Part shown: positions 1-64,000 of the stretch, piece by piece
How positions within the stretch are numbered: position 1 is the first letter of the stretch
Layout: every line of letters starts with the position of its first letter
IMG/VR virus record: IMGVR_UViG_3300005264_000040
Span: 113,769-177,768 of that record
DNA from: a virus
Direction: 5' to 3' (one strand)
Length of the DNA: 64,000 bases
Translations under genes and position numbers: made by a program
The notes under the pieces: model-generated
What the model saw: only the letters and a program-made list of their open reading frames with translations
Told to the model about the DNA's origin: nothing
The model's database searches: none

Positions 1-574
1 CAAACAATTCTTTTAAGAATTTAGTTAATTCATTTAACGGGATTTCACCATTTCTGTTGAAAAAATCCAAAAGTTCAAGTACTATATAAGTTCCCGCTTC
101 TCGCCTTGTAGTAGTGAGCATAGCTTCATACATCGATGAATTTAAATTAATGACATCTGCACCATTATTTAAAATAGCATAAGGGATTCTAAACATTAAG
201 TTCGGAATCCCTTCTACATTTATCGAGACACTATGGGATATAGCAGTTTTATTATATGCATAACCAGATACTACTCCATCTGCAATAAGTACTTCTTTTC
301 CCGTTTCGTCTTCAAAAGTTACTTGTACCCATGACATTGGTGGAATTCTAGTCATCACCATATAAGGGGGAAATGAAATTTGAATGGTAATATTATTTTC
401 GCCTGCAACTATATTTATATTAGAAAAGTCAAATTCTATGCCTTCTATATAAACATGGAAGCGTTCTACTGGATTGGGAACCATTCTTATATCATATTTA
501 TTGTTTTCCTTTATTATTTTGTTGAATTTATCGAAATCGGTTAATTCGGTGAGTTGGTTGAATTTTTCATCCAT
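1..574 (-). CDS. Virion protein, hub/baseplate-like, 3' end cut off by the window edge
   Basis: The reading frame is open from an ATG at 574 to the window edge, giving 191 codons without a stop. The start sits behind an AGGGGG ribosome binding site. The visible part is beta-rich, with a stretch around residues 80-115 (IPPMSWVQV, then VLIADGVVSGYAY) that reads like the barrel of tail-hub or late-control-type proteins; this is an impression from pattern, not a firm family match. It is the last gene seen of a minus-strand run that also holds the portal and a lysin, so a virion role is likely. The function call is weak; the gene call is strong. Confidence 0.7.
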   Translation of the reverse strand, partial: MDEKFNQLTELTDFDKFNKIIKENNKYDIRMVPNPVERFHVYIEGIEFDFSNINIVAGENNITIQISFPPYMVMTRIPPMSWVQVTFEDETGKEVLIADGVVSGYAYNKTAISHSVSINVEGIPNLMFRIPYAILNNGADVINLNSSMYEAMLTTTRREAGTYIVLELLDFFNRNGEIPLNELTKFLKELF

Positions 575-586
575 TTAAAATCCCCC

Positions 587-1336
587 TTATTCCTCAAGTC
601 CAAAAAATTTTCTATATTTATAAGATGTTTTAGGCCCAAAAATGCCATCTGGCTGAGCTCCTACCATTTGTTGTATATTTTTTATCAAAGTTTTTAACGG
701 AGGATGTACGTTATATAATTTATAAACCTTATAACATTTTTTAGCGTAATCTGGATCAGTTGCATATCTATGTTCTTGTAGTTGCTGATAGAAATATTCT
801 ACTTTTAATTTTCTTCTATAAACAATAGTTGTCCAATCAAAATACCTTGAAATAAACTGTACATAAGTTTCAAAAAAATCTTCAGGATTTCTAAAAACTG
901 CAAAAGTTTCTAAGGACAACACTTTGTTTCTATATTTTGTTGATTTAGTACCACCTTTTATCAATTTGTATTGTTTTAACCTTGATAAATGTCTAGAACC
1001 ATAATACTCAACAACTTCCACTTCAACTTTTTCTGCTTTTTCCATCCAATCACGATACTTTAAATTACCGAAATTATATCCATAAACTCTTCCGTTTATA
1101 ACAGCGCTTTTGACATTAGTGAACCATTCAGTCTCCAAAGCAAACTGTCCTAATATTGCATCATGTACTAGTTTTCTTCTTTTGTTATTAACTTGGTCAA
1201 AAGTTTTTAACCATTCCATTATTATAGGTGACAAAATTCTTTCTGCCGTAAGTTTAGCAAGATATACTTTTTCGCTCAAATTTAAATCTTCGGTAATCAC
1301 TCCCGGTACAAGAAATCCTTCATACAAATTACTCAT
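587..1336 (-). CDS. Glucosaminidase-type peptidoglycan hydrolase with C-terminal cell-wall-binding repeat (virion lysin)
   Basis: The 249-aa protein probably cleaves the glycan strand of peptidoglycan. Residues about 55-210 look like a GH73 glucosaminidase domain: ILGQFALETEWF (61-72) carries the candidate catalytic glutamate, and YATDPDYAKK (191-200) is the conserved late motif of that family. Residues about 214-247 (LIKNIQQMVG, then QPDGIFGPKT) form a PG_binding_1-type repeat. The start chosen is the ATG at 1336, 9 nt behind AAGGAG; an upstream in-frame start lacks a good site. The gene overlaps the preceding one by 8 bp and lies between portal and hub-like genes, so a virion-associated lysin that opens the wall during entry is likelier than a holin-linked endolysin. 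No signal peptide or membrane segment is visible. Confidence 0.82.
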   Translation of the reverse strand: MSNLYEGFLVPGVITEDLNLSEKVYLAKLTAERILSPIIMEWLKTFDQVNNKRRKLVHDAILGQFALETEWFTNVKSAVINGRVYGYNFGNLKYRDWMEKAEKVEVEVVEYYGSRHLSRLKQYKLIKGGTKSTKYRNKVLSLETFAVFRNPEDFFETYVQFISRYFDWTTIVYRRKLKVEYFYQQLQEHRYATDPDYAKKCYKVYKLYNVHPPLKTLIKNIQQMVGAQPDGIFGPKTSYKYRKFFGLEE

Positions 1337-1883
1337 ATTGTTCAACTCCTTTCTTTTTAAAATATTCATCCAGCTGCACCTTTATATTTTCATATAAAAT
1401 TTGTTTAACTGTTTCCCTCAAAGTTTCGAATAATGGTTGCAATTTTTCATTTTCTTCATCAAATAAAACAATTTCTTTTTCGCTCATTTCTGTTGCTTTT
1501 AACCATACCGTCTCAAAAGCAATTCTATCTATTTTTATTCCTTTTTTTCTTATATCTATTTTATCCATAAGAAAATTAGATATAGAAAAATCATCCATAT
1601 AGTCTTGCGCCTCAATAAAAAGCGGGTCTGTTTTCAGCATTTCAAATTCTTTTTCAAATATTTTTTCTTCCGCCATTCTTTTAATAGCTTCTTCAAAAAA
1701 CTCTTTGTAATTAAACAACTTCAAACCAGCTTTTATTATTTTAGTATCTGATGTATTTTTTATCAAAAAATATACATATAATTCTTCTGACATATTTATA
1801 GGAGTTGTTATATCTACTTCTAAAATCTTTGTTGTATTAACAAATACACTATGATTAAATTCTTTAAAATGTATCCATCCCAT
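1329..1883 (-). CDS. Unknown protein between portal and lysin genes
   Basis: The 184-aa product is not recognised. It is acidic and lysine-rich, with a beta-like N-terminal third (residues 1-60) followed by a long, probably helical part rich in Glu, Lys and Phe. The ATG at 1883 lies inside the end of the portal gene (20-bp overlap), and its own stop overlaps the lysin start by 8 bp, so it is probably translated by coupling; the site upstream of the start is weak. Position next to the portal suggests a head-completion or neck component, but that is inference from order only. Confidence 0.68.
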   Translation of the reverse strand: MGWIHFKEFNHSVFVNTTKILEVDITTPINMSEELYVYFLIKNTSDTKIIKAGLKLFNYKEFFEEAIKRMAEEKIFEKEFEMLKTDPLFIEAQDYMDDFSISNFLMDKIDIRKKGIKIDRIAFETVWLKATEMSEKEIVLFDEENEKLQPLFETLRETVKQILYENIKVQLDEYFKKKGVEQYE

Positions 1884-3804
1884 TGCAACCAGGACTTCTT
1901 GGCGGCCTTACTTCCGGATTAGATTTTATTTGCTGGGGATTCTGAGGCTGTTGCGGTTGTTGTGGTTGTTGTGGTTGTTGCCCCCCACTTGTATATTGCT
2001 GTAATGCGGCAATTACATCATCTGTTAAATAAGGCATAATTTGGTCTAAGAAACCTTGGTTAGATTGATCTAATTGTTGTAATTGGCTCAATATTTGTTG
2101 TAAATGAGCTGGAGGTTGTGGGCCTCCAGCCTGTTCGGGTGGTTGTTGAGGTGGTTGCACTTCTGCTGCATTTGGCAAACCATTAATAAGTAATTCTTTT
2201 ATCTCAAGAGGTGTATAGGTTTTATCTAGTGATATAGAAGGTGTAGCCTCAAATGCTTGAGCATTTGTTTGAGCTTCTTCTACAACCTTCTGTGCTCTAT
2301 ATTGTGATAAAGATTGTGTTTCTGCCATTGTTAATTCTTCCTGTTTTATGTTATTCATTTCTTCTTCGTAATCTAATCCAAAGTTTTCTAACAATGTCTT
2401 TCCAGAAACTAATTTCATCTGATTTAAATTCATCAATGATTGTTTAAACTGAACGTCATCTGCCATTTTAAATGGTGCAAAATCCACTTTTACTCGTGGT
2501 AATTTATGATAATTTGCAATATATTTTACTATTTTTCTTAAAACTTCTTTTATTCTATTTCTGTAGTTTATGTATTGATTTTCTAACATTCTCATTGAAA
2601 CAGAACTTCCACTCCAGGTTAAACCCCCATAAACAAATTCTCTTGGAACTCCCATCCCAGCTATAACTTCTTCAGCTAATTGTTGGATTTCAGGTTGCAA
2701 AAGATACATTTTACCGTCTCCTGCAAGTTTCCCTTGACCTACTGGAATAGGGAAAATTCCTACATAAGAAGGGTCTAATTCATATCTTTTTAATTGCATC
2801 CTAATTTTGCTTTCTAATTTTTGAAGATTCATATTATTCATATAAGGTGAAGTTGGATCCACGTTTTGTGGAAATAAATAATTCCTTGGAATTACCTGAT
2901 TAAAAGCAATGTATTCATTAGCTCTTCTTAACATTTGCATATAAAACAAAGTTTTCATTACAGGAGTTATTGCTGGTAATCCCCACCCATTCATATAGTC
3001 AGAAGCTGTTCTAGTCTCTTTTATATGAATGATTTCGTTAAATTCTACTGCAGGATACCCTTTTAATACTGCGTCTATAAAAGGTTTTGGTGTTGTATAA
3101 AGGTACCAGGGTTTTGTTAAAATATTATGTCTTAAAGAATTTTTTATAAAATACAAATATCGATAAGAATCTGAAGTTTCATTATGTTCTATCATCATAT
3201 TATTAGGTTGCCATGAAATTATCCTTAATTTCCCATCTCTTTTTATTTCATCTTTTGATTTCAATGGTTGCATTTTACCGCATTTGTCACAATATCCGTA
3301 TATTTTGTGATTTCTAATATACCAATTGGGTTTTGATTTATCTGAACCTGTATTATAAATTGTCTCATTTGTAGAATTAGTATTATCTTTTTTTAATGTA
3401 ATTTCATGGTCACATACACTACATTTATATGTTCTTGTAAATGGAGGTAATACAGTTAAAAATACATTTCCATACACTTTTAAATCAATCCCGATTTTTA
3501 TTAAAGTGTGTTTTATATTCATCTGTTCAAATATATCTTCATATGCTTCTTTTATCTTTTCATCAGTAGTATCAAGTTCTATTGTAGTAATAGGATATTC
3601 TGCTGATTTTGATATTATAGCATGTACTAACGGATTTGTTTCGTAAAAATATTCTGACCATGAAAACAATTCTTTTATATTTTTAGGAAAAAACAAACTT
3701 GAAACATCAAAGAAAGGAGAAATAGGTGCATACCAAAATAAACTAGCAGCAGTTCCTGTTTTCCTTGTTTCCTTTCTCATTTCTGGATTATTAGTTATAC
3801 CCAT
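1864..3804 (-). CDS. Portal protein with zinc-ribbon-like insertion
   Basis: The 646-aa protein is a phage portal, the ring at one head vertex through which DNA is packaged and ejected. The signature lies in residues about 240-420: a segment on the EFNEIIHIKETR pattern, a helical stretch ending VIPRNYLFP, then LAEEVIAGMGVPREFVYGGLTWSGSS, typical of large myophage portals. Residues 128-175 hold two CxxC pairs (Cys128/131 and Cys172/175), a probable zinc ribbon inserted near the N-terminal third. The C-terminal roughly 110 residues are Pro/Gln-rich with a QPQQPQQPQ tract. The ATG at 3804 follows AAAGGGG. The gene heads the portal-lysin run and overlaps the next gene. The portal call is strong; zinc binding is inferred. 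Confidence 0.9.
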   Translation of the reverse strand: MGITNNPEMRKETRKTGTAASLFWYAPISPFFDVSSLFFPKNIKELFSWSEYFYETNPLVHAIISKSAEYPITTIELDTTDEKIKEAYEDIFEQMNIKHTLIKIGIDLKVYGNVFLTVLPPFTRTYKCSVCDHEITLKKDNTNSTNETIYNTGSDKSKPNWYIRNHKIYGYCDKCGKMQPLKSKDEIKRDGKLRIISWQPNNMMIEHNETSDSYRYLYFIKNSLRHNILTKPWYLYTTPKPFIDAVLKGYPAVEFNEIIHIKETRTASDYMNGWGLPAITPVMKTLFYMQMLRRANEYIAFNQVIPRNYLFPQNVDPTSPYMNNMNLQKLESKIRMQLKRYELDPSYVGIFPIPVGQGKLAGDGKMYLLQPEIQQLAEEVIAGMGVPREFVYGGLTWSGSSVSMRMLENQYINYRNRIKEVLRKIVKYIANYHKLPRVKVDFAPFKMADDVQFKQSLMNLNQMKLVSGKTLLENFGLDYEEEMNNIKQEELTMAETQSLSQYRAQKVVEEAQTNAQAFEATPSISLDKTYTPLEIKELLINGLPNAAEVQPPQQPPEQAGGPQPPAHLQQILSQLQQLDQSNQGFLDQIMPYLTDDVIAALQQYTSGGQQPQQPQQPQQPQNPQQIKSNPEVRPPRSPGCNGMDTF

Positions 3805-3817
3805 ATTTACACCCCTT

Positions 3818-4504
3818 TTAAATGAAATCAGGTAATTCTTCAGCTTTTACAAAATGTTTGGTAGCCATATTAACATTTAATATTTTTTGTATTTGAACAT
3901 TTAAAACTGCATCTTCTTTTCCTAAAATAGAAGGTAAATCTTTTTTATCTAAAGTTGGTATAATTCGTTCCAATGCTTTAAAACGTTTCTTATTTTGATT
4001 GTCTAAGTTTTTATACAGTTTTTCTTTTGCGAATTCCAGATATGTTGGAGGATATAAAAAACCTCTTTCTAATAAAACACCTACTACAAAATCTATTACT
4101 TTTTCTTTTTTTACTTTATTATGAATAGTAGGAAATTCTTTCTTAAAAATACTTTCTGCACAAGTAAGTTCTAAAACTTGAGGTGGTATTATAACACCTT
4201 CCTCTGGACCTATGCCATCTATAATCACACTTACAACTTTATAATAAGCATACCAATTACCTAATATTAATTCCGGTTTTTTCAAAAAAGTTCTATAAGC
4301 GTTTATTTTTTCAAAATTTGAAGGATGTACTTTACTAGGCAATTTTGATGCAAGTATTTTTATTACTCCTATATCATCTTCTTTTGACCAAGTATATTTT
4401 GTATTTATATGAGTTCTAATTGCCTGTTGAATACTATTTATTACAACTGCAGGATGATATGTATTTACATCCGTTAATTTATCCAACTCAACTATTTTGC
4501 TCAT
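3818..4504 (-). CDS. Unknown protein upstream of portal gene
   Basis: The 228-aa protein is not recognised. It looks mostly alpha-helical, with mixed charge and no membrane segment or signal peptide. The ATG at 4504 is preceded by GAGGAG at a rather long distance and overlaps the end of the preceding gene by 17 bp. It ends 13 bp before the portal gene, so the two are probably translated from one message. A head-assembly role is possible because of position. Confidence 0.68.
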   Translation of the reverse strand: MSKIVELDKLTDVNTYHPAVVINSIQQAIRTHINTKYTWSKEDDIGVIKILASKLPSKVHPSNFEKINAYRTFLKKPELILGNWYAYYKVVSVIIDGIGPEEGVIIPPQVLELTCAESIFKKEFPTIHNKVKKEKVIDFVVGVLLERGFLYPPTYLEFAKEKLYKNLDNQNKKRFKALERIIPTLDKKDLPSILGKEDAVLNVQIQKILNVNMATKHFVKAEELPDFI

Positions 4505-5312
4505 TGTTTTTCATCTCCTCGTACAATTCACTTATATCTTTCTTCGTATGTTCAAACCATTGCAATTCATCTATATCTTTCGTGTCATTTATATTATAAC
4601 CCATTAACTCCACCGAAACGTTTAAATTTCCGTTAAATTTAAGTAACGGAGTATTATTAATATATAATGTTCCTAGTAAATCTTTGGCCATCATTTCTTT
4701 GATTAATTCCTTATCATAACCAATCAAAACAATTGGATCATCTTTTTCTACCTTATATTGTACATCGTTAAGTTCAAATGAATAGATTGTATCTTCGTCT
4801 ATGTCTTTTGCGTATATTCGCATTATGTCTAGGACCTTGTTGTATTGCAATAATTCTTTTGGATATACAAAACTCCACAATATAGCTTTTTTTGCAAGTG
4901 TGCTTTTTACTGTACCTTTTACAAATATACTTGCAAATCTGCTTCTTATTTTTGCTTCTATCGGCATTATGTGTAGAGAATATTGTAATACTCTTCTTAA
5001 ATATACACTGATGCTTCTTTTAATTATCCTGCATTCATGTATATCGAATGGTATTTCGTTGCTTATTTTTATTTGTTTCATTATAACTAATGCGATATAT
5101 TTGGATGTCTTGTAGTATTGTACAAAATCTAAATCAATCGGTATATCTTCTTCTAGTTTTGTATATTGCATAAAAATATTCATAGGTCGTGAAATGAAAA
5201 TATTTTGTTTTAAATAACCATTGTAAAAGAGCCAATCTTCACTATGATCTTTTGACATGTTTTCTATTTGTTTTTGGGTCTTTAAATTAATATGTTGAAT
5301 ATGGCAAAGCAT
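4488..5312 (-). CDS. Repeat protein continuing the LQ[YHW][ST] pattern in a shifted frame
   Basis: About 274 aa if started at the ATG at 5312; the start is uncertain because only a weak AAAGAAAG precedes it and the frame stays open to 5375. The first half carries the same spaced motif as the upstream gene (MQYTK, VQYYK, LQYSL at roughly 15-40 residue intervals). The second half differs, with a VQYKVEKDDPIVLIGYDK stretch and an acidic C-terminus. The frame lies +1 relative to the upstream gene and overlaps its end, so the two may be one repeat protein joined by ribosomal frameshifting, or a broken ancestor now expressed as two. Function is probably a virion fibre; this is inferred. Confidence 0.62.
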   Translation of the reverse strand: MLCHIQHINLKTQKQIENMSKDHSEDWLFYNGYLKQNIFISRPMNIFMQYTKLEEDIPIDLDFVQYYKTSKYIALVIMKQIKISNEIPFDIHECRIIKRSISVYLRRVLQYSLHIMPIEAKIRSRFASIFVKGTVKSTLAKKAILWSFVYPKELLQYNKVLDIMRIYAKDIDEDTIYSFELNDVQYKVEKDDPIVLIGYDKELIKEMMAKDLLGTLYINNTPLLKFNGNLNVSVELMGYNINDTKDIDELQWFEHTKKDISELYEEMKNNEQNS

Positions 5313-7950
5313 TTCTTTCTTTTTGCATTGTTTTTGAATATTTATTCCATTGTAAATTAGAACTATATAATACAAGTTGTTGTATCCAATATTGCCACAT
5401 TTCTATGTAAATTCTTCTAATATGACTACTCCATTGCGAAACTTTAATATCAAACCACTTTTGAATTCTCCAAAATTGTAATACATCTATTTCTATTTCT
5501 TTGGCGTAAATCGAATACTGCAGCATATTAACATAAAACAATAAATTGTACTTGCTTTCTTGTTGGACTTTTGTATCTATATAATATTTTAATTTTGTAT
5601 ATTGTAATGCGTATATATCTAAATCATAAGGTAAATTTGTATGTTGCAACATATATCCATATACCCGATATTGAATAAATTGATGTTGTATCAATAATAA
5701 TTCTATAGGGTTTTGTAAAATTGTATGTTGTAGCATTTCAATATTCATTTCTTCTTTATATTTTGAATAAACAATGGCGGTTCCTGGTGTCAGAATTTCT
5801 ACTGTACTGCTTTGTAATACCATTGCATCAATCGTTATTTTTTTATGAGAACTCTGTAAAAGGTCTGATTTTACATCTGCTAAGTGCATTCCTATCTGCA
5901 ATACGATATTTGCTACATTTAATTCTAATATTGTATATTGACTGATATTTATATCTAATTCTTCTTCTTTTTTTCTTTGGATTTTATTATATGCTTCTAT
6001 TTGCTTTGATAACTCTGTTTCGTCCATTACAGAATTTTCTATAATCCTCTTTATAGTAATACCTCTATGGTACATTAATGATTTGAATTCTAAAAATAAT
6101 TTAGTAACTGCTAAAATTTCCGTTTCAAATATTGCCTTAGTTAATGAAAATTGAAGTGTTTTGTTATCTAAACTCTCGTACAAATTTGAATATTGTAGTA
6201 TTTCTTCTGTTATTATTGCTTTTTCTTCTACACTATGTTGGAAAACATAACATCCTATTTCAATTTTATTCTTAGCGTACTGAAGAATTTCATTTTTTAT
6301 ATCCTCAAAAAACACACTATATTGTAGGTTATTCGTATTTAAAACTTTGTTTATAAAAGTATGTTGATACATTTCAGCGTATATTCTTCTTTTATCTTTT
6401 TTCCATAATATTAATCTCACTATACCAAAAATTCTAAATAAAATTTTATACTGATATTCTTGCGCTATTACTTTAGCCTGCTTCTTACTTGTTTGTAAAA
6501 TTGAATTATCTAATAGAAGGAACAAAACATTACGTTGCAAATTATAAGTTTCAATATTTTGCGATAAAATATGATATTGTGAATTAGAACAAAAAATGCT
6601 TGTATTCCAATTTATATTTGCTATTTTATTTTGAGCATTAATAAATTGTCTAATATTATCTACTTCTAAAACATGAGCACTAATATCTTTTTTTTCGCGT
6701 AATTTGCTTATATATATTCTAGAAAACAGTTGATTATATATTTCATTATAGCTTTTGATTTCAGAATATAATTCAAATTCAAATGAATAAGTTTGTGCAT
6801 TATATATTTCAATTTCTAAAGTTTTTAAAGAATTTGACAAATTTATAGTATATAGCCATCTAACTAAACCTCTCCCATTATAGGAATGAGCAGTTATTTC
6901 TTTTTGCTCTTTATTTTTAAACTGTAATTTTAATGTTATCGGAGAGATTTTTTTTCTAACATGCAAAGTTTTGTTTTCTATATCTTTTTCTTGAGTTGAG
7001 AAATACGTTATTAAACTTTTTAAAGCAAAATTTATTCTATAATAGTATTCTATAAAAGTTCCAATATATTTATTTATTTCAGTTTCGCTTGTTACATGTG
7101 CAGTTATCTCATTTTGTTTATAAAAATATTGAAAAATACTTCCCCTTATATTTTGAAAGGAGTTTTGTATTAAGGTATTATATATATAAATGTTTCGTGC
7201 TTTCGTATTTATTAATAAGGAGTAATTTTGTATTTTGTTTTCTTTATAAAGTTCATGTTTTGTATATAAATTTAAAAATAATTGCAAGTTAGAATCCGAA
7301 ATCAAAGTTGTTTGTAAAAATCTGCATTTTCTTAATTTGGTATATTCAAAACTTTCAATAGTATTAATATCTAAAGCAATATTACTATTTTTCGAATACA
7401 AGGTATTAAAAATTGTGGATATTAATTGCAAATGCAAAGGCATAACTTTCACTTTTGGAAAATCATGTCTTTTCATTTTTATATCTAAACCTTTTCTTCT
7501 ACTGGAAATAATACTATTATAACTTTTAACAAATCTTCCCCATTTCACTCCTGTAATATTTAAATCAGAAGTTATTTCTATATTTTCTTTCGACCTCAAA
7601 GCATATATACTATCAAAATGTTTTGAAATTAAAATAGTTTGTTGTTCGAACGGCCTTATATAAGAAATAATAGGTAATCCTACTACTCTAAATACATGAT
7701 GAAAAAATTGATATTTCCTGTACCATTTTAAAATATCTTCACAGTAGGGAGTATTACCATAATAGTAATAATAAAACACAAAATGAAAATAAAACACAAC
7801 CCATGTATGATCATATCCTCTATATGGGTTTATTGTGATGCACTTTTTACAGTGCTTTTTCTTTTTCTTATCTACACATTTATTGTAATCCTCTATCGTC
7901 TCACAAATAATAACATCCGTATTCGTACCAGGACAACAACTTTTAGGCAT
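5287..7950 (-). CDS. Large LQ[YHW][ST]-repeat protein, probable virion fibre
   Basis: The 887-aa protein begins with a Cys-rich N-terminus (SCCPGTNTD, then CKKCITINPYRGYDH; at least seven Cys in the first 40 residues), perhaps metal-binding. Most of the rest is short degenerate repeats of about 14-20 residues built round LQ-Y/H/W/F-S/T, for example ILQYSNLYE, MLQHTILQN, ALQYTKLKY and MLQYSIYA. The same repeat fills parts of the giant proteins at 24019-41925. I infer an elongated, beta-rich fibre or spike part. The ATG at 7950 has a TGGAGGG site 7 nt away, and a TTAGCA-type promoter lies at 7981-8011. No catalytic motif is visible. Confidence 0.8.
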   Translation of the reverse strand: MPKSCCPGTNTDVIICETIEDYNKCVDKKKKKHCKKCITINPYRGYDHTWVVFYFHFVFYYYYYGNTPYCEDILKWYRKYQFFHHVFRVVGLPIISYIRPFEQQTILISKHFDSIYALRSKENIEITSDLNITGVKWGRFVKSYNSIISSRRKGLDIKMKRHDFPKVKVMPLHLQLISTIFNTLYSKNSNIALDINTIESFEYTKLRKCRFLQTTLISDSNLQLFLNLYTKHELYKENKIQNYSLLINTKARNIYIYNTLIQNSFQNIRGSIFQYFYKQNEITAHVTSETEINKYIGTFIEYYYRINFALKSLITYFSTQEKDIENKTLHVRKKISPITLKLQFKNKEQKEITAHSYNGRGLVRWLYTINLSNSLKTLEIEIYNAQTYSFEFELYSEIKSYNEIYNQLFSRIYISKLREKKDISAHVLEVDNIRQFINAQNKIANINWNTSIFCSNSQYHILSQNIETYNLQRNVLFLLLDNSILQTSKKQAKVIAQEYQYKILFRIFGIVRLILWKKDKRRIYAEMYQHTFINKVLNTNNLQYSVFFEDIKNEILQYAKNKIEIGCYVFQHSVEEKAIITEEILQYSNLYESLDNKTLQFSLTKAIFETEILAVTKLFLEFKSLMYHRGITIKRIIENSVMDETELSKQIEAYNKIQRKKEEELDINISQYTILELNVANIVLQIGMHLADVKSDLLQSSHKKITIDAMVLQSSTVEILTPGTAIVYSKYKEEMNIEMLQHTILQNPIELLLIQHQFIQYRVYGYMLQHTNLPYDLDIYALQYTKLKYYIDTKVQQESKYNLLFYVNMLQYSIYAKEIEIDVLQFWRIQKWFDIKVSQWSSHIRRIYIEMWQYWIQQLVLYSSNLQWNKYSKTMQKERNALPYSTY

Positions 7951-7980
7951 ATTTGTTCCCTCCAGTTTAATTCTGCCTTA

Positions 7981-8011
7981 ATTATAACATAGTGTTTCTC
8001 TTAAATGCTAA
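7981..8011 (-). promoter_or_regulatory. TTAGCA-type promoter for the 7950 operon
   Basis: On the minus strand, TTAGCA (8011-8006) is followed after exactly 19 bp by TATAAT (7986-7981), with TGT immediately upstream as an extended -10. It lies 31 bp before the start codon at 7950. Confidence 0.8.
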
Positions 8012-8078
8012 GATTATTTTGTCGAACTATTCGTTTTTGAAATTATAACTGATTAAAATAATCACGTAACTTAAGCAT

Positions 8079-8095
8079 AATATGGCATACATATT
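8079..8095. promoter_or_regulatory. Palindromic operator, AATATG-N5-CATATT
   Basis: A 17-bp site with perfect 6-bp arms and centre GCATA. Two more copies with the same arms lie at 8321-8337 and 42033-42049, all within the two divergent control regions, which suggests binding by one dimeric regulator. Confidence 0.55.
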
Positions 8096-8110
8096 TTAAG
8101 TGTGGTATCT

Positions 8111-8213
8111 CTGAAATGCACTATTTATAAGGTTTTGCTGCAATGTGCTTTCTCCGTTTTCTGGAATTTTTGGCTGAATTTCTAAAATCGTCCCATTTCG
8201 GAGTGCATTTCAG
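8111..8213. repeat. 12-bp inverted arms 79 bp apart
   Basis: CTGAAATGCACT at 8111-8122 is the exact reverse complement of 8202-8213. Neither flanking promoter transcribes across it as drawn, so a DNA-level role (looping, cruciform, protein site) is more likely than an RNA hairpin. A similar arrangement with 10-bp arms occurs at 42076-42149. Confidence 0.6.
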
Positions 8214-8243
8214 CACCCAAAAAGTACCTCAAACTCACTATTC

Positions 8244-8324
8244 ATAGGGGTGCGTTTGACGTTCAACGGTCCTATTATATATATATAATAGAGTCGTTGC
8301 CCGTCATTTGCACCCCTTTGAATA
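8244..8324 (+). repeat. 81-bp element, copy 1 of perfect inverted pair
   Basis: Every base from 8244 to 8324 matches the reverse complement of 42172-42252. The element is itself an imperfect palindrome: AGGGGTGC arms, inner GACG..CAACG half-sites, and a perfect 20-bp palindromic AT core at about 8272-8291. It sits between the leftward and rightward promoters. Confidence 0.92.
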
Positions 8325-8337
8325 TGTACGCCATATT
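8321..8337. promoter_or_regulatory. Palindromic operator, AATATG-N5-CATATT
   Basis: Second site of this type in region A (centre TACGC), overlapping the right end of the 81-bp element by 4 bp. Confidence 0.55.
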
Positions 8338-8404
8338 ATGCTGACATTACAAAGATATTACGAACGTAAGGGTTTTCTAAGGTATGAAAAAGAGGAGAAA
8401 TACC

Positions 8405-8434
8405 TTAATTTTCTGAAAAAAATTATGGTATAAT
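8405..8434 (+). promoter_or_regulatory. Promoter for the 8461-20641 operon
   Basis: TTAATT (8405-8410), 18 bp, then TATAAT (8429-8434) with TGG just upstream. TAAGGTA/TACCTTA inverted arms precede and overlap the -35 box. The start codon follows 26 bp later, behind AAGGAGGG. Confidence 0.75.
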
Positions 8435-8460
8435 AATATCGAGAAAAGGAGGGTATAAGT

Positions 8461-11400
8461 ATGGCTGATGACTATGTAAATCAAATTTTTGAAAAACGAA
8501 AGGAAAATATATTATTAGATTTGCAAAATAATATAAATAATGTATGTAATCAATATAGCCAAATGTTGGAAGAAACAGTCTCGGGGAATTTGAATATAAT
8601 AGAGGCTATGAAGAACAACGAAGACTTACAGACATTTTTTAGGCAAACTGCTGCTGATTTGTATCACGTAGCATATGCTGCTGCTTTCGAATCCGGAGCT
8701 ATTCCTTTCGTAGATAAAGTGAATCCTGAACCTGTAGGTGGAGCTTATAAATTATGGCAAGATTTTACTGCTAATTATGAAGTATTTAAAAGTCTTTGGG
8801 ATGAAGACCCTAATAATTTTATAGACCTTGTAAAAAGCACATACTTAACTCCTTTAGTTGATTTTTATAATGATTTTTCAAAAGATATAAAAACTTTATG
8901 GGATTTGACTTTATATATATTAGATTGGATAAACAAATTAAGTGATAAAATGCAAGCAGCTAATGATTTTGACCCTAAGGAAGTTAATAAAATTTTGAAT
9001 AAGCACAGAACTTTGTTTTATAATGCTGCTTATTATATGGATTATGGCGCAATTGATTTATATTATGGATTAAGCCCAAAAACATGGGAAGACTTTTTTA
9101 GTGAATTGAGAGAATATAATAATGAATTAAATGATTTTCTAGAGCCTTATTTTATATCAACCAAACTAACGATAGGAGTTATGAACATTCCAGGTGATTT
9201 TTGTAAAGGAGGAGCTAGTGCTTCTGATATAATTGGACTTTTGGAAGCAAAGACATCTTCTGTCAGCAATCTGACACAATATACTGCTGATGCTACAGGA
9301 TTAGCAGAAGCTAATTTTACACTGAACGATACTTTGTTTGGATTCCAATATTTTTTGTATTCAATGATGGATATGCTTTATAAAACAATAACAAATCAAC
9401 CTGGAGGAAAAGCTTTCTTTTACGAATTTGTAGAAAAATATGAAGCTAAACTTCAAAACTCATACTACGAAACTATTGCAGATGATTTTAAAAGCACTTT
9501 GGACAATCAGATAAAGATAGAAGAAACAAAAACACTTCCAGAAGATAATGAAAAACACTATTTTGAGCCTAATGAAGTACCAACAAGTAAAGTAAAAATA
9601 TTGGGATATTATGATGAATCAAATAATTTTCAAACTTATGTGCTTGAAATTATACCTGCCGGAAAAAAAGTATATTTAAAACAACAAGATTGGGATGTAT
9701 TAAAAGGAAGAACCATAAGTTATGTATATTCATCTGTAGCAGGTTTATCAAAAGTATTTGAATATTTGGATTTTATCATAAATGCAGTGGCATATGCTAC
9801 TGGCGATGAACAAACAAAATTAGATGTTGCTAGTACAAATGATTTTTTAGCAAAATGGTTAGAATATTCAGAAAAAAGGAAAGAAACATTCAATCAAAAA
9901 GGATTATCTGTTTTTAATACATTTGAATACAGGTTGCAATTTATGAATGAATTAGAAACATTAAAAAAAGAATTGAACGATTCTTATTACAAAGAAAACA
10001 AATATGAAAAATTTGATTCAGTTTTGCTTTTTTACAACGATTCTGTAGCTTTTTGGGAAGAGTGGAGTGCAAGGATAGAAGACCTTAGAGTTTTTTCTAT
10101 TCCTGAAATTGTTGATGCTAACTCTTTGAGTTTAGAAGAAAGAGTAAAAATTTTATATAATTTTTTATTAGAAATACCTTATGTCGGATTTGTTGTGTAT
10201 GTACTTGGAGTATCCACAACTTTTTATAAGGAGATGATGAAACAATTAAGGCAGGTTTTAACTCAATTTTGTAAAGATTTATTAAACCCAAGGATGTATG
10301 CATTTTTGGTAGAAAGAGCAGTACCTATACTCACTAATTTTAAACTAGCACTAGAAACTTTTGTTGATTTTTATGAGCAGATGATAAAACCAATAATAGA
10401 TTTTTTAACTAATATGGTTAATATGAATCTTTCTACAATGGAGAAAAAATTAAGAAGTTTTATTGATAACTTTCAAAAAAATGCTTTATATAGATTCGGC
10501 CTTGGAGAATATGTAGATAAATTACAAAATGTTCTAAAACTTGCAGACTGTGTTGTTAAAAATAAAGATTCAGAATTGGAATTGTTAAAAAAAGGATATG
10601 ATGCTCTTATAGGAAAAAAAGTAGAAATGGCACCTACACCTTTTTCAAATAGAGAAGAACCGGATAAAGTTGTAACTTCTAACAATAAAGTTTTAATGAG
10701 CAAAAAAGAGATAGAAACACGAACTCATATAAAGCCTCTTTCTATCACAGAAAAAGAAATGCAATTTTTATTTGGGACAGAAACAGAAGATGATTTTTTG
10801 CGTCAAATTTCAGAAATGAAAGAAATTAACAAAAAAACCACACAGAAGCAGAAACAATATGTGCCACCTGTAACGGTTTTATCTCCTGAAGTATATTTAA
10901 ATGGAGATGCTGAGGAATTGCTAAGAAAAATAGAAGAAATAGATAATAGAACCGGTAATCAAGCAAGCCTTATATTAATGCAAATTGCAGCTGAAGGTTT
11001 AGATAATATACCAGACGAACCTATTAAAGATATACCACCTGAAGCTTCTGAAGAAGAAAAACAACAAATAGAATTAGAAAATGCTAAAAGGGAATTAAAG
11101 AAAACAATAAAGAACTCACCTGATGCTGTAGATTTTTTTGAATTTGAAGAAGAAGATTTTGATTTAGCTGCTTATTATAAAGAACAAAAAGAAAAAACTT
11201 TAGAAGAACAAAGGCAAAAAATGAAAACAGAAATAGAAAAAGCAACCCTTCCTACAAATAAAAACGAAGTAAAAATAACAGCCGGAACTGTTATTGCTGC
11301 TAAATTAAAGAAATCAGAATTTAAACCCAAAACAAATGTTATCATAAATAATAACAATGTACCCAAAAATGAAAATACAGAAACAAACGCAAATGACGTG

Positions 11401-11784
11401 TTACCTTTGGATCCTCAAGAAGTTAATGCTATGGCTGGTATCAAAGAGAAGAAACAAGCTGAAGGCTTAGAATTTACTGAAGGAACTGATGAAGAATTAA
11501 CAAAGACCTCTTTAACCAATACAACATTGATTATCAATAATGTAAGTCCATCTGGTTATCCATCGCCTTCTATTGATGGAGCTACTCACCAAATGGAAGT
11601 ACATCCAGCTGTAGCCCAACTAGTTAATTCTTCTTTTAACGGATTAGAATTAACTTCAGGGGTAGCAGGACAGGTATTAAGTGAAAAAAATAAAGTAGCA
11701 GCTGAAATAGTGAAAAAGACTAAAGCAATAAAAAATAATGAAGTAATAGACGTATTGGCAGCAATGAACTATTTTACTAAGTAA
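8461..11784 (+). CDS. Large virion structural protein of unknown fold
   Basis: The 1107-aa protein opens the rightward baseplate and fibre operon. Residues about 1-700 are rich in Asp, Tyr, Phe and Trp and look mainly helical. Residues about 700-1000 are low-complexity, Glu/Lys/Pro-rich and probably flexible linkers with coiled-coil propensity. The end is more Gly/Ser-rich and compact. No family was recognised. Position directly before a baseplate J-like gene suggests a baseplate wedge or scaffold for the fibres. The ATG at 8461 lies behind AAGGAGGG, 26 bp after an extended -10 promoter. A C-terminal region of this composition could be processed in the virion, which cannot be seen here. Confidence 0.8.
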   Translation: MADDYVNQIFEKRKENILLDLQNNINNVCNQYSQMLEETVSGNLNIIEAMKNNEDLQTFFRQTAADLYHVAYAAAFESGAIPFVDKVNPEPVGGAYKLWQDFTANYEVFKSLWDEDPNNFIDLVKSTYLTPLVDFYNDFSKDIKTLWDLTLYILDWINKLSDKMQAANDFDPKEVNKILNKHRTLFYNAAYYMDYGAIDLYYGLSPKTWEDFFSELREYNNELNDFLEPYFISTKLTIGVMNIPGDFCKGGASASDIIGLLEAKTSSVSNLTQYTADATGLAEANFTLNDTLFGFQYFLYSMMDMLYKTITNQPGGKAFFYEFVEKYEAKLQNSYYETIADDFKSTLDNQIKIEETKTLPEDNEKHYFEPNEVPTSKVKILGYYDESNNFQTYVLEIIPAGKKVYLKQQDWDVLKGRTISYVYSSVAGLSKVFEYLDFIINAVAYATGDEQTKLDVASTNDFLAKWLEYSEKRKETFNQKGLSVFNTFEYRLQFMNELETLKKELNDSYYKENKYEKFDSVLLFYNDSVAFWEEWSARIEDLRVFSIPEIVDANSLSLEERVKILYNFLLEIPYVGFVVYVLGVSTTFYKEMMKQLRQVLTQFCKDLLNPRMYAFLVERAVPILTNFKLALETFVDFYEQMIKPIIDFLTNMVNMNLSTMEKKLRSFIDNFQKNALYRFGLGEYVDKLQNVLKLADCVVKNKDSELELLKKGYDALIGKKVEMAPTPFSNREEPDKVVTSNNKVLMSKKEIETRTHIKPLSITEKEMQFLFGTETEDDFLRQISEMKEINKKTTQKQKQYVPPVTVLSPEVYLNGDAEELLRKIEEIDNRTGNQASLILMQIAAEGLDNIPDEPIKDIPPEASEEEKQQIELENAKRELKKTIKNSPDAVDFFEFEEEDFDLAAYYKEQKEKTLEEQRQKMKTEIEKATLPTNKNEVKITAGTVIAAKLKKSEFKPKTNVIINNNNVPKNENTETNANDVLPLDPQEVNAMAGIKEKKQAEGLEFTEGTDEELTKTSLTNTTLIINNVSPSGYPSPSIDGATHQMEVHPAVAQLVNSSFNGLELTSGVAGQVLSEKNKVAAEIVKKTKAIKNNEVIDVLAAMNYFTK

Positions 11785-11801
11785 GAAAGGAGCGTAAAAT
11801 A

Positions 11802-13382
11802 ATGTATCCTGTAGATTTTGATGTTTTTAAAAAGAATTTCTTTAATCAATTGACAATGATGTATCCTAATATCAATTGGAATGACGAAACCAGTGTTGTT
11901 AAGAATCAAATTTTAAATCCTTTACTTTCAGAATTTGAAAAGGTTTATAAAGATTACACACAGATGTTTAATAATATAGAAAATTTGATGTATAACAATA
12001 ACGATTATGCTTCAGGAGAAACTTTGGATTTCATTGCTTCTTTATATGGATTAAAAAGAAATCCTGGTTCAAAAACCCGAGGCCTTTTAAGTGTATATAT
12101 TCCTTTTGAATTTTACCCTAAAATAGAGGCAGAAGGTTCTTTGATTTTTTCTGATATTATAATTAACATTGAAGGAAAACAATATATAATTCCAAAATTA
12201 CCTATGACAATATCTCATTTGAATACAGGTGTTGTACATGTTGAGTTTGAAGCTTTAGAAAACGGTTCTACAATTTTAGGAATAAACAAAAAAATAAAAT
12301 TTGCTTTAAACCCTGGAGGGGCATTTCAAAATACAATAGAAGTCAATGCCCAAATATTAGATGTGACTTCTGGTGAAGACGAAGAAACAGATGAGAATTT
12401 TAGAAAAAGAATAAACAACATAAAAAATAATATCTATTTAGTAAACAAGCATCAACTTATAGAATATTTTAAAGCAGAAGAGGCAATAAAAGCAGTAGAT
12501 TTTATAGATAATAACAATATTTGGAATTTAAAAGGTATAATTTCACAATATAAAATAGACAGTACAACAGGTGAAATTTTATCCGAATCTGAAATAGTGA
12601 AAGTACCATATGGATATGAATTAAAAATACAAGGTCCGGTTATTACAAAATCGGAAACTAAAACTTTATCTGCAATGACAGCATCTTATTCTATAGATAT
12701 AACTTCACGTTCAAAAACTGTAGTTTCTTACTTGAAAAACAATATCAGTAGATATACTAATTTTATAGATCCTTTTTATGCAGCAACATTTTTAGTATCT
12801 ACAGATACCACAGTGCCTGTATTAACAAATCTTAAATATGTAGAAATAGAAGGGCCATTATTATTTCCTTTGAAAGTATTAAGACTTTTTGATAATAAAG
12901 AATTAGAATATGGCAAAGATTTTATAACTGTAGTATATGAACCTGCAAATGCATTTACCAAGCTTCAAAAAACTATTTTTATATTCAGAGAATCATTACA
13001 ATCAGACATTCAAATAGAATATGTATCTGCAGATTTTAATCGAATTGAAGAACTTTTAAAAAAATTACCATTTGTTGCAAATGCTACCTTAAGTTATTTT
13101 AATCCTATAATGGTTCAATATACTTTTAATTCAGAAAACATTCCAGATTTTTCCGAATTCCAAAGACCAGATTATACATTAACTCCAGGTATAGATATAC
13201 CTTCTAATTACTTAGTACTACAAACAATGGTATCTGCAATGTTACCTACAGGAGGTATTACTCCATTTAAACCAATACCTAATACTACCACTATCTCAGA
13301 CGCTTTAAACACTTTAGGTATAGTAGATTATCCTCCTTATAAGTTTTACACCGTAGGGCAGCTTCTAGGAGGCGGAGAATGA
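11802..13382 (+). CDS. Baseplate J-like protein
   Basis: The 526-aa protein matches the baseplate J / T4 gp47-type family, wedge components that link the tail hub to the periphery. Evidence is the N-terminal helical domain ending GETLDFIASLYGLKRNPG (about residues 67-85), a beta domain with GSTILGINKKIKFAL, and the family hallmark SGEDEETDENFRKRI at about residues 190-205, followed by a helical region. Length fits the family. The ATG follows AAAGGAG; the gene lies 17 bp after the previous one and is followed by a connector-like gene and the fibres, as in other baseplate clusters. I am confident of the family, less so of the exact location in the plate. Confidence 0.88.
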   Translation: MYPVDFDVFKKNFFNQLTMMYPNINWNDETSVVKNQILNPLLSEFEKVYKDYTQMFNNIENLMYNNNDYASGETLDFIASLYGLKRNPGSKTRGLLSVYIPFEFYPKIEAEGSLIFSDIIINIEGKQYIIPKLPMTISHLNTGVVHVEFEALENGSTILGINKKIKFALNPGGAFQNTIEVNAQILDVTSGEDEETDENFRKRINNIKNNIYLVNKHQLIEYFKAEEAIKAVDFIDNNNIWNLKGIISQYKIDSTTGEILSESEIVKVPYGYELKIQGPVITKSETKTLSAMTASYSIDITSRSKTVVSYLKNNISRYTNFIDPFYAATFLVSTDTTVPVLTNLKYVEIEGPLLFPLKVLRLFDNKELEYGKDFITVVYEPANAFTKLQKTIFIFRESLQSDIQIEYVSADFNRIEELLKKLPFVANATLSYFNPIMVQYTFNSENIPDFSEFQRPDYTLTPGIDIPSNYLVLQTMVSAMLPTGGITPFKPIPNTTTISDALNTLGIVDYPPYKFYTVGQLLGGGE

Positions 13383-13441
13383 TGTTTTTTGATGCTCACA
13401 AATTTTGGGAAAAGTTATGTCTTACAACATCCGAAATATAA
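13379..13441 (+). CDS. Possible 20-residue leader ORF overlapping two genes
   Basis: ATGATG at 13379 has an ideal AGGAGG (13367-13372) 6 nt upstream and opens a 20-codon frame ending at TAA 13439-13441. It overlaps the end of the baseplate J gene by 4 bp and runs past the start of the next gene in another frame. It may couple translation of the two genes, or be chance, because the AGGAGG is also made by Gly codons of the upstream gene. Confidence 0.3.
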   Translation: MMFFDAHKFWEKLCLTTSEI

Positions 13442-14193
13442 AAGATATGACAGAAGAATTATTTGAATTTGGGATTAATGCAAATATTAAAGTTACATTA
13501 CCTGTATCTTTTTCTTATAATGCCGATACTAAAGAATATATTGGCATTGAATATGATAATGGAATAATAATTGAAAATGAAGATATTTTTGAAATTACTG
13601 AAGTTGATTTGTTTTTAGATGAGGAACTAGTACAATCTTTTACAGAAACAACTAAACTTCCAGATAATAAATTCAAGCTCAATTTTGACGTAGAAAGCTT
13701 ATTTGCTGAAGAAGAAAAAGGGATGAAATATTTTACTCTATTAGCAACAGGTCTTGTCTTTAATTTTGAAGGAGTAAAATCTTTATATGATGACTTGGAT
13801 TATGTAGGTGCTAAAATATTACAAATACATAATTTTGCTTCGATAGAAGAAGTAAGAAATGCACATCCTTTAAAAAGAGAAGATATAGCGTATAGACTTG
13901 CAACTGCAGCATTTGTGTTAAAAACAGGAATGTATTTTAAAAACAATTATTTAAATCTTTTGAGTATAATAAAAGGGATGCCTTATGCGCCAATAGGCGG
14001 AAAAATACTTGGTTATAAATATAACTCTTTATATGGATATACAGGAGTACAAATAGAAAGCAGAAATAATAAAAAATATTGGTTCTGGTTTTCGGGTGAT
14101 TTCAGAAATAATTTATGGTATAATATTGATGATGAAATAGAGAGGGGAGACCCACTTACTAATTTAATTGATATTGAAATTGTGAGGAGTTGA
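13417..14193 (+). CDS. Baseplate-to-fibre connector-like protein
   Basis: The 258-aa protein lies between the baseplate J gene and four fibre genes, where P2 gpI-type or wedge-tip proteins are usual. Residues about 1-110 look like a beta domain with acidic loops. Residues about 125-200 are helical, with the ordered stretch YLNLLSIIKGMPYAPIGGK. The end is beta-like with many aromatic residues (KKYWFWFSGDF). The start is uncertain: ATG 13417 has only GGGAAAAG before it, the frame is open from 13393, and a leader ORF with a better site overlaps it. Function is inferred from gene order. Confidence 0.62.
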   Translation: MSYNIRNIKDMTEELFEFGINANIKVTLPVSFSYNADTKEYIGIEYDNGIIIENEDIFEITEVDLFLDEELVQSFTETTKLPDNKFKLNFDVESLFAEEEKGMKYFTLLATGLVFNFEGVKSLYDDLDYVGAKILQIHNFASIEEVRNAHPLKREDIAYRLATAAFVLKTGMYFKNNYLNLLSIIKGMPYAPIGGKILGYKYNSLYGYTGVQIESRNNKKYWFWFSGDFRNNLWYNIDDEIERGDPLTNLIDIEIVRS

Positions 14194-14198
14194 GGAAT

Positions 14199-16238
14199 AT
14201 GGATTTTTTTCCTTATGCAGTTACTTCAAATTCTACATTAAATAATTTGTTTTTGAAAGCTTATAAATATATAATGGTTCCAGCTAATTATAACGCAATA
14301 ACTTCTGTTTCAGAAGTTTCTTCTTATATAGATAAGATTTTTGATCAGAAACTTATAGTGTATAAAAATACTGAAACGCTTGATAATAAAGAAAAATTTT
14401 ATAAATTTTTAGAAGAAAGTCTAGACTTGAATATAACTACTCTTACAACAAATTATAATATCAACAATGATACAAATATAACGGAAAATGAATATATAAA
14501 CACTTTTATGAACACAGAAGAAAATAAAACTGTGTTAGGTATTTTAAGTTTAGTGTTATCAGAAGTTTCAATGTATCCGTGGTCTTATTATTCAAAAGTG
14601 GGAACAGTTTTGCTTTCGACTTATACAAATGTATTCCCACCCAATTCCGACAATAAACATATTCAATATTTTAATAGTATGGAAGAACCTTCATGGACTG
14701 TGTTTAGTGATTTTATAAGAATTGCAGGAAGGTATATATGGAAAGAAGATACAAATGCAAATCCTGATGTTTCTGAAATAGAAGATTTTTTGAGTATTTT
14801 TGACATTTCATATACAAATAATATGATGAATGATACTTATGAGGATGAAGGAGTATTAAATATTCTTGAGAATGCTTTGGATATCAGCAATAAAGAAATA
14901 ATAGGGTTTATAATAGGTTGGAACTGGTTTTATATGTATATATGGTGGCAGGGTTTAACTGCAATTGCAACTGCATACGGAAAAAGTCTTAACTCAACCG
15001 ATAATGTGGAATTTGTATTTGACAAATGGAAAGAAATGATATTGGATGAAAAAAAATTAATAACAGTGTTTAAAAACAATTCCGAACTTCAAAATTATGT
15101 ATATGTAGGAGGTTTTTTGCATAACTATGTTTTTAAAAGATTCGGAAAAATATACAAATTATACAAAAAATATTTTGATGAAAATGTAGAAGCTGAAATA
15201 TTTGATAGATATCAAATAGATCAACTATATCAAGAAGGCTCTGATTTTAATGATATTTATATGGTTTTATCCTCTTTTAGAAGTGATATAAATAATTTCG
15301 TGGATTATTTTAGAACTTTAAGAACTTCTACTAATGTATTCTTAACAGAAAAATTAGGTGGATTGACAATAGATGACTATGCTGATTTTGTGCATGAACA
15401 TCCAGAATATATGACAGCGCAAGATATAGCTCAAAATGCGTTATATCTTGTAGAAACTGATTCTGAAGGAAACATAAAGAAAATCTATACAAATACAGAT
15501 TTTGCTTCTAAAAACCATACTCATACAGAATTTTATACAAAAAGTGATACAGTTGCTGATACTGAATATTTAATAGAGACAAAACAAGTAGAACAAAATG
15601 GTCAATTAGTTGATATATATGTACCACATTCAATGTCAGAATTAGCTTTAGCTACACATACTCATCCTTATTTGCCAAAAGGGCAAGCAGCTTCAGGAAC
15701 TTATGGTTTAATTATAGGGGATAAAATATATAGAGCAGAAGATTTCGCTTTATCAGATCACAGTCACCCTGAACTATTAAGGAAAGATCAGCCTGCAAAA
15801 GCTTCTTTGCGATTGAATGGTGTCCCTACTGATAAATTCGCATTTTCAAATCACAACCATGATGATTTGTATTATACTAAAACAGAAGCATTAAATAATT
15901 TTTATGCTAAAAACACAACAATAAATAATTCAAATTACATTGCAGAAAATGCTGAAGGTATGAAAGGTGATTTTTATATCAACGATACATATCAAAAAGC
16001 AGAAAAAGTAAAATTTTTGTTTGGGACAGCAGCTTTAGCTGCAGGAGGCATAAATGAAATCAAAGTACCTAATCCTTTATTTTGTATCGTAAGTTTAGCC
16101 ACTTCCAGTATAAGTACTACTTATCCTTCGTATATGGTAGATAAATTTAATAATAAAATAGTACTCATGGAAGTAAGCGGAGTATCTCCAGTTGTTGTTA
16201 ATTATTTGGTAGGATATATTCCAGAAGAAGAGGTGTAG
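14199..16238 (+). CDS. Tail fibre protein 1 with His-x-His repeats
   Basis: The 679-aa protein has a unique N-terminal half (about 1-420, mainly helical, with many Asn/Tyr/Trp), probably the baseplate attachment part. Its C-terminal half has repeats centred on HxH: NHTHTEFY, THTHPYL, DHSHPELL and NHNHDDLYY. In known long tail fibres, HxH motifs bind metal ions along the trimer axis. A short beta-rich tip ends the protein. The start is ATG 14199 with GAGGAG and a second GAGG upstream; the frame opens at 14190, overlapping the previous stop. It is the first of four fibre genes. Confidence 0.83.
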   Translation: MDFFPYAVTSNSTLNNLFLKAYKYIMVPANYNAITSVSEVSSYIDKIFDQKLIVYKNTETLDNKEKFYKFLEESLDLNITTLTTNYNINNDTNITENEYINTFMNTEENKTVLGILSLVLSEVSMYPWSYYSKVGTVLLSTYTNVFPPNSDNKHIQYFNSMEEPSWTVFSDFIRIAGRYIWKEDTNANPDVSEIEDFLSIFDISYTNNMMNDTYEDEGVLNILENALDISNKEIIGFIIGWNWFYMYIWWQGLTAIATAYGKSLNSTDNVEFVFDKWKEMILDEKKLITVFKNNSELQNYVYVGGFLHNYVFKRFGKIYKLYKKYFDENVEAEIFDRYQIDQLYQEGSDFNDIYMVLSSFRSDINNFVDYFRTLRTSTNVFLTEKLGGLTIDDYADFVHEHPEYMTAQDIAQNALYLVETDSEGNIKKIYTNTDFASKNHTHTEFYTKSDTVADTEYLIETKQVEQNGQLVDIYVPHSMSELALATHTHPYLPKGQAASGTYGLIIGDKIYRAEDFALSDHSHPELLRKDQPAKASLRLNGVPTDKFAFSNHNHDDLYYTKTEALNNFYAKNTTINNSNYIAENAEGMKGDFYINDTYQKAEKVKFLFGTAALAAGGINEIKVPNPLFCIVSLATSSISTTYPSYMVDKFNNKIVLMEVSGVSPVVVNYLVGYIPEEEV

Positions 16239-16242
16239 TTTT

Positions 16243-17472
16243 ATGATTTCTGAACCATTATCTGTAATAACAAGATTTTTCGTGAGATTTAAAAACAAAT
16301 ATATTTTAAAAACCATACCTTTTATTATAAAAAAAGCAAATTCTGTGTTTAAGACAGATAAAACGTTAGCTTCAAAACAGCATACTCATTCTCAATATAT
16401 AAAAAAAGATTCGATTATAGAAAAAACAAAAGCAATACAAGATGAAGCCGAAAATACTTTTTCAAAAAAAAATCATGTTCATGAAGAGTATATATTAAAA
16501 GATACAGATAATGAAATCGCTTTTGATTCTTTTAAATTAAACGGGTTAGGGGCCAGTCAATATTCTTTAAAAAATCATTTTCATATGGAATATTCTACAT
16601 ATTTAACTAATCCTAATTTTAATAATTTGAAGATTTTTGACAATTCTTTATTTTTAATAAATGCAGAACACAATTATATTTCTCCTTCTTTATTATCTTT
16701 AAAACAACATACTCATGAAGGATATTTAAGGATAGGGGAACAAGCTATGTATACTAATGCTCTTTCTGTATATATGAACGGAGAAGAACTTTTTACTTCA
16801 CCTTATGGCTTGAATATTGTTTTAGAAGAACATAACCATGATGACCGGTATTTAAATAAAGAAAATACAAATACTATAGTAAAAAAAAGTGATGTTGTGC
16901 CTAAAAGTATGAAAATTAATGGACTTAAAATAACATTGTTTAAAATAAAATATCCTTCTAATGATTTGAAGAAGTCCTTTACAGTTAATTTTTATCAACA
17001 ATATTTATTTACAAGATTAAAAACAACTTATGCAGATTATGTTGGAAAAATTTCTAAAAGAGTTTATTATCATTTGTACCCTCACCACAAATCTATTAAT
17101 ATTGTTGCAGGGGCTTCTAAAGGTTCTCCTGCATTATATGATTTGTATGATGATTTTAGTAATTATTGTGCGCCATCAGTAAAATTTGTAAAACCTAATA
17201 GTTTTGATAGCACTTCTGTAGTAATGGCTTTAGCAGTAATGGGACAAGAAAGCACTGCAACAAGTGCTGTTGGTATGTTTAATGAAATGAAAAATAATAG
17301 TGGGTATTTTAAAACTACAGAAGATTTTAAATATGCAAATATTCCTGCCTATAAAAGTATGTTGTTTCACAAGTGGTTAGGAGGGCCTGTATATCAGGGT
17401 ATTATTGATAATCATTATATAAAAATGAATACTGGATCAACTTCTAGTATTTTAATGCTTTTATCTGTATAA
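16243..17472 (+). CDS. Tail fibre protein 2 with His-x-His repeats
   Basis: The 409-aa protein starts with a short basic, hydrophobic N-terminus (about 1-35) shared in style with fibres 3 and 4. Next come HxH repeats at about 40-210: QHTHSQY, NHVHEEY, NHFHMEY, QHTHEGY and EHNHDDRY, the last being the same motif as in fibre 1. The C-terminal about 180 residues differ from the other fibres and are probably the receptor-binding tip. Only 4 bp separate it from fibre 1; the ATG at 16243 follows GAAGAGGTG. The lack of a large attachment domain suggests it assembles on another fibre or forms a distal segment. Confidence 0.8.
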   Translation: MISEPLSVITRFFVRFKNKYILKTIPFIIKKANSVFKTDKTLASKQHTHSQYIKKDSIIEKTKAIQDEAENTFSKKNHVHEEYILKDTDNEIAFDSFKLNGLGASQYSLKNHFHMEYSTYLTNPNFNNLKIFDNSLFLINAEHNYISPSLLSLKQHTHEGYLRIGEQAMYTNALSVYMNGEELFTSPYGLNIVLEEHNHDDRYLNKENTNTIVKKSDVVPKSMKINGLKITLFKIKYPSNDLKKSFTVNFYQQYLFTRLKTTYADYVGKISKRVYYHLYPHHKSINIVAGASKGSPALYDLYDDFSNYCAPSVKFVKPNSFDSTSVVMALAVMGQESTATSAVGMFNEMKNNSGYFKTTEDFKYANIPAYKSMLFHKWLGGPVYQGIIDNHYIKMNTGSTSSILMLLSV

Positions 17473-17489
17473 AAAGGGGAGTGCGTGAT

Positions 17490-19433
17490 GTGAATATCAT
17501 AAAAATTATTACTAATTTTTTTAAGAAAAGTCCATTACTGTCAAAAAAACACACAATACCGAAAACACAAAATGTCTCTGCTATTTACAAAACTTCCAGT
17601 ATATTTTTAAATACTTTGCCCTTAGAAAGTCATATACATTTGCAATATGTACCAAAACAAAGTATAGTAAAATACACTTTGCAACTTAACAAAAATAAAA
17701 CTGACAATTTTTCAAAACGAGAACATTCTCATTTAGAATATTTAGAAAAACCTACTACGCAAGTAGAAGATTTTTCAAATAGTATAGCATCAGATTCTTT
17801 TAAAATAAATAATTACGCAGCATCAATATTTGTAGATAAAACACATAATCATGATGCTCAATATCAAAAATACATACAAACTCCTTATAGCGATAAAGTT
17901 GTTGAAAACGCAAGTTTGTTTTATTCTTTAAATAATACAGTAGTTTTCTTAGCTTCCCAAAATCATTCCCACGGAACTGAGTATGTCAAAAAAGGTGAAA
18001 GAGCAAATTCTACAAATGCTCTTTATAGTGTAAAAGAAGATGACGAATTGTCTTTTGAACAAATGTCCCTCAAAGACCACAACCACAATGCTACATATTA
18101 TACAAAAAGTGGAGCTGAAAGTACTTTTGTTGAGAAAGAAGACACTGTAAAAAAAAGCAAAAAAATTCAATCTTTAGGAGTTACATTTGTAAAAAGTGTA
18201 TATAATCCCAGTAAAAACTATAAATTCAATCTAACTTTAACGGGAATAAGTATAGAGAATCAATTTGCTATTAATGACACTTCAGATGTTTATACAACTA
18301 TATTTAGCAATTACGCTTCTCATTGTTATATTTCAAGTTGGAATGGAGTTAGTGGAGCTTCTTATAGTGCTTCAGATGTAAAAGACACAGCTCCTAAATA
18401 TATAAAGTATCAAGCTTCATCTGACAAAATAGAAAAAATGATGAATCTATTAAAGTTACGATATGTCAAGACCACGCGAGAATATAAACATTCTTCAGGG
18501 GCAACAATGTTATACAAGACACAAGATCCAACAAGTGCAGGGACTACTTTTTATTCTCGTTATTTTTTAGCTAACCCTTCATATAAGCAACCTTCGATAT
18601 ACGAAGCTGGTTATTTTGTATATAAAGTAGCCAGTTCCAAGGATTCTAGTTTAATGGGAAAAACTGTAGGCTTTACTTTAAATTTATTGGATTTTATTTG
18701 GAATATTTCTGTAAATATTATAAATTCTATGTTTGCAACATATAATTCTTTTTTAGACAAAGTAGCTAGCGTAAGATTACCAGGAATTCCTTCGCTCAAA
18801 TGGTGTAGTATAACAATAGCATTTGTTACTTTCTCCTATCCATGCGGTCTTAAGGCTAATTGGTGGTATCCTTTTGAATTTGTAAAAAATTTCAAAGTAA
18901 AATATATGCAGAAATTTATGTATTCTTACGGTTCAGGAGAAGATTATATTATTTTCAAACAAGTTGATGGTAGTGACATTCCTTTAAGTGGTTATGCTGA
19001 TTCAAAACCAGGTTTATTGGATAAGTTTTTATTTTTATTAATAGATGAACCTATTTATAAATATGCAGTAGTAGATAATGCATATAATATTGTCCCTACT
19101 ACAAAAGTAAAAATTAATTCAACTTCAACCAATTTAGAAAAAACAGCTTTTGCTTTTTCTTCCCCAGGAATAGAGAGTGAAATTTCAGATTTAGTATATA
19201 CCCTTAAACAATTTAAAATACCTCAGGTTACACCACAGGCACAATGGGGCGTTATTATTTCAGCAAATTCTTCAGATTCAGAAGCGAAAAAATTCTATGC
19301 TAATACTTATTCTTTTATACATATGGGTATGCTGGGGTTTGGTTTTCAACGTGCATTTATTAATAATAATAAAACCGAAATAACAATAAGAACTGGAGGA
19401 CATCCTTTTGTTTGTTCTTTCTTCCATTTTTAA
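17490..19433 (+). CDS. Tail fibre protein 3 with His-x-His repeats
   Basis: The 647-aa protein has a basic N-terminus, HxH repeats at about 45-215 (SHIHLQY, EHSHLEY, THNHDAQY, NHSHGTEY, DHNHNATYY), and a long C-terminal part of about 420 residues unlike the other fibres. That part is beta-rich with aromatic and small residues. The start GTG 17490 is 8 nt after AGGGGAG; an in-frame GTG at 17481 is too close to the site. The end overlaps the leader of fibre 4. The large private tip suggests a distinct receptor or an enzymatic function, but no active-site motif was seen. Confidence 0.8.
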   Translation: MNIIKIITNFFKKSPLLSKKHTIPKTQNVSAIYKTSSIFLNTLPLESHIHLQYVPKQSIVKYTLQLNKNKTDNFSKREHSHLEYLEKPTTQVEDFSNSIASDSFKINNYAASIFVDKTHNHDAQYQKYIQTPYSDKVVENASLFYSLNNTVVFLASQNHSHGTEYVKKGERANSTNALYSVKEDDELSFEQMSLKDHNHNATYYTKSGAESTFVEKEDTVKKSKKIQSLGVTFVKSVYNPSKNYKFNLTLTGISIENQFAINDTSDVYTTIFSNYASHCYISSWNGVSGASYSASDVKDTAPKYIKYQASSDKIEKMMNLLKLRYVKTTREYKHSSGATMLYKTQDPTSAGTTFYSRYFLANPSYKQPSIYEAGYFVYKVASSKDSSLMGKTVGFTLNLLDFIWNISVNIINSMFATYNSFLDKVASVRLPGIPSLKWCSITIAFVTFSYPCGLKANWWYPFEFVKNFKVKYMQKFMYSYGSGEDYIIFKQVDGSDIPLSGYADSKPGLLDKFLFLLIDEPIYKYAVVDNAYNIVPTTKVKINSTSTNLEKTAFAFSSPGIESEISDLVYTLKQFKIPQVTPQAQWGVIISANSSDSEAKKFYANTYSFIHMGMLGFGFQRAFINNNKTEITIRTGGHPFVCSFFHF

Positions 19434-19453
19434 TAGAAAGGAGATTTGAAGTT

Positions 19454-20641
19454 ATGAAAAAACAAACAGTTATATTTTTGAATAAAATGAAGTCTATCAT
19501 GTATAGAGCTTTCAGAAGTTTAAAAAATATTTATAACATAGAAATCACTCAACTTCAAGAAATTCCTAAAGATGAATCAAGGGAATTTACAACTATTTAC
19601 AAATCAGAGGATGCTGAAAAACTTAATGGTACTCCTTACACAGAATTTGCCTTAAAAAATCATAATCATGATGATTTATACTATAAGAAAACAGATACAG
19701 TACAATATGCTAAATATTTGATAGACGAAAATGGGAATCCTATATCACCAACTTCTCTTGCTCCTGTTAATCATATTCACAATGAATATTATAAAAAAGG
19801 GGAAAAAGTAAAATTTTCTTTCAGATTAGGCGGGAAAAAGTTTGAAGATTATGCAACTGCAAGCCACGAACATGAAGGATATGTAGGAATGCAAGAAATA
19901 GTTGATGCTACTTATAAACTTGGAGGACAACCAGGAACAGATTTTGCATTAGCTGAACATTCTCATGCAGATATATATCATTCTGTAGATGACACGGTTA
20001 TGGATGCTGCTGTTCTTGTAGATGCAACAGGGAAGAAATATACTGCAGATTTGTTAGCAAAGAAAGATCATGAGCATGATGATTTATATTATAGAAAAGA
20101 AGAATTTGACAAAATATTTTTGAAGAAAGGAATGCCATTTGGATTCACAGAAAAAGTTAAAGTGACAGTATATGATGTAGATGTTTCTTCAGCATCTATA
20201 CAATTAGAATCAGGTTCTTATGGAACAGATTCTTTGTCACATACATTTTTACAAATACCATCTTTTGCTCCATATGTAAGGCCAGAAGCAACTGCTGTGA
20301 CATCTTCTGTTTCTGGTCCTCACACTTATGATGCGAAAGTTATGTATCTAAAAATGTCTGTCACAGTAGGTAGTTATTCTAGTATTAATCTTCCTTCTTA
20401 TGTATCTAAAATAGTAGGAATAATTGGTTCAAGACAAGGAGTTAATGTAGGTTCTAATAATATTACCGGGTTCCAAAATATAGATACAGGTTATACTCCA
20501 ACTTCAGGAGGATATCAAGCACCTTTATTTATTACATGGACAAATGTTTCTAACCCTAAAAAAGTATTAGTATATGCATATCCTTTTGGTTTAGATTCAG
20601 GTGGTGCATCCTTGGTAGATTTAATTATATTTTATATATAA
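19454..20641 (+). CDS. Tail fibre protein 4 with His-x-His repeats
   Basis: The 395-aa protein repeats the fibre plan: a basic N-terminus, then HxH repeats at about 65-210 (NHNHDDLYY, NHIHNEYY, SHEHEGY, EHSHADIY, DHEHDDLYY), and a C-terminal tip of about 165 residues that is Gly/Ser/Thr-rich, beta-like and nearly free of charge. The HNHDDLYY motif is identical to one in fibre 1, which supports duplication within the cluster. The ATG 19454 follows AAAGGAG; the upstream ATG at 19412 is rejected because it lies inside fibre 3 with no site. The gene ends at a bidirectional terminator that closes the rightward operon. Confidence 0.82.
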   Translation: MKKQTVIFLNKMKSIMYRAFRSLKNIYNIEITQLQEIPKDESREFTTIYKSEDAEKLNGTPYTEFALKNHNHDDLYYKKTDTVQYAKYLIDENGNPISPTSLAPVNHIHNEYYKKGEKVKFSFRLGGKKFEDYATASHEHEGYVGMQEIVDATYKLGGQPGTDFALAEHSHADIYHSVDDTVMDAAVLVDATGKKYTADLLAKKDHEHDDLYYRKEEFDKIFLKKGMPFGFTEKVKVTVYDVDVSSASIQLESGSYGTDSLSHTFLQIPSFAPYVRPEATAVTSSVSGPHTYDAKVMYLKMSVTVGSYSSINLPSYVSKIVGIIGSRQGVNVGSNNITGFQNIDTGYTPTSGGYQAPLFITWTNVSNPKKVLVYAYPFGLDSGGASLVDLIIFYI

Positions 20642-20671
20642 AGTCTCCCTTACAAAGGGAGACCTTTTTTT
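20641..20671. terminator. Bidirectional terminator between converging operons
   Basis: Perfect 9-bp hairpin GTCTCCCTT/AAGGGAGAC (20643-20663) followed by TTTTTTT on the plus strand. It separates the plus-strand fibre operon from the minus-strand gene ending at 20650; the upstream A-run is short, so the leftward activity is less sure. Confidence 0.85.
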
Positions 20672-21057
20672 AATCTATTACAATATCTAAATAAAGAGGC
20701 TTCTGCTATATTTGAAGTTAAAAATAATGTTTCTTCAAAAGCTCCATTAATTTTATTTAATATATTATCCTTATCTTCTATGTAATAGTCATCTCCAAAA
20801 CTCTTTATATACTTTTCGTTTAATAAATCTAAAAATATCTTTTTTAAATCCGATTCGTATTTATCTATATCTTTATCTATTTTTTTTAATAATAATTCTT
20901 TTTCTTTTGCCGATAATTTAAAATGTTTTAATTCATAAGTACTTCTTTCTAAAAGAATTCTTTTTATTATAGGTAATAAAATATCAATTCTTAATTTTCT
21001 ATACGGGGTAGAAGAAAAACGAATAATATTTTTTCCAGCAAAAACTTGTTTCATCAT
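20650..21057 (-). CDS. Small helical protein, unknown
   Basis: The 135-aa product looks almost wholly helical and lysine-rich, with a central part typical of a coiled coil (KLSAKEKELLLKKIDKD). It has no recognised family. The double ATG at 21057 is 9 nt after GGAGGTGA. It is the last gene of the leftward operon and lies behind a strong hairpin (21085-21122) with no promoter visible in between, so its expression may depend on read-through. A chaperone or minor virion role is possible. Confidence 0.65.
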   Translation of the reverse strand: MMKQVFAGKNIIRFSSTPYRKLRIDILLPIIKRILLERSTYELKHFKLSAKEKELLLKKIDKDIDKYESDLKKIFLDLLNEKYIKSFGDDYYIEDKDNILNKINGAFEETLFLTSNIAEASLFRYCNRLKKGLPL

Positions 21058-21084
21058 ATTTAAAAGTCACCTCCATTAAAATAA

Positions 21085-21122
21085 AACATCCCGATAAGCT
21101 GGCAGGTACTTATCGGGATGTT
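21085..21122 (-). terminator. Strong hairpin, probable partial terminator
   Basis: Perfect 14-bp arms AACATCCCGATAAG/CTTATCGGGATGTT with a 10-nt loop, followed on the minus strand by TTTATTTTAAT. It lies between two co-directional genes with no promoter after it, so it may act as an attenuator or an RNA-processing or stabilising hairpin. Confidence 0.7.
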
Positions 21123-21166
21123 CTCACAAGAAAGGAGTGAATTAGGGGATAGGAAAAAGGCACATG

Positions 21167-21490
21167 CTATCTTCTAATTCCGTCACTGTTTTTGTCATTA
21201 ACTTTTATATAAGGTACTCTATCTCTCATTTTATCTTTTTGACTTTTACCTTTATTTCTTATAAACAAAGGTTTTTCAGTTGAATAGTTTTGGAAAGCGT
21301 GTGGTTGTACAATTGTTTTCTTTACAACATTCCCGAACCCAGGAGATGGTTTATCTTTGCCAGCTAATAAAGCTTCTGGTTTTTTCTTATCGTATGTTTG
21401 GCCATAATCATCGTTTAATTCTTCAGCTATTTTCATTAAAGGTGATTTTCTAGGAACAACCTTGCTAATTGCACTTGCTAATTTTTTCAT
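21167..21490 (-). CDS. Small basic protein, unknown
   Basis: The 107-aa product is rich in Lys, Asp and Pro and mostly looks disordered; the N-terminus (MKKLASAISKVVPRK) could be a short amphipathic helix. It has no recognised family. The ATG at 21490 is behind GGAGGTG, and a TTAGCA-type promoter lies at 21523-21553, inside the end of the upstream gene. Own promoter and own terminator-like hairpin suggest a separately controlled, abundant virion or scaffold component; this is inferred. Confidence 0.65.
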   Translation of the reverse strand: MKKLASAISKVVPRKSPLMKIAEELNDDYGQTYDKKKPEALLAGKDKPSPGFGNVVKKTIVQPHAFQNYSTEKPLFIRNKGKSQKDKMRDRVPYIKVNDKNSDGIRR

Positions 21491-21522
21491 ATGTTGAACA
21501 CCTCCATATTTTCTTTAATATT

Positions 21523-21553
21523 ATTATATCATAAAAAAGTATAAATCTGCTAA
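21523..21553 (-). promoter_or_regulatory. TTAGCA-type promoter for the 21490 gene
   Basis: On the minus strand TTAGCA (21553-21548), 19 bp, TATAAT (21528-21523) with TGA upstream. The TAG of the -35 box is also the stop codon of the upstream gene. Confidence 0.75.
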
Positions 21554-22677
21554 CGTTTTTTTGCTATTTTTAAAATCATACTTCTTGTATTATCATCAAG
21601 CGATTTAAACTTATCAAGAGTTAGCCTCTCGACAAATTCATCTCCCATAAGGTTATTTAATGCAGCTTTCTTTTTCATAATTGCATCTCTATTTTCGTAA
21701 TAAGCTCTTTCGATTGGATCAAATTGCCCTTCATACATTCCATATACAACAGTTTCAGGATCTTTTATCATTTCTTTAGCATAGAATGGGTCTAATCCGA
21801 ACTGTTGGTCAAGACTTGCTATTTTTACGACAACATCTTCTGGATGTACTAAATTTCTATTATATACATCTTGGATTACACTTTCATATGCTTTCCATCT
21901 TTCTGGCTCAACAAAATCTTTTCTATCCATAAGATTTCTTTCAAAAGACGGACTAATTCTGTTTAAGTCAGAAGCATATTTTCTTAAAGGATTATCTTCA
22001 GAAATTTCAATACCATATTGAGATGCTTTTTGTTTTATTTTCCTTGCTAATTGAGAACGATATTGTGGTGGTATTTTATTACTGAACTGGGAAAATCTTA
22101 CAATAGCGTTCCTAACATGAGCTTCGTCATTCAATGGGTATTTTCTTATTTTTGTTCCGTCTTTCTTTTTTATTACTAATCCGAATTCAGAATCTGGCAA
22201 AGCATTTCTTTGGTCTGTATTTAATACAGAAGCTGTCTTTTTGAAAGGTTCTAAATCCTCTTTTGTCAAATCTACAATAGGAGTTTCTAAAGGTGTTTCC
22301 TTTGCGTATTTATTAAAAAAACTTTTTATTACTTTTGTGTTTTTATATACATTAGAAGCATATTTTTTCAAAGCCCAACCTAATCTTAAAGCAGCTGATT
22401 TTATGAAATCTTTTGGTAATTTTTCATAAGTATTTTCAAAATAAAATGCAGATAATGATGCTGTATCAGCGTCATAAATAGGGAATCTTCCTACTACAGC
22501 TCCTTTCTCATCCATAAAGCCTATTGCGAAATCATTAATATCATGTTTTTCTACTTCGGATAAAGGTGGAACGTAAGAAGCTGTCTTCTCTAAACTATTT
22601 ACTCCTAATGCTGATTTTAATAATGTCAAACCTGGGTCATCATATTGATCTAAAATTAAGTTTGCTAATTTATACAT
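21550..22677 (-). CDS. Virion or prohead-related protein with LPDSxFG domain
   Basis: The 375-aa protein contains at about 158-228 the pattern ALPDSEFGLVIKK, KYPLNDEAHVRNAIVRFSQ, ARKIKQKASQYGIEIS. This is a small domain known from many phage structural and prohead proteins (LPDSxF, HVRxAxxRF, A..I...A...GI); its function is not established. A degenerate copy may lie at about 48-110 (DFAIGFMDEKGAVVGRFPI). Short KxA[SA] patches recur (EKTASYV, KKTASVL, KYASNV, KYASDL, KIASLD), which might be spacer or cleavage sites. The ATG at 22677 is behind AGGAGG. It lies 18 bp after the preceding gene and ends inside the next promoter. A virion role is likely; the precise role is unknown. Confidence 0.75.
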   Translation of the reverse strand: MYKLANLILDQYDDPGLTLLKSALGVNSLEKTASYVPPLSEVEKHDINDFAIGFMDEKGAVVGRFPIYDADTASLSAFYFENTYEKLPKDFIKSAALRLGWALKKYASNVYKNTKVIKSFFNKYAKETPLETPIVDLTKEDLEPFKKTASVLNTDQRNALPDSEFGLVIKKKDGTKIRKYPLNDEAHVRNAIVRFSQFSNKIPPQYRSQLARKIKQKASQYGIEISEDNPLRKYASDLNRISPSFERNLMDRKDFVEPERWKAYESVIQDVYNRNLVHPEDVVVKIASLDQQFGLDPFYAKEMIKDPETVVYGMYEGQFDPIERAYYENRDAIMKKKAALNNLMGDEFVERLTLDKFKSLDDNTRSMILKIAKKR

Positions 22678-22695
22678 AATATGTCAAACCTCCTC

Positions 22696-23352
22696 TTATA
22701 TTTTTAATGGGATTACTTTTTCAAATGAACCTGAAACTTGTTCTACTATCATTAATGCTCCTACATTATATCCTGTGCTTATTGATTTTATTATTGCATT
22801 TGTATATGAAAACATTGATAATGGTTGTATCTTTGCGTTCTCTATGTCGTAATCAAATTTGATTTGTACTATAGAAAATGGTTTTGTGAAGATAGGATTT
22901 GCAAAATTAAAGTAATCGTCACCAGAACCTGCTGGAATCGCTCCATCATGCAATTCGTCATTATAGTTAGATTCATCCCCGTATATAGCGTGTAATATAT
23001 TATAGGGTGTATATAATCTTGTCAATGAAAAAGAATTGTTTGTATATCCAAAAATTCTTTTTAATTTTGAACTTCCTAAACTTCTAAATTCTACAACATC
23101 TCTCATTTGAGGAGTGGAGAAACTCTGTACTAGACCCAAAAAATACAAATCAACATTTTCTGCTCCTGTATAATATTGTACTACTTTGTTATTATCAACA
23201 TCACGTGGAATAAATAATGCTGTCATATTAGGATTAGAAAGGAACAAATCACCTTTTACAGAACCAGTTAAGAATACCTGTTCAAAACTTTTAAGTTCAT
23301 TACTCCCTCCTTCACGTTTTTGCCATACAATAGGAGGCAATTTAGAAACCAT
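22696..23352 (-). CDS. Virion protein, tube/adaptor-like beta fold
   Basis: The 218-aa protein resembles a common class of phage virion proteins with the order DLYFLGLVQSFS, VVEFRSLGSSK, YTPYNILHAIYG, FDYDIENAKIQPL, VGALMIVEQVSG. In related large-phage proteins the middle block reads like VRSLGS.....GYTRG..T..G....T, and these have been called tube, neck or baseplate proteins. I therefore suggest a tail-tube or adaptor-type beta fold without assigning which. The ATG at 23352 lies behind AGGAGGTGGAGG, a very strong site, and a TTAGCA-type promoter is at 23382-23412, so high expression is likely. Confidence 0.7.
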   Translation of the reverse strand: MVSKLPPIVWQKREGGSNELKSFEQVFLTGSVKGDLFLSNPNMTALFIPRDVDNNKVVQYYTGAENVDLYFLGLVQSFSTPQMRDVVEFRSLGSSKLKRIFGYTNNSFSLTRLYTPYNILHAIYGDESNYNDELHDGAIPAGSGDDYFNFANPIFTKPFSIVQIKFDYDIENAKIQPLSMFSYTNAIIKSISTGYNVGALMIVEQVSGSFEKVIPLKI

Positions 23353-23381
23353 CAAAGTCCTCCACCTCCTTCCTGTAATCT

Positions 23382-23412
23382 ATTATAACACAATTCTAAA
23401 AAAGTTTGCTAA
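23382..23412 (-). promoter_or_regulatory. TTAGCA-type promoter for the 23352-21550 genes
   Basis: On the minus strand TTAGCA (23412-23407), 19 bp, TATAAT (23387-23382), with TGT upstream of the -10. Confidence 0.8.
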
Positions 23413-23421
23413 CAGTAAATC

Positions 23422-23447
23422 AAAAAAGCCTTCCATTTCTGGAAGGC
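23422..23447 (-). terminator. Terminator after the 23926 gene
   Basis: On the minus strand the hairpin GCCTTCC/GGAAGGC (6-nt loop) is followed by TTTTTT. It stands just before the next promoter. Confidence 0.82.
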
Positions 23448-23500
23448 AATGTAATAAGGGGAATGGAGATAAGGCAATGAAAAAGTCATTGGAATTGGTG

Positions 23501-23926
23501 TCAAATTTCATCTTTTAATGTTATTTGGATAAACCCATCTTCATAAGATAAAACTACTGATGTCTGTATATTAAGTTGTTTTGTTAAATCTTTTAATTCT
23601 TCAAGGTTTAAATTCCAACCATTCAATGTGATAGTTTGATTAGGTGGAACTACTATTTCTACGGTACCATCATTTAAAATTAAATTTTCATCAGTAAGAT
23701 TAGTAATATCTAATTTTGAAAAACCACTTTCTTGCCCCTTTAATATTTTTATTAAATGATTGTTTTCAACTACATTTTTTGCTTTCGTATTATCGTTTCC
23801 TATTCTGTTTATTGCATAATCAAGCCTATTTATAATTATATTGTTTTGTATAAGTTTTTCTTCTATGTTGATAGGTGGTTTTATTTTTACTACCTCTGTT
23901 TTTAATGTTTTTTCTGATAGTCCCAT
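23501..23926 (-). CDS. Small virion protein resembling the C-terminal module of the giant fibres
   Basis: The 141-aa protein ends with DITNLTDENLILNDGTVEI, then VVPPNQTITLNGWNLNLEELKDL. This resembles the C-terminal module of the neighbouring giant protein (NNANAQLELTINGKKLLIEA then GQTVKVYGWWKEVM): a short beta pair, a hydrophobic [VP]G/P-x-T-[IV] strand, GW, then a helix. The N-terminal half is helical and lysine-rich. The start is ATG 23926 behind AAGGTGGAG; the longer open frame to 23986 has no site. It has its own promoter and terminator. A cap or joining piece for the giant fibres is an attractive guess only. Confidence 0.68.
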   Translation of the reverse strand: MGLSEKTLKTEVVKIKPPINIEEKLIQNNIIINRLDYAINRIGNDNTKAKNVVENNHLIKILKGQESGFSKLDITNLTDENLILNDGTVEIVVPPNQTITLNGWNLNLEELKDLTKQLNIQTSVVLSYEDGFIQITLKDEI

Positions 23927-23956
23927 AGAAGTACTCCACCTTTCTGCTTTTTTTTT

Positions 23957-23986
23957 ATTATAACATATTTTGAATATAAAAATCAA
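23957..23986 (-). promoter_or_regulatory. Promoter for the 23926 gene
   Basis: On the minus strand TTGATT (23986-23981), 18 bp, TATAAT (23962-23957), with TGT upstream; the same class as the TTAGCA promoters but with a -35 nearer to the usual TTGACA. Confidence 0.7.
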
Positions 23987-23991
23987 TATAA

Positions 23992-24012
23992 GAGGGGATT
24001 TTTCATCCCCTC
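23992..24012 (-). terminator. Probable terminator after the 2812-aa gene
   Basis: Hairpin GAGGGGAT/ATCCCCTC with a 5-nt loop, followed on the minus strand by TTATATTGATTTTT, a moderate U-rich tract. Confidence 0.6.
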
Positions 24013-24018
24013 GTGTTA

Positions 24019-27000
24019 TTATCCTCTGTAATAAGGAATAAGATTATCTCTCATATAAACAATTGTTTCGTTGTCAAAACTATCATTAATTGTTGTAAGG
24101 TCTTCTGTGAATTTAACTTCTAACCAACCAAAATCTGAATGGAATAAATGATTATCATTCATATGGACATCTGTAATGATTGTACTATAATTTGTCATAA
24201 CTTCTTTCCACCAACCATAAACTTTGACTGTTTGTCCAGCTTCTATAAGTAATTTTTTGCCATTGATTGTTAATTCCAATTGAGCGTTAGCGTTGTTCTT
24301 GAATATTGTAACAGATATTGCTGTGTTTGCACCAGAAAGAATACTATCAATTGGTTTATCTGCTTGCATTAATTGTCTTAAGTTTGACATAAATTTGGCA
24401 TTTGTATTTTGCTTATAGAATTGATTCATAAATGCATCTAATCTATTTATCTTTGTATCATTTGTTGCTATGTATGTATCAAGATCCACATCAATTGATT
24501 TTTCTGGTAATTGCTGACATGTAATAAGTTTTTGATGATCTATATCTGCTAATGAATAACCTTCAATTAAAAGTTGTTTAAAACTATTTATATTATTATA
24601 AATATCTAAATCTAAACTGTACTGGCTATAACTTAAAATATCTATGTCGAATATATTAGTATAAATAGAATTTTGTAAAGTTTTGTTGAGTATGATATTT
24701 TCTAATAATTCAAAAGAAAGATTATAAATATCTATATTTTGATGTTCTTCTAAGAAAATAGAATTAATAGAGCTGATAAATTTCGTTGATTCTTCTCCGA
24801 ATACAAATACTTGTGTATCTAAGTACCTGGAAGAAGCTATTGCCAAATTAAATACTATTGATTCTATGTATTTCATTAAAGTGCCATATGATAAGAAGTA
24901 ATTGAATATTGCTTTGTCATATACTGAAGTCTGCTTTATTATGTTGTCAATATCTATTTCCGATTTTAATCCTAAAATATAAGCAGTACTTTCTAATTCT
25001 ATTTGTTTTGTAATGTCAAGTATCATTCCATATACATCGAAATTATTGTTTATTGAAGATTTCTGGAACATTTCTGACACAATATCGGAAATTTTTGCTG
25101 GATTTATTACTATTATGTGAGATTCTATAATATTTTCTGTTTTAGAATATTGTGTATTTTCTGTTTCTACATTTATTGAACTACTTAAACCATAAATGTA
25201 ATTGAATACATCCAATGGATATTCAAGAACTTGTGTTGCTGCAACTATTTCAGCTTCAAATATGTTCGAAATTAATGTGTAATCTAATATATTTATATCA
25301 AATTGACTTTCTAATAAATGAGAAACATACATTTCAGCTTCAGTGCTTAATGTGTATTTGCTCCATTGTAATTCTATTGTGTCAATATCTTGCGTTGTTT
25401 GAATTCCGTAAATATAATGTACTGAATCAAATTCGATGTTTGTTCCCATAAGATGTACTGGTATTGCTTCTATATCAAATTTTTGTCCTATGTAACTGTA
25501 AAGCTCAGATGTTATATCTTGACTTTCTTTACTCCAAATAGAATTATAAATATCACCCGAAATAGAACTCAATATTCCTGCTTGTACTAATTGAAGATTA
25601 ATTCTTACACTTTCATTTGTTTCTGCTTCAATATTTGTATCAAATATTGTTGAATATAAGAGACTTGCATATTCAGTAGATTCAATTGAATTAGTTAATT
25701 CAGTAAATTGAAGCATTTCTGTCTCTATTGTTTTTTCCAAAAGTGAGAATACTGAGTTTGTAACTTCTAAATCCATAGCATCTAATGCTGTATGTATTAA
25801 ATTTTGTACATTAAAAGGAGTTTCTAAACTGTGGGATACATATTCCTTGGCAACTATATCTTTTATTGATGTAATAGCTTGCATGGTAGCATTTTCTATT
25901 TGATTTTTCAAGAGTGTGACATAATAGGATTCAATAAGATTTTGTTGTAATACATATCCATTTATAATAGATTCAAGAATATTGTCAGTATCAGAACTAA
26001 TAAGGTTATTAGCTATTAAATGAACACTTCTTCTAAGATTTTGATACATTTCCAATTCCATGATTTGTTCTGTAATTGTATATTGCAAGAAATCTACATA
26101 TATATCTTTAGTATCTGATAATCCTGTAATTTTAGATTTTGTATCGATAAAGAGATTAAATAATTCATATGAAGTAACTGTTGCATTAAAGAAAATACTA
26201 TATTCAATATTTTGATGCCACAAATCACTACTTTCTATATTTGTTTGTGCTAAAGAATGTTGCAATATTTCATTATCTAACAACAACGAACTGCTTAACC
26301 CAGATACCATTACTGAATTATCTATATTTATATCAGTGTGACTATAAGTTTTCATTTCCGAATATACGCTAAGCAAATATTCTGAGAATTGTTTTGTCAA
26401 AGATTCAAAGTCTAACTTTTCTAAAGTATGCTGCAAAGTTTCTGCTGCTACTTGTAAATCATAAATTGAATATTGTGAATTAAATACATCTACATCTATT
26501 TCAGAACTTAATCCTACATGTAATGTGTAATTTCCAATATAAAGAGAATATTGTTCTGTTGGCATCATCATTACATCAAAAAATTTCGTGTATTCAGAAC
26601 GTTGAAGTGTATTACTATCTTCAACAGTTAAAGGAACATGACCTACCTGCAATGAAATTGTGTCCAGATCATTTTTAAGCTGATTGTATTGGTTCATTAC
26701 CACATCAAAATCTACAAATTCTGAAGAATATAATTTAAGCAATAATGCTACTTCACTAGATTTCATCGAATGTTGTAAAGTATATTCCGTTAATTGATTT
26801 AAAATCTTGGTATATTGGAGCATATCTGCTAAATCTATATTTGAATTTAATAATGAATATTGCAAAGCATTAGTTTGTACTGCTTCTGATAATACTGTTG
26901 TTTGAAGAACTGCAGATTCTGCTAAATTATTAGTTGCGGAATATTGTAATAAAATAACATCTGTATTGAGTTCTTTTATTGATTTTAACCATGTATAATA

Positions 27001-30000
27001 TTCTGTTTCTTTTGTAAGCCATGTAGGATCTCCTACTATTTCTCCAGTAACATCATTTACACCGTCATAAACTTTATAACCATAACCTTCATTAAAGACA
27101 TACGATGCTATTAAGTTAGTTGCATCTGCTGAAGCTGGTTCTACATCTGCTTCCCAAATTTTTAAATCATAAATTTTATCTAAGAAATAGTTATCAGGCA
27201 CATATCCTATTAAGTTGATACTTACAGGTACATCTGTTTCTGCTGTTGTTATATCTATTTCTGTGCCATCAATATATAAATGATATTCTCCATTAATTCT
27301 TTTTACTACTATATCATGCAATCCTACAGCTGGTGCATCATTCAATTGAATAAAGTCATTTTCTTGTGATTGATACTCTTCAGAAGGTGCTGCAGCTTCA
27401 TTCTTTATAGATATTAAACCAGCAGCATTAGCCACAGAATTCCAATAAGCTTTTGCGTAAATTGTGTAATCTTTATTTGTTTTATCAATATTTTCTAAAG
27501 GAACTGTCAAAATATAATCAGAATTAAATTGAATACCTTTGAAAGGTTGGAATGCTTGTACATATGGTCTAATAGCAATTGGCCCGTTATCTGTTGTAGA
27601 ATAAACGGCGTTAATTATTTTAACTGCAGTTGCGTTTTGCGTAATTGCATCCGTTGTAAATATCAATTCATTATTTATATAAAAATTTGTTGAGCCATCA
27701 ATTCTTTGTATTTTAAAAGAAGCCGATTTGTTTATATTAATATCATCATCTGGGAATATATCTACATTTGCTACTACAACGCCATCTGGATTAGTTGAAG
27801 TTACTTTATATACTTTTAATGAATCATAATTTCCATCATTAGAAGCATTATCTTCTGCTACCAGCAAATATTCTGTTCCATCTTTTAGTACAACTCCCAA
27901 ACCTCTTACTGCATCAATTGAATCTGCCCATTCCATTTTAGGTAAATCTAATACAAAATCTTCAGTAAATTCATTGTCAAACTCATATATAATTCCTGCA
28001 TTTGATAAATCGTTATAAGAAGCAGGTTTTTCATCTATTTCTAAGAATGTATTATGATAAATAAGTTTTGCATTTGGCAATTCTTTGAAATATGTATTAA
28101 GAATAGTATCGTAAGCCCAATAATCAATATGCCTTTCATAAGTTGTAAAGGATTTATTTGTGTTAGGTTGAATCCAAAATTCATTTAATCCTGTTGTTAA
28201 ATTTACTGGTCCTATATAAGTAGCATTATCTGTTACAACAGCAGGTACTACTGAACCGTCTGGTTTGACAACTGATATATTTGTCATATCATTAAGATTA
28301 AACCCAAATCTTTCTACGAAGAATTGTTCCGGTATTTTCAACATAACGCTTTCTCTATTAACAGGTGATTCTATTAAATATTTAGCTTTTAAAGGAGTTT
28401 GGATATCTTTGATTTTTCTATCATATTTCAAAGGATAATTTAAAGATTGAACATAAGCATCAATTGGTATTTCTTTGTTGTTATATTGTTTTGTCTGTCC
28501 TTCAACAAAAATAGAGGTTCCTAAATCTGTTGTATTTACAACAATATCAAAGAACTGTCTTGCATTAACTAATGGATAATAGGATAAAGAAATATTATTT
28601 TCTCTAACAGGCATTTGTATTAAATCTGAGAAATCTGTACTGATTTCCAATGATACCGGAACATAAACCCTAACATCAAAAGGCTTTTTTGTATCTGTTG
28701 AAATATTAGTATCTATTCCGTTTAGTTTCATTTTATATTGAGAATAAGTACCATATGCATCATTTTCATAATACAACCAATCGAGAGTGTAATCTTTTGG
28801 ATTTGTTATTGTTTCACTTAAATCATATTTAAACACATATTCGTTGGTATCTGCATCTTTCATTACAAAATACAATATGCCATTTTCTTTTTCAAGACCC
28901 CATAGTAAATCAGTAGCAGTTTCAAATATTTCTATATTTACTGTATCCTCTATTATTTCATCGTTTAGATATATTACAGAAGTATCAATATTACCTCCAT
29001 GACCCGAAGCAAAAAACCATCTAAGACGTTTAGGACTTGCAACTATATTCGTATTTTCTTCATTAGAAAAGGCGAGACCCGCTGCTATACTTAAATATTT
29101 TAATTCAACTAAACTATCTGCTTTATGATGATGTTTGAAATAAAAATAATCTCCATTTTTAAAAGAAACTAAATTTAATTTATTTGAACCTTCGAATTTA
29201 AATGCAGCAGAAATATATTTATCTTCGTCAGAATATATATAATTATTCCATACTGGATGTTCCATTTCAAAAATAGGTTCGTTTTTCCCATTAAACCCTA
29301 TTTCAGTTATTAAAGGTTCAGCATTAGAATTGAAATCTGTTTTCCAATATCCTTCAGTGAAATTAACAAAAGTTTTGTTATGCACTAATAGTGGAGCAAC
29401 TTCCGAAATTTCTTTAGATGTTGATGAATACCCATTCACATTAACATCTAAATTTTGGGTTGTTTGCATTCCTAAAGTATTAATCATTATATCAAAATAT
29501 GGCTCACTTACATGTCTGGTAACTTTTAATGATTGTATTTGATATCTATATAAATAAAAACCATAAGCTAAACGATTAAATCTTAAACCAATATGAGTAA
29601 GTTCAGAAACGCCTTCTGGAATTGTTTGCGTGTGAATCAAAACATCATAAATATAATAATAAGCAATTCTGTTTTCTATTTTTATTTTGAGTTTTAAATG
29701 TTGCCCTGATGGTATTACCGGTAAAGGTTCTCCTGTTTCAGGATTATCTATTTGTCTAAAATCAATTGTTTTAACAACACTATTACCAACAAAAGCTGCA
29801 TAATCGAAACGTCCGTTATACATATAAGGTGAATAAATACCAACACCAATACTTTTATCAAAGTTAAAATTATGATCGTCAGTTTGGTCGAAATATAGCT
29901 GTAACCCATCTTTGAAATAATAAAGGTAGCAGTATGTTCCTTCGTTTTTGAATAAAAGATCTAATTCAATTTCAGTAGAACCATATCTTCTTAAAGATAT

Positions 30001-32457
30001 AGGTTCTTGAAGTTTAGTAATAGCAGCTTGTTCAGGCAAATCTCCTACTTGACTTATATTTTTCCCGGTTACATCATATTCTGTTTCGCCTACTTGTTCT
30101 ACAAGCAAATGTCCATCATATGAATACCAATCTTTAGAAGCTTCAAAAACTTCTACTGTTTCATTTATACAATGTTGGTACATATTTGCTATTTCAAATG
30201 ATTTATCAATTTCGCTTACAATTGAATTAATTGCATCTATGTTTATTTTCTTATTTATTCCGTAAATAGCTACAAAACACTCTATATTTTTAGTTTTTTC
30301 TGAAAATTGTGATAAATCATCCAATGATATAAACATTGTATTACCATCACAACTATTAATTTGAGTTTCAATATTTTGTTGTTTTTTCCATGTTCCTATA
30401 AATTCTGAATCTATAGAAATATTCGAAAAATGTTTTATATAAGATTCAAAAAATAAACTTGTTTCTGAATACATTATATTTGTCAAATTTATAGGCAATT
30501 CATAAAGACCTCGGACTGTATGTAAAAAAACATCTAATTCATTTTCTGTTTGACCTTTTTTTGTTGCAAAAGAATCAAGAGTTATATCCTGCACTGTAAC
30601 ACTTTTTATTGTTTCATATATATTTGTAGGATAAGTTAAAAAGTTTTCATCAAATTCTTTAATTTCAAATCCATATTCGGAAACGGTTATAGGATGAACA
30701 GATGCCCCTCTTCCAGTATAAACATTTCTTCCAAAAGAAATTGCTGCCAAAAATTGGGTATTAGCAACATACGAAGTTAAATCTAAATCAAACACATAAT
30801 CATCAACATACATTCTCCATTTATTTTCTTCATCTAATTTTAACCCTATTTCTAAAGTATCTCCTTCTTTTTTTGACAATAAATGATTTATCAAAGGATG
30901 CGGACCGGACGCGTGAGCATCATATCCATATATTTCATTGTTATTATAACTTACTCTAATTGAATCTAATTCATCACCATGTCCAGCCATCCACCAAAAA
31001 TAAAGTCTAGGATATCCTGCGTAATTTGTAGTTCCGTCTGGAGCATCAAATGAAAATCCTATTCTTTCTTGATTGTCAAAGAAATTGTCTCTTGAAAAAT
31101 CTTTATCTAAATATAATTTTACATAAACTTTCTTTAAATTAGAAACTAATAATTGATTATCGTTATGAGGACGAAAAGCAAAATTCCATCTTTCATCGTT
31201 CCACGCAAAATAAGTACTAGAAGCAAGTTGCAAATCTTCTTTTGCTAATTTGTTTTCTTTGAAAGTTTTTACAGTTCCAATAGTTGATTTAGTAAAAGTT
31301 GCTCCATTAAAAGTTTCAAGTTTATTTCTGAAGTCTGGCACTTTCTCTGTATGATGATAAATTTTCAAATAGCCATCTGAGTAAAATAATAATGTATCGT
31401 TATTTTCATCTATTGCTTGAAAATAAAAAGCTGAATTGTCCTCATTGCTATTAATAAAAGAAATATCCGAAAATGAAAATTCGGTAGGAGAAAACGTATT
31501 ATTTACAGCGTCATATTTGTAAAGAGTATTATCTAATCCGTAGTACAAAGTGTTATTTATAAAGGTTCCATGTTGAACTTCGCCAGTAAGGCTACGAGCC
31601 AACCAAACGCTTAAATCACTGTAATTAAGTATCAAATATCCTTCGTTTAATAGAATAACTATTCTGTCATTTACTGTTTCTTGAAAAAGAATTTTATATA
31701 CATAATTATTGCCTACAGTTTCTGTAGTAGGATTATATTTTATAACTGTTATTTTTTCGTCACTAGTATAATTTAAAATTATAAATTCTCCTGTTTTAGT
31801 TTTTATCAATTCTCTACGGGGACTAGTAACATTTGTAGAAGGATAATTTTGAGAAAATTTTTCTGTTACTGTCCCTGAACTATAATCAATTTTTAAAAGT
31901 TTTACACTCTTCGAAACTTCATCAGAAAAAGCAAAATAAGCTATATTGTTTTCTAAAACCGGAGTTCTATAAGATATACGATAAACTGAATTTATATTGT
32001 ATGGAACGGTAATCTTCGAACTTTCATCTATTGTATGGTCTGATAACAAATCATACAATTCAAATCCATTTTCAGTTATAGCAATACCTTTGTTATTTAA
32101 TTTGTCAATAGTAAAAAAAGTGGAAGAATTAAAACTCAAAGTTTGTATTACATTTACCTGAGAATTATTCCAGTCATACTCCAAAATAAATACTTCATAA
32201 AATTTATTAGAAGAATCATCTTTTTCATATACAAATGCTAAAAATCTTGAATCTCCTAAACTTATAGCGTTTTGAAGATATAAAGCAGTTAAATTAGTTG
32301 CTTGAAGCGGCAGAGAAAAGGTTATTTTATTGTTCGTTAAAGGATCTACTAAATAAAACTCATTTGTAGTTCCAAGGTAATTTCGAACTAATATATACGA
32401 ATCAATTTGGAAAATATAAGTGTTCGAAAGGTTCGAATCATAATATTTGGCAATCAT
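24019..32457 (-). CDS. Giant fibre protein: propeller-like start, lectin-like domains, LQ[YHW][ST] repeats
   Basis: About 2812 aa. Residues about 1-385 show repeating beta blades like a propeller. About 400-1400 hold several jelly-roll, concanavalin/LamG-like units recognisable from patterns such as RLYFWWMAGHGDELDS and RLRWFFASGHGGNIDT. A LamG-like unit near 1770-1815 reads LIASYVFNEGYGYKVYDG. About 1820-2640 is made of degenerate repeats of about 14-17 residues around LQ-Y/H-S/T (VLLQYSATNN, NALQYSLLNS, EILQHSLAQT, DFLQYTITEQ). The C-terminus (about 2680 on) is a compact module shared in pattern with the 141-aa protein at 23501. I infer a very long glycan-binding virion fibre. The start is ATG 32457, 8 nt after AAGGGGG. 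It has its own promoter. Confidence 0.83.
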   Translation of the reverse strand: MIAKYYDSNLSNTYIFQIDSYILVRNYLGTTNEFYLVDPLTNNKITFSLPLQATNLTALYLQNAISLGDSRFLAFVYEKDDSSNKFYEVFILEYDWNNSQVNVIQTLSFNSSTFFTIDKLNNKGIAITENGFELYDLLSDHTIDESSKITVPYNINSVYRISYRTPVLENNIAYFAFSDEVSKSVKLLKIDYSSGTVTEKFSQNYPSTNVTSPRRELIKTKTGEFIILNYTSDEKITVIKYNPTTETVGNNYVYKILFQETVNDRIVILLNEGYLILNYSDLSVWLARSLTGEVQHGTFINNTLYYGLDNTLYKYDAVNNTFSPTEFSFSDISFINSNEDNSAFYFQAIDENNDTLLFYSDGYLKIYHHTEKVPDFRNKLETFNGATFTKSTIGTVKTFKENKLAKEDLQLASSTYFAWNDERWNFAFRPHNDNQLLVSNLKKVYVKLYLDKDFSRDNFFDNQERIGFSFDAPDGTTNYAGYPRLYFWWMAGHGDELDSIRVSYNNNEIYGYDAHASGPHPLINHLLSKKEGDTLEIGLKLDEENKWRMYVDDYVFDLDLTSYVANTQFLAAISFGRNVYTGRGASVHPITVSEYGFEIKEFDENFLTYPTNIYETIKSVTVQDITLDSFATKKGQTENELDVFLHTVRGLYELPINLTNIMYSETSLFFESYIKHFSNISIDSEFIGTWKKQQNIETQINSCDGNTMFISLDDLSQFSEKTKNIECFVAIYGINKKINIDAINSIVSEIDKSFEIANMYQHCINETVEVFEASKDWYSYDGHLLVEQVGETEYDVTGKNISQVGDLPEQAAITKLQEPISLRRYGSTEIELDLLFKNEGTYCYLYYFKDGLQLYFDQTDDHNFNFDKSIGVGIYSPYMYNGRFDYAAFVGNSVVKTIDFRQIDNPETGEPLPVIPSGQHLKLKIKIENRIAYYYIYDVLIHTQTIPEGVSELTHIGLRFNRLAYGFYLYRYQIQSLKVTRHVSEPYFDIMINTLGMQTTQNLDVNVNGYSSTSKEISEVAPLLVHNKTFVNFTEGYWKTDFNSNAEPLITEIGFNGKNEPIFEMEHPVWNNYIYSDEDKYISAAFKFEGSNKLNLVSFKNGDYFYFKHHHKADSLVELKYLSIAAGLAFSNEENTNIVASPKRLRWFFASGHGGNIDTSVIYLNDEIIEDTVNIEIFETATDLLWGLEKENGILYFVMKDADTNEYVFKYDLSETITNPKDYTLDWLYYENDAYGTYSQYKMKLNGIDTNISTDTKKPFDVRVYVPVSLEISTDFSDLIQMPVRENNISLSYYPLVNARQFFDIVVNTTDLGTSIFVEGQTKQYNNKEIPIDAYVQSLNYPLKYDRKIKDIQTPLKAKYLIESPVNRESVMLKIPEQFFVERFGFNLNDMTNISVVKPDGSVVPAVVTDNATYIGPVNLTTGLNEFWIQPNTNKSFTTYERHIDYWAYDTILNTYFKELPNAKLIYHNTFLEIDEKPASYNDLSNAGIIYEFDNEFTEDFVLDLPKMEWADSIDAVRGLGVVLKDGTEYLLVAEDNASNDGNYDSLKVYKVTSTNPDGVVVANVDIFPDDDININKSASFKIQRIDGSTNFYINNELIFTTDAITQNATAVKIINAVYSTTDNGPIAIRPYVQAFQPFKGIQFNSDYILTVPLENIDKTNKDYTIYAKAYWNSVANAAGLISIKNEAAAPSEEYQSQENDFIQLNDAPAVGLHDIVVKRINGEYHLYIDGTEIDITTAETDVPVSINLIGYVPDNYFLDKIYDLKIWEADVEPASADATNLIASYVFNEGYGYKVYDGVNDVTGEIVGDPTWLTKETEYYTWLKSIKELNTDVILLQYSATNNLAESAVLQTTVLSEAVQTNALQYSLLNSNIDLADMLQYTKILNQLTEYTLQHSMKSSEVALLLKLYSSEFVDFDVVMNQYNQLKNDLDTISLQVGHVPLTVEDSNTLQRSEYTKFFDVMMMPTEQYSLYIGNYTLHVGLSSEIDVDVFNSQYSIYDLQVAAETLQHTLEKLDFESLTKQFSEYLLSVYSEMKTYSHTDINIDNSVMVSGLSSSLLLDNEILQHSLAQTNIESSDLWHQNIEYSIFFNATVTSYELFNLFIDTKSKITGLSDTKDIYVDFLQYTITEQIMELEMYQNLRRSVHLIANNLISSDTDNILESIINGYVLQQNLIESYYVTLLKNQIENATMQAITSIKDIVAKEYVSHSLETPFNVQNLIHTALDAMDLEVTNSVFSLLEKTIETEMLQFTELTNSIESTEYASLLYSTIFDTNIEAETNESVRINLQLVQAGILSSISGDIYNSIWSKESQDITSELYSYIGQKFDIEAIPVHLMGTNIEFDSVHYIYGIQTTQDIDTIELQWSKYTLSTEAEMYVSHLLESQFDINILDYTLISNIFEAEIVAATQVLEYPLDVFNYIYGLSSSINVETENTQYSKTENIIESHIIVINPAKISDIVSEMFQKSSINNNFDVYGMILDITKQIELESTAYILGLKSEIDIDNIIKQTSVYDKAIFNYFLSYGTLMKYIESIVFNLAIASSRYLDTQVFVFGEESTKFISSINSIFLEEHQNIDIYNLSFELLENIILNKTLQNSIYTNIFDIDILSYSQYSLDLDIYNNINSFKQLLIEGYSLADIDHQKLITCQQLPEKSIDVDLDTYIATNDTKINRLDAFMNQFYKQNTNAKFMSNLRQLMQADKPIDSILSGANTAISVTIFKNNANAQLELTINGKKLLIEAGQTVKVYGWWKEVMTNYSTIITDVHMNDNHLFHSDFGWLEVKFTEDLTTINDSFDNETIVYMRDNLIPYYRG

Positions 32458-32497
32458 ACACAAAACCCCCTTGTAGATTTTAATATTTCATATGGTT

Positions 32498-32528
32498 ATT
32501 ATATCATAAATCAAGTTATCGATGTTAA
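32498..32528 (-). promoter_or_regulatory. TTAGCA-type promoter for the giant fibre gene
   Basis: On the minus strand TTAACA (32528-32523), 19 bp, TATAAT (32503-32498), with TGA upstream. It lies 41 bp before the start codon. Confidence 0.75.
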
Positions 32529-32532
32529 TAAC

Positions 32533-32560
32533 AAAAAACCGGGAGCATATCAGCTCCCGA
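32533..32560 (-). terminator. Terminator after the 1988-aa gene
   Basis: On the minus strand the hairpin CGGGAGC/GCTCCCG with a 6-nt loop is followed by GGTTTTTTG. It separates two giant-fibre transcription units. Confidence 0.85.
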
Positions 32561-32565
32561 ATATA

Positions 32566-35500
32566 TTACCACATAGTTCCTTCTTTTATTTCATTGATAT
32601 AATCAGAATAATCAAGTTCTCTTGTGTCTCTTTCATCGTTTATTATAGTTGTGACATACCCATAAATAACATCTATTTTCGCATATTTATTAATATAAAT
32701 TTCTTTTCCGTTATCTACATATTTTATTTTTCTTATATATTGTCTTACGTTAGGATATGCTAAGAAGAAATCTTCCCATTTCAACATAGAAGATACTCCC
32801 CAACGCGGAACTCCTATTACATATTTTCCAGCAACCATTCTTACATCTTTAGAACTGTGATTGAGGAATAGAGTAGCTTTTTTCTTTATAACTTTTACTA
32901 CAGTCACATTAATTCCTTTCATTATTCTATGGTGAGTTAAAATGTTTGCTAATTCCATTGGATGTTCTTTTTTACTATGATGCATTTCCATTCCTTCAAT
33001 GAGATTTTCGGTTTTTATACCACAATGCTTAGGAACACTTTCTATACTATTTTCAGAAACAGAAGTTTGGAAAATGCTATTTTCTAAAACATTAGAATGA
33101 GTTACAATTATCATTAATGGTGCATTTTCGCTTAATTCAATATTTTGTTTTACGTAGGCAGATATCAAAGAATATTCAATAGGATGTTTTGCATTCCTTA
33201 TTAACCATAATTGCCATTCAAAATCTTTTTCGTCTTCAGAGTGCTGTAATACATATCCATCAAAAGTTTTAGATAAATGTCCAGCCATTACAACTCTTGA
33301 ACTTAACCAATTTGCAGTTTGAATATCATCCCAAAGTACTACACTTTCAATGTTTCTTTCAGAAGAAATACCTTGCCAATACAATGGAGCATTTAGAATA
33401 TTCCTTTTTCTAATTGCATATTGAGTTGCAATAGGTAAATCTATATCTATTTGCGTACTGAAATGTGACCATATTATCATATCAATTGGAATGTCTGCTT
33501 TTATGTAAGTATTGAGGTTTGAAATAGTTAAATATGCATTATTAGGATTATTAGGCCCTGAATCGGTTATAGTTATTTCTACACCTTTTAAATCCATAAT
33601 TTTATATTCTGGTTTGTTGTATTCTATTAGTTGTGCATGCGTTATAGAATTACTATTTTCATCCCTTAAAGTGTAATTAAATATTACCCCATTGCTTAAA
33701 TGTTTCAAAGTTAGTTTTACATGTATGTTTTGAGAAGTGGAAGCAAATCCATTCAAATTAGTTGTAGTTCTGTTTTTGGATAATTGGTCGTATTCTAGGA
33801 TTGGTTTATAGGAAGTTCCAAAAGGAATAAAGTAACGCAAAATCCCATCAAACCAACTTATAATTTGATTTATACTATAATCAATATTTAAATCAGCACT
33901 TACAAGAGGAACTTCCTTATTCCAGGATAACCTTGTAATCATATGGAATGGAGCATCCAATTGTCCAAATGGCACTTCAGAATGTATATCAAATTCTAAT
34001 GTAAATTGCAAATTCTTTAATGGACCGCTTAATGGAGTTTCTTTATATAATGTCAAATCTTCTCTATCAGTAAAATCTAGAGAAATCGCATTTCCATTTA
34101 TTATTACAGGTCCAGTAGCATTCCAGTTTTCATAATCATTTAGTTTGTGTATTGTAAAATAATTGCAAACTACATGTTGATACAGATCAGCAAACTCAAA
34201 TGTGTTTTCTTTCGAAACAGGAATAACTCGTATTAAATCTAACCATGGTTGTGGTTCTGGTTTTATATCTGTAATCTTCACCATACAGTCAATCATATTT
34301 GCATTTGAAGAAACACGTTGGATTAAATTAGCAAACTCCATATTTTTTTCTTTATGTTGCAGCCAAGACACATGAGATATTATAGTAATTTCGTTCGATA
34401 ATCCAAAGTGTTTTGGAGTTGAATCAAGTTTTGTCATTTGGGTTGAACGTTGCAATTGATTAGCTAATATAACATATAAAAATCTTTCAACTAAATCAGC
34501 TGCATAAATATCCATATCTATTTTTCTTTCAATATTTGGCCACAAACGATTTGCTTCAAATGACAATTCTTTTTTGTGTAAGTGCCAAATATCCGAAGAA
34601 ACAATGTTTAAATCCCGTGTCATAAAGTATGTTCTAACAGCATCTATTATTGGTGGTTTATTATAACCTGCGTAAAAATTCATATTTTTTAAATAAATAG
34701 GTTGTAGGCTTGTTAGATTTTTTGCGTCAAATTCTATTCCAAATTCTACTATATCTATAAATTTCTTTTTAAAGAAATTATCAGTTGATAAATCGGTTCC
34801 TACACTGTTTGATGTATTTAAAGAATCATCAATTCTATATCTATAACCAACAATATTTTTTAATCTGAAATCAGTTTTTATACCTATAGTATGCGAATAA
34901 TTAGTAGTACCCCATGTTCTAATCCTATTACCATTAGGATCATCAATATACATACTTGCTCCATAATAAGTACTTAAACTGTTTATACCATATTTATAAA
35001 CATAACCTTCTGAATCTTTAAAATAAACATACATAGCTGAAGCGTCAGTAAAAGGCATATAATAAGTAACATCAAACATTATCCTGTGAAATTTAAGAAT
35101 AGAAAATCTTTTATACATAGGAAATTTGATATACCCTTTTGTAAAACCATTTTCCAAATCTACTTTTATTTCTAAACCATCTTCGGTATAATTATAAATT
35201 AATCCTTCAATTGTAGAACTGGAAGGTAGTTGTTGCTGTATCAAATCCAAATTCATTTCTTCGTAATCATTTGGTTTTACTGAATATAAAACCTCTAAAT
35301 AACAATCAATAGGTACCTGTTGTGTTAGTGCTTGGTATGTTTTTATTAGCCCCGTAGGGATATCAATAGAACGTATGATTGAAGGTCTTTGAATCATGAC
35401 ATCTATTGTGTTTGGGTTTTGGATTTGAATGGAAAATTCTTTTAACCATATAGTATCTCTATCAATATGACTAATCCAAATCTGTACATTTTTTAAATTC

Positions 35501-38500
35501 GCGCTTCCTATTACTTCATAAGGCATTTCTCCTATCTTTATTCCATTTACATATGCTTCATATATTTTGTTGGAATATTTTACTAAAAATACTAATTCCT
35601 CTGAATTTTGATCATTTATAACCATATCTAATTCTGGTAATTGTGTTGGGAGATTATAATCAGTTCTCCAACCTACAATACCAATTTCGTTAGGTGGATA
35701 ACTCCATTGAAATGATGTACGAGCAATATTTAACCCCATTTTTTTTATTGAAATATTATGTAGATCTGGTTCAAATCCAACATAGAAAGCTGTATCATTT
35801 GAAAAACCTAAGAAAACTCCAAATTCAAAATCAGGATTATTCATTAATTTCTCTTTATCGATTCTGAAAACAGTTACGTATTTTATTTCAGAATCAAAAT
35901 CATTCATTGGATTTATCTGTGCAGAAACTGGCAAGTTATATTTCCATGAACCTCTAAAATTAAAATAATACCAAACTAACATATAGTCCCCATGGGATAC
36001 ATGCTTTATTTTTTCAAAAGTATTTAATGTTGGATCTATATTAAAAATACAGATAGAACCATCACTTTCGTCCTTATAATAATTAATATTTGGAGTTAAT
36101 TTACTCCATGGATAAAAAGCAAATGAATCTATAGGAGTTCCAAAATATATTTCAGCATCAAAAAAAGGTGCCCCATTTACAATATTCAAATATATTGGAT
36201 GACAATAAAACATATCTAAAGAATGTGTTCCTACTTGGCTAACATAAGCTTCCATTACATTTTCAGTTTTAGAATATTGAGAAACATCTATATCAAGGAC
36301 TTCAAGGTTCAGCCATGCTACTATATTTTCCATAGTTTTTAAAATAATGCCTATAACAGCAAATGTAGATATGTAACCAGCAAAAGAGAAAGATTGAACT
36401 TTTATATTTGTAAGTTCATTAAATTGATAAAAACCATCAGTTAAATCTCCTTCAATTCTAAGATTATTTACATACATAAATATACGGCCATCTTCTTCTT
36501 TTTTTAAATGGAGATAAATAGAATCTCCGTCTTTTAAAAAATTTAAATAATCAAGCACATCTTGCGCATTCGTTATTTCAATGTCTGTATATACTCCATC
36601 TTTCCTATAATATAAACGTTGATTTACTATAAGAGGATTCCCATCTTGCACATTAGTAGTTTCAAAAGTATATACAATAATATTGTCATAATAAAGCATA
36701 TAAGTTCCATTAGGTTTCCAATTTGGATTATCAAATTCATATATTATACCTATTTTTTTTATATCGTTATTTTTATAATTTTTCAATTGATAAACAAAAC
36801 CGAATTCTTTGAATTTTTCAACTGTTAATTTTTTTGGCAATGTATAATTATTATTGCTATAATAATCGTATGTCCATGAAATAATATTTGGATACATATA
36901 AATCTTTTCGAATAAAGCATTTTCATTAAAATATGTTCCATAATAATGATTTTCAATTGGGGCATGACCCCACATAAAGAAATGAGTTTCATTTACTTTA
37001 GGGAATTCTGTTAATCTTTGTTTCAAATTAGAATTTTTTGTCTCGTTTTGTGTAAAATGCACTACTTTACAATCAATTGGTATTTCTTCTTTGTTTCCTG
37101 AAATCATTATCGAACTTTCAAAATATATATCGTTTATTTCAAGTTTAACTCCAAATTTATAATCGGCAGAACGTGAATACCTTACTGAAGTATATGCTAT
37201 ACCATAAATTCTATCTGTATCATCTACATAAGTAGTAATATCAAAAGATGCATACTCATTTTGTTCATCTATTGATAAAATTTTGAAATAATATTTTTCG
37301 TTTATTTTTGATATTTTCATTACTACTTGCTCGTCGTACAAAGGATCGAACCAAAAAGTTTCATCTCCTATTGATATAAATCTTCCCGAAAAATAAGGTT
37401 TGTTATAAGAATTTCCATTGTTCAATGTAAATGCAATGTGCTTTCCTTCCCATGGATTATCAAAATTATCACTTAGCAAAAACCATAACCTTATATAAGT
37501 ATATGTGTTTGAATTATAATTTTCATGATTGTAATAAATTTTAAAGTTTTCTAGTGGTATCAAAAAATTAAATTTATGGGCAAATATAATTTTATTTTTA
37601 GACCAAGAATAAGGCCATGCAGCTGGTCTTATATTTGAAAATTGGACTTCATATTCATTGTAATAATCAATGTAATTTTCATAATCACTCCTGTAATCGG
37701 TTTTTGGAGTAGCTGCCATTTTTCCTACAGTTGTTTGTTGGAACATTTCAGGTAATATAAATGTATTGCTCATCCTTGGCATAACGATACTTTTTAAGGA
37801 ACCTCTATCTTTAAATTTTACATACAATTTTGTTGTTTGTGCGGAAAAATCATAACGTGATTCATATCCTATTGTAGTTATGTAATTATATTGTTCTAAA
37901 GCATCATGAATTTCAAATTCTTTGAAAAATATTCCATCTACATGATAATACCATCTTTCATATTCATCTCTTTTTATACCTATTCTGAACGTATCCCCTG
38001 CATGCAATGACATTAAATGCTGATTAATAGGATGATCCGGATTATCATAAAAAATAGAATCAGTATAAACATTTCTAGTTGCAATTATCCTATCTACAGG
38101 TTTTTCCTGGTTGTTGTTTGTAGTACCAATTTCAAATTCAAAATATTGTGGTGGAACGCTATCTGTATATTTATTAAAATTATCGCAATCAAATGTAATT
38201 CCTAGCAAACTCATTTGCCAATTTTCATAAGTGAAATCTTCATTGATTTGAATTTCTAAACTTACTTCTTCTAAATCTTTTAATATTAATGGAGTATGAT
38301 TCCAACCATCTTGCCATGTTCTTAACATAAAATCATACCATGACCAAAGACTTCTATCCCCATCTTTTTCTATTATTAATGTTTGAACAAACTCCGAATT
38401 ACTTATTCTACTCCATGTAGGGGCTAACTCAAAATAATGCACTGTACCGTTATAATATCCTCCATAATCTCTATAATCTCCCGCAAAAAAACTTGTAGCT

Positions 38501-38532
38501 ATAGGAGTATATACATTAGCTAAATTTGGCAT
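32566..38532 (-). CDS. Giant fibre protein with lectin-like domains and LQ-type repeats
   Basis: The 1988-aa protein carries several beta-sandwich, lectin-like units over about 1-1200; repeated phrases include RIGIKRDEYERWYYHVDG, VAFTLNNGN-like loops and MYVYFKDSEGYVYKYGI. Shorter stretches of the neighbours' repeat occur between and after them (DIDVSQYSKTENVM, YVLQHSEDEKDFEW, LANQLQRSTQMTKL). The last about 70 residues (RKIKYVDNGKEIYINKYA, YVTTIINDERDTRELDYSD) match in pattern the end of the 1128-aa protein, so both share a C-terminal module. ATG 38532 follows GGGAGTGA, 6 bp after the upstream gene. Role inferred: side fibre or spike binding host surface sugars. Confidence 0.8.
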   Translation of the reverse strand: MPNLANVYTPIATSFFAGDYRDYGGYYNGTVHYFELAPTWSRISNSEFVQTLIIEKDGDRSLWSWYDFMLRTWQDGWNHTPLILKDLEEVSLEIQINEDFTYENWQMSLLGITFDCDNFNKYTDSVPPQYFEFEIGTTNNNQEKPVDRIIATRNVYTDSIFYDNPDHPINQHLMSLHAGDTFRIGIKRDEYERWYYHVDGIFFKEFEIHDALEQYNYITTIGYESRYDFSAQTTKLYVKFKDRGSLKSIVMPRMSNTFILPEMFQQTTVGKMAATPKTDYRSDYENYIDYYNEYEVQFSNIRPAAWPYSWSKNKIIFAHKFNFLIPLENFKIYYNHENYNSNTYTYIRLWFLLSDNFDNPWEGKHIAFTLNNGNSYNKPYFSGRFISIGDETFWFDPLYDEQVVMKISKINEKYYFKILSIDEQNEYASFDITTYVDDTDRIYGIAYTSVRYSRSADYKFGVKLEINDIYFESSIMISGNKEEIPIDCKVVHFTQNETKNSNLKQRLTEFPKVNETHFFMWGHAPIENHYYGTYFNENALFEKIYMYPNIISWTYDYYSNNNYTLPKKLTVEKFKEFGFVYQLKNYKNNDIKKIGIIYEFDNPNWKPNGTYMLYYDNIIVYTFETTNVQDGNPLIVNQRLYYRKDGVYTDIEITNAQDVLDYLNFLKDGDSIYLHLKKEEDGRIFMYVNNLRIEGDLTDGFYQFNELTNIKVQSFSFAGYISTFAVIGIILKTMENIVAWLNLEVLDIDVSQYSKTENVMEAYVSQVGTHSLDMFYCHPIYLNIVNGAPFFDAEIYFGTPIDSFAFYPWSKLTPNINYYKDESDGSICIFNIDPTLNTFEKIKHVSHGDYMLVWYYFNFRGSWKYNLPVSAQINPMNDFDSEIKYVTVFRIDKEKLMNNPDFEFGVFLGFSNDTAFYVGFEPDLHNISIKKMGLNIARTSFQWSYPPNEIGIVGWRTDYNLPTQLPELDMVINDQNSEELVFLVKYSNKIYEAYVNGIKIGEMPYEVIGSANLKNVQIWISHIDRDTIWLKEFSIQIQNPNTIDVMIQRPSIIRSIDIPTGLIKTYQALTQQVPIDCYLEVLYSVKPNDYEEMNLDLIQQQLPSSSTIEGLIYNYTEDGLEIKVDLENGFTKGYIKFPMYKRFSILKFHRIMFDVTYYMPFTDASAMYVYFKDSEGYVYKYGINSLSTYYGASMYIDDPNGNRIRTWGTTNYSHTIGIKTDFRLKNIVGYRYRIDDSLNTSNSVGTDLSTDNFFKKKFIDIVEFGIEFDAKNLTSLQPIYLKNMNFYAGYNKPPIIDAVRTYFMTRDLNIVSSDIWHLHKKELSFEANRLWPNIERKIDMDIYAADLVERFLYVILANQLQRSTQMTKLDSTPKHFGLSNEITIISHVSWLQHKEKNMEFANLIQRVSSNANMIDCMVKITDIKPEPQPWLDLIRVIPVSKENTFEFADLYQHVVCNYFTIHKLNDYENWNATGPVIINGNAISLDFTDREDLTLYKETPLSGPLKNLQFTLEFDIHSEVPFGQLDAPFHMITRLSWNKEVPLVSADLNIDYSINQIISWFDGILRYFIPFGTSYKPILEYDQLSKNRTTTNLNGFASTSQNIHVKLTLKHLSNGVIFNYTLRDENSNSITHAQLIEYNKPEYKIMDLKGVEITITDSGPNNPNNAYLTISNLNTYIKADIPIDMIIWSHFSTQIDIDLPIATQYAIRKRNILNAPLYWQGISSERNIESVVLWDDIQTANWLSSRVVMAGHLSKTFDGYVLQHSEDEKDFEWQLWLIRNAKHPIEYSLISAYVKQNIELSENAPLMIIVTHSNVLENSIFQTSVSENSIESVPKHCGIKTENLIEGMEMHHSKKEHPMELANILTHHRIMKGINVTVVKVIKKKATLFLNHSSKDVRMVAGKYVIGVPRWGVSSMLKWEDFFLAYPNVRQYIRKIKYVDNGKEIYINKYAKIDVIYGYVTTIINDERDTRELDYSDYINEIKEGTMW

Positions 38533-38538
38533 ATTCTA

Positions 38539-41500
38539 TCACTCCCAATGTAAAGAATTATCATTTTGAATTTCATCTAAATCTCTTGGATCATTAATTA
38601 CAACTTTTGCATAAGTATAATAAATATCTAATACACCTTCTGCGTTTTGATATGTTACATTGCCATTTTTAACAATACGTCTTACTATATCTTTATCTAA
38701 TAAATTTTGTACAAGTTTTTCATCTATTTTGTACAAATAAGCCATACTATAAGAATCTAAATTTTCTTCCATTCCAGGTAATGTAATGATTTTATCTGAA
38801 TAATTCACAAATTTTAAAGCTTCTACTTCTAATACCAAAACGACTTGTGAATCTATTTCATTTTTTTCTCTGTAGAAAATATGAACATCAGAATAAAGTT
38901 TCCTATAACTCATTGTAATTGGAATTGTTGTACTTATTATTTCATTTTGCAATTCTTTCTGAATCGCATATTTTGCATCTATAATTTGAGGTAATTTGTG
39001 ACTAAGTATAAGTTGTAATTCTACATTGTTTTGCAATATTCCATAATTACTGTTAAATGTGTTTATGTTTATATCATCAATTATCTGAGATTTAGAATAA
39101 ACACTTAATAATTTCATTTTTGGATTATCGTTTATAATCTGAGAATTTATTGTGATTGTTTTTTTGATTTCATATTGAAGTTCCATTAATATATTTTTAC
39201 TTTTGTTTATAGTTTTTAATATTGTTAAAGCTTTAATTTGGTTATTCCTAAACAAATGATAAATAGGTCTTTCTACAACTGTAGTATAAACATTTTTTTC
39301 TACGAGAGTTACTATTTTATTATGTGCTTCCAAAATTATACTTCTTAATTTTGAAGTTGCATATATTGCGTTTATTGTGTTTGATTTCATAATTTCTTTT
39401 AAATATAAATCCATTTGCAGATTGATCATCTTTCTCATATTCAAAATAATATCTGAGCAAAATTCAACTGCTGTTTTTGAATAAATAGAATTATTTGTTC
39501 CTATTCCTTTTGTGTCTAGGATTCCTAACAATTTAGAATAAGAACCAACTAACATTGTATCTTTCGCTATATATTGAGTTTCCAAATAAAGCTTTTTTCT
39601 TTCACTATGATAAATTGTGCATTCTATGTTTTTTTCATGTTTGACGATTTGTTTCACTCTGCTATTAAAACTTAAAAATTTGGTTTTTAAGAAGAATAGA
39701 TATAATTGATAATACTTAGGTAATTCCTTCAAAGGAGTTGTTCTTATTAAGAATTCCGGATAATCTCTAACATCGTTATAAATAGCCCACATTGAACCAT
39801 GTATAAAATAAATTTCCTTATTTGGATTATAACGAGAAAATTCAAACCAAGCTGGAGTTTCTACTCCATATACAAAAGAATTTGTTGTGTATTCTTGCTC
39901 AAAAAGCACATCAGTTCCTTCAAATTGCAAAACATGATAAGCTGGAATAGCAACTTTCTTTCCTCTTAAATTTACAGTTATCGTTGAAGAAGTTGGATTT
40001 ACAACGTTTGTTGAAGGAATATATTGAATTTCATAGGCTACAGCCCCTATTTCTATTTTATTCACAAAAGTAGATTTAGCTATTGCTTTTACATTTTTAT
40101 AACTAACAGTGTTAAATAGCAAATGTGTATTTAAATTATTATTTGATGAAAAGGTACCACACAAAATCCCATTAAGTTCTAAATTCCATTTTGCTGTAAT
40201 ATTTTCATATATATCCATGCCTAATTCTTGTGAAACTACTTTAAAAATATCAGCTAATATAGGAGCTTTTGGTCGTGGTAATATTATCATATCAGATTCA
40301 AAATAATTAGATATTTTAGATACTATAGAAGTATAGTAAATATCAATAAACGCTTTTTGTAAAGGTGAAACTTTTTTTAACCAAGAATAAATTCCTCTAT
40401 AATTATGATCGTCATAAAAAGCTACTTCAGATACTATCGTTTTCTTTTTTAAGAAAGTTAATGAAGTAGCAACATCCAAGTTGTTTTCTTGGGTTATTAT
40501 CCTTGCTATTTTAATATCTAAAAATTTCTGCATTCTATAAAACTTTGATATTATTGCTCCAATAAAAATAGAAACATCTTCTATTTTAGAAACTCCAACT
40601 TTTAAATCTTTTTTTGTTGATAAATTAGGCCACAAAACATATGCTGTGAAATCTATATTTGGTATGTATTTAGGAGCAAAAATATAAACACTAGCTGGAT
40701 GTGCTTTGTCTGTATCTGTTCCTACAGGTATGATTGCATTAGGATAGAAAATTTGATACCCTTTTAAAAATACAATATTTCCCCAAGTATCACCATGTCC
40801 TAAATAAATCAAACCTTCCATAAACTTGCTATATGAATGCAAAGAGTCATAAATTTCAAAAGAATCATACCCAGAAAAAGCTAATAATTTATAAGGATCA
40901 AACCATGTTCCGTAAAAATAAGAATAATTATATTTAAATGGTTCGGATATAGGAACTATTCTTTCTCCATCATCTGACGGTTTTACATATATTGTAGAAC
41001 GTCTTGTTCCGGATTTTGCAAAAACAGGCAGAAAATTCGGATTATATTGTACTATTGCTGGTTGTGGGAAAAAACCTTGCATGTAATCAGGCAAGAAACC
41101 AAATAAATCAGTCATTGATTTTTTATCTTTTACTGTTATTTCCTTTGTGCTTAAATCTATATTCAAAAGATATACAAATCTATCTGAAGTTAAAATTAAC
41201 CTTGTATTACCTACCCAAGCACCTACATAAGGTGTATTTAAAATTAAAGCAAAACCGTAATCATCTATTACGGTTGCAGGTCCCATATCATATCCAGTAA
41301 CATGCCAATCATTAAAGTCTTGCCCAAAACTTATATATCTTATTTCTTTTGAAGTATAGATAGAGTTAGATGTTGCATTTATAATCAACATCTTATTATT
41401 AGGAGAAAAAACTATAGGAGAACTTACCATGTAAGGTGGAAACCCACCTATTAACCTTACTTCTCCTGTTCCATTATTAATTTCTATCAAATAAGTTTCT

Positions 41501-41925
41501 GGAGCTAACCTGTTGAAAAAATACATATACCTTTCGTTAGAAAAGAAAGGCACAGGGATTAAACCATTTGGAATATCTATCTCAAATGGAAAGTCAAATC
41601 TGTAAGGAGTAAAAGATGTTAATGTTGGATCTTGAATTTCATCAAGTCTCAACAACGTAATATGATCAGAAGCTATTTCTAAAGTACCAGATACATTATT
41701 TCCTGAAACTTGTCCAGGAAAGTTTCCAATTCTATAAAAGTTTAAGTTCCTATCTTTTATGTAATCATATAATAAAGCATTAGGTTGTATCTCAATTTGG
41801 AATGTTCCAGTGCCAGCATATGGATACAACCACATTTTATTTAAATCATCACTGCTTCTAACTATACCTATATTTTCTTTCCCGGATACAAAATGGATAC
41901 GGTATCCACCAAAATTATATATCAT
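38539..41925 (-). CDS. Large fibre protein: propeller-like N-terminus, repeat region, shared C-terminal module
   Basis: The 1128-aa protein starts with a propeller-like beta region (about 1-400). The middle has diverged repeats of 14-20 residues (for example LLSVYSKSQIIDDINI, YGILQNNVELQLIL) and around 640-690 a small NPTSSTITVNLRGKKVAIPA module like that near the end of the other giant proteins. It ends KNGNVTYQNAEGVLDIYYTY then VVINDPRDLDEI, paralogous to the end of the 1988-aa protein. The start is ATG 41925, 8 nt after GAGG; an upstream GTG at 41934 overlaps the site. It leads the leftward fibre operon from control region B. Confidence 0.8.
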   Translation of the reverse strand: MIYNFGGYRIHFVSGKENIGIVRSSDDLNKMWLYPYAGTGTFQIEIQPNALLYDYIKDRNLNFYRIGNFPGQVSGNNVSGTLEIASDHITLLRLDEIQDPTLTSFTPYRFDFPFEIDIPNGLIPVPFFSNERYMYFFNRLAPETYLIEINNGTGEVRLIGGFPPYMVSSPIVFSPNNKMLIINATSNSIYTSKEIRYISFGQDFNDWHVTGYDMGPATVIDDYGFALILNTPYVGAWVGNTRLILTSDRFVYLLNIDLSTKEITVKDKKSMTDLFGFLPDYMQGFFPQPAIVQYNPNFLPVFAKSGTRRSTIYVKPSDDGERIVPISEPFKYNYSYFYGTWFDPYKLLAFSGYDSFEIYDSLHSYSKFMEGLIYLGHGDTWGNIVFLKGYQIFYPNAIIPVGTDTDKAHPASVYIFAPKYIPNIDFTAYVLWPNLSTKKDLKVGVSKIEDVSIFIGAIISKFYRMQKFLDIKIARIITQENNLDVATSLTFLKKKTIVSEVAFYDDHNYRGIYSWLKKVSPLQKAFIDIYYTSIVSKISNYFESDMIILPRPKAPILADIFKVVSQELGMDIYENITAKWNLELNGILCGTFSSNNNLNTHLLFNTVSYKNVKAIAKSTFVNKIEIGAVAYEIQYIPSTNVVNPTSSTITVNLRGKKVAIPAYHVLQFEGTDVLFEQEYTTNSFVYGVETPAWFEFSRYNPNKEIYFIHGSMWAIYNDVRDYPEFLIRTTPLKELPKYYQLYLFFLKTKFLSFNSRVKQIVKHEKNIECTIYHSERKKLYLETQYIAKDTMLVGSYSKLLGILDTKGIGTNNSIYSKTAVEFCSDIILNMRKMINLQMDLYLKEIMKSNTINAIYATSKLRSIILEAHNKIVTLVEKNVYTTVVERPIYHLFRNNQIKALTILKTINKSKNILMELQYEIKKTITINSQIINDNPKMKLLSVYSKSQIIDDININTFNSNYGILQNNVELQLILSHKLPQIIDAKYAIQKELQNEIISTTIPITMSYRKLYSDVHIFYREKNEIDSQVVLVLEVEALKFVNYSDKIITLPGMEENLDSYSMAYLYKIDEKLVQNLLDKDIVRRIVKNGNVTYQNAEGVLDIYYTYAKVVINDPRDLDEIQNDNSLHWE

Positions 41926-41956
41926 ATCCGCCACCTCGTTCTTTTCTTTTCACATT

Positions 41957-41987
41957 ATTATATCACACAAAAAAGTTAATATGCTAA
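41957..41987 (-). promoter_or_regulatory. TTAGCA-type promoter for the 41925 operon
   Basis: On the minus strand TTAGCA (41987-41982), 19 bp, TATAAT (41962-41957), TGA upstream of the -10; 32 bp before the start codon. Confidence 0.8.
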
Positions 41988-42032
41988 TAACAGTTTTCGG
42001 ATACTTTCTTAACAAAGAGGACATATGTACTT

Positions 42033-42049
42033 AATATGGCGTACATATT
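42033..42049. promoter_or_regulatory. Palindromic operator, AATATG-N5-CATATT
   Basis: Third copy of the site in this window (centre GCGTA), placed in region B as 8079-8095 is in region A. Confidence 0.55.
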
Positions 42050-42075
42050 TCAATGGAAATATCACTGTAATGTGC

Positions 42076-42149
42076 ATAAACAGTACTTTTAAACGTATGG
42101 TCTTGACATTTACATACCACTCTTAGAAAGGCATTTCTATACTGTTTAT
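42076..42149. repeat. 10-bp inverted arms 54 bp apart
   Basis: ATAAACAGTA at 42076-42085 is the exact reverse complement of 42140-42149. It occupies the same place between operator and 81-bp element as the 12-bp arms in region A. Confidence 0.55.
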
Positions 42150-42171
42150 TATACGATCGTCGCAAATCCGC

Positions 42172-42252
42172 TATTCAAAGGGGTGCAAATGACGGGCAAC
42201 GACTCTATTATATATATATAATAGGACCGTTGAACGTCAAACGCACCCCTAT
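42172..42252 (-). repeat. 81-bp element, copy 2 of perfect inverted pair
   Basis: Exact reverse complement of 8244-8324 over all 81 bases; homology drops at both ends (first mismatches at 42171 and 42253). Confidence 0.92.
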
Positions 42253-42337
42253 TACGTGTTTATTAAACAGGGTAGATAAAGCAAAGATATGAATACGAAA
42301 AAAAATAACGTAAGCCTTATATTTATCGAATTTATGT

Positions 42338-42366
42338 TTGATTTTTGTTGTTAAATATGGTAAAAT
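42338..42366 (+). promoter_or_regulatory. Promoter for thyX operon
   Basis: TTGATT (42338-42343), 17 bp, TAAAAT (42361-42366), with TGG immediately upstream. Spacing and boxes fit a housekeeping-type extended -10 promoter better than the 19-bp TTAGCA class. Confidence 0.7.
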
Positions 42367-42404
42367 TAAAAAGAGAATTCATAAATAAGGAAGGAGAGGT
42401 AGCT

Positions 42405-43004
42405 GTGTTTGAGGAGACTATACGATTAGTAAATGTAAATATTCCAGATTATGAAATTGCAAAATTAGCAAGAATTAGCCATGGGGGGAATTTTTACGAA
42501 TTCAGTACAGAAGATGATGTGCAACTTTTAAAAAGGTTATGGAAAATGGGACACTATACGCCATTTGAATTCCAACAATTTATATTTTATGTGAAAGTAC
42601 CTATTTATACACAAAGGCAGCTTATGAGACATAGAACGTCTTCTTATATTGAACGTTCTTTGAGATATGTAAAATTAAACAAGAATAAAAATTATTTTTA
42701 TTTTGAACCTGAATGGGATGAAAGTGTAAAAGAATTTTACGAAGAAGCTTATAAAAAATATACTGAACTGTTAGAAAAAGGGTATAAAGCTGAAGAGGCA
42801 CGTGTAGTTTTACCACTAGGACTTATGACTGAATTTTATTGGAGAATTGATGCAAGAAACTTATTCAATTTTTTGAAACTCAGATTAGATAATCATGCTC
42901 AGAAAAATATAAGAGTAGTTGCTAATGAGATTATGGAGATTCTAAAAAACAATAAAAACACAAAAAATTTATATGAGATATATAAAGAAGCGTTAAAAAT
43001 CTGA
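42405..43004 (+). CDS. thyX: Flavin-dependent thymidylate synthase
   Basis: The 199-aa enzyme makes dTMP from dUMP with methylene-tetrahydrofolate, using FAD to carry the reducing step. The ThyX signature RHRxxSxxxxSxRY is intact at 75-88 (RHRTSSYIERSLRY). Other family marks are MGHYTPFEF at 48-56 and the C-terminal RIDARNLFNFLKLRLDNHAQ stretch. Length is slightly short for the family but complete. The start is GTG 42405, about 9 nt after AAGGAGAGG; a longer frame from TTG 42345 would begin inside the promoter. It heads the rightward operon and supplies thymidine nucleotides for an AT-rich phage genome. Confidence 0.95.
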   Translation: MFEETIRLVNVNIPDYEIAKLARISHGGNFYEFSTEDDVQLLKRLWKMGHYTPFEFQQFIFYVKVPIYTQRQLMRHRTSSYIERSLRYVKLNKNKNYFYFEPEWDESVKEFYEEAYKKYTELLEKGYKAEEARVVLPLGLMTEFYWRIDARNLFNFLKLRLDNHAQKNIRVVANEIMEILKNNKNTKNLYEIYKEALKI

Positions 43005-43020
43005 AGGTGGTGAAACTATT

Positions 43021-43485
43021 GTGCTGAAATATACTATATTGTCTTTAAAGGTACAAGATATCAACGAGTTGTACATAGAAAACATTCTAGTGCAAAAATC
43101 AAGGATAGCGTACGCAAATATTAGAAAATATGATAATCTTTTAATACCTAAAAGTGCTCAATTTGTATCTACTCCAAATTGGGAAATAGGAACTGAAGTA
43201 AAAGCATTATATAAAATGAAAGTGTATAAATCATATCCCGCAGATAATTCAAAAGTTTCAGCAGGTGTAGTGATTGGAATGAGCCAATATTTTCCTTATT
43301 ATTTTGCAACAGTATATGTAGGAGAACAACCGTTTAATAAAGTAGAAAAGCATTTAGCTCAAAAAATAATATCTTTAAGTTTCGAAAAAAATATAGTAAT
43401 AAGCGAATTCGTTTCAAATTCAATTACAGCAAAAGGGCCAGATATGGTTGGACTAATGGCGGGGGTGTTTTTGTGGGAGGAATAA
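43021..43485 (+). CDS. Possible pyruvoyl-dependent arginine decarboxylase relative, probably altered active site
   Basis: The 154-aa protein follows thyX. Its pattern from about residue 20 on follows the pyruvoyl-dependent arginine decarboxylase fold: NILVQKSRIA where the family has N-L-[IV]-R-[IV]-S-S-I, then VSAGVVIGM, a strand ending VYVGEQ, a helix EKHLAQKIISLSFEKN, and the closing GLMAGVFLW, matching FAA..LW. The second Ser, which becomes the pyruvoyl group in active enzymes, is Arg in this alignment, so the protein may be non-catalytic. The identification is from memory of the family and is tentative. GTG 43021 follows AAGGTGG; the next gene overlaps by 13 bp. Confidence 0.45.
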   Translation: MLKYTILSLKVQDINELYIENILVQKSRIAYANIRKYDNLLIPKSAQFVSTPNWEIGTEVKALYKMKVYKSYPADNSKVSAGVVIGMSQYFPYYFATVYVGEQPFNKVEKHLAQKIISLSFEKNIVISEFVSNSITAKGPDMVGLMAGVFLWEE

Positions 43486-44069
43486 ATAAATTTTGGTCAG
43501 GTAATAAAAATTCAGTTTTTAAAACATTGGGAGCAAGTAATCATGTGGATGCTGAAAGAGAACAACATGATTATTACGCAACAGAACCACGAGCTACTGA
43601 ATTGTTGATGGAATTAGAAACGTTTAATGAAAATATAATGGAACCAGCGTGTGGTGAGGGGCATATGGCTGAAGTTTTAAAGAAACATGGATATAATGTA
43701 GTTGCTTTTGATTTAATAGATAGAGGATATGGAAAAGTAATGGATTTTTTTCAGGTCAAAGAATGGGAAGGAGATATTATAACAAATCCACCTTATAAAT
43801 ATGCACAAAAATTCGTAGAACATGCTCTAGAAATCATTCCTGAAGGAAATAAAATCGCATTCTTTTTAAAGATTTTATTTTTAGAAGGGAAAGCAAGAAG
43901 GAAGCTATTCGAAAAGAATCCTCCAAAATATGTATATGTTTCTTCATCACGATTAAAATGTGCTAAAAATGGAGATTTTGAAAACTTTGGTAGTAGTGCG
44001 GTTGCTTATGCATGGTTTGTATGGACAAAAGGATATAAAGGCGAAACCATTTTAAAATGGTTCAATTAA
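43473..44069 (+). CDS. DNA adenine (N6) methyltransferase
   Basis: The 198-aa protein has the SAM-binding motif MEPACGEG (56-63), acidic FD at the end of the second strand (79-80), and the catalytic NPPY motif (105-108), which marks N6-adenine amino-methyltransferases. It is compact, without a clear separate target-recognition domain, as are many phage solitary methyltransferases; no restriction enzyme lies nearby. It likely modifies phage DNA against host restriction, or marks replication. Start GTG 43473 lies inside the previous gene, with GGGGGTG upstream. It is in the thyX operon. Confidence 0.88.
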   Translation: MGGINKFWSGNKNSVFKTLGASNHVDAEREQHDYYATEPRATELLMELETFNENIMEPACGEGHMAEVLKKHGYNVVAFDLIDRGYGKVMDFFQVKEWEGDIITNPPYKYAQKFVEHALEIIPEGNKIAFFLKILFLEGKARRKLFEKNPPKYVYVSSSRLKCAKNGDFENFGSSAVAYAWFVWTKGYKGETILKWFN

Positions 44070-44083
44070 GGAGTTGAGAAAAT

Positions 44084-44875
44084 ATGAAGTTAATTGCAAA
44101 GTCTTTAGGAAAATTGCAAGAACCTACTGATAATGTTACAAGAATTTCGTTTAATACGGTTTCAGGAAAAATATATGCAGCATGGCCTATTGATGACGAA
44201 ATATCTGTAAAAACCACACCCGGAGATGATTCCGATTACTTAGATTTTGATATACCTTTTGAATTTTATTTGACAGAAGCAAATAGGGGTTTATATGTAA
44301 GAGACAATATATTAGCAAGAGGTTGGCCTCCTTCTTTGCAAAGTCTTTTTGATTATACAATAGGAGAAGAAAAAGAAATACACGCTGTAATACCAAGTGA
44401 TTCAAATTTGGAAAGCAAATATGCAGAAGTTAGATTATATAAAGTTGAGGATTTTGATGAAACGGGTACTTTAGTTAAAACGATAATGGAGGATTTAAAC
44501 GATAATACTTTTGATATTAAATTTCAAGATTTAATTGTAGAACCTGGGTTATACAAGCTTAGAATCTTTAATTACGACTTAGGAAAACTTACAATAGATA
44601 TTACTGCAAGAGAGAAAACAAAAGAAGAAGAAACAGAAGCTACTTTAGGGATGGGACAAAAATTAATGTCAGATGCAGATAATGCACAAAAAGTTATGGA
44701 ACTATTCAACAAAGCTGGATTAAACATGCAAGAAATAGGAGGCTTAACTCCTACACAAGCTGCAAAATTTGCTGACTGGATTAATCAAGTTAATAGTTTT
44801 TATAACGATACTACGAACTATAATCCGGAAGATGAATTAGATTTAATTAATAAATTAAAAAATATTATGAATTAA
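44084..44875 (+). CDS. Unknown virion-type protein
   Basis: The 263-aa protein is not recognised. Residues about 1-185 look beta-rich, with acidic turns, and could be two small sandwich domains. Residues about 190-263 are helical (LGMGQKLMSDADNAQKVMELFNKAG...). The ATG at 44084 follows AAGGAG. It lies 14 bp after the methyltransferase gene and before a new promoter, so it is the end of the thyX operon. A structural role is more likely than an enzymatic one. Confidence 0.65.
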   Translation: MKLIAKSLGKLQEPTDNVTRISFNTVSGKIYAAWPIDDEISVKTTPGDDSDYLDFDIPFEFYLTEANRGLYVRDNILARGWPPSLQSLFDYTIGEEKEIHAVIPSDSNLESKYAEVRLYKVEDFDETGTLVKTIMEDLNDNTFDIKFQDLIVEPGLYKLRIFNYDLGKLTIDITAREKTKEEETEATLGMGQKLMSDADNAQKVMELFNKAGLNMQEIGGLTPTQAAKFADWINQVNSFYNDTTNYNPEDELDLINKLKNIMN

Positions 44876-44878
44876 GAC

Positions 44879-44908
44879 TTAGCATTTTATTTTTTGATAT
44901 GGTATAAT
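44879..44908 (+). promoter_or_regulatory. TTAGCA-type promoter for the 44945-49424 genes
   Basis: TTAGCA (44879-44884), 18 bp, TATAAT (44903-44908), TGG upstream. It begins 4 bp after the preceding stop codon and 37 bp before the next start. Confidence 0.8.
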
Positions 44909-44944
44909 AAATTAAGAAAAATATTTTATGGAGGTGTATGAAAT

Positions 44945-45424
44945 ATGTTATCATGGAAAGTAGTAGATATAGAAGGAAATGAATATGAAAATGTAACTCC
45001 AAGTACTTATTATTCAAAAACATCTTCACCTATATCTAAAATTATAATAGATTCAGGTGTTACTCCAGATGTTTTAGATCAAGTAGTTGTTGATTTAGAA
45101 AACAAAAATTATACAATAGGTGAAAAATTAGAAACAGTAGTAGGACCAGATTACACAGTATCTTTCTCACCTTCTGAACCAATAGAAATGGTATGGTTTG
45201 CCAAAAGTATTTTAGATATACCTACATTTTCAGCTGCTTCAACAACTGAAAAGAAAGGTTTATTCTTATGTGTAAGAAGTCAAAGCGAGCCTTCCAAGCA
45301 ATTAATTTTAGTTGTTAATGGAGCTGGATTTGTAATAGAAAACGTAGATTCTTCTATTTTAGGAATAGATTGGGATTCTAAGTTTTCAATGTTGCAATCA
45401 ATAAAAAGCAAATATTCAGGCTGA
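44945..45424 (+). CDS. Small virion-type protein, unknown
   Basis: The 159-aa protein is beta-rich and acidic, with no recognised family; the central part (PSEPIEMVWFAKSI, then KQLILVVNGAGFVI) suggests a single sandwich. ATG 44945 lies 8 nt after GGAGGTG, a strong site directly behind its own promoter, and a terminator overlaps its stop codon. This isolated, strongly driven layout is typical of an abundant virion protein such as a tube or head-decoration protein, but that is inference. Confidence 0.7.
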   Translation: MLSWKVVDIEGNEYENVTPSTYYSKTSSPISKIIIDSGVTPDVLDQVVVDLENKNYTIGEKLETVVGPDYTVSFSPSEPIEMVWFAKSILDIPTFSAASTTEKKGLFLCVRSQSEPSKQLILVVNGAGFVIENVDSSILGIDWDSKFSMLQSIKSKYSG

Positions 45425-45446
45425 GGGTTTTAAACCCTCGCTTTTT
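45423..45446 (+). terminator. Terminator after the 44945 gene
   Basis: Hairpin GAGGGTTT/TAAACCCTC followed by GCTTTTT; its 5' arm includes the last base pair of the stop codon. Some read-through must reach the next gene, which has no other promoter visible. Confidence 0.78.
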
Positions 45447-45469
45447 CCTTAAAGGAGAGTGATTAAGAA

Positions 45470-46324
45470 ATGACAAAGTTGCAATTTATAAAAAAATATG
45501 CGGCTGCAGGCACTATTCCTATAGATGATGATTTTGACTGGGATAATTTTAGTTGGAAGAAGAAAGACTCCAATAATTTTAATACAAAGGCCTGGAATTT
45601 AGCCGATGAATATAATCTCATAACAAAAGAAAAGAGCAAATCATTTAAAAGAGGATTAGGAATAGGAGCAGGAAGTACTGCAGCTTTAGGGTTAGGTGCT
45701 GCATATTTGTTATCGAAAAGCAAAAAGAAAAAGAAACAACAAGAATTGGTTACCGACGAAAAACAAAAAAACACACCTGCAGATTCGATTTTTGATTTTC
45801 AAATAGAACCTGAAAAAGAAAATAAGAAAATGGCTTCATTAATGGACTCAAATACAAAATTAGACAAAAAATTAGAAAAAGAGTTTGAAAAAACAGCGGG
45901 TATAACTACCGTTTTCAGACCTACTTTTTGGAAAAATCTGAAAAAACTCAAAACCATAAGAGGTGCTGCAGATGTAACAAAAGCCACAGTCAAAAGAAAA
46001 AAAGCAGATAAATTATTAAAGGTAATGCAAGAAAGGCTAAAACAAGATCCAGCAGATGAAGAAGCATTAAAATATTTGAATGCATACAAAAAACGTTTTA
46101 GACCAGAACCACCAGAACCGCCACGCGCACCGGAAACACCAGAAGTACCACAACAACCACAACAAAAGAATAATTATTCTCATAGAATAGCTGCGGGTTT
46201 AGGAGCAGCTGCAGGCTTTGCTGGAGGTACTTTCCTTCATTCTCAATATAGAAAAAAGATAGACGAAGAAGCAAGAAGAAGGGCTCAATCACAAAACCCT
46301 GGCATTCAAGTCTATCATTTATAA
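45470..46324 (+). CDS. Lys-rich protein with two Gly/Ala hydrophobic segments
   Basis: The 284-aa protein has two Gly/Ala hydrophobic stretches, about 61-81 (GLGIGAGSTAALGLGAAYLL) and about 243-260 (IAAGLGAAAGFAGGTFL), each followed by basic residues. Between them lie Lys-rich linkers and a Pro/Glu tract (PEPPEPPRAPETPEVP). The hydrophobic parts resemble membrane-active segments of ejection or tape-measure-like proteins. A FEKTAGITT patch near 138-146 resembles KTA patches in other virion genes here and may be a processing site. ATG 45470 follows AAAGGAGAG. No family recognised. Confidence 0.68.
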   Translation: MTKLQFIKKYAAAGTIPIDDDFDWDNFSWKKKDSNNFNTKAWNLADEYNLITKEKSKSFKRGLGIGAGSTAALGLGAAYLLSKSKKKKKQQELVTDEKQKNTPADSIFDFQIEPEKENKKMASLMDSNTKLDKKLEKEFEKTAGITTVFRPTFWKNLKKLKTIRGAADVTKATVKRKKADKLLKVMQERLKQDPADEEALKYLNAYKKRFRPEPPEPPRAPETPEVPQQPQQKNNYSHRIAAGLGAAAGFAGGTFLHSQYRKKIDEEARRRAQSQNPGIQVYHL

Positions 46325-46339
46325 GGTAGGTGTTAAAAT

Positions 46340-46783
46340 ATGAAAGGCCCTTATGAACCAGCAACAGATGAATTAGATAAATTAGTAGATAGTTATTTTA
46401 AAAGCAAAAGTAAAAGTGGTAGAACTCCTACTTTAGTAGAAAAACTCACTATAGGAACTACTGCTGAAAACTTTGTTAAAAGAATAGGGAAGGGAATGGC
46501 ATATACAACTGCTCCACAAAGAATTTGGGATTTTAGAGTAAAACCGTTTTTAAAAACTACGACAAAAGCTCCATTTTTATATAGTAAAGCCAAAAGAGGT
46601 ATAAGAGCAACAGCGGGTACTTTGCCTTATGTAGCTGCTGCAAGTTTAGGCCTTTACGGAGCCAATAAATTAATAAAAAAAATAAGATCAAAAAAAGAAG
46701 GAAGCGCATATACAGAAGAAAACATATTTAAAGGAGCAAGTTTAGCGAAAAGATTGGAATTAAAAGTCAAGGGGGAAAATTGA
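46340..46783 (+). CDS. Small basic protein with one hydrophobic segment
   Basis: The 147-aa product is strongly basic, with a moderately hydrophobic stretch at about 93-112 (GTLPYVAAASLGLYGANKLI) followed by Lys-rich residues, echoing the preceding gene. It has no recognised family. The ATG at 46340 follows AGGTAGGTG and the gene ends just before the next start. It may act with the previous protein inside the virion, at the membrane or with DNA. Confidence 0.65.
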   Translation: MKGPYEPATDELDKLVDSYFKSKSKSGRTPTLVEKLTIGTTAENFVKRIGKGMAYTTAPQRIWDFRVKPFLKTTTKAPFLYSKAKRGIRATAGTLPYVAAASLGLYGANKLIKKIRSKKEGSAYTEENIFKGASLAKRLELKVKGEN

Positions 46784-46784
46784 G

Positions 46785-47450
46785 ATGCTAAAACTCCAAT
46801 ATAACAAAGAAGGAGTATGGACAGATATTCAATACATGGATATTACAAAATATGATAGTTCTAAGACAGAATGGCTTACACATATTGTGTATAATGCAAA
46901 TTGGTTATATAAAATGATATTAATAGATGGAGAAGACGCTGCTACTAAAGTAACGGATCCTGATAATTATAATATTGAAGATTATATAGAAAAAGATAAC
47001 ACTACCGGTTTTGCAATTGTCAAATGGGCAGATCTAATAGCTGCAGGAGTTTCTATGGATGCTAATACATATGTAGCTCTTGTAGGAACCACTAATACAT
47101 CTATCCCAGAGTTTCAAGTTACTATTAATACCGCTTTCCCAGAAAGCGAATACACATTAAGAGCTCCAATGAGAGTAAAAGCTGAAGGAAATAGTTATTC
47201 TAATGTTGCAATCGAATTGGTAGATATGAATCCAAATGGAGGGTTAGCAACTAGTACTAATGAAGATAATAGAGTATATTTAATTGATTCACAAAATACA
47301 GCTACATTACAAATTACTTTAGATGCAGGAACTGTTTTAAATGACGGTTCATCTATAGAATTTGATATGGTTGTCGCAGTAAAAGGAGATTTTGAAGCAG
47401 GATATTATAGAGATGTAGTTTTGACAGTGTCAGGAGAAGTAGTATCCTAA
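46785..47450 (+). CDS. Beta-sandwich virion protein, unknown
   Basis: The 221-aa protein looks wholly beta. The last about 100 residues follow an Ig-like sandwich pattern ending SIEFDMVVAVKGDFEAG, YYRDVVLTVSGEV, where the AGxYxDxVxxxV strand is common in surface and decoration proteins. The N-terminal half contains a Tyr/Asp-rich strand region. ATG 46785 follows GGGGGAAA and lies 1 nt after the previous stop. A head-decoration or tail-surface role is plausible; no firm family. Confidence 0.7.
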   Translation: MLKLQYNKEGVWTDIQYMDITKYDSSKTEWLTHIVYNANWLYKMILIDGEDAATKVTDPDNYNIEDYIEKDNTTGFAIVKWADLIAAGVSMDANTYVALVGTTNTSIPEFQVTINTAFPESEYTLRAPMRVKAEGNSYSNVAIELVDMNPNGGLATSTNEDNRVYLIDSQNTATLQITLDAGTVLNDGSSIEFDMVVAVKGDFEAGYYRDVVLTVSGEVVS

Positions 47451-47464
47451 AATGAGGCGATAAA

Positions 47465-47677
47465 ATGTTGTTTGAAAATTCTGGAATTTATTCTTTTACG
47501 AAAAATTTCAACAATTTGAAAATAAAAATAAAATCAACAGTTCCAATAGATTTACAGTTGGAACTGTTTTCCTATTTCTTACCAGTTGTAGAGCTCGAAA
47601 CATATACACCAACTCCTATTAATAGAAGTATAGAAGAGGTTGAAGCTCCTTTACTTCATATAAGGAGTGATGGATGA
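47465..47677 (+). CDS. Small protein, unknown
   Basis: The 70-aa product (MLFENSGIYSFTKNF...) is beta-like, with ATG 47465 a few bases after GAGG. It is packed between two co-directional genes and probably overlaps or abuts the next start, which supports it being real. No function is suggested. Confidence 0.6.
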   Translation: MLFENSGIYSFTKNFNNLKIKIKSTVPIDLQLELFSYFLPVVELETYTPTPINRSIEEVEAPLLHIRSDG

Positions 47678-47678
47678 A

Positions 47679-49424
47679 ATGGCTACTTATAATGTAAAAA
47701 AAATAACTATTAGAAATAATAGCACAGAAGCAATGAATCATCTTGTGTTAAAAAAAGTTCCACTTTTAGAAGAAAGCATTAAATACGCAATTCGAATATA
47801 TGCTTCTAATCAAAATTCTTTTGAAAACTTTGTTGAAACCTATTTTCGAAATGTAAAAAACCATATGAATTTAGGGAATAGTCCTTTAAATATAAACGAA
47901 ATGAAAATAGGAAAAGTTTTAGATACAGTTACTCATATAGATATAAATGGGACAACTACTACGTATTATCTAGAACGAAAATTTGCAATTATATTCGATC
48001 CTTTTATATTAGATGCTTCAACTTATTCATATTATGATGATGGAACTCAAAAATATTCTAATTATGGTACTGTTCATATACATCCAAATTTGTTGTTTAA
48101 AACATTAATGAATCCAAACGAGGAAAAAGAAATATATGCAATATATTCAAGTTATGATTTTAATGAACCTGATTTATATTCAATGAATGACAAATATAAC
48201 ACCTTTGTAGCAGGAGATGTTTCATTAGGTACTTTAGGTGATTTTGAGAGAAATGGCACAGTAGGGTATAAAGGGTTTTCCCAAAACAAAGAATATTCAC
48301 TTCAACATTTTTTCTATATTCCTGCGATACAGCAAGCTTATGTAGAAATGCGACTAACTATTACTTCATACGATTCTGCTAGTACGATGTATAAAGATCC
48401 ATCTGAGATGGAAATTTCTAATTTTTTGTTTCATAATACATTATTAAATGTGTCACATTCTCAAACTTCTGATTATAAAGATTTTACTAAATATGATACT
48501 AACCTTTTAGCTTATACTTTCCCTTTAAGGAAAATTATAGTATCTTATAATAGATATGATGAGGATTTTCTTGTATATAATGATACTGATGTAGGAGAAG
48601 ATACATCGCCTGTTTCAAAATACGGGGATTCTTTAAGAACTAACAAATACTATTTAAAAGTGGCTCAAGTAGTGGATGAAATTACTTTGGACAATTTTTA
48701 TATGTTAATAGGTAATTTAAAAATACCGTATAATCCAGATATGAGAGCAGAAAACGGAAAGATATTTTTTAGTTATTTTTATGCTACTTCACCTCAAACT
48801 CAAGATATTGAAATTGTCTCAAAAACCGACGATACCATATCCATAGATGATGATAAAATTGTAGATAGAATAGAAGAAAAAAATCATTTCTTCTTAAATA
48901 TACTAGTAAAACCTCCTTATTACACTAAGACTCCAACGTACAATTACTTGTGCCCAATTAGATATTCAAAATTAATGAAAGGTGCTTCATTGAGTAAAAT
49001 TAGAATAAAAGGTTTATGGAATAGCAAGCATTTTTTACAATTTAAAATAAACAGTATTTACGAACCTTATCCCATTGCATATCCTTTTACCATTCATGTA
49101 AAAGAAGTAAGACATTTCATGTTGTCTATTAAGATAAATTCAAAAAATATTCCTTTTAAAGCATTTTATTTGAATATAAAAATAGGTGGAAAAGAGATCT
49201 TTACTTATCCTTTTCCTACAGTATTAAAAATAAGAAATTCAACATTAGAAAAAAATATAAGTAGTTTTGTTAATATCGTTGGCAGTGAATATAGAGGATT
49301 TTTGATTCCTTTATTAATTTACAAATTAGAAGATTTGAGTAAATCTTTGAGACTTCACGTAATTTCGAAGAAACAACAAAAAATAAATTTACAAACACAT
49401 ATAATAATAAAAAAGCCCTCTTAA
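47679..49424 (+). CDS. Virion protein, unknown
   Basis: The 581-aa protein is rich in Tyr, Asn, Ile and Lys and looks mainly beta, with several ordered strand-turn-strand stretches and no catalytic motif. Starts are ambiguous: AAGGAG (47662-47667) precedes in-frame starts at 47667 (GTG), 47670 and 47679; the last has the most workable spacing and lies 1 nt after the previous stop. It ends at a bidirectional terminator facing the minus-strand gene at 49445. The size and place suggest a tail or baseplate accessory protein. Confidence 0.7.
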   Translation: MATYNVKKITIRNNSTEAMNHLVLKKVPLLEESIKYAIRIYASNQNSFENFVETYFRNVKNHMNLGNSPLNINEMKIGKVLDTVTHIDINGTTTTYYLERKFAIIFDPFILDASTYSYYDDGTQKYSNYGTVHIHPNLLFKTLMNPNEEKEIYAIYSSYDFNEPDLYSMNDKYNTFVAGDVSLGTLGDFERNGTVGYKGFSQNKEYSLQHFFYIPAIQQAYVEMRLTITSYDSASTMYKDPSEMEISNFLFHNTLLNVSHSQTSDYKDFTKYDTNLLAYTFPLRKIIVSYNRYDEDFLVYNDTDVGEDTSPVSKYGDSLRTNKYYLKVAQVVDEITLDNFYMLIGNLKIPYNPDMRAENGKIFFSYFYATSPQTQDIEIVSKTDDTISIDDDKIVDRIEEKNHFFLNILVKPPYYTKTPTYNYLCPIRYSKLMKGASLSKIRIKGLWNSKHFLQFKINSIYEPYPIAYPFTIHVKEVRHFMLSIKINSKNIPFKAFYLNIKIGGKEIFTYPFPTVLKIRNSTLEKNISSFVNIVGSEYRGFLIPLLIYKLEDLSKSLRLHVISKKQQKINLQTHIIIKKPS

Positions 49425-49440
49425 CGAGGGCTTTAATTTT
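49411..49440. terminator. Bidirectional terminator between converging genes
   Basis: Hairpin AAAGCCCTC/GAGGGCTTT with a 5-nt loop, T-rich on the plus side (TAATTTTTG) and A-rich on the other (AATAATAAAA). Confidence 0.85.
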
Positions 49441-49444
49441 TGTA

Positions 49445-50008
49445 TTACATTTCGTCGTATTCAACAAAGATTGAAGGAGCTGTTCCAGCACCTGAAATTG
49501 AACCTGTCCAAGTTACTGAAGCATCAATTTTTGCTTGTAAAGCAATGAAATGTGATTTATATACATCATTAGCTGTATCTTCTACAAATGTTAAATCAAC
49601 TTTGTTTGAAGAATCAGCTGTTGTGATGTCAGCACCACCATTTGCACTTAAATCATATGTGTCATCTAAAACTCCGTCATAAGTTGAAGATACCTTGAAG
49701 AAAATGTGAGCTCCATTTCTTAAGTCTCCAGCTGCAAAATATAATTTTCCGTTAGATACGGCAGTATTTGCAGTTGTTGTAAGGTTCTTCAATAAGATTC
49801 TAATCCATCTTACATAAGAAAATCCGTCAGCACCTGCTGGTTTTCTTAAAGGATTTGAAACTGAATCTGTATAAACATCAGCACCACATAATGAAATAGA
49901 TGTTGCTGATTCGTCGCCTGATGGTGATTCTAAAGCCCAACCTTCTGCGTTACCTGTGTCTGATCCTGTATAAACTTTCCAAACTGCTGTCCTCAATGTA
50001 TCAGCCAT
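49445..50008 (-). CDS. Small, probably abundant virion protein
   Basis: The 187-aa protein is rich in Ala, Gly, Ser, Thr and Asp, almost free of Met and Lys clusters, and looks beta throughout; its composition is unlike the Lys/Asn-rich neighbours. The ATG at 50008 follows a full AGGAGG, and a promoter lies at 50069-50099, so it should be strongly made. It is the only gene between that promoter and a terminator. Tail tube, head decoration or fibre-cap are all possible. The upstream TTG at 50017 overlaps the binding site and is rejected. Confidence 0.75.
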   Translation of the reverse strand: MADTLRTAVWKVYTGSDTGNAEGWALESPSGDESATSISLCGADVYTDSVSNPLRKPAGADGFSYVRWIRILLKNLTTTANTAVSNGKLYFAAGDLRNGAHIFFKVSSTYDGVLDDTYDLSANGGADITTADSSNKVDLTFVEDTANDVYKSHFIALQAKIDASVTWTGSISGAGTAPSIFVEYDEM

Positions 50009-50068
50009 AGTTCTCAACCTCCTGTAAGTTAATATTTAAGAAAATCGCATTTCGCGTTGTTCGATTTT

Positions 50069-50099
50069 ATTATACCATATTTTTTAGTTTATTGCTTAA
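50069..50099 (-). promoter_or_regulatory. Promoter for the 50008 gene, inside the end of the tape measure gene
   Basis: On the minus strand TTAAGC (50099-50094), 19 bp, TATAAT (50074-50069) with TGG upstream. The -35 box covers the tape measure stop codon. A leader of about 60 nt follows. Confidence 0.7.
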
Positions 50100-53000
50100 T
50101 CGGTGGGGGCCTTTTTTTTATTTTTTGAATTAGATGTAGTTTGTTCATTTATAAGTTTATCTACTTTGTCAGTGTATTCTTTTACTGCATTAATTAGTTG
50201 AGTTGTGACTTTTGTATTTTCATCCATGCTATTTAATAATTGAGTAGTAGAATCTAACATAGATTTATAGTCTGGTATTTCAGATTCAGCTACTTCGTTT
50301 TCTAATTGATTATCTCCATGAATTATCATACTTGCAACAGTTCCAGCATTAACTTGGCCTGTTTCCGCTGATTCTCCTATATATCCATTTCTTGCTACTT
50401 CATCCAATCTTGAACCATAAGCATTTGCAAATGCATTTTGAAGTAAAGTTGTAATGTCTTCTGAACTTGCATTCTTTTTTATTAGGTCTATATATTTTGC
50501 AGCCATTTCATCTACATTTTCAACACCGAGTTTTGCAAACAAAGCTTTTGCTTCTCCTAAATCGGTGATATTTCCTTCCCCTAACTTTTCTAAAGCAGAA
50601 TACATTTGTATTGGAAGATTTAATCCTCCTTTTTTATATACTTCTACTTCTGATTTTAAAAGATCTTGCAATTCCTGCAAATTCTCAACACTAAAAATAG
50701 AGGAAGGAGCAGCAGCAAAATGCTCAAATGCAATTCTTTTTTCAGGGGTTTCAATTGTTTCTGCAACATTTGATATTTGTCTCATCATTTCTACCATTTT
50801 ATATGAATCTTGTTTGGATAATAACTTTGATAATTTAGGACCAAGGGAAGTTGCCAATTCTGATGTTGCTAATAAATCTTTTGATACTTTTAAGTTTTCA
50901 TTTCCTTTAATTTTTATAGATTCTTGTTCTCCGGGATTAATTTTGGTAATTTCTTGTGCAGCTTCTCTTCCTAATGCTAATTTTGCTAATCCTCTAGCTA
51001 CTTCTTCATCTATCCCGAATGTTTCTTTTAATTTATTGATAAAATCACCATATGTCTCAGATTCACCATATGCTTTTGCTATAAGGTATGATATTCTATT
51101 AAAATCTTCTTCGTTTTCTTCTAAAAATTTTTGTAATCCACTAACTTGGATTGGATTAAAGACGTTTTTGCCCCAAAAATCAGAACCTTTTTTCAAGTCA
51201 ATCATGACATTTCTAAAAGCTTTGTTAGCATAATTTTCTGCTGTAGTTAAAAGTTTATTTGTTTTATTTTTTAAATCTTCCAAAATTTTCACTGAACCTC
51301 TAGATATGACAGGAGTTATTGCACCCTTTTCGGTTAAACCTTTAACACCACCAAAAATAGTTGCTGTCACTGTTTCAAATGAGGACATATCTAATCCTTT
51401 TTCTGCGAATATTGAACCTAATTCTTTTCCAGCGCCTTCTGTAAAATATTTATTCATGTTTTCATATGAAATACCCATATCTTTTAATGTTTTTTGAAGG
51501 CTTTCTACCGAGTTTATTTTTCCTGTTTGAATTTGTTCAATTACTTGTTTTCTTTGGTCTTCGCTCATAAAACCGAGCAATTTATTTAAAGTATCTTTGT
51601 TGCTGCTTGCATAAGCATCCCTTATATTTTCTTGGGCTTCCTGTACATCTTTTCGTTTTCTTCTCATTATAGTTTTCAATTCATCTTCTTTTGTAATATT
51701 TATTCCTATGATAGCTTTTAAATTATCAAGGAAACTTCCTTTTAAATTGCCTTTTTCATCGTATTCAGCATTTGCGACAATATATTCTGCCTCATTTTCG
51801 GATATATTAAATTTAGAAGCTAATTCTTTAATAATTTGAGGTGTAACTTCTTTTTCTGTAGTTTCTATGACTTCATTTTTTGCGACATATCGAGCAGCTT
51901 CTGCAGCTTGCTCCAATGCTCCAGTTTTATATTTTTGATAGTCTTTTACTGAAGATAAAGAAAAACTTTTGATCGATGTTTGTATTATATTGAATTCTTC
52001 TTTTATTTTATTGAATACTGCTTTTGCTTGTTCAGGAGTTTTTGCATTTTTATATTCTTCTTCATAGGAATCGAGTTTATCTAAATATCCTTCTAATTTT
52101 GACACAAATTCTTTTACACCTTTTTTGTTTTTATATTCATCTGAATTTAAAGTTTCAATTAATTTTTTTGCAGTTTTTTTAGTGTAGTTTATAACAGAAT
52201 CTAAATCGCCTTGTGCATAATTAACTTCTTTTATCAAATTAGTATCAACAGTAGCGAAACTGGTACTGATTTTTGCTAGTTTGTCCATCGCAGTTTGATC
52301 TATACTTTCAGCAATTTTTTGTACATCTTGTGATAATCCTTTTATTTCATTTATAGCAGTTTCTGTTGCATTAGAACCAAGTTGATTTATCAATCCGCTT
52401 TGTGTAATGGATCCTAATGCCATGAAATTCAATTTAGTATTTATGTATTGATTAGTTTTCTCTTTTTCTTCTTCTTTTAATTGAACTTTTGCAGTAGGTG
52501 ATAATGTTTCTGTCCAAGACACTTGTTGAGTTGAAATATTCGCAACATTTAAAGCAGCTTTTATAACGTCGTTTTCATATTTTTCTTCTGCCATGATAAA
52601 TTCTTTATTTGTTGTAACTATAGCTTGAGATGCTTGCTTTGACAATTTATCTGTTTGAGGTTTTAATTGTCCATTTTGATCATAGAATCTTTCATAAATA
52701 TTATTTATAATAGAAGTAATATTTTTTTGTAAAGAATCAAGTTTAGACTCTGCTTCTTTTATTTTTGCACTATCTCCAGTTGCAAGAAGCTTTTTTGCTA
52801 TTTCAATTTCTTTTTTGAAGTCTGACACATCTAGGCCTGGAATTGACATTCCCATAGCTTGGACTTCAGCTTCCAAAGCCATTAATTTATCAACTGCAGA
52901 AAGGTTTTTCTGTCCTGCTTCGTCATTCATTAGTTTAAGATTTTTTATAGCTTTAGGAATTTGAGATATTTTATTTGTAATTTCCATAATATCACTAACA

Positions 53001-56000
53001 GATTTAGTGCTATAATCAATTTGCAAATTCGGAATACCTTGTATAGTATCATTGTATGTTGCGACACTTCTTAATAATTCTGGTATAGCATTTGCATATA
53101 CATCTTTATATTTCATCATTAATTCGTCATTTAAACCTGTAACTGCGAATGTTTTTGTTCCAGATTGTTCATTGACAAAATAAGCTAAACCTGTATTTCC
53201 TAACATCATAATATTTACATCGTTCTTTTGTATTTTTGCATTGTAATCATTTAATTTTTCTACAAATTTTGACATTATAGTTCCTTCAACGCCTAAATTC
53301 TTATTGAAAGAATAAGCTTCTTTCATTGCTTCGTTTTGCCTATTTGCAATTTTTTCTGTCAAAGATTGGAATTCGTCTTTCAAAGATTTAAAGTCATCCA
53401 TTATACCTATTTTATTTGCTGCATTAAATGCTTTTCCTATGTCACCCATTATTTGAATTAATCTATTAAAATCTTCATCGCTTAATACATCTTTATTTAA
53501 AATTGCATAAGCTTCTTTAATATTGTTAGTGATACCTTCCTTCAATGGCTTTTCATATTGTTTTAATACTTCTTTTCGCGAATTTTCTTTTTCTTGTTTT
53601 TTAAATTCTGCAATTTTCTTTTCTGTTGCGGATACATCTATACCTGTTGTTTTTGCTGAAGATATCAAATCTTCTAAAGCACCTAATTCATAAGTTCTTA
53701 TAGCTTTGTTAGATTGTGATTGTACTTGATTAAATAAATCTTCTATTTTATTTTGTAAATCTTTTTTATCAGCAGGAGTTAAATTCCCTTCATTTATTTG
53801 TTTAGCTAAAGCTTGTATGCTTTTCATTTCTGGAGTACTTGGCGGTTGTTTCAATTTCTCTGCATTTTTAGAAGTGACATCTAAAGTTGTATCTACTTCT
53901 TCAAGTAATTTATCAAGCTCTTTATTAGTTTTTTTAGTAGAAATTATAACATTTATTTGCTGCTTTAATTTCTGGAGTTTTTGTTTAAATTCTGCAGTTT
54001 TATCTGTTTCTTCTAATTTATTTAGTATATTAATATCATTATCAATAGTATCTACAAATTTCAATAGGATTTCCTTATATTGTTCAGGGAAATTCTTAAG
54101 TCCTTCTGCATTATCAACAAAGAATTGGTTTATAGTTTGAATATCTAATCCTATTTGTTTTATAAGATTTTTCTTATCTTCATCGGATAAAGTGCCACTC
54201 CCTAAATTAGCAAGTTTTGCATCTATGTCTTTTACTAATTTAGAACTAGGACTAAATCCTTGTTCCAATAATTTTTTCTTTGCTGTCTTTAATAATTGTT
54301 TTATTTTCTCTTGTGTTTCAACATCTATTCCGGTTTCTTTTGATATATTTTCAAGATTTAACACAGACCCTAAAAGTTTAGCCGCTGATTTTTGTTTATC
54401 TTCATCAGAAATTGCTTTTACAAAAGTATCTAAATTTTTCTGTAATTGTTCAATTGTTTCTACAGTATATTCTGAAATATCAACAGGCTTAGATGCTTTC
54501 GCTATAGTTGTGTCTAATTCGTATATTTTATCTTTTAATGTTTCCGTTTGAGTGTCAAGACTTTTATCTATGACACTACCCATATCTTTAAGTCTTGACA
54601 AAATATCTTTTCTAACGCTTTCGTCTGTGATTTTAGCAGCCTTTTCGGTTGCAGTTTGTATAGTTTCAAATAATTCTTTTCCTGCTTTTTGTATTTCTTC
54701 TACGTTCCCTGTAGAGACTATTTCCTGGTATTTTTTTACTTCTTCTTTTATTTGTTCTAAGTCTATTGTTTTTGCGACTTTGTTTAAATCTTCTTGTTTT
54801 TTACTCAAATCCTCTTTGTTAGCGGATAAAAATTCAGTAAGTTCATCAATTTTTGATATCATTCCGTCAGGTGTAGAAATATTTTGTAATTGGGAAGATT
54901 CTGTTCCCAATAATTTTAAGTTAGCCTCTATCTCTTTCAATTTCTTTTGTGCTTCTTCTCTTTGTTTTTTATCTTCAATTTTTTGAGTATCAACAAAGTC
55001 TTCTTTTAACTTTGTCAAAGCCTCTTTTATTTCTTTGTTTAAAGTATCGTAATTTCCATTTTCAAGATATTCCTCTGCATGATTTATTAAATCTTCATAC
55101 GCTGATAGATCTAATTCTCCAGGATTTTTTATAATTTCTTTTACTCTGTTGATTGTTTTAGTAGCTATATTTTTTGCGTCTTTAGAATTGTCTTTTAAGA
55201 TATCTTTAGAAACTTCAGTGTATAATGATTCAAGTTGTTCAAGTTTATCTGCATAGTCTCCTAAACTCAAATTCCCTTTTTGAAGTTGAGTTGCTAAATC
55301 CTTTATCTTTGAAATTCTTTTATCTGTTTTGGTTAAATCATCTTTTCTTGTGTTCAAGACATCCTTTAAAGAATCAATAGTTCCAGATGAAATAATGTCA
55401 GATTTGACAGATTCCATTTCCTGATATTTTTTCATTATTTCTTCTTTTAATTTTTTCATGTCAATTTTGGAAGGATCTACTTTTAAAGTAGTTAGCATAT
55501 CAGATAATTTTTCTGTCATCAACTCATCAAATTCTTCTGTGCCTATCTCATCTTTATGCTTGTCCAGAAAATCCTGTATTTGATTAAATTCATCTTTTAT
55601 GATATTAAATTGACTTGTTTCATCTCTTCCTTTATATGTTTCATATTTTTCTTTGAATTCTTTAATGAGATTTTTCCCTGTTTCAGAGGACAATTTATAT
55701 TTGTTTTTTATGATTCTATCTACTTCATCTTGTAATTCCTTAGGTAATTGTCCTTTTATTTCCTGAAGAGTTTGAACGCCGTGGGTTATTCCACCACGTG
55801 TGCCTTTTTCTAAAGCACCAATAACGGAATCAATTTGTTTTTGTATATTTTCAGGAACTAAATTAGAATTCATTTGTTGATATGCAAAACTAGCAACATT
55901 AGCAAATTCTTCTAGACCGTTCGCTTTTAATTCTTTGTTTGCAACTAATAAAGTAGATTTATCTCTTATATTAAATAATGCATTAAAAGCAGCATATTTC

Positions 56001-59000
56001 TTACTTGTTTTTGCTTTTTGATTGTATATATCTTGATAAGGTTGAATTATGGATAATATTTCATCCTTTCTAGCAGTGTCTGACATTCCGGCTGCTATTT
56101 TCACTATTTCATTAATTGCTCCGGCTTTTTGTTCTACAGTGGCATTTTGATCTTCAAGAGTGGTTATTAAGTTTTCTATTTTAGCATATTTTTCTTTATC
56201 TTTATCAGTAATTAAATTCTTTTCAATATTTCTAAATTTGGAAGTAAATTCCTTTCCTACAGTTCCATATTCTGTAGCTAATTCTCTTCCAGCTTGTGAC
56301 ATTCCTGTTTGTTTTAAAGCATTATCTATGTTCTTATTTATTCCTTCAATTTGTTTATCTACAGTTTCTAAATCAGATTTCATAGAATCTATTTTATCGT
56401 GAATTTTAGAAATTACATCCTTTAATTTGTTTTTAGTTTCGGTAAGCTGAGTTTTGATTTTAGAAGTATCAAATCCAGAATCTTTTATTTTTTCTAATAA
56501 AGCTTCGTCTTTTGTCAATAAAGCAATAAATGAATTTGCTGTTTGAGCATCTTCTTTTTTAGGTATATAATTGTTTGCTGTAATTGTATTAACCCAATCA
56601 TTTACTTTAGAAATATCTTGTTTAATTTTATTTGTAATTGCATCAAACTCTTCTTTAGTTATTTTAGCACCAGCAAATATCTTCTGCTCAGTTACTTGCT
56701 CTTTTAAATCAGCTGGGAGTTCCATTTTTGATAATTGTTCAAGCGCTGTACCTACTAATTCTTTGTTAGAAGGTGCAATTAAATTCGATTGCTGAACTAT
56801 GGAATTACCTTGCTCAAGAATATTTTTAAGTTTTTTTGTATCTAATTGTTCGGCGCCTACAACTTCTGCAAGTTGTTGCTGGTATCTTTGTAGATTTTTA
56901 TTAAAAATTTGTTTGGATACAGGCTGCGATAAAGCAGATTTTGGTTGTACTATTTCAAAACCTGCAACTTTTTGTTTTACATCTTCTGTGTTTAATTTTA
57001 TATAATCTCTTATTTCTTTTGTAATTTTTATAATTGCTTGACGACCTTTCTCGTCAATCACATCTTCATTCGCAATATTAATTGCATTATTCAATTTTAC
57101 TGCAATTTGTTTAGATATTCTCGCAACTTCTTCAAAATCTCCATTTTTAGCAGCAGGTGTTAATTTGTTTTGCAAATCATCTATTATAGAATTGAAATTT
57201 TTAATAACTCTTGTTCCAAAAATTTCTGTATTAGAAGCTAAGAAACCTGGAATTTTATTTATATCATTAGGAACTGTTTCGATTGTTGCAGGTTGTGTCC
57301 CAGTTACAGTTTGCCCGGTTGCTATTTGTTTAATTATATCTTCTGCTTGTTTTAAATCCATTGAACTAGCTATATTATTCTGGGCCGCAACTAAAGCTGT
57401 TCCGTATTTTCCTGCTTCTAATATATTCCTTTTGTATTTGCTTAGAGTTAAAGTTGTATTATCTCCTACGAAAGTATTTCTCTTTGACACAGTTGCTTTA
57501 TATGCATTTATATAAGCATTAGTTTGCTTGTCAGAACTAGTTCCTATTTGTGCTATTGCTCTTGTTCTTGCATCGACCAAATTCATTAAATCTTCGCCAA
57601 CACCTGCAGCAATATCTGTGAAACGTTCTCCTAGAGTAACATTTCCTGTTTCACCAGGAATTATAACTTTTCCTTCCGGAGTTTTAAGTGATGTTCCTTG
57701 AGTATTTAATATTTTATCAATTTCCATAAAATTCATAGAACCGATTTCTTGCTTTAAAGCTTCTTTTTGTTCTGGAGTTAAAGTTTCATAACGTTCTAAA
57801 TCAGCGCCTCCACCAAAAATTGGTATTTTTCTAAAAATATCTGCCATATTTTCCCCTAATTTTAGGGAGCCTTGTCTGACTCCAGATTTTAAATCAGACC
57901 AGAATTTAGAGGCACTTGTTCCTAGTCTTCCCCAGAAACCATATTTTTTTAATAAGTATTGATATTGGTCAGCTTCTTTTCTCCTTTCACTTTGCATAAG
58001 TGTTCTATTAGCATTAATCATATTGCTTCTTGAAAGAGAAGAAGCCATCATAACTGCGGTTTCATAATCCATTCCATATTGATTCATCAAATAATTTACT
58101 GAGAAATCTTTAAAACTTAGTTTATCTTTATAAGGTAACCATGCTTGATAAATTTGGTCACGCATTCCGGCAGAAAGTACATTACTTACGATATCAGGAC
58201 TTGCGGTTTGTGTCAAGATAGAAGTCAAGGCTTGGTTTGATGTAATCCCCATAGAACTAGCATTCGCTGCACCTATAGCAGAATAATTTGTATATAGTTT
58301 CATTCTTTCTTCAGGTGTATTAGCTTGTTCTAATTGTTGATTGAATCGTGCAAAAGCTTGTTTGTTGAAAGAATATTTTCCTTTTTCTTTATCATACTCC
58401 AGGAAAGCAGCCATAGCAGATAATGGTAAAGAATTTGCACTGCCAACGTTTCCTTGAAGCATATTTGACATCATGCCGGTAAAACCTGACATGAATTTTT
58501 CAACTGCAATTTGTCTTCCACCAAGTTGCTCTATTATTTGATTTCCTTCTTGTGTCATTGCATAATTGGAGAACAGAGCTTGACCTAAAGCAGTAGTAGC
58601 TGCAGCAGATTTCCCAGACATACCAGTTTGCCTTAAAGCAGTTGCATATTGTACATTTTGTTGTGCCATTGCTTGAGGGTTCATTCCTACTTGTTCTCCA
58701 ATAAACTTTGTTCTATATGCCAAATCAGATGTAAAATTAATATCTGTAATTCCTAATTTTTTATATTCACCCATAAGTTTAGTGGCATCTTCCAATGACA
58801 TATGCAAAGCACCACCAACTTCTTTTACTGTTTCGACTAAATCTTTAAACTTTTTCTTAAATTCCTTTGTATCCCTAACCATACCAACTAAATCATATTG
58901 ATTTAATAAAGGCAGCAAGTCTTTTTTTACTACATCTTTTGGGATTATTTCAGCCATATCAGCAGCAACATCTTCTATTTGTTTATAATACCTTTCTAAA

Positions 59001-59704
59001 TCTTTTAATTTCATTATAGGGCCATTTTTATTTGGAGCAATAATAGAAGTAAGATAAGGACGCAAATCTTTTACATCTGACAAACCAGAAATAGCATCAG
59101 ATAATCTCACCATTCCCGTACCTATCGTACCGCCAAGAGTAGCACCTAAAAACTCTCCACCTAATGCTCCTACAGCTGTTCCTACTGGTCCTAATAAAGA
59201 GCCTAAAGCAGCTCCAGCATATCTACCTGCAAAGCCTCCTACTCCCATTCCAATAATAGATGCTCCTGCATCTCTTATGTTTTCATCTAATCTTAAATTA
59301 ATTGCTTTGTTATATTCGGTAGGAGTTATATTAAAAGCAGTTTTTGAATATAAAGGTGCATCATATAAACTGCCGTAATAACTTAAAGGATTATAAGGCC
59401 CTAAACCCATTCCTGCGTTTTGAGCATAGAAAGGATTAGCAGGAGTAAGAACACCAGAAACTGTTCCATAAGTGTTGCTCATAGACATAGTCATTACATT
59501 AACAAGTTTATCTAATTTAGAATTTAATTGTTGCATAGATTGATTTAAAGCTAAAGAATCAACTGAAGGCCCTATTTGAAGAGGTTGAGCGGCGGACGAC
59601 GCCATAGGTATAGAAGTAACCGGGGCTTGATATACAGGCCCCGTGGATGGTATGCTCATTTCTTGTGCTTGCTGCATCAATAATGGTTGGTTAGGATCTA
59701 TCAT
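50096..59704 (-). CDS. Tape measure protein
   Basis: The 3202-aa protein is the longest in the window. It is overwhelmingly helical and Lys/Glu/Asp-rich with heptad-like stretches. A Gly/Ala hydrophobic segment lies at about 150-205 (IIGMGVGGFAGRYAGAALG...), as is common in tape measure proteins that enter the membrane during ejection. Repeating units such as LEKGTR..., SDEDKKNLIKQI and related Leu/Lys helices fill the centre. It directly follows the overlapping chaperone frames, the usual order. ATG 59704 follows AGGTGG. At about 0.15 nm per residue it would set a tail near half a micrometre. No lytic domain was recognised. Confidence 0.93.
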   Translation of the reverse strand: MIDPNQPLLMQQAQEMSIPSTGPVYQAPVTSIPMASSAAQPLQIGPSVDSLALNQSMQQLNSKLDKLVNVMTMSMSNTYGTVSGVLTPANPFYAQNAGMGLGPYNPLSYYGSLYDAPLYSKTAFNITPTEYNKAINLRLDENIRDAGASIIGMGVGGFAGRYAGAALGSLLGPVGTAVGALGGEFLGATLGGTIGTGMVRLSDAISGLSDVKDLRPYLTSIIAPNKNGPIMKLKDLERYYKQIEDVAADMAEIIPKDVVKKDLLPLLNQYDLVGMVRDTKEFKKKFKDLVETVKEVGGALHMSLEDATKLMGEYKKLGITDINFTSDLAYRTKFIGEQVGMNPQAMAQQNVQYATALRQTGMSGKSAAATTALGQALFSNYAMTQEGNQIIEQLGGRQIAVEKFMSGFTGMMSNMLQGNVGSANSLPLSAMAAFLEYDKEKGKYSFNKQAFARFNQQLEQANTPEERMKLYTNYSAIGAANASSMGITSNQALTSILTQTASPDIVSNVLSAGMRDQIYQAWLPYKDKLSFKDFSVNYLMNQYGMDYETAVMMASSLSRSNMINANRTLMQSERRKEADQYQYLLKKYGFWGRLGTSASKFWSDLKSGVRQGSLKLGENMADIFRKIPIFGGGADLERYETLTPEQKEALKQEIGSMNFMEIDKILNTQGTSLKTPEGKVIIPGETGNVTLGERFTDIAAGVGEDLMNLVDARTRAIAQIGTSSDKQTNAYINAYKATVSKRNTFVGDNTTLTLSKYKRNILEAGKYGTALVAAQNNIASSMDLKQAEDIIKQIATGQTVTGTQPATIETVPNDINKIPGFLASNTEIFGTRVIKNFNSIIDDLQNKLTPAAKNGDFEEVARISKQIAVKLNNAINIANEDVIDEKGRQAIIKITKEIRDYIKLNTEDVKQKVAGFEIVQPKSALSQPVSKQIFNKNLQRYQQQLAEVVGAEQLDTKKLKNILEQGNSIVQQSNLIAPSNKELVGTALEQLSKMELPADLKEQVTEQKIFAGAKITKEEFDAITNKIKQDISKVNDWVNTITANNYIPKKEDAQTANSFIALLTKDEALLEKIKDSGFDTSKIKTQLTETKNKLKDVISKIHDKIDSMKSDLETVDKQIEGINKNIDNALKQTGMSQAGRELATEYGTVGKEFTSKFRNIEKNLITDKDKEKYAKIENLITTLEDQNATVEQKAGAINEIVKIAAGMSDTARKDEILSIIQPYQDIYNQKAKTSKKYAAFNALFNIRDKSTLLVANKELKANGLEEFANVASFAYQQMNSNLVPENIQKQIDSVIGALEKGTRGGITHGVQTLQEIKGQLPKELQDEVDRIIKNKYKLSSETGKNLIKEFKEKYETYKGRDETSQFNIIKDEFNQIQDFLDKHKDEIGTEEFDELMTEKLSDMLTTLKVDPSKIDMKKLKEEIMKKYQEMESVKSDIISSGTIDSLKDVLNTRKDDLTKTDKRISKIKDLATQLQKGNLSLGDYADKLEQLESLYTEVSKDILKDNSKDAKNIATKTINRVKEIIKNPGELDLSAYEDLINHAEEYLENGNYDTLNKEIKEALTKLKEDFVDTQKIEDKKQREEAQKKLKEIEANLKLLGTESSQLQNISTPDGMISKIDELTEFLSANKEDLSKKQEDLNKVAKTIDLEQIKEEVKKYQEIVSTGNVEEIQKAGKELFETIQTATEKAAKITDESVRKDILSRLKDMGSVIDKSLDTQTETLKDKIYELDTTIAKASKPVDISEYTVETIEQLQKNLDTFVKAISDEDKQKSAAKLLGSVLNLENISKETGIDVETQEKIKQLLKTAKKKLLEQGFSPSSKLVKDIDAKLANLGSGTLSDEDKKNLIKQIGLDIQTINQFFVDNAEGLKNFPEQYKEILLKFVDTIDNDINILNKLEETDKTAEFKQKLQKLKQQINVIISTKKTNKELDKLLEEVDTTLDVTSKNAEKLKQPPSTPEMKSIQALAKQINEGNLTPADKKDLQNKIEDLFNQVQSQSNKAIRTYELGALEDLISSAKTTGIDVSATEKKIAEFKKQEKENSRKEVLKQYEKPLKEGITNNIKEAYAILNKDVLSDEDFNRLIQIMGDIGKAFNAANKIGIMDDFKSLKDEFQSLTEKIANRQNEAMKEAYSFNKNLGVEGTIMSKFVEKLNDYNAKIQKNDVNIMMLGNTGLAYFVNEQSGTKTFAVTGLNDELMMKYKDVYANAIPELLRSVATYNDTIQGIPNLQIDYSTKSVSDIMEITNKISQIPKAIKNLKLMNDEAGQKNLSAVDKLMALEAEVQAMGMSIPGLDVSDFKKEIEIAKKLLATGDSAKIKEAESKLDSLQKNITSIINNIYERFYDQNGQLKPQTDKLSKQASQAIVTTNKEFIMAEEKYENDVIKAALNVANISTQQVSWTETLSPTAKVQLKEEEKEKTNQYINTKLNFMALGSITQSGLINQLGSNATETAINEIKGLSQDVQKIAESIDQTAMDKLAKISTSFATVDTNLIKEVNYAQGDLDSVINYTKKTAKKLIETLNSDEYKNKKGVKEFVSKLEGYLDKLDSYEEEYKNAKTPEQAKAVFNKIKEEFNIIQTSIKSFSLSSVKDYQKYKTGALEQAAEAARYVAKNEVIETTEKEVTPQIIKELASKFNISENEAEYIVANAEYDEKGNLKGSFLDNLKAIIGINITKEDELKTIMRRKRKDVQEAQENIRDAYASSNKDTLNKLLGFMSEDQRKQVIEQIQTGKINSVESLQKTLKDMGISYENMNKYFTEGAGKELGSIFAEKGLDMSSFETVTATIFGGVKGLTEKGAITPVISRGSVKILEDLKNKTNKLLTTAENYANKAFRNVMIDLKKGSDFWGKNVFNPIQVSGLQKFLEENEEDFNRISYLIAKAYGESETYGDFINKLKETFGIDEEVARGLAKLALGREAAQEITKINPGEQESIKIKGNENLKVSKDLLATSELATSLGPKLSKLLSKQDSYKMVEMMRQISNVAETIETPEKRIAFEHFAAAPSSIFSVENLQELQDLLKSEVEVYKKGGLNLPIQMYSALEKLGEGNITDLGEAKALFAKLGVENVDEMAAKYIDLIKKNASSEDITTLLQNAFANAYGSRLDEVARNGYIGESAETGQVNAGTVASMIIHGDNQLENEVAESEIPDYKSMLDSTTQLLNSMDENTKVTTQLINAVKEYTDKVDKLINEQTTSNSKNKKKAPTD

Positions 59705-59724
59705 GAATTAAACACCACCTATTG

Positions 59725-60024
59725 TTAATTTGTTCCTAGAGATTTTGAAAGTTGGTCAAAGAATTTTTTTACATCCATGGCTTTCTTTATGTTATTGGTT
59801 TTTTTAAGTTGTCCAAATAAAGATCTATCGAATTCTTTGTGTATTTCTTGCAACTTATTCGAAGCTTCTTGACTATTACCTACTGCAGCTATTATTGCAG
59901 TAACAATCATCATAACTCCATAATAAATGCTTCTTCTCTCTCTCATTATTTCGAAGAGCGCAAGATTTTCATCTATTTGGTCTTCAAGCGGAGGCTGACC
60001 CAGTTTCTTCAGATGCGCTGTCAC
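59725..60024 (-). CDS. Tail assembly chaperone, downstream frame (made mainly by frameshift)
   Basis: The 99-aa frame overlaps the end of the upstream chaperone gene and stays open up to 60054, so it can be joined to it by a +1 shift at 60041-60052. On its own it would start at GTG 60024, 3 nt after AAGGGG. Residues 25-45 are hydrophobic (YYGVMMIVTAIIAAVG) and the rest is helical and basic. In many tailed phages two overlapping frames before the tape measure gene make a short chaperone and a longer fused form needed for tail assembly. That pattern is met here. Confidence 0.75.
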   Translation of the reverse strand: MTAHLKKLGQPPLEDQIDENLALFEIMRERRSIYYGVMMIVTAIIAAVGNSQEASNKLQEIHKEFDRSLFGQLKKTNNIKKAMDVKKFFDQLSKSLGTN

Positions 60025-60553
60025 TATCCCCTTCTGACTTTCGAAAAAAGTCTTTTACACCTGAAACACCTGTTTCTGTACCTTCTAAATAATTATTCAA
60101 ATCATTAAGCATTTTGTTATAAGTTTCCATTAACTGTTGTAAATAATTTACTGGAAGATTATTTATAAATTCTAATCTTGGAAGAATAAACTCTTCATAA
60201 ATATCATCAGCTGTCATAGGTCTTCCTTCAAATAAAACTCTACCCTTAAGTTTTGCTTGCATATACAAATCTCCTACAAAGTCAGCGCCTTCTACTGGTT
60301 CTCCATTAACTTTAAAAAGAGAAACTGCTAAAACTGCTTGTGTGTTGTAAGATTGCAACCTTGTCAAACTTAAAGGTACATCTTCTGAAGATTTTAAACT
60401 TAACCTGTCAAGAATAGATTCAGCTAACATTCCGTCTTTTGTGTTTAAACTTCGTAATGTAATCTTTAATTCCTTACCTTCTTCGTTTGTTAAAATGACA
60501 TCCTCAGTTAAAAACTTTTTCTTAAAAAAATCTGTGTAATCTCTTAAACTCAT
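59984..60553 (-). CDS. Tail assembly chaperone, upstream frame
   Basis: The 189-aa protein is acidic with a helical C-terminal half (FINNLPVNYLQQLMETYNKMLNDL) and a Ser/Glu-rich tail after the frameshift site. Position (two frames before the tape measure), size and overlap mark it as the gpG-like chaperone that binds the tape measure while the tube forms. The start is ATG 60553, 7 nt after GGGGG; the in-frame GTG at 60562 overlaps the site. A TTAGCA-type promoter lies at 60590-60620. Confidence 0.78.
   Translation of the reverse strand: MSLRDYTDFFKKKFLTEDVILTNEEGKELKITLRSLNTKDGMLAESILDRLSLKSSEDVPLSLTRLQSYNTQAVLAVSLFKVNGEPVEGADFVGDLYMQAKLKGRVLFEGRPMTADDIYEEFILPRLEFINNLPVNYLQQLMETYNKMLNDLNNYLEGTETGVSGVKDFFRKSEGDSDSASEETGSASA
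60041..60052 (-). other. Candidate +1 programmed frameshift site
   Basis: The upstream frame reads GAC TTT TTT CGA. After TTT the Phe tRNA can re-pair on TTC one base ahead, because its anticodon reads both codons, and the waiting codon CGA is likely rare in this AT-rich genome. The resulting frame reads GAA AGT CAG and runs into the 99-aa chaperone frame. A -2 slip on the T-run would reach the same frame. Confidence 0.6.
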
Positions 60554-60589
60554 ATAAGACACCCCCGTAATAAAATTTGTTTCTAAGTT

Positions 60590-60620
60590 ATTATATCATA
60601 GAATATATTAAAATTGCTAA
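60590..60620 (-). promoter_or_regulatory. TTAGCA-type promoter for the tail chaperone/tape measure operon
   Basis: On the minus strand TTAGCA (60620-60615), 19 bp, TATAAT (60595-60590), with TGA upstream. Confidence 0.8.
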
Positions 60621-60630
60621 TCTTTGAACG

Positions 60631-60660
60631 TTAGTATTGACTGGAAAAATATGTTATAAT
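60631..60660 (+). promoter_or_regulatory. Promoter for the 60701 gene
   Basis: TTAGTA (60631-60636), 18 bp, TATAAT (60655-60660), with TGT upstream. It diverges from the promoter at 60590-60620, their -35 boxes being 10 bp apart. Confidence 0.75.
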
Positions 60661-60700
60661 GAACATAAGAAAAAAAATTGAAAGGAGGCTTCCTTTTATT

Positions 60701-61216
60701 ATGAAGCGTGCAAAAAGAAGTATTATGAAAGCATATGTGGAAATCTTCAAAGAAGCTTTTCCAACTTTTTCTAAAAGATTTATTAATGGAATAGTGATTA
60801 ACGAACAACAAAAATCTATAAGTTTTGATGTTGAAGTGGATTCATTAAAATACAAAGCTGTTTTACGAATAGGTCTAGAAACCGAAATAATCACTATCTT
60901 TGAAACTATGGTCACTATTTTAGAAAACACTTCAACTAAAACATTGGAAGTGCCTTTGGGAGCAAGTAGAAGAAAATACAAATTACCTCCTAAATCACAG
61001 GTAGCTTGGGTTGGAGAACGTACTATCCTCGAAAAAACATTAAGAGATTATTTAAACAGAATTGAATATGAAAACAGAAAAGTAATGCTTAATCCAAAAA
61101 ACAAAGTAATATTACAATATAAGATGATTCCTTTTTCTAATAAATCAGCTGTTAAAAAATTTTTAAAAAGGAAAACACCAATTTTATATGTGGATTTAAT
61201 AGATGAGTTAAATTAA
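60701..61216 (+). CDS. Unknown basic protein
   Basis: The 171-aa protein is strongly basic, with a helical N-terminus (MKRAKRSIMKAYVEIFKEAF), a beta-like centre (SISFDVEVDSLKYKAVLRIG) and a charged C-terminus. No family is recognised. The start is ATG 60701, 12 nt after AAGGAGG; the open frame to 60659 has no better site. It has its own promoter and terminator, so it is a single-gene unit between the virion genes and the structured region. Its codons lack the hairpins of the genes that follow. Confidence 0.68.
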   Translation: MKRAKRSIMKAYVEIFKEAFPTFSKRFINGIVINEQQKSISFDVEVDSLKYKAVLRIGLETEIITIFETMVTILENTSTKTLEVPLGASRRKYKLPPKSQVAWVGERTILEKTLRDYLNRIEYENRKVMLNPKNKVILQYKMIPFSNKSAVKKFLKRKTPILYVDLIDELN

Positions 61217-61241
61217 ACGCCCTTTTTTAGGGCGTTTTTTT
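61216..61241 (+). terminator. Terminator after the 60701 gene
   Basis: Hairpin AAACGCCC/GGGCGTTT with a TTTTTTA loop, then a run of T. It marks the left border of the hairpin-rich region. Confidence 0.9.
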
Positions 61242-61243
61242 AT

Positions 61244-61277
61244 GCTTAAAAAACGAGAATATTTTTGGTATATATAA
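61244..61277 (+). promoter_or_regulatory. GCTTAAAAA / TTGGTATATATAA promoter 1
   Basis: GCTTAAAAA at 61244-61252 and TTGGTATATATAA at 61265-61277. The predicted RNA would start near 61281, directly at a hairpin (61281-61311: GTTCA/TGAAC outside, GACTTC/GAAGTT inside). Two further copies with the same two boxes lie at 61720 and 62617. Confidence 0.72.
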
Positions 61278-61320
61278 TATGTTCAGTGACTTCTATAGGA
61301 AGTTCTTGAACAAAATTTAA

Positions 61321-61373
61321 GCCTGTAGGATTCTTTCCCACATTCCTGCAGGCGATATAACGGAGGTGGGAAT
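61321..61373 (+). promoter_or_regulatory. Stem-loop/pseudoknot translation element 1
   Basis: Stem GCCTGTAGGA (61321-61330) with TCCTGCAGGC (61344-61353), one U-G wobble, and a 13-nt loop. Loop bases TTCCCAC (61335-61341) are complementary to GTGGGAA (61366-61372), which covers the last G of GGAGG (61362-61366) and the spacer to ATG 61374. When the loop pairs, the start region is masked. Confidence 0.78.
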
Positions 61374-61586
61374 ATGTTGTTTAAGAAAAAAGAAGCCCCT
61401 AAAATGGGGCAAAAATTTGTGAAACTCTCGGTCGAAAAGGCCGAGGGTTTCGAGCTCGGCCTAAGAATGGCCGGTTTCGAGAAAAGCAGCACCCATAAAA
61501 AGGTGCTGCGTGAAATCCCCTGGGGGTACAGGGGATTTGTAGTAGATCTTGATGAAAAGATCTACTATATTGTAATAGGGGTGTGA
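61374..61586 (+). CDS. Small basic protein encoded in a chain of hairpins
   Basis: The 70-aa product (MLFKKKEAPKMGQKFVKLSV...) is basic with a beta-like end (GYRGFVVDLDEKIYYIVIGV); no family is recognised. The coding sequence is almost tiled by hairpins: GCCCC/GGGGC (61395-61410), GGCCGAG/CTCGGCC (61439-61461), GCAGCACC/GGTGCTGC (61486-61509), AAATCCCCTG/CAGGGGATTT (61513-61538), TAGTAGATCTT/AAGATCTACTA (61540-61567), and the terminator at its stop. ATG 61374 is 7 nt after GGAGG, as in two later genes here. The first hairpin is 21 nt into the gene, leaving the start region free. Confidence 0.8.
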   Translation: MLFKKKEAPKMGQKFVKLSVEKAEGFELGLRMAGFEKSSTHKKVLREIPWGYRGFVVDLDEKIYYIVIGV

Positions 61587-61602
61587 TACCCCTTTCTTTT
61601 TT
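61578..61602 (+). terminator. Terminator overlapping the end of the 61374 gene
   Basis: GGGGT/ACCCC (61578-61592) spans the stop codon and is followed by TTTCTTTTTT. A second hairpin, TTTTTTACAA/TTGTAAAAAA (61597-61622), follows at once. Confidence 0.75.
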
Positions 61603-61612
61603 ACAAATTGCA

Positions 61613-61649
61613 TTGTAAAAAAATAAAAAAATATTGGTATATATATATA
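61613..61649 (+). promoter_or_regulatory. TTGGTATATATA promoter 2 (weaker -35)
   Basis: TTGGTATATATATATA begins at 61634; the expected -35 place holds TTGTAAAAA (61613-61621), close to GCTTAAAAA. The transcript would run into the 61682-61736 hairpin. Confidence 0.5.
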
Positions 61650-61654
61650 GGTAA

Positions 61655-61742
61655 AGGGCGCCGCCCTGAATATTTTATTATCCTGTGCATTTAAATGTCT
61701 AATAATAATTTGAAAAAACGCTTAAAAATGCACAGGGTTTTG
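61655..61742 (+). ncRNA. Possible short structured RNA ending at a long-range hairpin
   Basis: Downstream of promoter 2 are GGGCG/CGCCC-type pairs near 61656 and then perfect 11-bp arms CCTGTGCATTT (61682-61692) and AAATGCACAGG (61726-61736), followed by GTTTTGG. The right arm overlaps the -35 box of the next promoter, so the RNA and the next promoter may interfere. No open reading frame with a binding site is present. Confidence 0.4.
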
Positions 61743-61752
61743 GTATATATAA
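61720..61752 (+). promoter_or_regulatory. GCTTAAAAA / TTGGTATATATAA promoter 3
   Basis: GCTTAAAAA at 61720-61728 and TTGGTATATATAA at 61740-61752. From G of the first box to the -10 TATATA is 24 bp, as in promoter at 62617. Confidence 0.72.
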
Positions 61753-61754
61753 AT

Positions 61755-62017
61755 TGTGAGCAGGACTTCCTTTAGAGGTCCTGCATATCTCCCTGGAAGT
61801 CAGGGAGCGGAACTGCGAGACATCGCAGGCGGAAAACTCCTCTACTTTTTATAAGTAGGGCAAGGGAGGCTCTAATATTAGGGCTTCCCGGTAGCGAGTA
61901 CGCCGCAGCGCTCTGCCTCGTAGGGAAGCTGTACTGATTTTCAGGGAGAAGTCCTGGGCCACGGGACTATAAACAATGTGGAAGTGCCCGTATAAGGGCG
62001 CGTTAAACAAAAACCGG
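61755..62017 (+). ncRNA. Long structured leader RNA
   Basis: The stretch has no credible gene but contains a run of helices: GCAGGAC/GTCCTGC (61760-61784), CTCCCTG/CAGGGAG (61789-61807), CTGCGA/TCGCAG (61813-61828), CTACTT/AAGTAG (61842-61858), a nested set closed by GCTTCCC/GGGAAGC (61883-61929) with CGAG/CTCG and GCAG/CTGC inside, AGTCC/GGACT (61950-61968) and GCCC/GGGC (61986-61999). It leads into the pseudoknot element before the next gene. It may be a regulatory leader, or a separate RNA whose 3' part is the mRNA. No match to a named family could be made by eye. Confidence 0.6.
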
Positions 62018-62069
62018 CCCCACAGGAATATTGCTCTCAGTCCTGTTGGGGTGACATGGAGGTGAGAGC
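62018..62069 (+). promoter_or_regulatory. Stem-loop/pseudoknot translation element 2
   Basis: Stem CCCCA-CAGGA (62018-62027) with TCCTG-T-TGGGG (62041-62051), one bulged T, and a 13-nt loop. Loop GCTCTCA (62033-62039) is exactly complementary to TGAGAGC (62063-62069), the 7 nt between GGAGG (62058-62062) and ATG 62070. Confidence 0.82.
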
Positions 62070-62564
62070 ATGAAGTTATTTTTAAGGGTTCTGAACGAAC
62101 CCTCAAAATTCCCGGAGGAAGTTATTATAGCTTCCCTCCGGGAAGCTTTTAAGTACGGCCGTCGGTATGAGGCCGTCATAAAAAAAATGTTACAGGACCC
62201 GGAATTCCGGGTTCCTGTAACAATCAAAATCCCCTCAAGGATGAGGGGATTAGTCCGCAAGGATGCGGAAGAAAAAAAGGGCACAGGCAGGAGTGCCCGC
62301 CCTGGCTCAGCCAGGGTATTAAAGAGCACTGGAAGGTGCTCTATATACATCAAATCTTACGGGGTTGTTCCCGCGAGATTTGATGTAAGAGGCACTGTCG
62401 TAATGATAGAGCCTCTTAAAAAAGGAACCGCAGCATATGCGATTCCTACAGAATTTTTCTTCGGAGCTGTGCGCTCCGGAGAAAAATATCTAAACCTAGA
62501 TGAAGTACCTTTCAAAAGGTACTATCATCGAGGTAAAAGTATTGAAATCATAGCCGGTAAATAG
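62070..62564 (+). CDS. Basic protein encoded in a chain of hairpins
   Basis: The 164-aa product is basic in its centre (KIPSRMRGLVRKDAEEKKG) and beta-like later (ARFDVRGTVVMIEPLKK); no family is recognised. Its coding sequence is tiled by hairpins, such as AGGGTTC/GAACCCT (62085-62103), TTCCCGGAGG/CCTCCGGGAA (62109-62144), TGTTACAGGA/TCCTGTAACA with an inner CCCGG/CCGGG (62188-62222), AATCCCCTC/GAGGGGATT (62228-62251), ACATCAAATCT/AGATTTGATGT (62347-62386), and a 14-bp stem with U62461-G62479 wobble (62454-62486). ATG 62070 is 7 nt after GGAGG. The terminator's 5' arm is made of the last codons. Confidence 0.83.
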   Translation: MKLFLRVLNEPSKFPEEVIIASLREAFKYGRRYEAVIKKMLQDPEFRVPVTIKIPSRMRGLVRKDAEEKKGTGRSARPGSARVLKSTGRCSIYIKSYGVVPARFDVRGTVVMIEPLKKGTAAYAIPTEFFFGAVRSGEKYLNLDEVPFKRYYHRGKSIEIIAGK

Positions 62565-62593
62565 TCCTGCCTACCGGCTATGATTCTTTTTTT
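62546..62593 (+). terminator. Terminator formed from the end of the 62070 gene
   Basis: Perfect 14-bp stem AATCATAGCCGGTA/TACCGGCTATGATT (62546-62585), with the stop codon in the loop, followed by CTTTTTTT. Confidence 0.9.
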
Positions 62594-62616
62594 ATATTGT
62601 GTATTATAATATTATC

Positions 62617-62649
62617 GCTTAAAAACACATCAAATCTTGGTATATATAA
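62617..62649 (+). promoter_or_regulatory. GCTTAAAAA / TTGGTATATATAA promoter 4
   Basis: GCTTAAAAA at 62617-62625, then TTGGTATATATAA at 62637-62649. It follows the terminator by 24 bp, so it opens a new transcript. Confidence 0.72.
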
Positions 62650-62654
62650 AATGC

Positions 62655-62799
62655 AAAGGGAGTTAAATACCCTGAGCAGACAGCCTCAGTATCGTCCGAC
62701 TGAGGTGGTGATGGTAAGGACGACAGGCTCAACTCTACTGGCCTGTATAAATATACGGTAGGGTAGCGGTTGCTCACGACCGCTATATAAATAAGTGAG
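62655..62799 (+). ncRNA. Structured 5' leader of the 62862 gene
   Basis: Hairpins follow one another: GGGAGT/ACCC (from 62657), CCTCAGT/ACTGAGG (near 62684-62705), ACAGGC/GCCTGT (near 62724-62747), GTATA/TATAC and TAGCGGT/ACCGCTA (near 62764-62786). No reading frame with a binding site fits. It leads into the anti-Shine-Dalgarno stem-loop. Confidence 0.5.
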
Positions 62800-62861
62800 G
62801 ATTGCGCGGACTGACCTCCGACAGTTCGCAATGCAATCAAATTTTAAAAGGAGGGGTTGTC
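62800..62861 (+). promoter_or_regulatory. Stem-loop with anti-Shine-Dalgarno loop (element 4)
   Basis: Stem TTGCG/CGCAA (62802-62806 with 62827-62831) and GACTG/CAGTT (62809-62813 with 62822-62826) carry the loop ACCTCCGA. Loop CCTCC (62815-62819) is complementary to GGAGG (62850-62854) in the ribosome binding site of the TTG-started gene at 62862. The idea is the same as in elements 1-3, but the target is the binding site itself. Confidence 0.68.
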
Positions 62862-63209
62862 TTGAAGAAGATCAAATGGATTTCAAGGCATCCTCTCCCA
62901 GCTGAAGCTCTTGAAGCTTTGGCTAAGGAATTAAATGTTTCTGCATCCGATATTGTTGTAGATGCAGAAAACATTTTATTCCCAGCCGATGCTGATGGAG
63001 CTTATGCAGCTTTAAAAGAAGCTGCAGCTGGATATGACGCTGTGGGTTTTGTTGCCCCAGCTCAATTGACAGCTGCTCTTCTTAGAGCTGCAGCAGCTGG
63101 GAGAGGCCTTGGAACCAAAGGGTTCTTTGTAATCTCTGTGCCAAAAATGGCACCTGATGGGATTACAAGAACCTTTGTATTCGATCACATAGAAGTATTT
63201 GATATGTGA
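62862..63209 (+). CDS. Small WISRH-type protein of unknown function, encoded in hairpins
   Basis: The 115-aa protein begins LKKIKWISRHPLPAEALEAL and continues with alternating strands and helices (GYDAVGFVAPAQLTAALLRAA), ending FVFDHIEVFDM. This W[IV]SRH...L plan resembles small uncharacterised proteins of Firmicutes plasmids and phages (from memory). The start is TTG 62862 behind AAAGGAGGGG; no ATG alternative exists. Coding hairpins include TTTCTGCATC/GATGCAGAAA (62938-62970), GTGCCA/TGGCAC (63138-63153) inside GGTTCTT..GTAATC/GATTACAAGAACC (63121-63173), and GTATTCGATCACATA/TATGTGATTGAATAC (63177-63217), the last running past the stop and with a G-U wobble. Confidence 0.78.
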   Translation: MKKIKWISRHPLPAEALEALAKELNVSASDIVVDAENILFPADADGAYAALKEAAAGYDAVGFVAPAQLTAALLRAAAAGRGLGTKGFFVISVPKMAPDGITRTFVFDHIEVFDM

Positions 63210-63489
63210 TTGAATACAGGTTCCTCGGAGGCGAGGTTGCTCAGAACCTCGATGCCGAAATCTGGGCTCTGGAGTAGGTCTCTCCAGAATAATATAAAAA
63301 GACAAGCATAATCCTATACGATGACGGTATAGGACTATGCTAGGGTGGCAGGTCTTTTTCGAGGCCTGTTTTCTTCTTGTCACCCGAAGGTCCGAAAAGG
63401 GCCTAACAGAAAACAGGTGGGCTTAACGCCCTTTCTTATTTGAGAAGGTTGTCATTGATAGCCTTCTGAAATAAGAAAAATAATTCCAA
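63210..63489 (+). ncRNA. Structured RNA between two hairpin-coded genes
   Basis: The stretch has no credible gene and no obvious promoter. It holds CGAGGTT/AACCTCG (63232-63251), TCTGGAG/CTCCAGA (63268-63288), AGCATA+TCCTATAC with GTATAGGA+TATGCT (63305-63341) closed by AAAAAGAC/GTCTTTTT, CCTGTTTTCT/AGAAAACAGG (63365-63417) with inner AGGTCC/GGGCCT, and TTTCTTATTT/AAATAAGAAA (63432-63478) with an inner GAAGG/CCTTC. It probably belongs to one long transcript with the flanking genes. Confidence 0.58.
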
Positions 63490-63541
63490 CCTCACAGGAA
63501 TCTTACTCCCAGTTCTGTGAGGAGACATTGGAGGTGGGAGT
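63490..63541 (+). promoter_or_regulatory. Stem-loop/pseudoknot translation element 3
   Basis: Stem CCTCACAGGA (63490-63499) with TTCTGTGAGG (63513-63522), one G-U wobble, 13-nt loop. Loop ACTCCCA (63505-63511) is exactly complementary to TGGGAGT (63535-63541), the 7 nt between GGAGG (63530-63534) and ATG 63542. Confidence 0.82.
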
Positions 63542-63886
63542 ATGTTAAAAAAAATTTTTTTTATTTTAATCTTTGCAGCCGCAATTGCGGCTGCATTTGT
63601 CTTCGGCTATGCCTATGGCAAAGCCGAAGGCAGAGAGCAAACCGCAGCATACTTGCAGCTGCGGTTTGAAGATAAAATAAAAGAAACCGCATCCCAGGCA
63701 TGGGATGACGGTTTCGAAGAGGGTTCCATCGCAGGATGGAACCTTCTTTTGTCCTTCCTTGAATGGAAGGATATTACAAGCGTTGAAGAAATTCAACGCT
63801 TGGTTAATTCGGAAGCTGTAACTTTAACTTCCGAATTAAAAAATTTCCAGGAGCAGCAGAAAAAACTGTTTCTGGAATCTCACTAA
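63542..63886 (+). CDS. Small membrane-anchored protein, encoded in a chain of hairpins
   Basis: The 114-aa protein has an N-terminal membrane segment (about 5-24, IFFILIFAAAIAAAFVFGYA) followed by a helical, acidic, Gln-rich part, so it probably sits in the cell membrane with the rest in the cytoplasm or outside. No family is recognised. Hairpins in the codons include a perfect 20-bp palindrome (63575-63594), CTTCGGCT/AGCCGAAG (63601-63629), AAACCGCAGC/GCTGCGGTTT (63639-63667), CAAGCGTTGAA/TTCAACGCTTG (63777-63802) and TTAATTCGGAAG/CTTCCGAATTAA (63804-63839). ATG 63542 is 7 nt after GGAGG. Confidence 0.8.
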   Translation: MLKKIFFILIFAAAIAAAFVFGYAYGKAEGREQTAAYLQLRFEDKIKETASQAWDDGFEEGSIAGWNLLLSFLEWKDITSVEEIQRLVNSEAVTLTSELKNFQEQQKKLFLESH

Positions 63887-64000
63887 ACAAAACCGCGCCG
63901 TAACTCCGAGGCGCTCCTAAATATCGGAGCTGTAATATGTAGGGGAGGTTCCTACACACGCAGCACACTACTGCGCGGACAATTAAAGTGTCGGAGTTTG
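63887..64000 (+). ncRNA. Structured RNA running off the window
   Basis: No gene is seen. Helices include CTCCGA/TCGGAG (about 63906-63931), GTAGG/CCTAC (about 63939-63955), CGCAG/CTGCG (about 63960-63976) and GACA/TGTC near the end. The pattern shows that the hairpin-rich region continues past 64000. Confidence 0.45.

Follow-up and report, generated by a model that had tools for sequence, protein, structure and literature searches.

Five dispersed palindromic elements as candidate replication origins of a large bacteriophage chromosome

The 64-kb stretch of phage DNA analysed here (the window) carries the same 81 bp twice, at 8244-8324 on the plus strand and, inverted, at 42172-42252 on the minus strand, which raises the question of what such a pair of non-coding sites might do. 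A repeat search of the window confirmed that the two copies are 100% complementary (81/81), as the preliminary description had stated; the chance expectation for an exact inverted pair of 81 nt in 64 kb of this composition is approximately 7e-35. Its other observations on the element, that each copy is an imperfect palindrome and that it has a 20-bp AT core, were likewise reproduced, with a self-match of about 80% around CTATTATATATATATAATAG. The clear drop-off that it reported outside the pair is also correct, but single-sided similarity to other copies runs further. Indeed, the window pair represents only two of five palindrome copies, each of ~100 bp, in the 177.8-kb record. Three lie beyond the window, centred at record positions 3333, 43524 and 62271 (copies 1 to 3), and the window copies are centred at 122049 and 155982 (copies 4 and 5).

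All five copies are intergenic and share one design, in which GGGGTGCnnnTGACG boxes are aimed at the 20-bp A/T core. The core is the same in all five, with 18 of its 20 bases A or T in a single uninterrupted 18-bp run. The box GGGGTGC occurs 12 times in the record, ten of them inside the five elements and all ten facing inward. Comparably strong long palindromes without a loop were found at these five sites alone, and none in a shuffled copy of the record. Pairwise likeness among the copies ranges from 77 to 100%, varying with pair and orientation; the stretch of similarity between record positions 43458 and 155917 is 105 nt long, whereas 277 nt are alike at 78% between 43484 and 122090, and in copy 3 parts of the arms are swapped. 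No match to the element was found in phage records, viral contigs or bacterial genomes, 20 viral-contig matches having been rejected as chance, and no Rfam family matched in the window or at the loci of the other copies. An RNA hairpin is the less likely function of the palindrome, since the same arm mismatches are retained in all copies, which favours protein binding over RNA pairing.

Copy 4 (record 122012-122092) consists of a left arm of type A at 8244-8271 (plus strand) with the box GGGGTGC...TGACG, the unstranded core at 8272-8291, which we propose to be the duplex-unwinding stretch, and a right arm of type B at 8292-8319 (minus strand) that carries the inverted box of the left arm. Its similarity to copy 1 begins at 8230. 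An accessory motif, AAGCATAATATGGCATACATATT, is directed at the palindrome from 8073-8095 (plus strand), and a second one at 8321-8343 (minus strand) points inward from the opposite side. Copy 5 (record 155940-156020) is inverted relative to copy 4, with its unstranded A/T core at 42205-42224; its outer similarity to copy 2 begins at 42149, and the accessory motif directed at it (42027-42049, plus strand) has five mismatches. Copy 4 is flanked on the left by the gene of an 887-aa protein (5287-7950, minus strand) and on the right by that of a 1107-aa protein (8461-11784, plus strand), neither with an assigned function; the next gene downstream of the latter encodes a baseplate J-like protein. 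The left flank of copy 5 is the gene of a 1131-aa protein with no assigned function (38539-41934, minus strand), and the right flank is a ThyX-type thymidylate synthase gene (42345-43004, plus strand). Outside the element, in the gap that separates copy 4 from the gene on its right, lies an extended -10 promoter-like sequence, TTATGGTATAATAATATCGA (8423-8442, plus strand), with an identical counterpart downstream of copy 3 at record position 62465.

We retrieved relatives of the window's phage through their shared phage RNA polymerase; no close relatives were found via ThyX, the 1107-aa neighbour or the terminase. Nine of these relatives contain intergenic repeat families of their own, with two to five copies seen in each (Arash, G024, G010 and G012, five; G028, four; D181, three; G020 and G022, at least two, as their contigs break inside the repeat). 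Each family consists of an A/T core between inverted arrays of lineage-specific boxes, and the cores rank with the most GC-poor 40-bp windows genome-wide, every full copy falling at or below the 0.11th percentile. The comparison with related phages that had been called for found the sequence nowhere else, but the same design in nine relatives. The loci are syntenic across Arash, G024, G010 and G012, and all five copies share one orientation in each of Arash, G024 and G010. Spacing is even: its coefficient of variation is 0.07-0.20, where random placement gives a median of 0.64-0.75 (P = 7e-5 to 0.007). As the window's phage is only distantly related to the Arash clade and sits on a long branch of the tree, its element may be an analogue of the Arash-clade elements and not a homologue.

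Copies within a genome are 87-90% identical. Between Arash and G024, in contrast, elements at corresponding loci are 70.4% identical and those at non-corresponding loci 70.1%, the genomes themselves being 81.6% identical, and the elements of Arash and G010 are unalignable (41%) despite syntenic flanks. These within- and between-genome identities support the earlier suggestion of recent copying or exchange, in the form of concerted evolution among copies. Gene conversion or homologous recombination between copies would hold the boxes identical and matched to their initiator, and would explain both the 81/81 identity of the window pair and the exchange of arm parts seen in copy 3.

Presence of the elements goes together with the type of replicative helicase. 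DnaB_C was detected in each of the five relatives examined that have no such repeat, and in not one of ten genomes with elements, a correlation behind which stand about two independent lineages. A fusion of a Toprim primase with an ATPase is encoded by nine of nine element-bearing relatives; in G021, where the fusion is present and DnaB absent, a repeat was predicted on that basis and then found. No DnaB helicase was detected in the record of the window's phage, a linear and possibly incomplete contig, so that its absence there is not proof. Its own primase-helicase candidate, of 1409 aa, was recognised from motifs found on visual inspection and from a weak PHROG match; its SF2-like motifs were seen by eye alone, no Pfam helicase matched, and HHalign gave no alignment with the Arash fusion. 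We found no phage-encoded DnaA. Candidate initiators are an HTH_17 protein of the window's phage (record 5129-6349) and the primase-helicase fusions. The one fast-evolving core protein examined, of 291 aa in Arash, was rejected as the partner that binds the boxes, being a metallophosphoesterase.

Raw GC skew was inconsistent as an origin test and gave way to GC skew at third codon positions with a correction for gene strand, which in the window's phage switches at the five elements and is higher on the right than on the left on both gene strands (0.210 versus 0.058 and -0.007 versus -0.126). None of 5000 random intergenic sets, and 0.2% of rotations, gave a switch as strong, in a test that was one among several run and with gene direction correlating with the elements. 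Cumulative-skew minima lie within 1.4 kb of just three of the five elements of this phage. The strand-corrected signal was absent in all six relatives tested.

Taken together, the even spacing, the absence of DnaB, the A/T cores with their boxes and the skew switch of the window's phage favour the replication origin that had been listed among the options, and the element is probably one of five near-identical origins dispersed round the phage chromosome. The preliminary description had placed the element exactly where transcription diverges and offered a shared switch as another function. Such a switch would be an operator or bidirectional promoter at a few operons, read by the RNA polymerase of the phage or by one of its regulators. 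Both window copies do lie between divergent genes, these phages bring a multi-subunit RNA polymerase of their own, and the identical promoter-like motif recurs 150-200 bp beyond copies 3 and 4. However, the other three copies lie between co-directional genes, and the equivalent elements of the relatives are found between co-directional, divergent and convergent genes, the last in Arash, G024, G010 and D181, which leaves a divergent-operon switch unsupported. With merely three to five evenly spaced copies per about 180 kb, and with the promoter-like motif (two mismatches) also present at record position 163829 without an element, we regard a switch as unlikely. Partition or chromosome-organising sites, i.e., centromere-like boxes to which a phage protein would bind, evenly spaced to organise or anchor the genome, would be compatible with the spacing, the independence of gene context, the inverted boxes and their co-evolution; they predict neither the extreme A/T cores, nor the link to helicase type, nor the skew switch, and seem quite improbable.

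A functionless, MITE-like mobile palindromic repeat, or a relic of recombination or gene conversion, would account for copies that are dispersed in both orientations, for similarity that reaches unequally past the core and for the arm parts that have changed places in copy 3, and some relatives have retron-type reverse transcriptase genes near their elements. Insertion sites do not vary over Arash, G024, G010 and G012, however: the Arash group keeps the same loci although the sequence has been wholly replaced, at even spacing, and Arash, D181, G024 and G010 bear elements without the reverse transcriptase, which was accordingly rejected as a necessary cause of the repeats. We consider this explanation very unlikely. 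It is just as hard to credit that these are recombination, inversion or packaging sites. Identical inverted copies could invert the intervening 34 kb, and concerted evolution itself reveals recombination between copies, but recombination between the co-oriented copies of Arash, G024 and G010 would delete and not invert, and packaging needs one site, not five.

If the elements are origins, a putative phage initiator would bind the inverted boxes of both arms, bend and open the A/T core, and load, or work alongside, a primase-helicase other than DnaB, with forks departing from all origins in parallel. In the window's phage and the nine relatives, clusters of inverted boxes, predicted to bind protein, are concentrated in the elements. 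Satellite phage P4 replicates from ori and crr, short boxes bound by the fused primase-helicase-initiator alpha, with a second distant box cluster needed; P4, however, has a small genome and two clusters, and alpha may not be homologous to the fusion here. The PeSL stem-loop cassettes of T4-type phages are also dispersed, intergenic palindromic repeats of a large phage and carry early promoters, whereas the elements here also lie between convergent genes. The origins of T4 itself differ in sequence among themselves, unlike the near-identical copies described here; one account of T4 describes several initiation sites on its large chromosome and origins that involve R-loops (PMC3016281).

Bacillus phage SPP1 also has distant origin regions on one chromosome, oriL and oriR, bound by a single phage initiator, G38P, but there are two copies only, oriL lies within the initiator gene, and SPP1 itself supplies both a replicative helicase, G40P, and the loader G39P (PMC3485210). 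The copies here, in contrast, are all intergenic, and DnaB was not detected. Herpes simplex virus has three redundant origin copies, OriS/OriL, on one viral chromosome, in which, as here, inverted boxes flank an A/T-rich spacer in a palindrome present more than once per genome, and its origin-binding protein UL9 is an SF2 helicase (PMC12543377). In place of three copies in an animal virus, we find three to five evenly spaced copies in tailed phages with a putative initiator, and boxes whose sequences are unrelated to the herpesvirus ones and change even from one close relative to the next. The comparison supports, by analogy, a resemblance to OriS/OriL in working and not in membership, as no homologous initiator was found.

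For the group as a whole, we lean towards the view that these large RNA-polymerase-bearing phages replicate from three to five near-identical, evenly spaced origins that concerted evolution keeps alike; from one close relative to another the box sequence would be exchanged wholesale across the loci, presumably together with its initiator, and a primase-helicase would take the place of DnaB. To our knowledge, phages have one main origin, or secondary ones unlike it, and several matching origins on one chromosome would be a marked exception among phages. The passages of the paper describing Arash that a term search retrieved make no mention of repeats or replication origins; this Salmonella phage, a member of the group, is grown on a laboratory strain, so that the idea is directly testable. 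If it is true, these phages would be multi-origin replicons with several equal origins, and would offer a direct system for studying why and how viruses retain several evenly spaced origins, how an initiator's specificity and all its sites shift together, and the organisation of DnaB-free replication.

The phage of this record carries a five-copy, context-independent DNA element in which boxes flank an A/T core, and the same design was found in nine of its relatives. The 81-bp exact inverted pair of the preliminary description (window 8244-8324 and 42172-42252) was confirmed, with each arm an imperfect palindrome centred on CTATTATATATATATAATAG; the chance expectation of such a pair is negligible (~7e-35). 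A search of the whole virus record, which is 177,768 bases long and has the window at bases 113769-177768, located five copies, centred at record positions 3333, 43524, 62271, 122049 and 155982, the last two being the original pair and the other three lying outside the window. Neither the record nor a shuffled version of it yielded a further loop-free palindrome of similar strength. The box GGGGTGCnnnTGACG occurs in both inward-facing arms of every copy, 10 of the 12 record occurrences of GGGGTGC fall inside the five elements, and the 20-bp core has the same sequence in all of them. Arms are of two types, A and B; the positions at which the two mismatch each other are for the most part shared by all copies. 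In copy 3 (record 62262) the outer arm parts are swapped relative to the inner parts, a trace of recombination between arms. A second motif, AAGCATAATATGGCATACATATT, adjoins four of the five copies (record 3511, 43711, 121841, 122089 and 155795; twice at copy 4) and points towards the palindrome every time; elsewhere in the record, matches with up to six mismatches lie only within genes. An extended -10 promoter-like sequence, TTATGGTATAATAATATCGA, is near-identical at record 62465, 122191 and 163829, two of the three being downstream of elements. Phage records, viral contigs and bacterial genomes yielded no sequence relatives of the element.

The phage has a GC content of 29.6% and encodes a contractile tail (sheath, baseplate J), terminase, ThyX and an RNA polymerase whose beta and beta' parts are fused in a single chain. 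Three giant open reading frames (3202, 2814 and 1988 aa) lie at window 50096-59704, 24019-32463 and 32566-38532, respectively, and a 1110-aa gene contains long internal direct repeats (record 86590-87867; offsets ~63 and 126 bp). Immediately left of copy 1, a 542-aa protein (record 1646-3274) received conflicting names, HNH endonuclease from PHROG and DUF2201 metallopeptidase/VWA-like from Pfam. A 406-aa protein with a C-terminal HTH_17 domain (record 5129-6349), 1.8 kb from copy 1, has no relatives in phage records and is a candidate box-binding protein. A Retron-type reverse transcriptase (RVT_1; record 36607-37626) has RT_III-A as its best PADLOC match; RVT_1 genes also occur in eight relatives, near the repeat element in G012, G020, G022, G028 and G021.

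A polymerase profile search returned 68 viral contigs, and the best-covering named relatives include Vibrio phage D181 and Salmonella phage Arash. Whole-record self-comparison revealed dispersed intergenic families with five copies each in Arash, G024, G010 and G012, four in G028, three in D181 and at least two each in G020 and G022, whose contigs end inside the repeat. None of these sequences is related to the window's element, and most show no relation to one another. What they have in common is the layout: an A/T core containing TATATA runs, with the lowest or nearly the lowest GC content of any 40-bp window in its genome, lies between arrays of short boxes in inverted orientation. The box is GTTGTAACC in both Arash and G024, GGTACGT in G010, TGTGTCG in G012, TTGCAACATT in D181 and TGTCCA in G028, G020 and G022.

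The preliminary description proposed a shared switch, a replication origin or a recombination site. All five of the phage's own copies are intergenic, and the description of the element as lying where transcription diverges holds for two of them but not for the other three, which are flanked by co-directional genes. In relatives, elements also sit between convergent genes (Arash 138580, G024 168560, G010 43505, D181 125520), contexts not expected of a promoter or of a switch between divergent genes. Copying or exchange fared better: the two copies in the window, identical at 81/81 positions, are consistent with concerted evolution, which holds where testable. Copies are 87% identical within Arash and 90% within G024, whereas between these two phages, which share 81.6% identity over aligned DNA, elements are 70.4% identical when the locus is the same and 70.1% when it differs, so that individual loci retain no trace of their own descent. 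Arash and G010 have all five loci in common and 73.5% identity of aligned DNA, yet their elements are unalignable (41%), which argues that the sites at five places changed together. Such joint change would be expected if the elements are bound by a single trans-acting protein and recombination keeps them alike.

All five loci are syntenic among Arash, G024, G010 and G012, several also in G028, D181, G020 and G022. The coefficient of variation (CV) of gaps round the circle is 0.07 in Arash, G024 and G010 (P ~7e-5), 0.20 in G012 (P ~0.004), 0.16 in G028 (P ~0.007) and 0.07 for the three copies of D181 (P ~0.007), against random medians of 0.64-0.75; these tests are not fully independent, since the loci are partly syntenic, although even spacing is also seen in D181 and G028 despite fewer copies. 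The window's phage, whose record is possibly incomplete, gave 0.40 (P 0.057).

Third-codon-position GC skew, fitted jointly with gene strand as one of several tests run, had larger values on the right side of the elements than on the left in the window's phage, both for plus-strand genes (0.210 versus 0.058) and for minus-strand genes (-0.007 versus -0.126), the sign expected of bidirectional replication from the elements. The coefficient was matched by none of 5000 random five-position intergenic sets when the genome was treated as circular (0.14% when linear) and by 0.2% of rotations; dropping any single element reduced it in the circular model. Of the five elements, three have a minimum of the cumulative curve within 1.4 kb. 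The signal is not universal, being absent from all six relatives tested.

The elements are associated with the absence of the replicative helicase DnaB. DnaB_C (PF03796) was found in all five relatives without a detectable repeat family (G001, G029, G007, G017, G026) and was not found in any of the nine phages that carry elements, the window's included. The Arash clade encodes a 965-aa fusion of a DnaG/Toprim primase (PDB 2au3, E 4e-15) and a C-terminal P-loop ATPase. G021 has this fusion and no DnaB, and its sequence, inspected afterwards, contained the expected element in two 536-bp copies with TGTCCA boxes around an A/T core. With G021 added, DnaB is found in 0/10 element-bearing phages versus 5/5 without a family (Fisher P 3e-4), a count that the tree reduces to about two independent lineages. 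G025 (224.5 kb) lacks DnaB, the fusion and a clear dispersed family; G023, G004 and G009 have neither DnaB nor a clear family and, as fragments, carry little weight. In the window's phage, a 1409-aa protein (record 55040-59269) has a primase-like N-terminus (phrog_849, weak match) and SF2-like motifs by eye, its helicase part having no confirming match in the libraries searched. A metallophosphoesterase (Arash 73556-74431 and orthologues) is an outlier among core proteins, with 81% identity to G024 and only 44% to G010.

In the collection of papers searched, nothing matched a phage genome that carries repeated origins at even intervals. Herpes simplex virus OriS/OriL, present in three redundant copies with inverted boxes around an A/T spacer, resembles the phage elements in layout and redundancy (PMC12543377), and SPP1 oriL/oriR in copy redundancy (PMC3485210), in both cases as a likeness with no homology implied. 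The branch leading to the window's phage is long, and its element may share an ancestor with the elements of the Arash clade or may have arisen separately. We infer that the elements are redundant replication origins, which would be opened by a putative phage initiator binding the inverted boxes.

Follow-up and report, generated by a model that had tools for sequence, protein, structure and literature searches.

Pervasive folding of protein-coding RNA, beyond anything that the codons themselves call for, is known from the plus-strand RNA viruses as GORS and there extends over whole RNA genomes. The genomes of the single-stranded RNA phages such as MS2 (Leviviricetes, recognised by an RNA genome with maturation, coat and replicase genes) likewise carry many local hairpins within their coding sequence and hold their translation starts in structure, and the GOLLD and ROOL RNAs provide examples of long, highly folded phage RNAs that are non-coding. 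On a smaller scale, the translation-regulating H-type pseudoknots of T4 gene 32, rpsO, the alpha operon and preQ1-II pair the loop of a leader hairpin at the ribosome site.

We report a cluster of four protein genes, built as chains of hairpins, at the right end of a double-stranded DNA phage record. GORS and the single-stranded RNA phage genomes are the nearest described phenomena, and each fails one defining feature. As in GORS, the coding RNA folds better than controls that keep both protein and codon usage (z -6.6 to -13.8, and -13.5 in a related phage), but the structure belongs to a few genes of one promoter class, takes the form of perfect local hairpins and occupies the last 2.7 kb of 177.8 kb of a DNA phage rather than an entire RNA genome. 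The genes of MS2 fold at -0.34 to -0.38 kcal/nt at 49-52% GC, whereas genes 2 and 4 of the cluster and the related-phage gene lie between -0.45 and -0.49 kcal/nt at 41-50% GC, and perfect stems of at least 7 bp make up 18% of the cluster as against 3% of MS2; genes 1-4 match none of the maturation, coat or replicase families. In contrast to GOLLD and ROOL, the folded stretches are protein genes, and a comparison of the cluster with Rfam gave nothing at the gathering score (the best hit, which lies on the opposite strand, has E 0.049). We discounted an origin from repeat elements (Rickettsia palindromic elements, for instance), the hairpins not being copies of one repeat. A search of the mostly open-access literature found no DNA phage with such hairpin-chain genes, and our prevalence screen covers this phage and a handful of other phage genomes.

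The window, the whole stretch of 64,000 nucleotides analysed here, closes a 177,768-base IMG/VR record that is classed as linear and is perhaps a fragment. Folding begins at 61.28 kb of the window and continues to 64 kb, where the record stops inside the cluster; the GC content climbs from about 30 to 44% at this contig end. Among the proteins of the phage are a tail sheath, a terminase and a multisubunit RNA polymerase of its own. The polymerase, the portal and the terminase are distant kin of Salmonella phage Arash proteins, the first two being also distantly akin to those of Vibrio phage D181. Outside the window, at record positions 36607-37626, this large myovirus carries a retron-type reverse transcriptase gene (PADLOC RT_III-A, E 1.7e-69; NCBIfam retron St85, E 4.8e-57, below the cut-off of that model), and a search for a diversity-generating template repeat near it found none. 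Within the window, very large minus-strand frames at 24019-32463, 32566-38532 and 38539-41934 (2814, 1988 and 1131 aa) contain recurring LQYS/LQHS-like motifs, and a frame of 3202 aa lies beside them at 50096-59704.

The original prediction placed hairpin upon hairpin in four genes of this region and held that nothing similar lay in the 61 kb to the left. Both claims stand: the hairpins lie in those genes at the positions given, and a sliding fold of the entire record returns a single outlier, its end, the last 2.7 kb being the sole abnormal part. In windows of 150 nt the final 1.8 kb folds at about -57 kcal/mol and the sequence elsewhere at about -20, the last two blocks of the record reaching -37.5 and -57.6 kcal/mol. 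The stems had been put at 7-15 bp and measure mostly 8-17 bp, with one of 20, and their loops are mostly of 3-6 bases. A comparison with codon-shuffled genes had been proposed as one check. When synonymous codons are swapped within each gene, so that protein and codon usage are unchanged, gene 1 (61374..61586, 70 aa; this and all further features of the cluster are on the plus strand), gene 2 (62070..62564, 164 aa), gene 3 (62862..63209, 115 aa) and gene 4 (63542..63886, 114 aa) fall far below their controls, at z -6.6, -13.8, -9.6 and -13.3 respectively, and two neighbouring genes give +0.7 and +0.3. Among 429 open frames of this phage and several relatives, only five stand apart, at z -8.4 to -17.3, with the next at -4.2; they are the four cluster genes and a 228-aa metallopeptidase-like gene of a related phage.

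The prediction that the non-coding parts are equally folded holds in that leaders and spacers are folded as well, but it fails for the two promoter spacers that could be separated out. Against plain shuffles, the genes, leaders and spacers of the cluster give z-scores from -2.6 to -18.8; these include the long leader of gene 2 (61756..62069, z -7.6), the leader of gene 3 (62656..62861, z -3.5), the spacer and leader of gene 4 (63210..63541, z -9.7) and the stretch at the record end where the cluster is interrupted (63887..64000, z -2.6). The promoter spacers at 61242-61280 and 62590-62655 are unfolded (z +0.5 and +0.4), and the interval 61587-61755, which holds two promoter-like sites, is moderately folded (z -3.0). 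A terminator-like hairpin with a 14-bp stem and a T-run overlaps the end of gene 2 (62546..62593). Translation initiation needs a weakly paired gene start, and in every gene the opening 18 nt are rich in A/T (6-33% GC) and paired less than the remainder.

The promoter-like sites set these genes apart from the rest of the phage. Site 1 (61244..61276), which reads GCTTAAAAA ... TTGGTATATATA, lies in an unfolded spacer immediately left of the first hairpin; the same two elements recur at site 3 (61720..61751) and, again in an unfolded spacer, at site 4 (62617..62648), and site 2 (61634..61645) matches TTGGTATATATA without GCTTAAAAA. Four of the five TTGGTATATATA sites of the record are inside the cluster. 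The fuller pattern GCTTAAAAA-N11-18-TATATA has three occurrences in the record, always within the cluster, and a single one in the related contig, immediately upstream of its structured gene, where about zero would be expected in either; in both phages the full motif is thus found only ahead of structured genes. The remainder of the genome uses TATGNTATAAT, with 23 sites against 3.35 expected and none in the cluster. As the one motif is confined to the structured genes and the other absent from them, these genes form a separate promoter class, which we infer to be an early class. The viral contigs searched hold no match to the promoter and leader patterns, and a match of the leader pattern in one bacterial genome, inside a transporter-like gene, was dismissed as chance.

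Two further arrangements were seen near sites of this type. An 11-bp inverted repeat at 61682-61736 (CCTGTGCATTT / AAATGCACAGG) has a 33-base loop containing the GCTTAAAAA box of site 3 and may represent an operator or else a readthrough hairpin. Outside the window, at record positions 24254-24800, the gene with the fifth TTGGTATATATA site is followed by four small tandem units, in each of which AAGGAGG, a short start and small hairpins are present; these units have no Rfam match at the gathering score.

At three of the four gene starts the loop of a leader hairpin pairs over 7-8 bp with the segment from the Shine-Dalgarno sequence to the start codon. The gene 1 pseudoknot (61321..61376) consists of stem 1 at 61321-61330/61344-61353 and stem 2, over the ribosome site, at 61335-61341/61366-61372; those that end the leaders of gene 2 (62018-62027/62041-62051 and 62032-62039/62063-62070) and gene 4 (63490-63499/63513-63522 and 63504-63511/63535-63542) are built alike. 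A comparison of these three leaders within this phage reveals compensatory double changes at three positions of stem 2 and four of stem 1, in addition to wobbles, so that two interleaved stems, the second at the ribosome site, are maintained as in an H-type pseudoknot. A scan of the whole record finds the arrangement at these three starts and in one match made of A/T alone, and for gene 3 the best loop match to GGAGG is of 5 bp, no better than chance. The pseudoknots, predicted from sequence alone, differ from the regulatory examples named above in being common to three unrelated adjacent genes and in being followed by fully folded coding sequence.

The genes of the cluster carry Shine-Dalgarno sites, and the start codon of gene 3, here corrected, is the TTG at 62862. 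Its product matches PHROG 26169, of unknown function (E 7e-4), gene 4 has a hydrophobic N-terminus with weak spanin-like matches, and genes 1-4 have no convincing family in Pfam or PADLOC. A single-sequence structure model of gene 2 is half-confident (pLDDT 69.6) and gave no match in a fold search; the model of gene 3 is poor. The viral contigs and GenBank phages searched contain no relatives of genes 2 and 3 or of the upstream gene at 60659. Relative to the rest of the genome, the cluster proteins are enriched in alanine, glycine and arginine and depleted in asparagine, and the reading-frame phases of the stem pairs are mildly biased (259:228:201); given this composition and the mildness of the bias, the amino acids have probably been moulded by the structure as well.

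A search with the phage polymerase led to a 29.5-kb contig, IMGVR_UViG_3300020567_000242, whose polymerase is 37% identical and in which a folding scan flagged one place. There, at 17926-18612, a frame of 228 aa is a hairpin chain from its sixth codon to a terminator-like hairpin, with a codon-permutation z of -13.5 where its neighbours give -0.7, -3.2 and +0.3. It has a short leader without a pseudoknot, and its protein, which contains an HEVAH motif and weakly matches a putative metallopeptidase domain of Pfam (E 0.0011, short of the curated cut-off), is not kin to the genes of the window: the trait is shared and the proteins differ. The GenBank phages searched hold no relatives of this gene, and Arash, D181 and partial relatives have no comparable folded stretch. 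Some 500 bases beyond it, at 19080-19680, the contig has a non-coding stretch rich in short palindromes around GGTTAAAACC.

Which molecule is selected, RNA or DNA, cannot be told from folding energy alone, since a stem without mismatches has the same stability on either strand, and the antisense z-scores of the cluster genes under codon permutation are as strong as the sense ones. The original prediction argued for the plus-strand RNA on the ground that every wobble pair checked was G-U. We do not accept the argument in that form, as A-C mismatches are present (A-C at 62084/62104 and 63311/63335, C-A at 62428/62442). In counts that do not favour G-U, taken over the cluster and the related-phage gene together, odd pairs within stems are G-U to A-C 6:3 with strict flanks (p 0.25) and 15:4 with relaxed flanks (p 0.01); the excess survives on the relaxed count and is not significant on the strict one, and the argument taken alone is weak. 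The conclusion itself, selection on the plus-strand RNA, is supported mainly by the unfolded promoter spacers, the covarying pseudoknots at ribosome sites and the recurrence beside the same promoter motif in the related phage. Selection on the messenger RNA is the best reading of the excess structure, and it is very probable that RNA structure itself is under selection.

A DNA-level cause, in which the hairpins act in single-stranded DNA or stem from palindrome-making template switching by a polymerase or a retron-type reverse transcriptase, would account for the likeness of sense and antisense z-scores and could draw on the reverse transcriptase gene of this phage. Such a cause should not spare promoter spacers, build pseudoknots at ribosome sites, leave gene starts A/T-rich and less paired or yield the G-U excess of the relaxed count, and the 29.5-kb fragment of the related phage holds no reverse transcriptase; we regard it as improbable. 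It is very improbable that the cluster is an artefact, whether a chimeric end of the contig or a folded non-coding RNA that happens to contain open frames. Its position at the contig end and the rise in GC would fit, but TTGGTATATATA is present elsewhere in the same phage, the Shine-Dalgarno sites and PHROG match favour coding, and the related phage has such a gene, for the HEVAH protein, inside its contig, so that a chimeric end or an accident is unlikely.

As to purpose, the explanation that we favour is that the hairpin chains would protect the transcripts of a small regulon from single-strand RNases and RNA-guided defences, a reading to which we give a probability of roughly 40%. Its starting points are computed: excess structure, its absence from promoter spacers, its association with a promoter motif, covarying pseudoknots and recurrence in a related phage. 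The phage lineage would transcribe this regulon from its own promoter class, and the messages, leaders and coding sequence alike, would have been selected to fold as nearly unbroken chains of short local hairpins, synonymous codons and in part amino acids being picked for pairing while the first codons stay A/T-rich; in three genes a pseudoknot would cover the segment from Shine-Dalgarno sequence to start. Little single-stranded RNA would be left for RNases, toxin RNases or RNA-guided defences (Cas13, type III CRISPR), and the transcripts may thereby outlast others, with ribosomes opening the hairpins one by one and the pseudoknot perhaps setting the start of translation. In nucleus-forming jumbo phages, exported transcripts are struck by Cas13 and type III CRISPR (review, PMC12908238), and attack of this kind is a plausible pressure on the present phage, if it is nucleus-forming or exposed to such systems. 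Counting against protection are the small number of genes so built, the restriction of the observed covariation to the leaders and not the coding stems, the equally strong antisense z-scores, the non-significant strict count of G-U to A-C and the moderate folding of 61587-61755 despite its promoter sites. The structure might instead time translation, the chain slowing ribosomes and, with the pseudoknots, holding a set of small takeover proteins at low levels or off until the message is opened by a helicase, an RNA-binding protein or a ligand. The covarying pseudoknots at three of four start sites and the single promoter class speak for this, but control of initiation needs no structure across entire coding sequences and spacers, the related-phage gene lacks a pseudoknot, and ribosomes readily unwind short hairpins; we think it unlikely. 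Binding of the folded transcripts by a phage RNA-binding protein, for packaging into virions or transport as in the single-stranded RNA phages, would suit wholly structured transcripts and a folding density above that of MS2, yet no hairpin or loop sequence that a protein could read is seen to be shared and a Pfam scan of 68 phage proteins showed no RNA-binding domain, which makes it distinctly improbable.

Following the protective reading, we suggest tentatively that some DNA phages may encode 'armoured' mRNAs, protein genes that selection has reshaped into unbroken chains of hairpins, hard to attack for defences that cut RNA or are RNA-guided; such a message might, no less tentatively, be the RNA counterpart of modified phage DNA or of the phage nucleus. 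DNA-phage genes that fold more tightly than an RNA-phage genome, under one promoter class and in two diverged phages, are a coding form that we have not found in the literature. If their role is to resist RNA-targeting immunity, they would represent a passive counter-defence at the level of RNA; if it is the timing of translation, they would add a new way of controlling genes. In both cases these genes allow a test of how much a coding sequence can bend to a second code.
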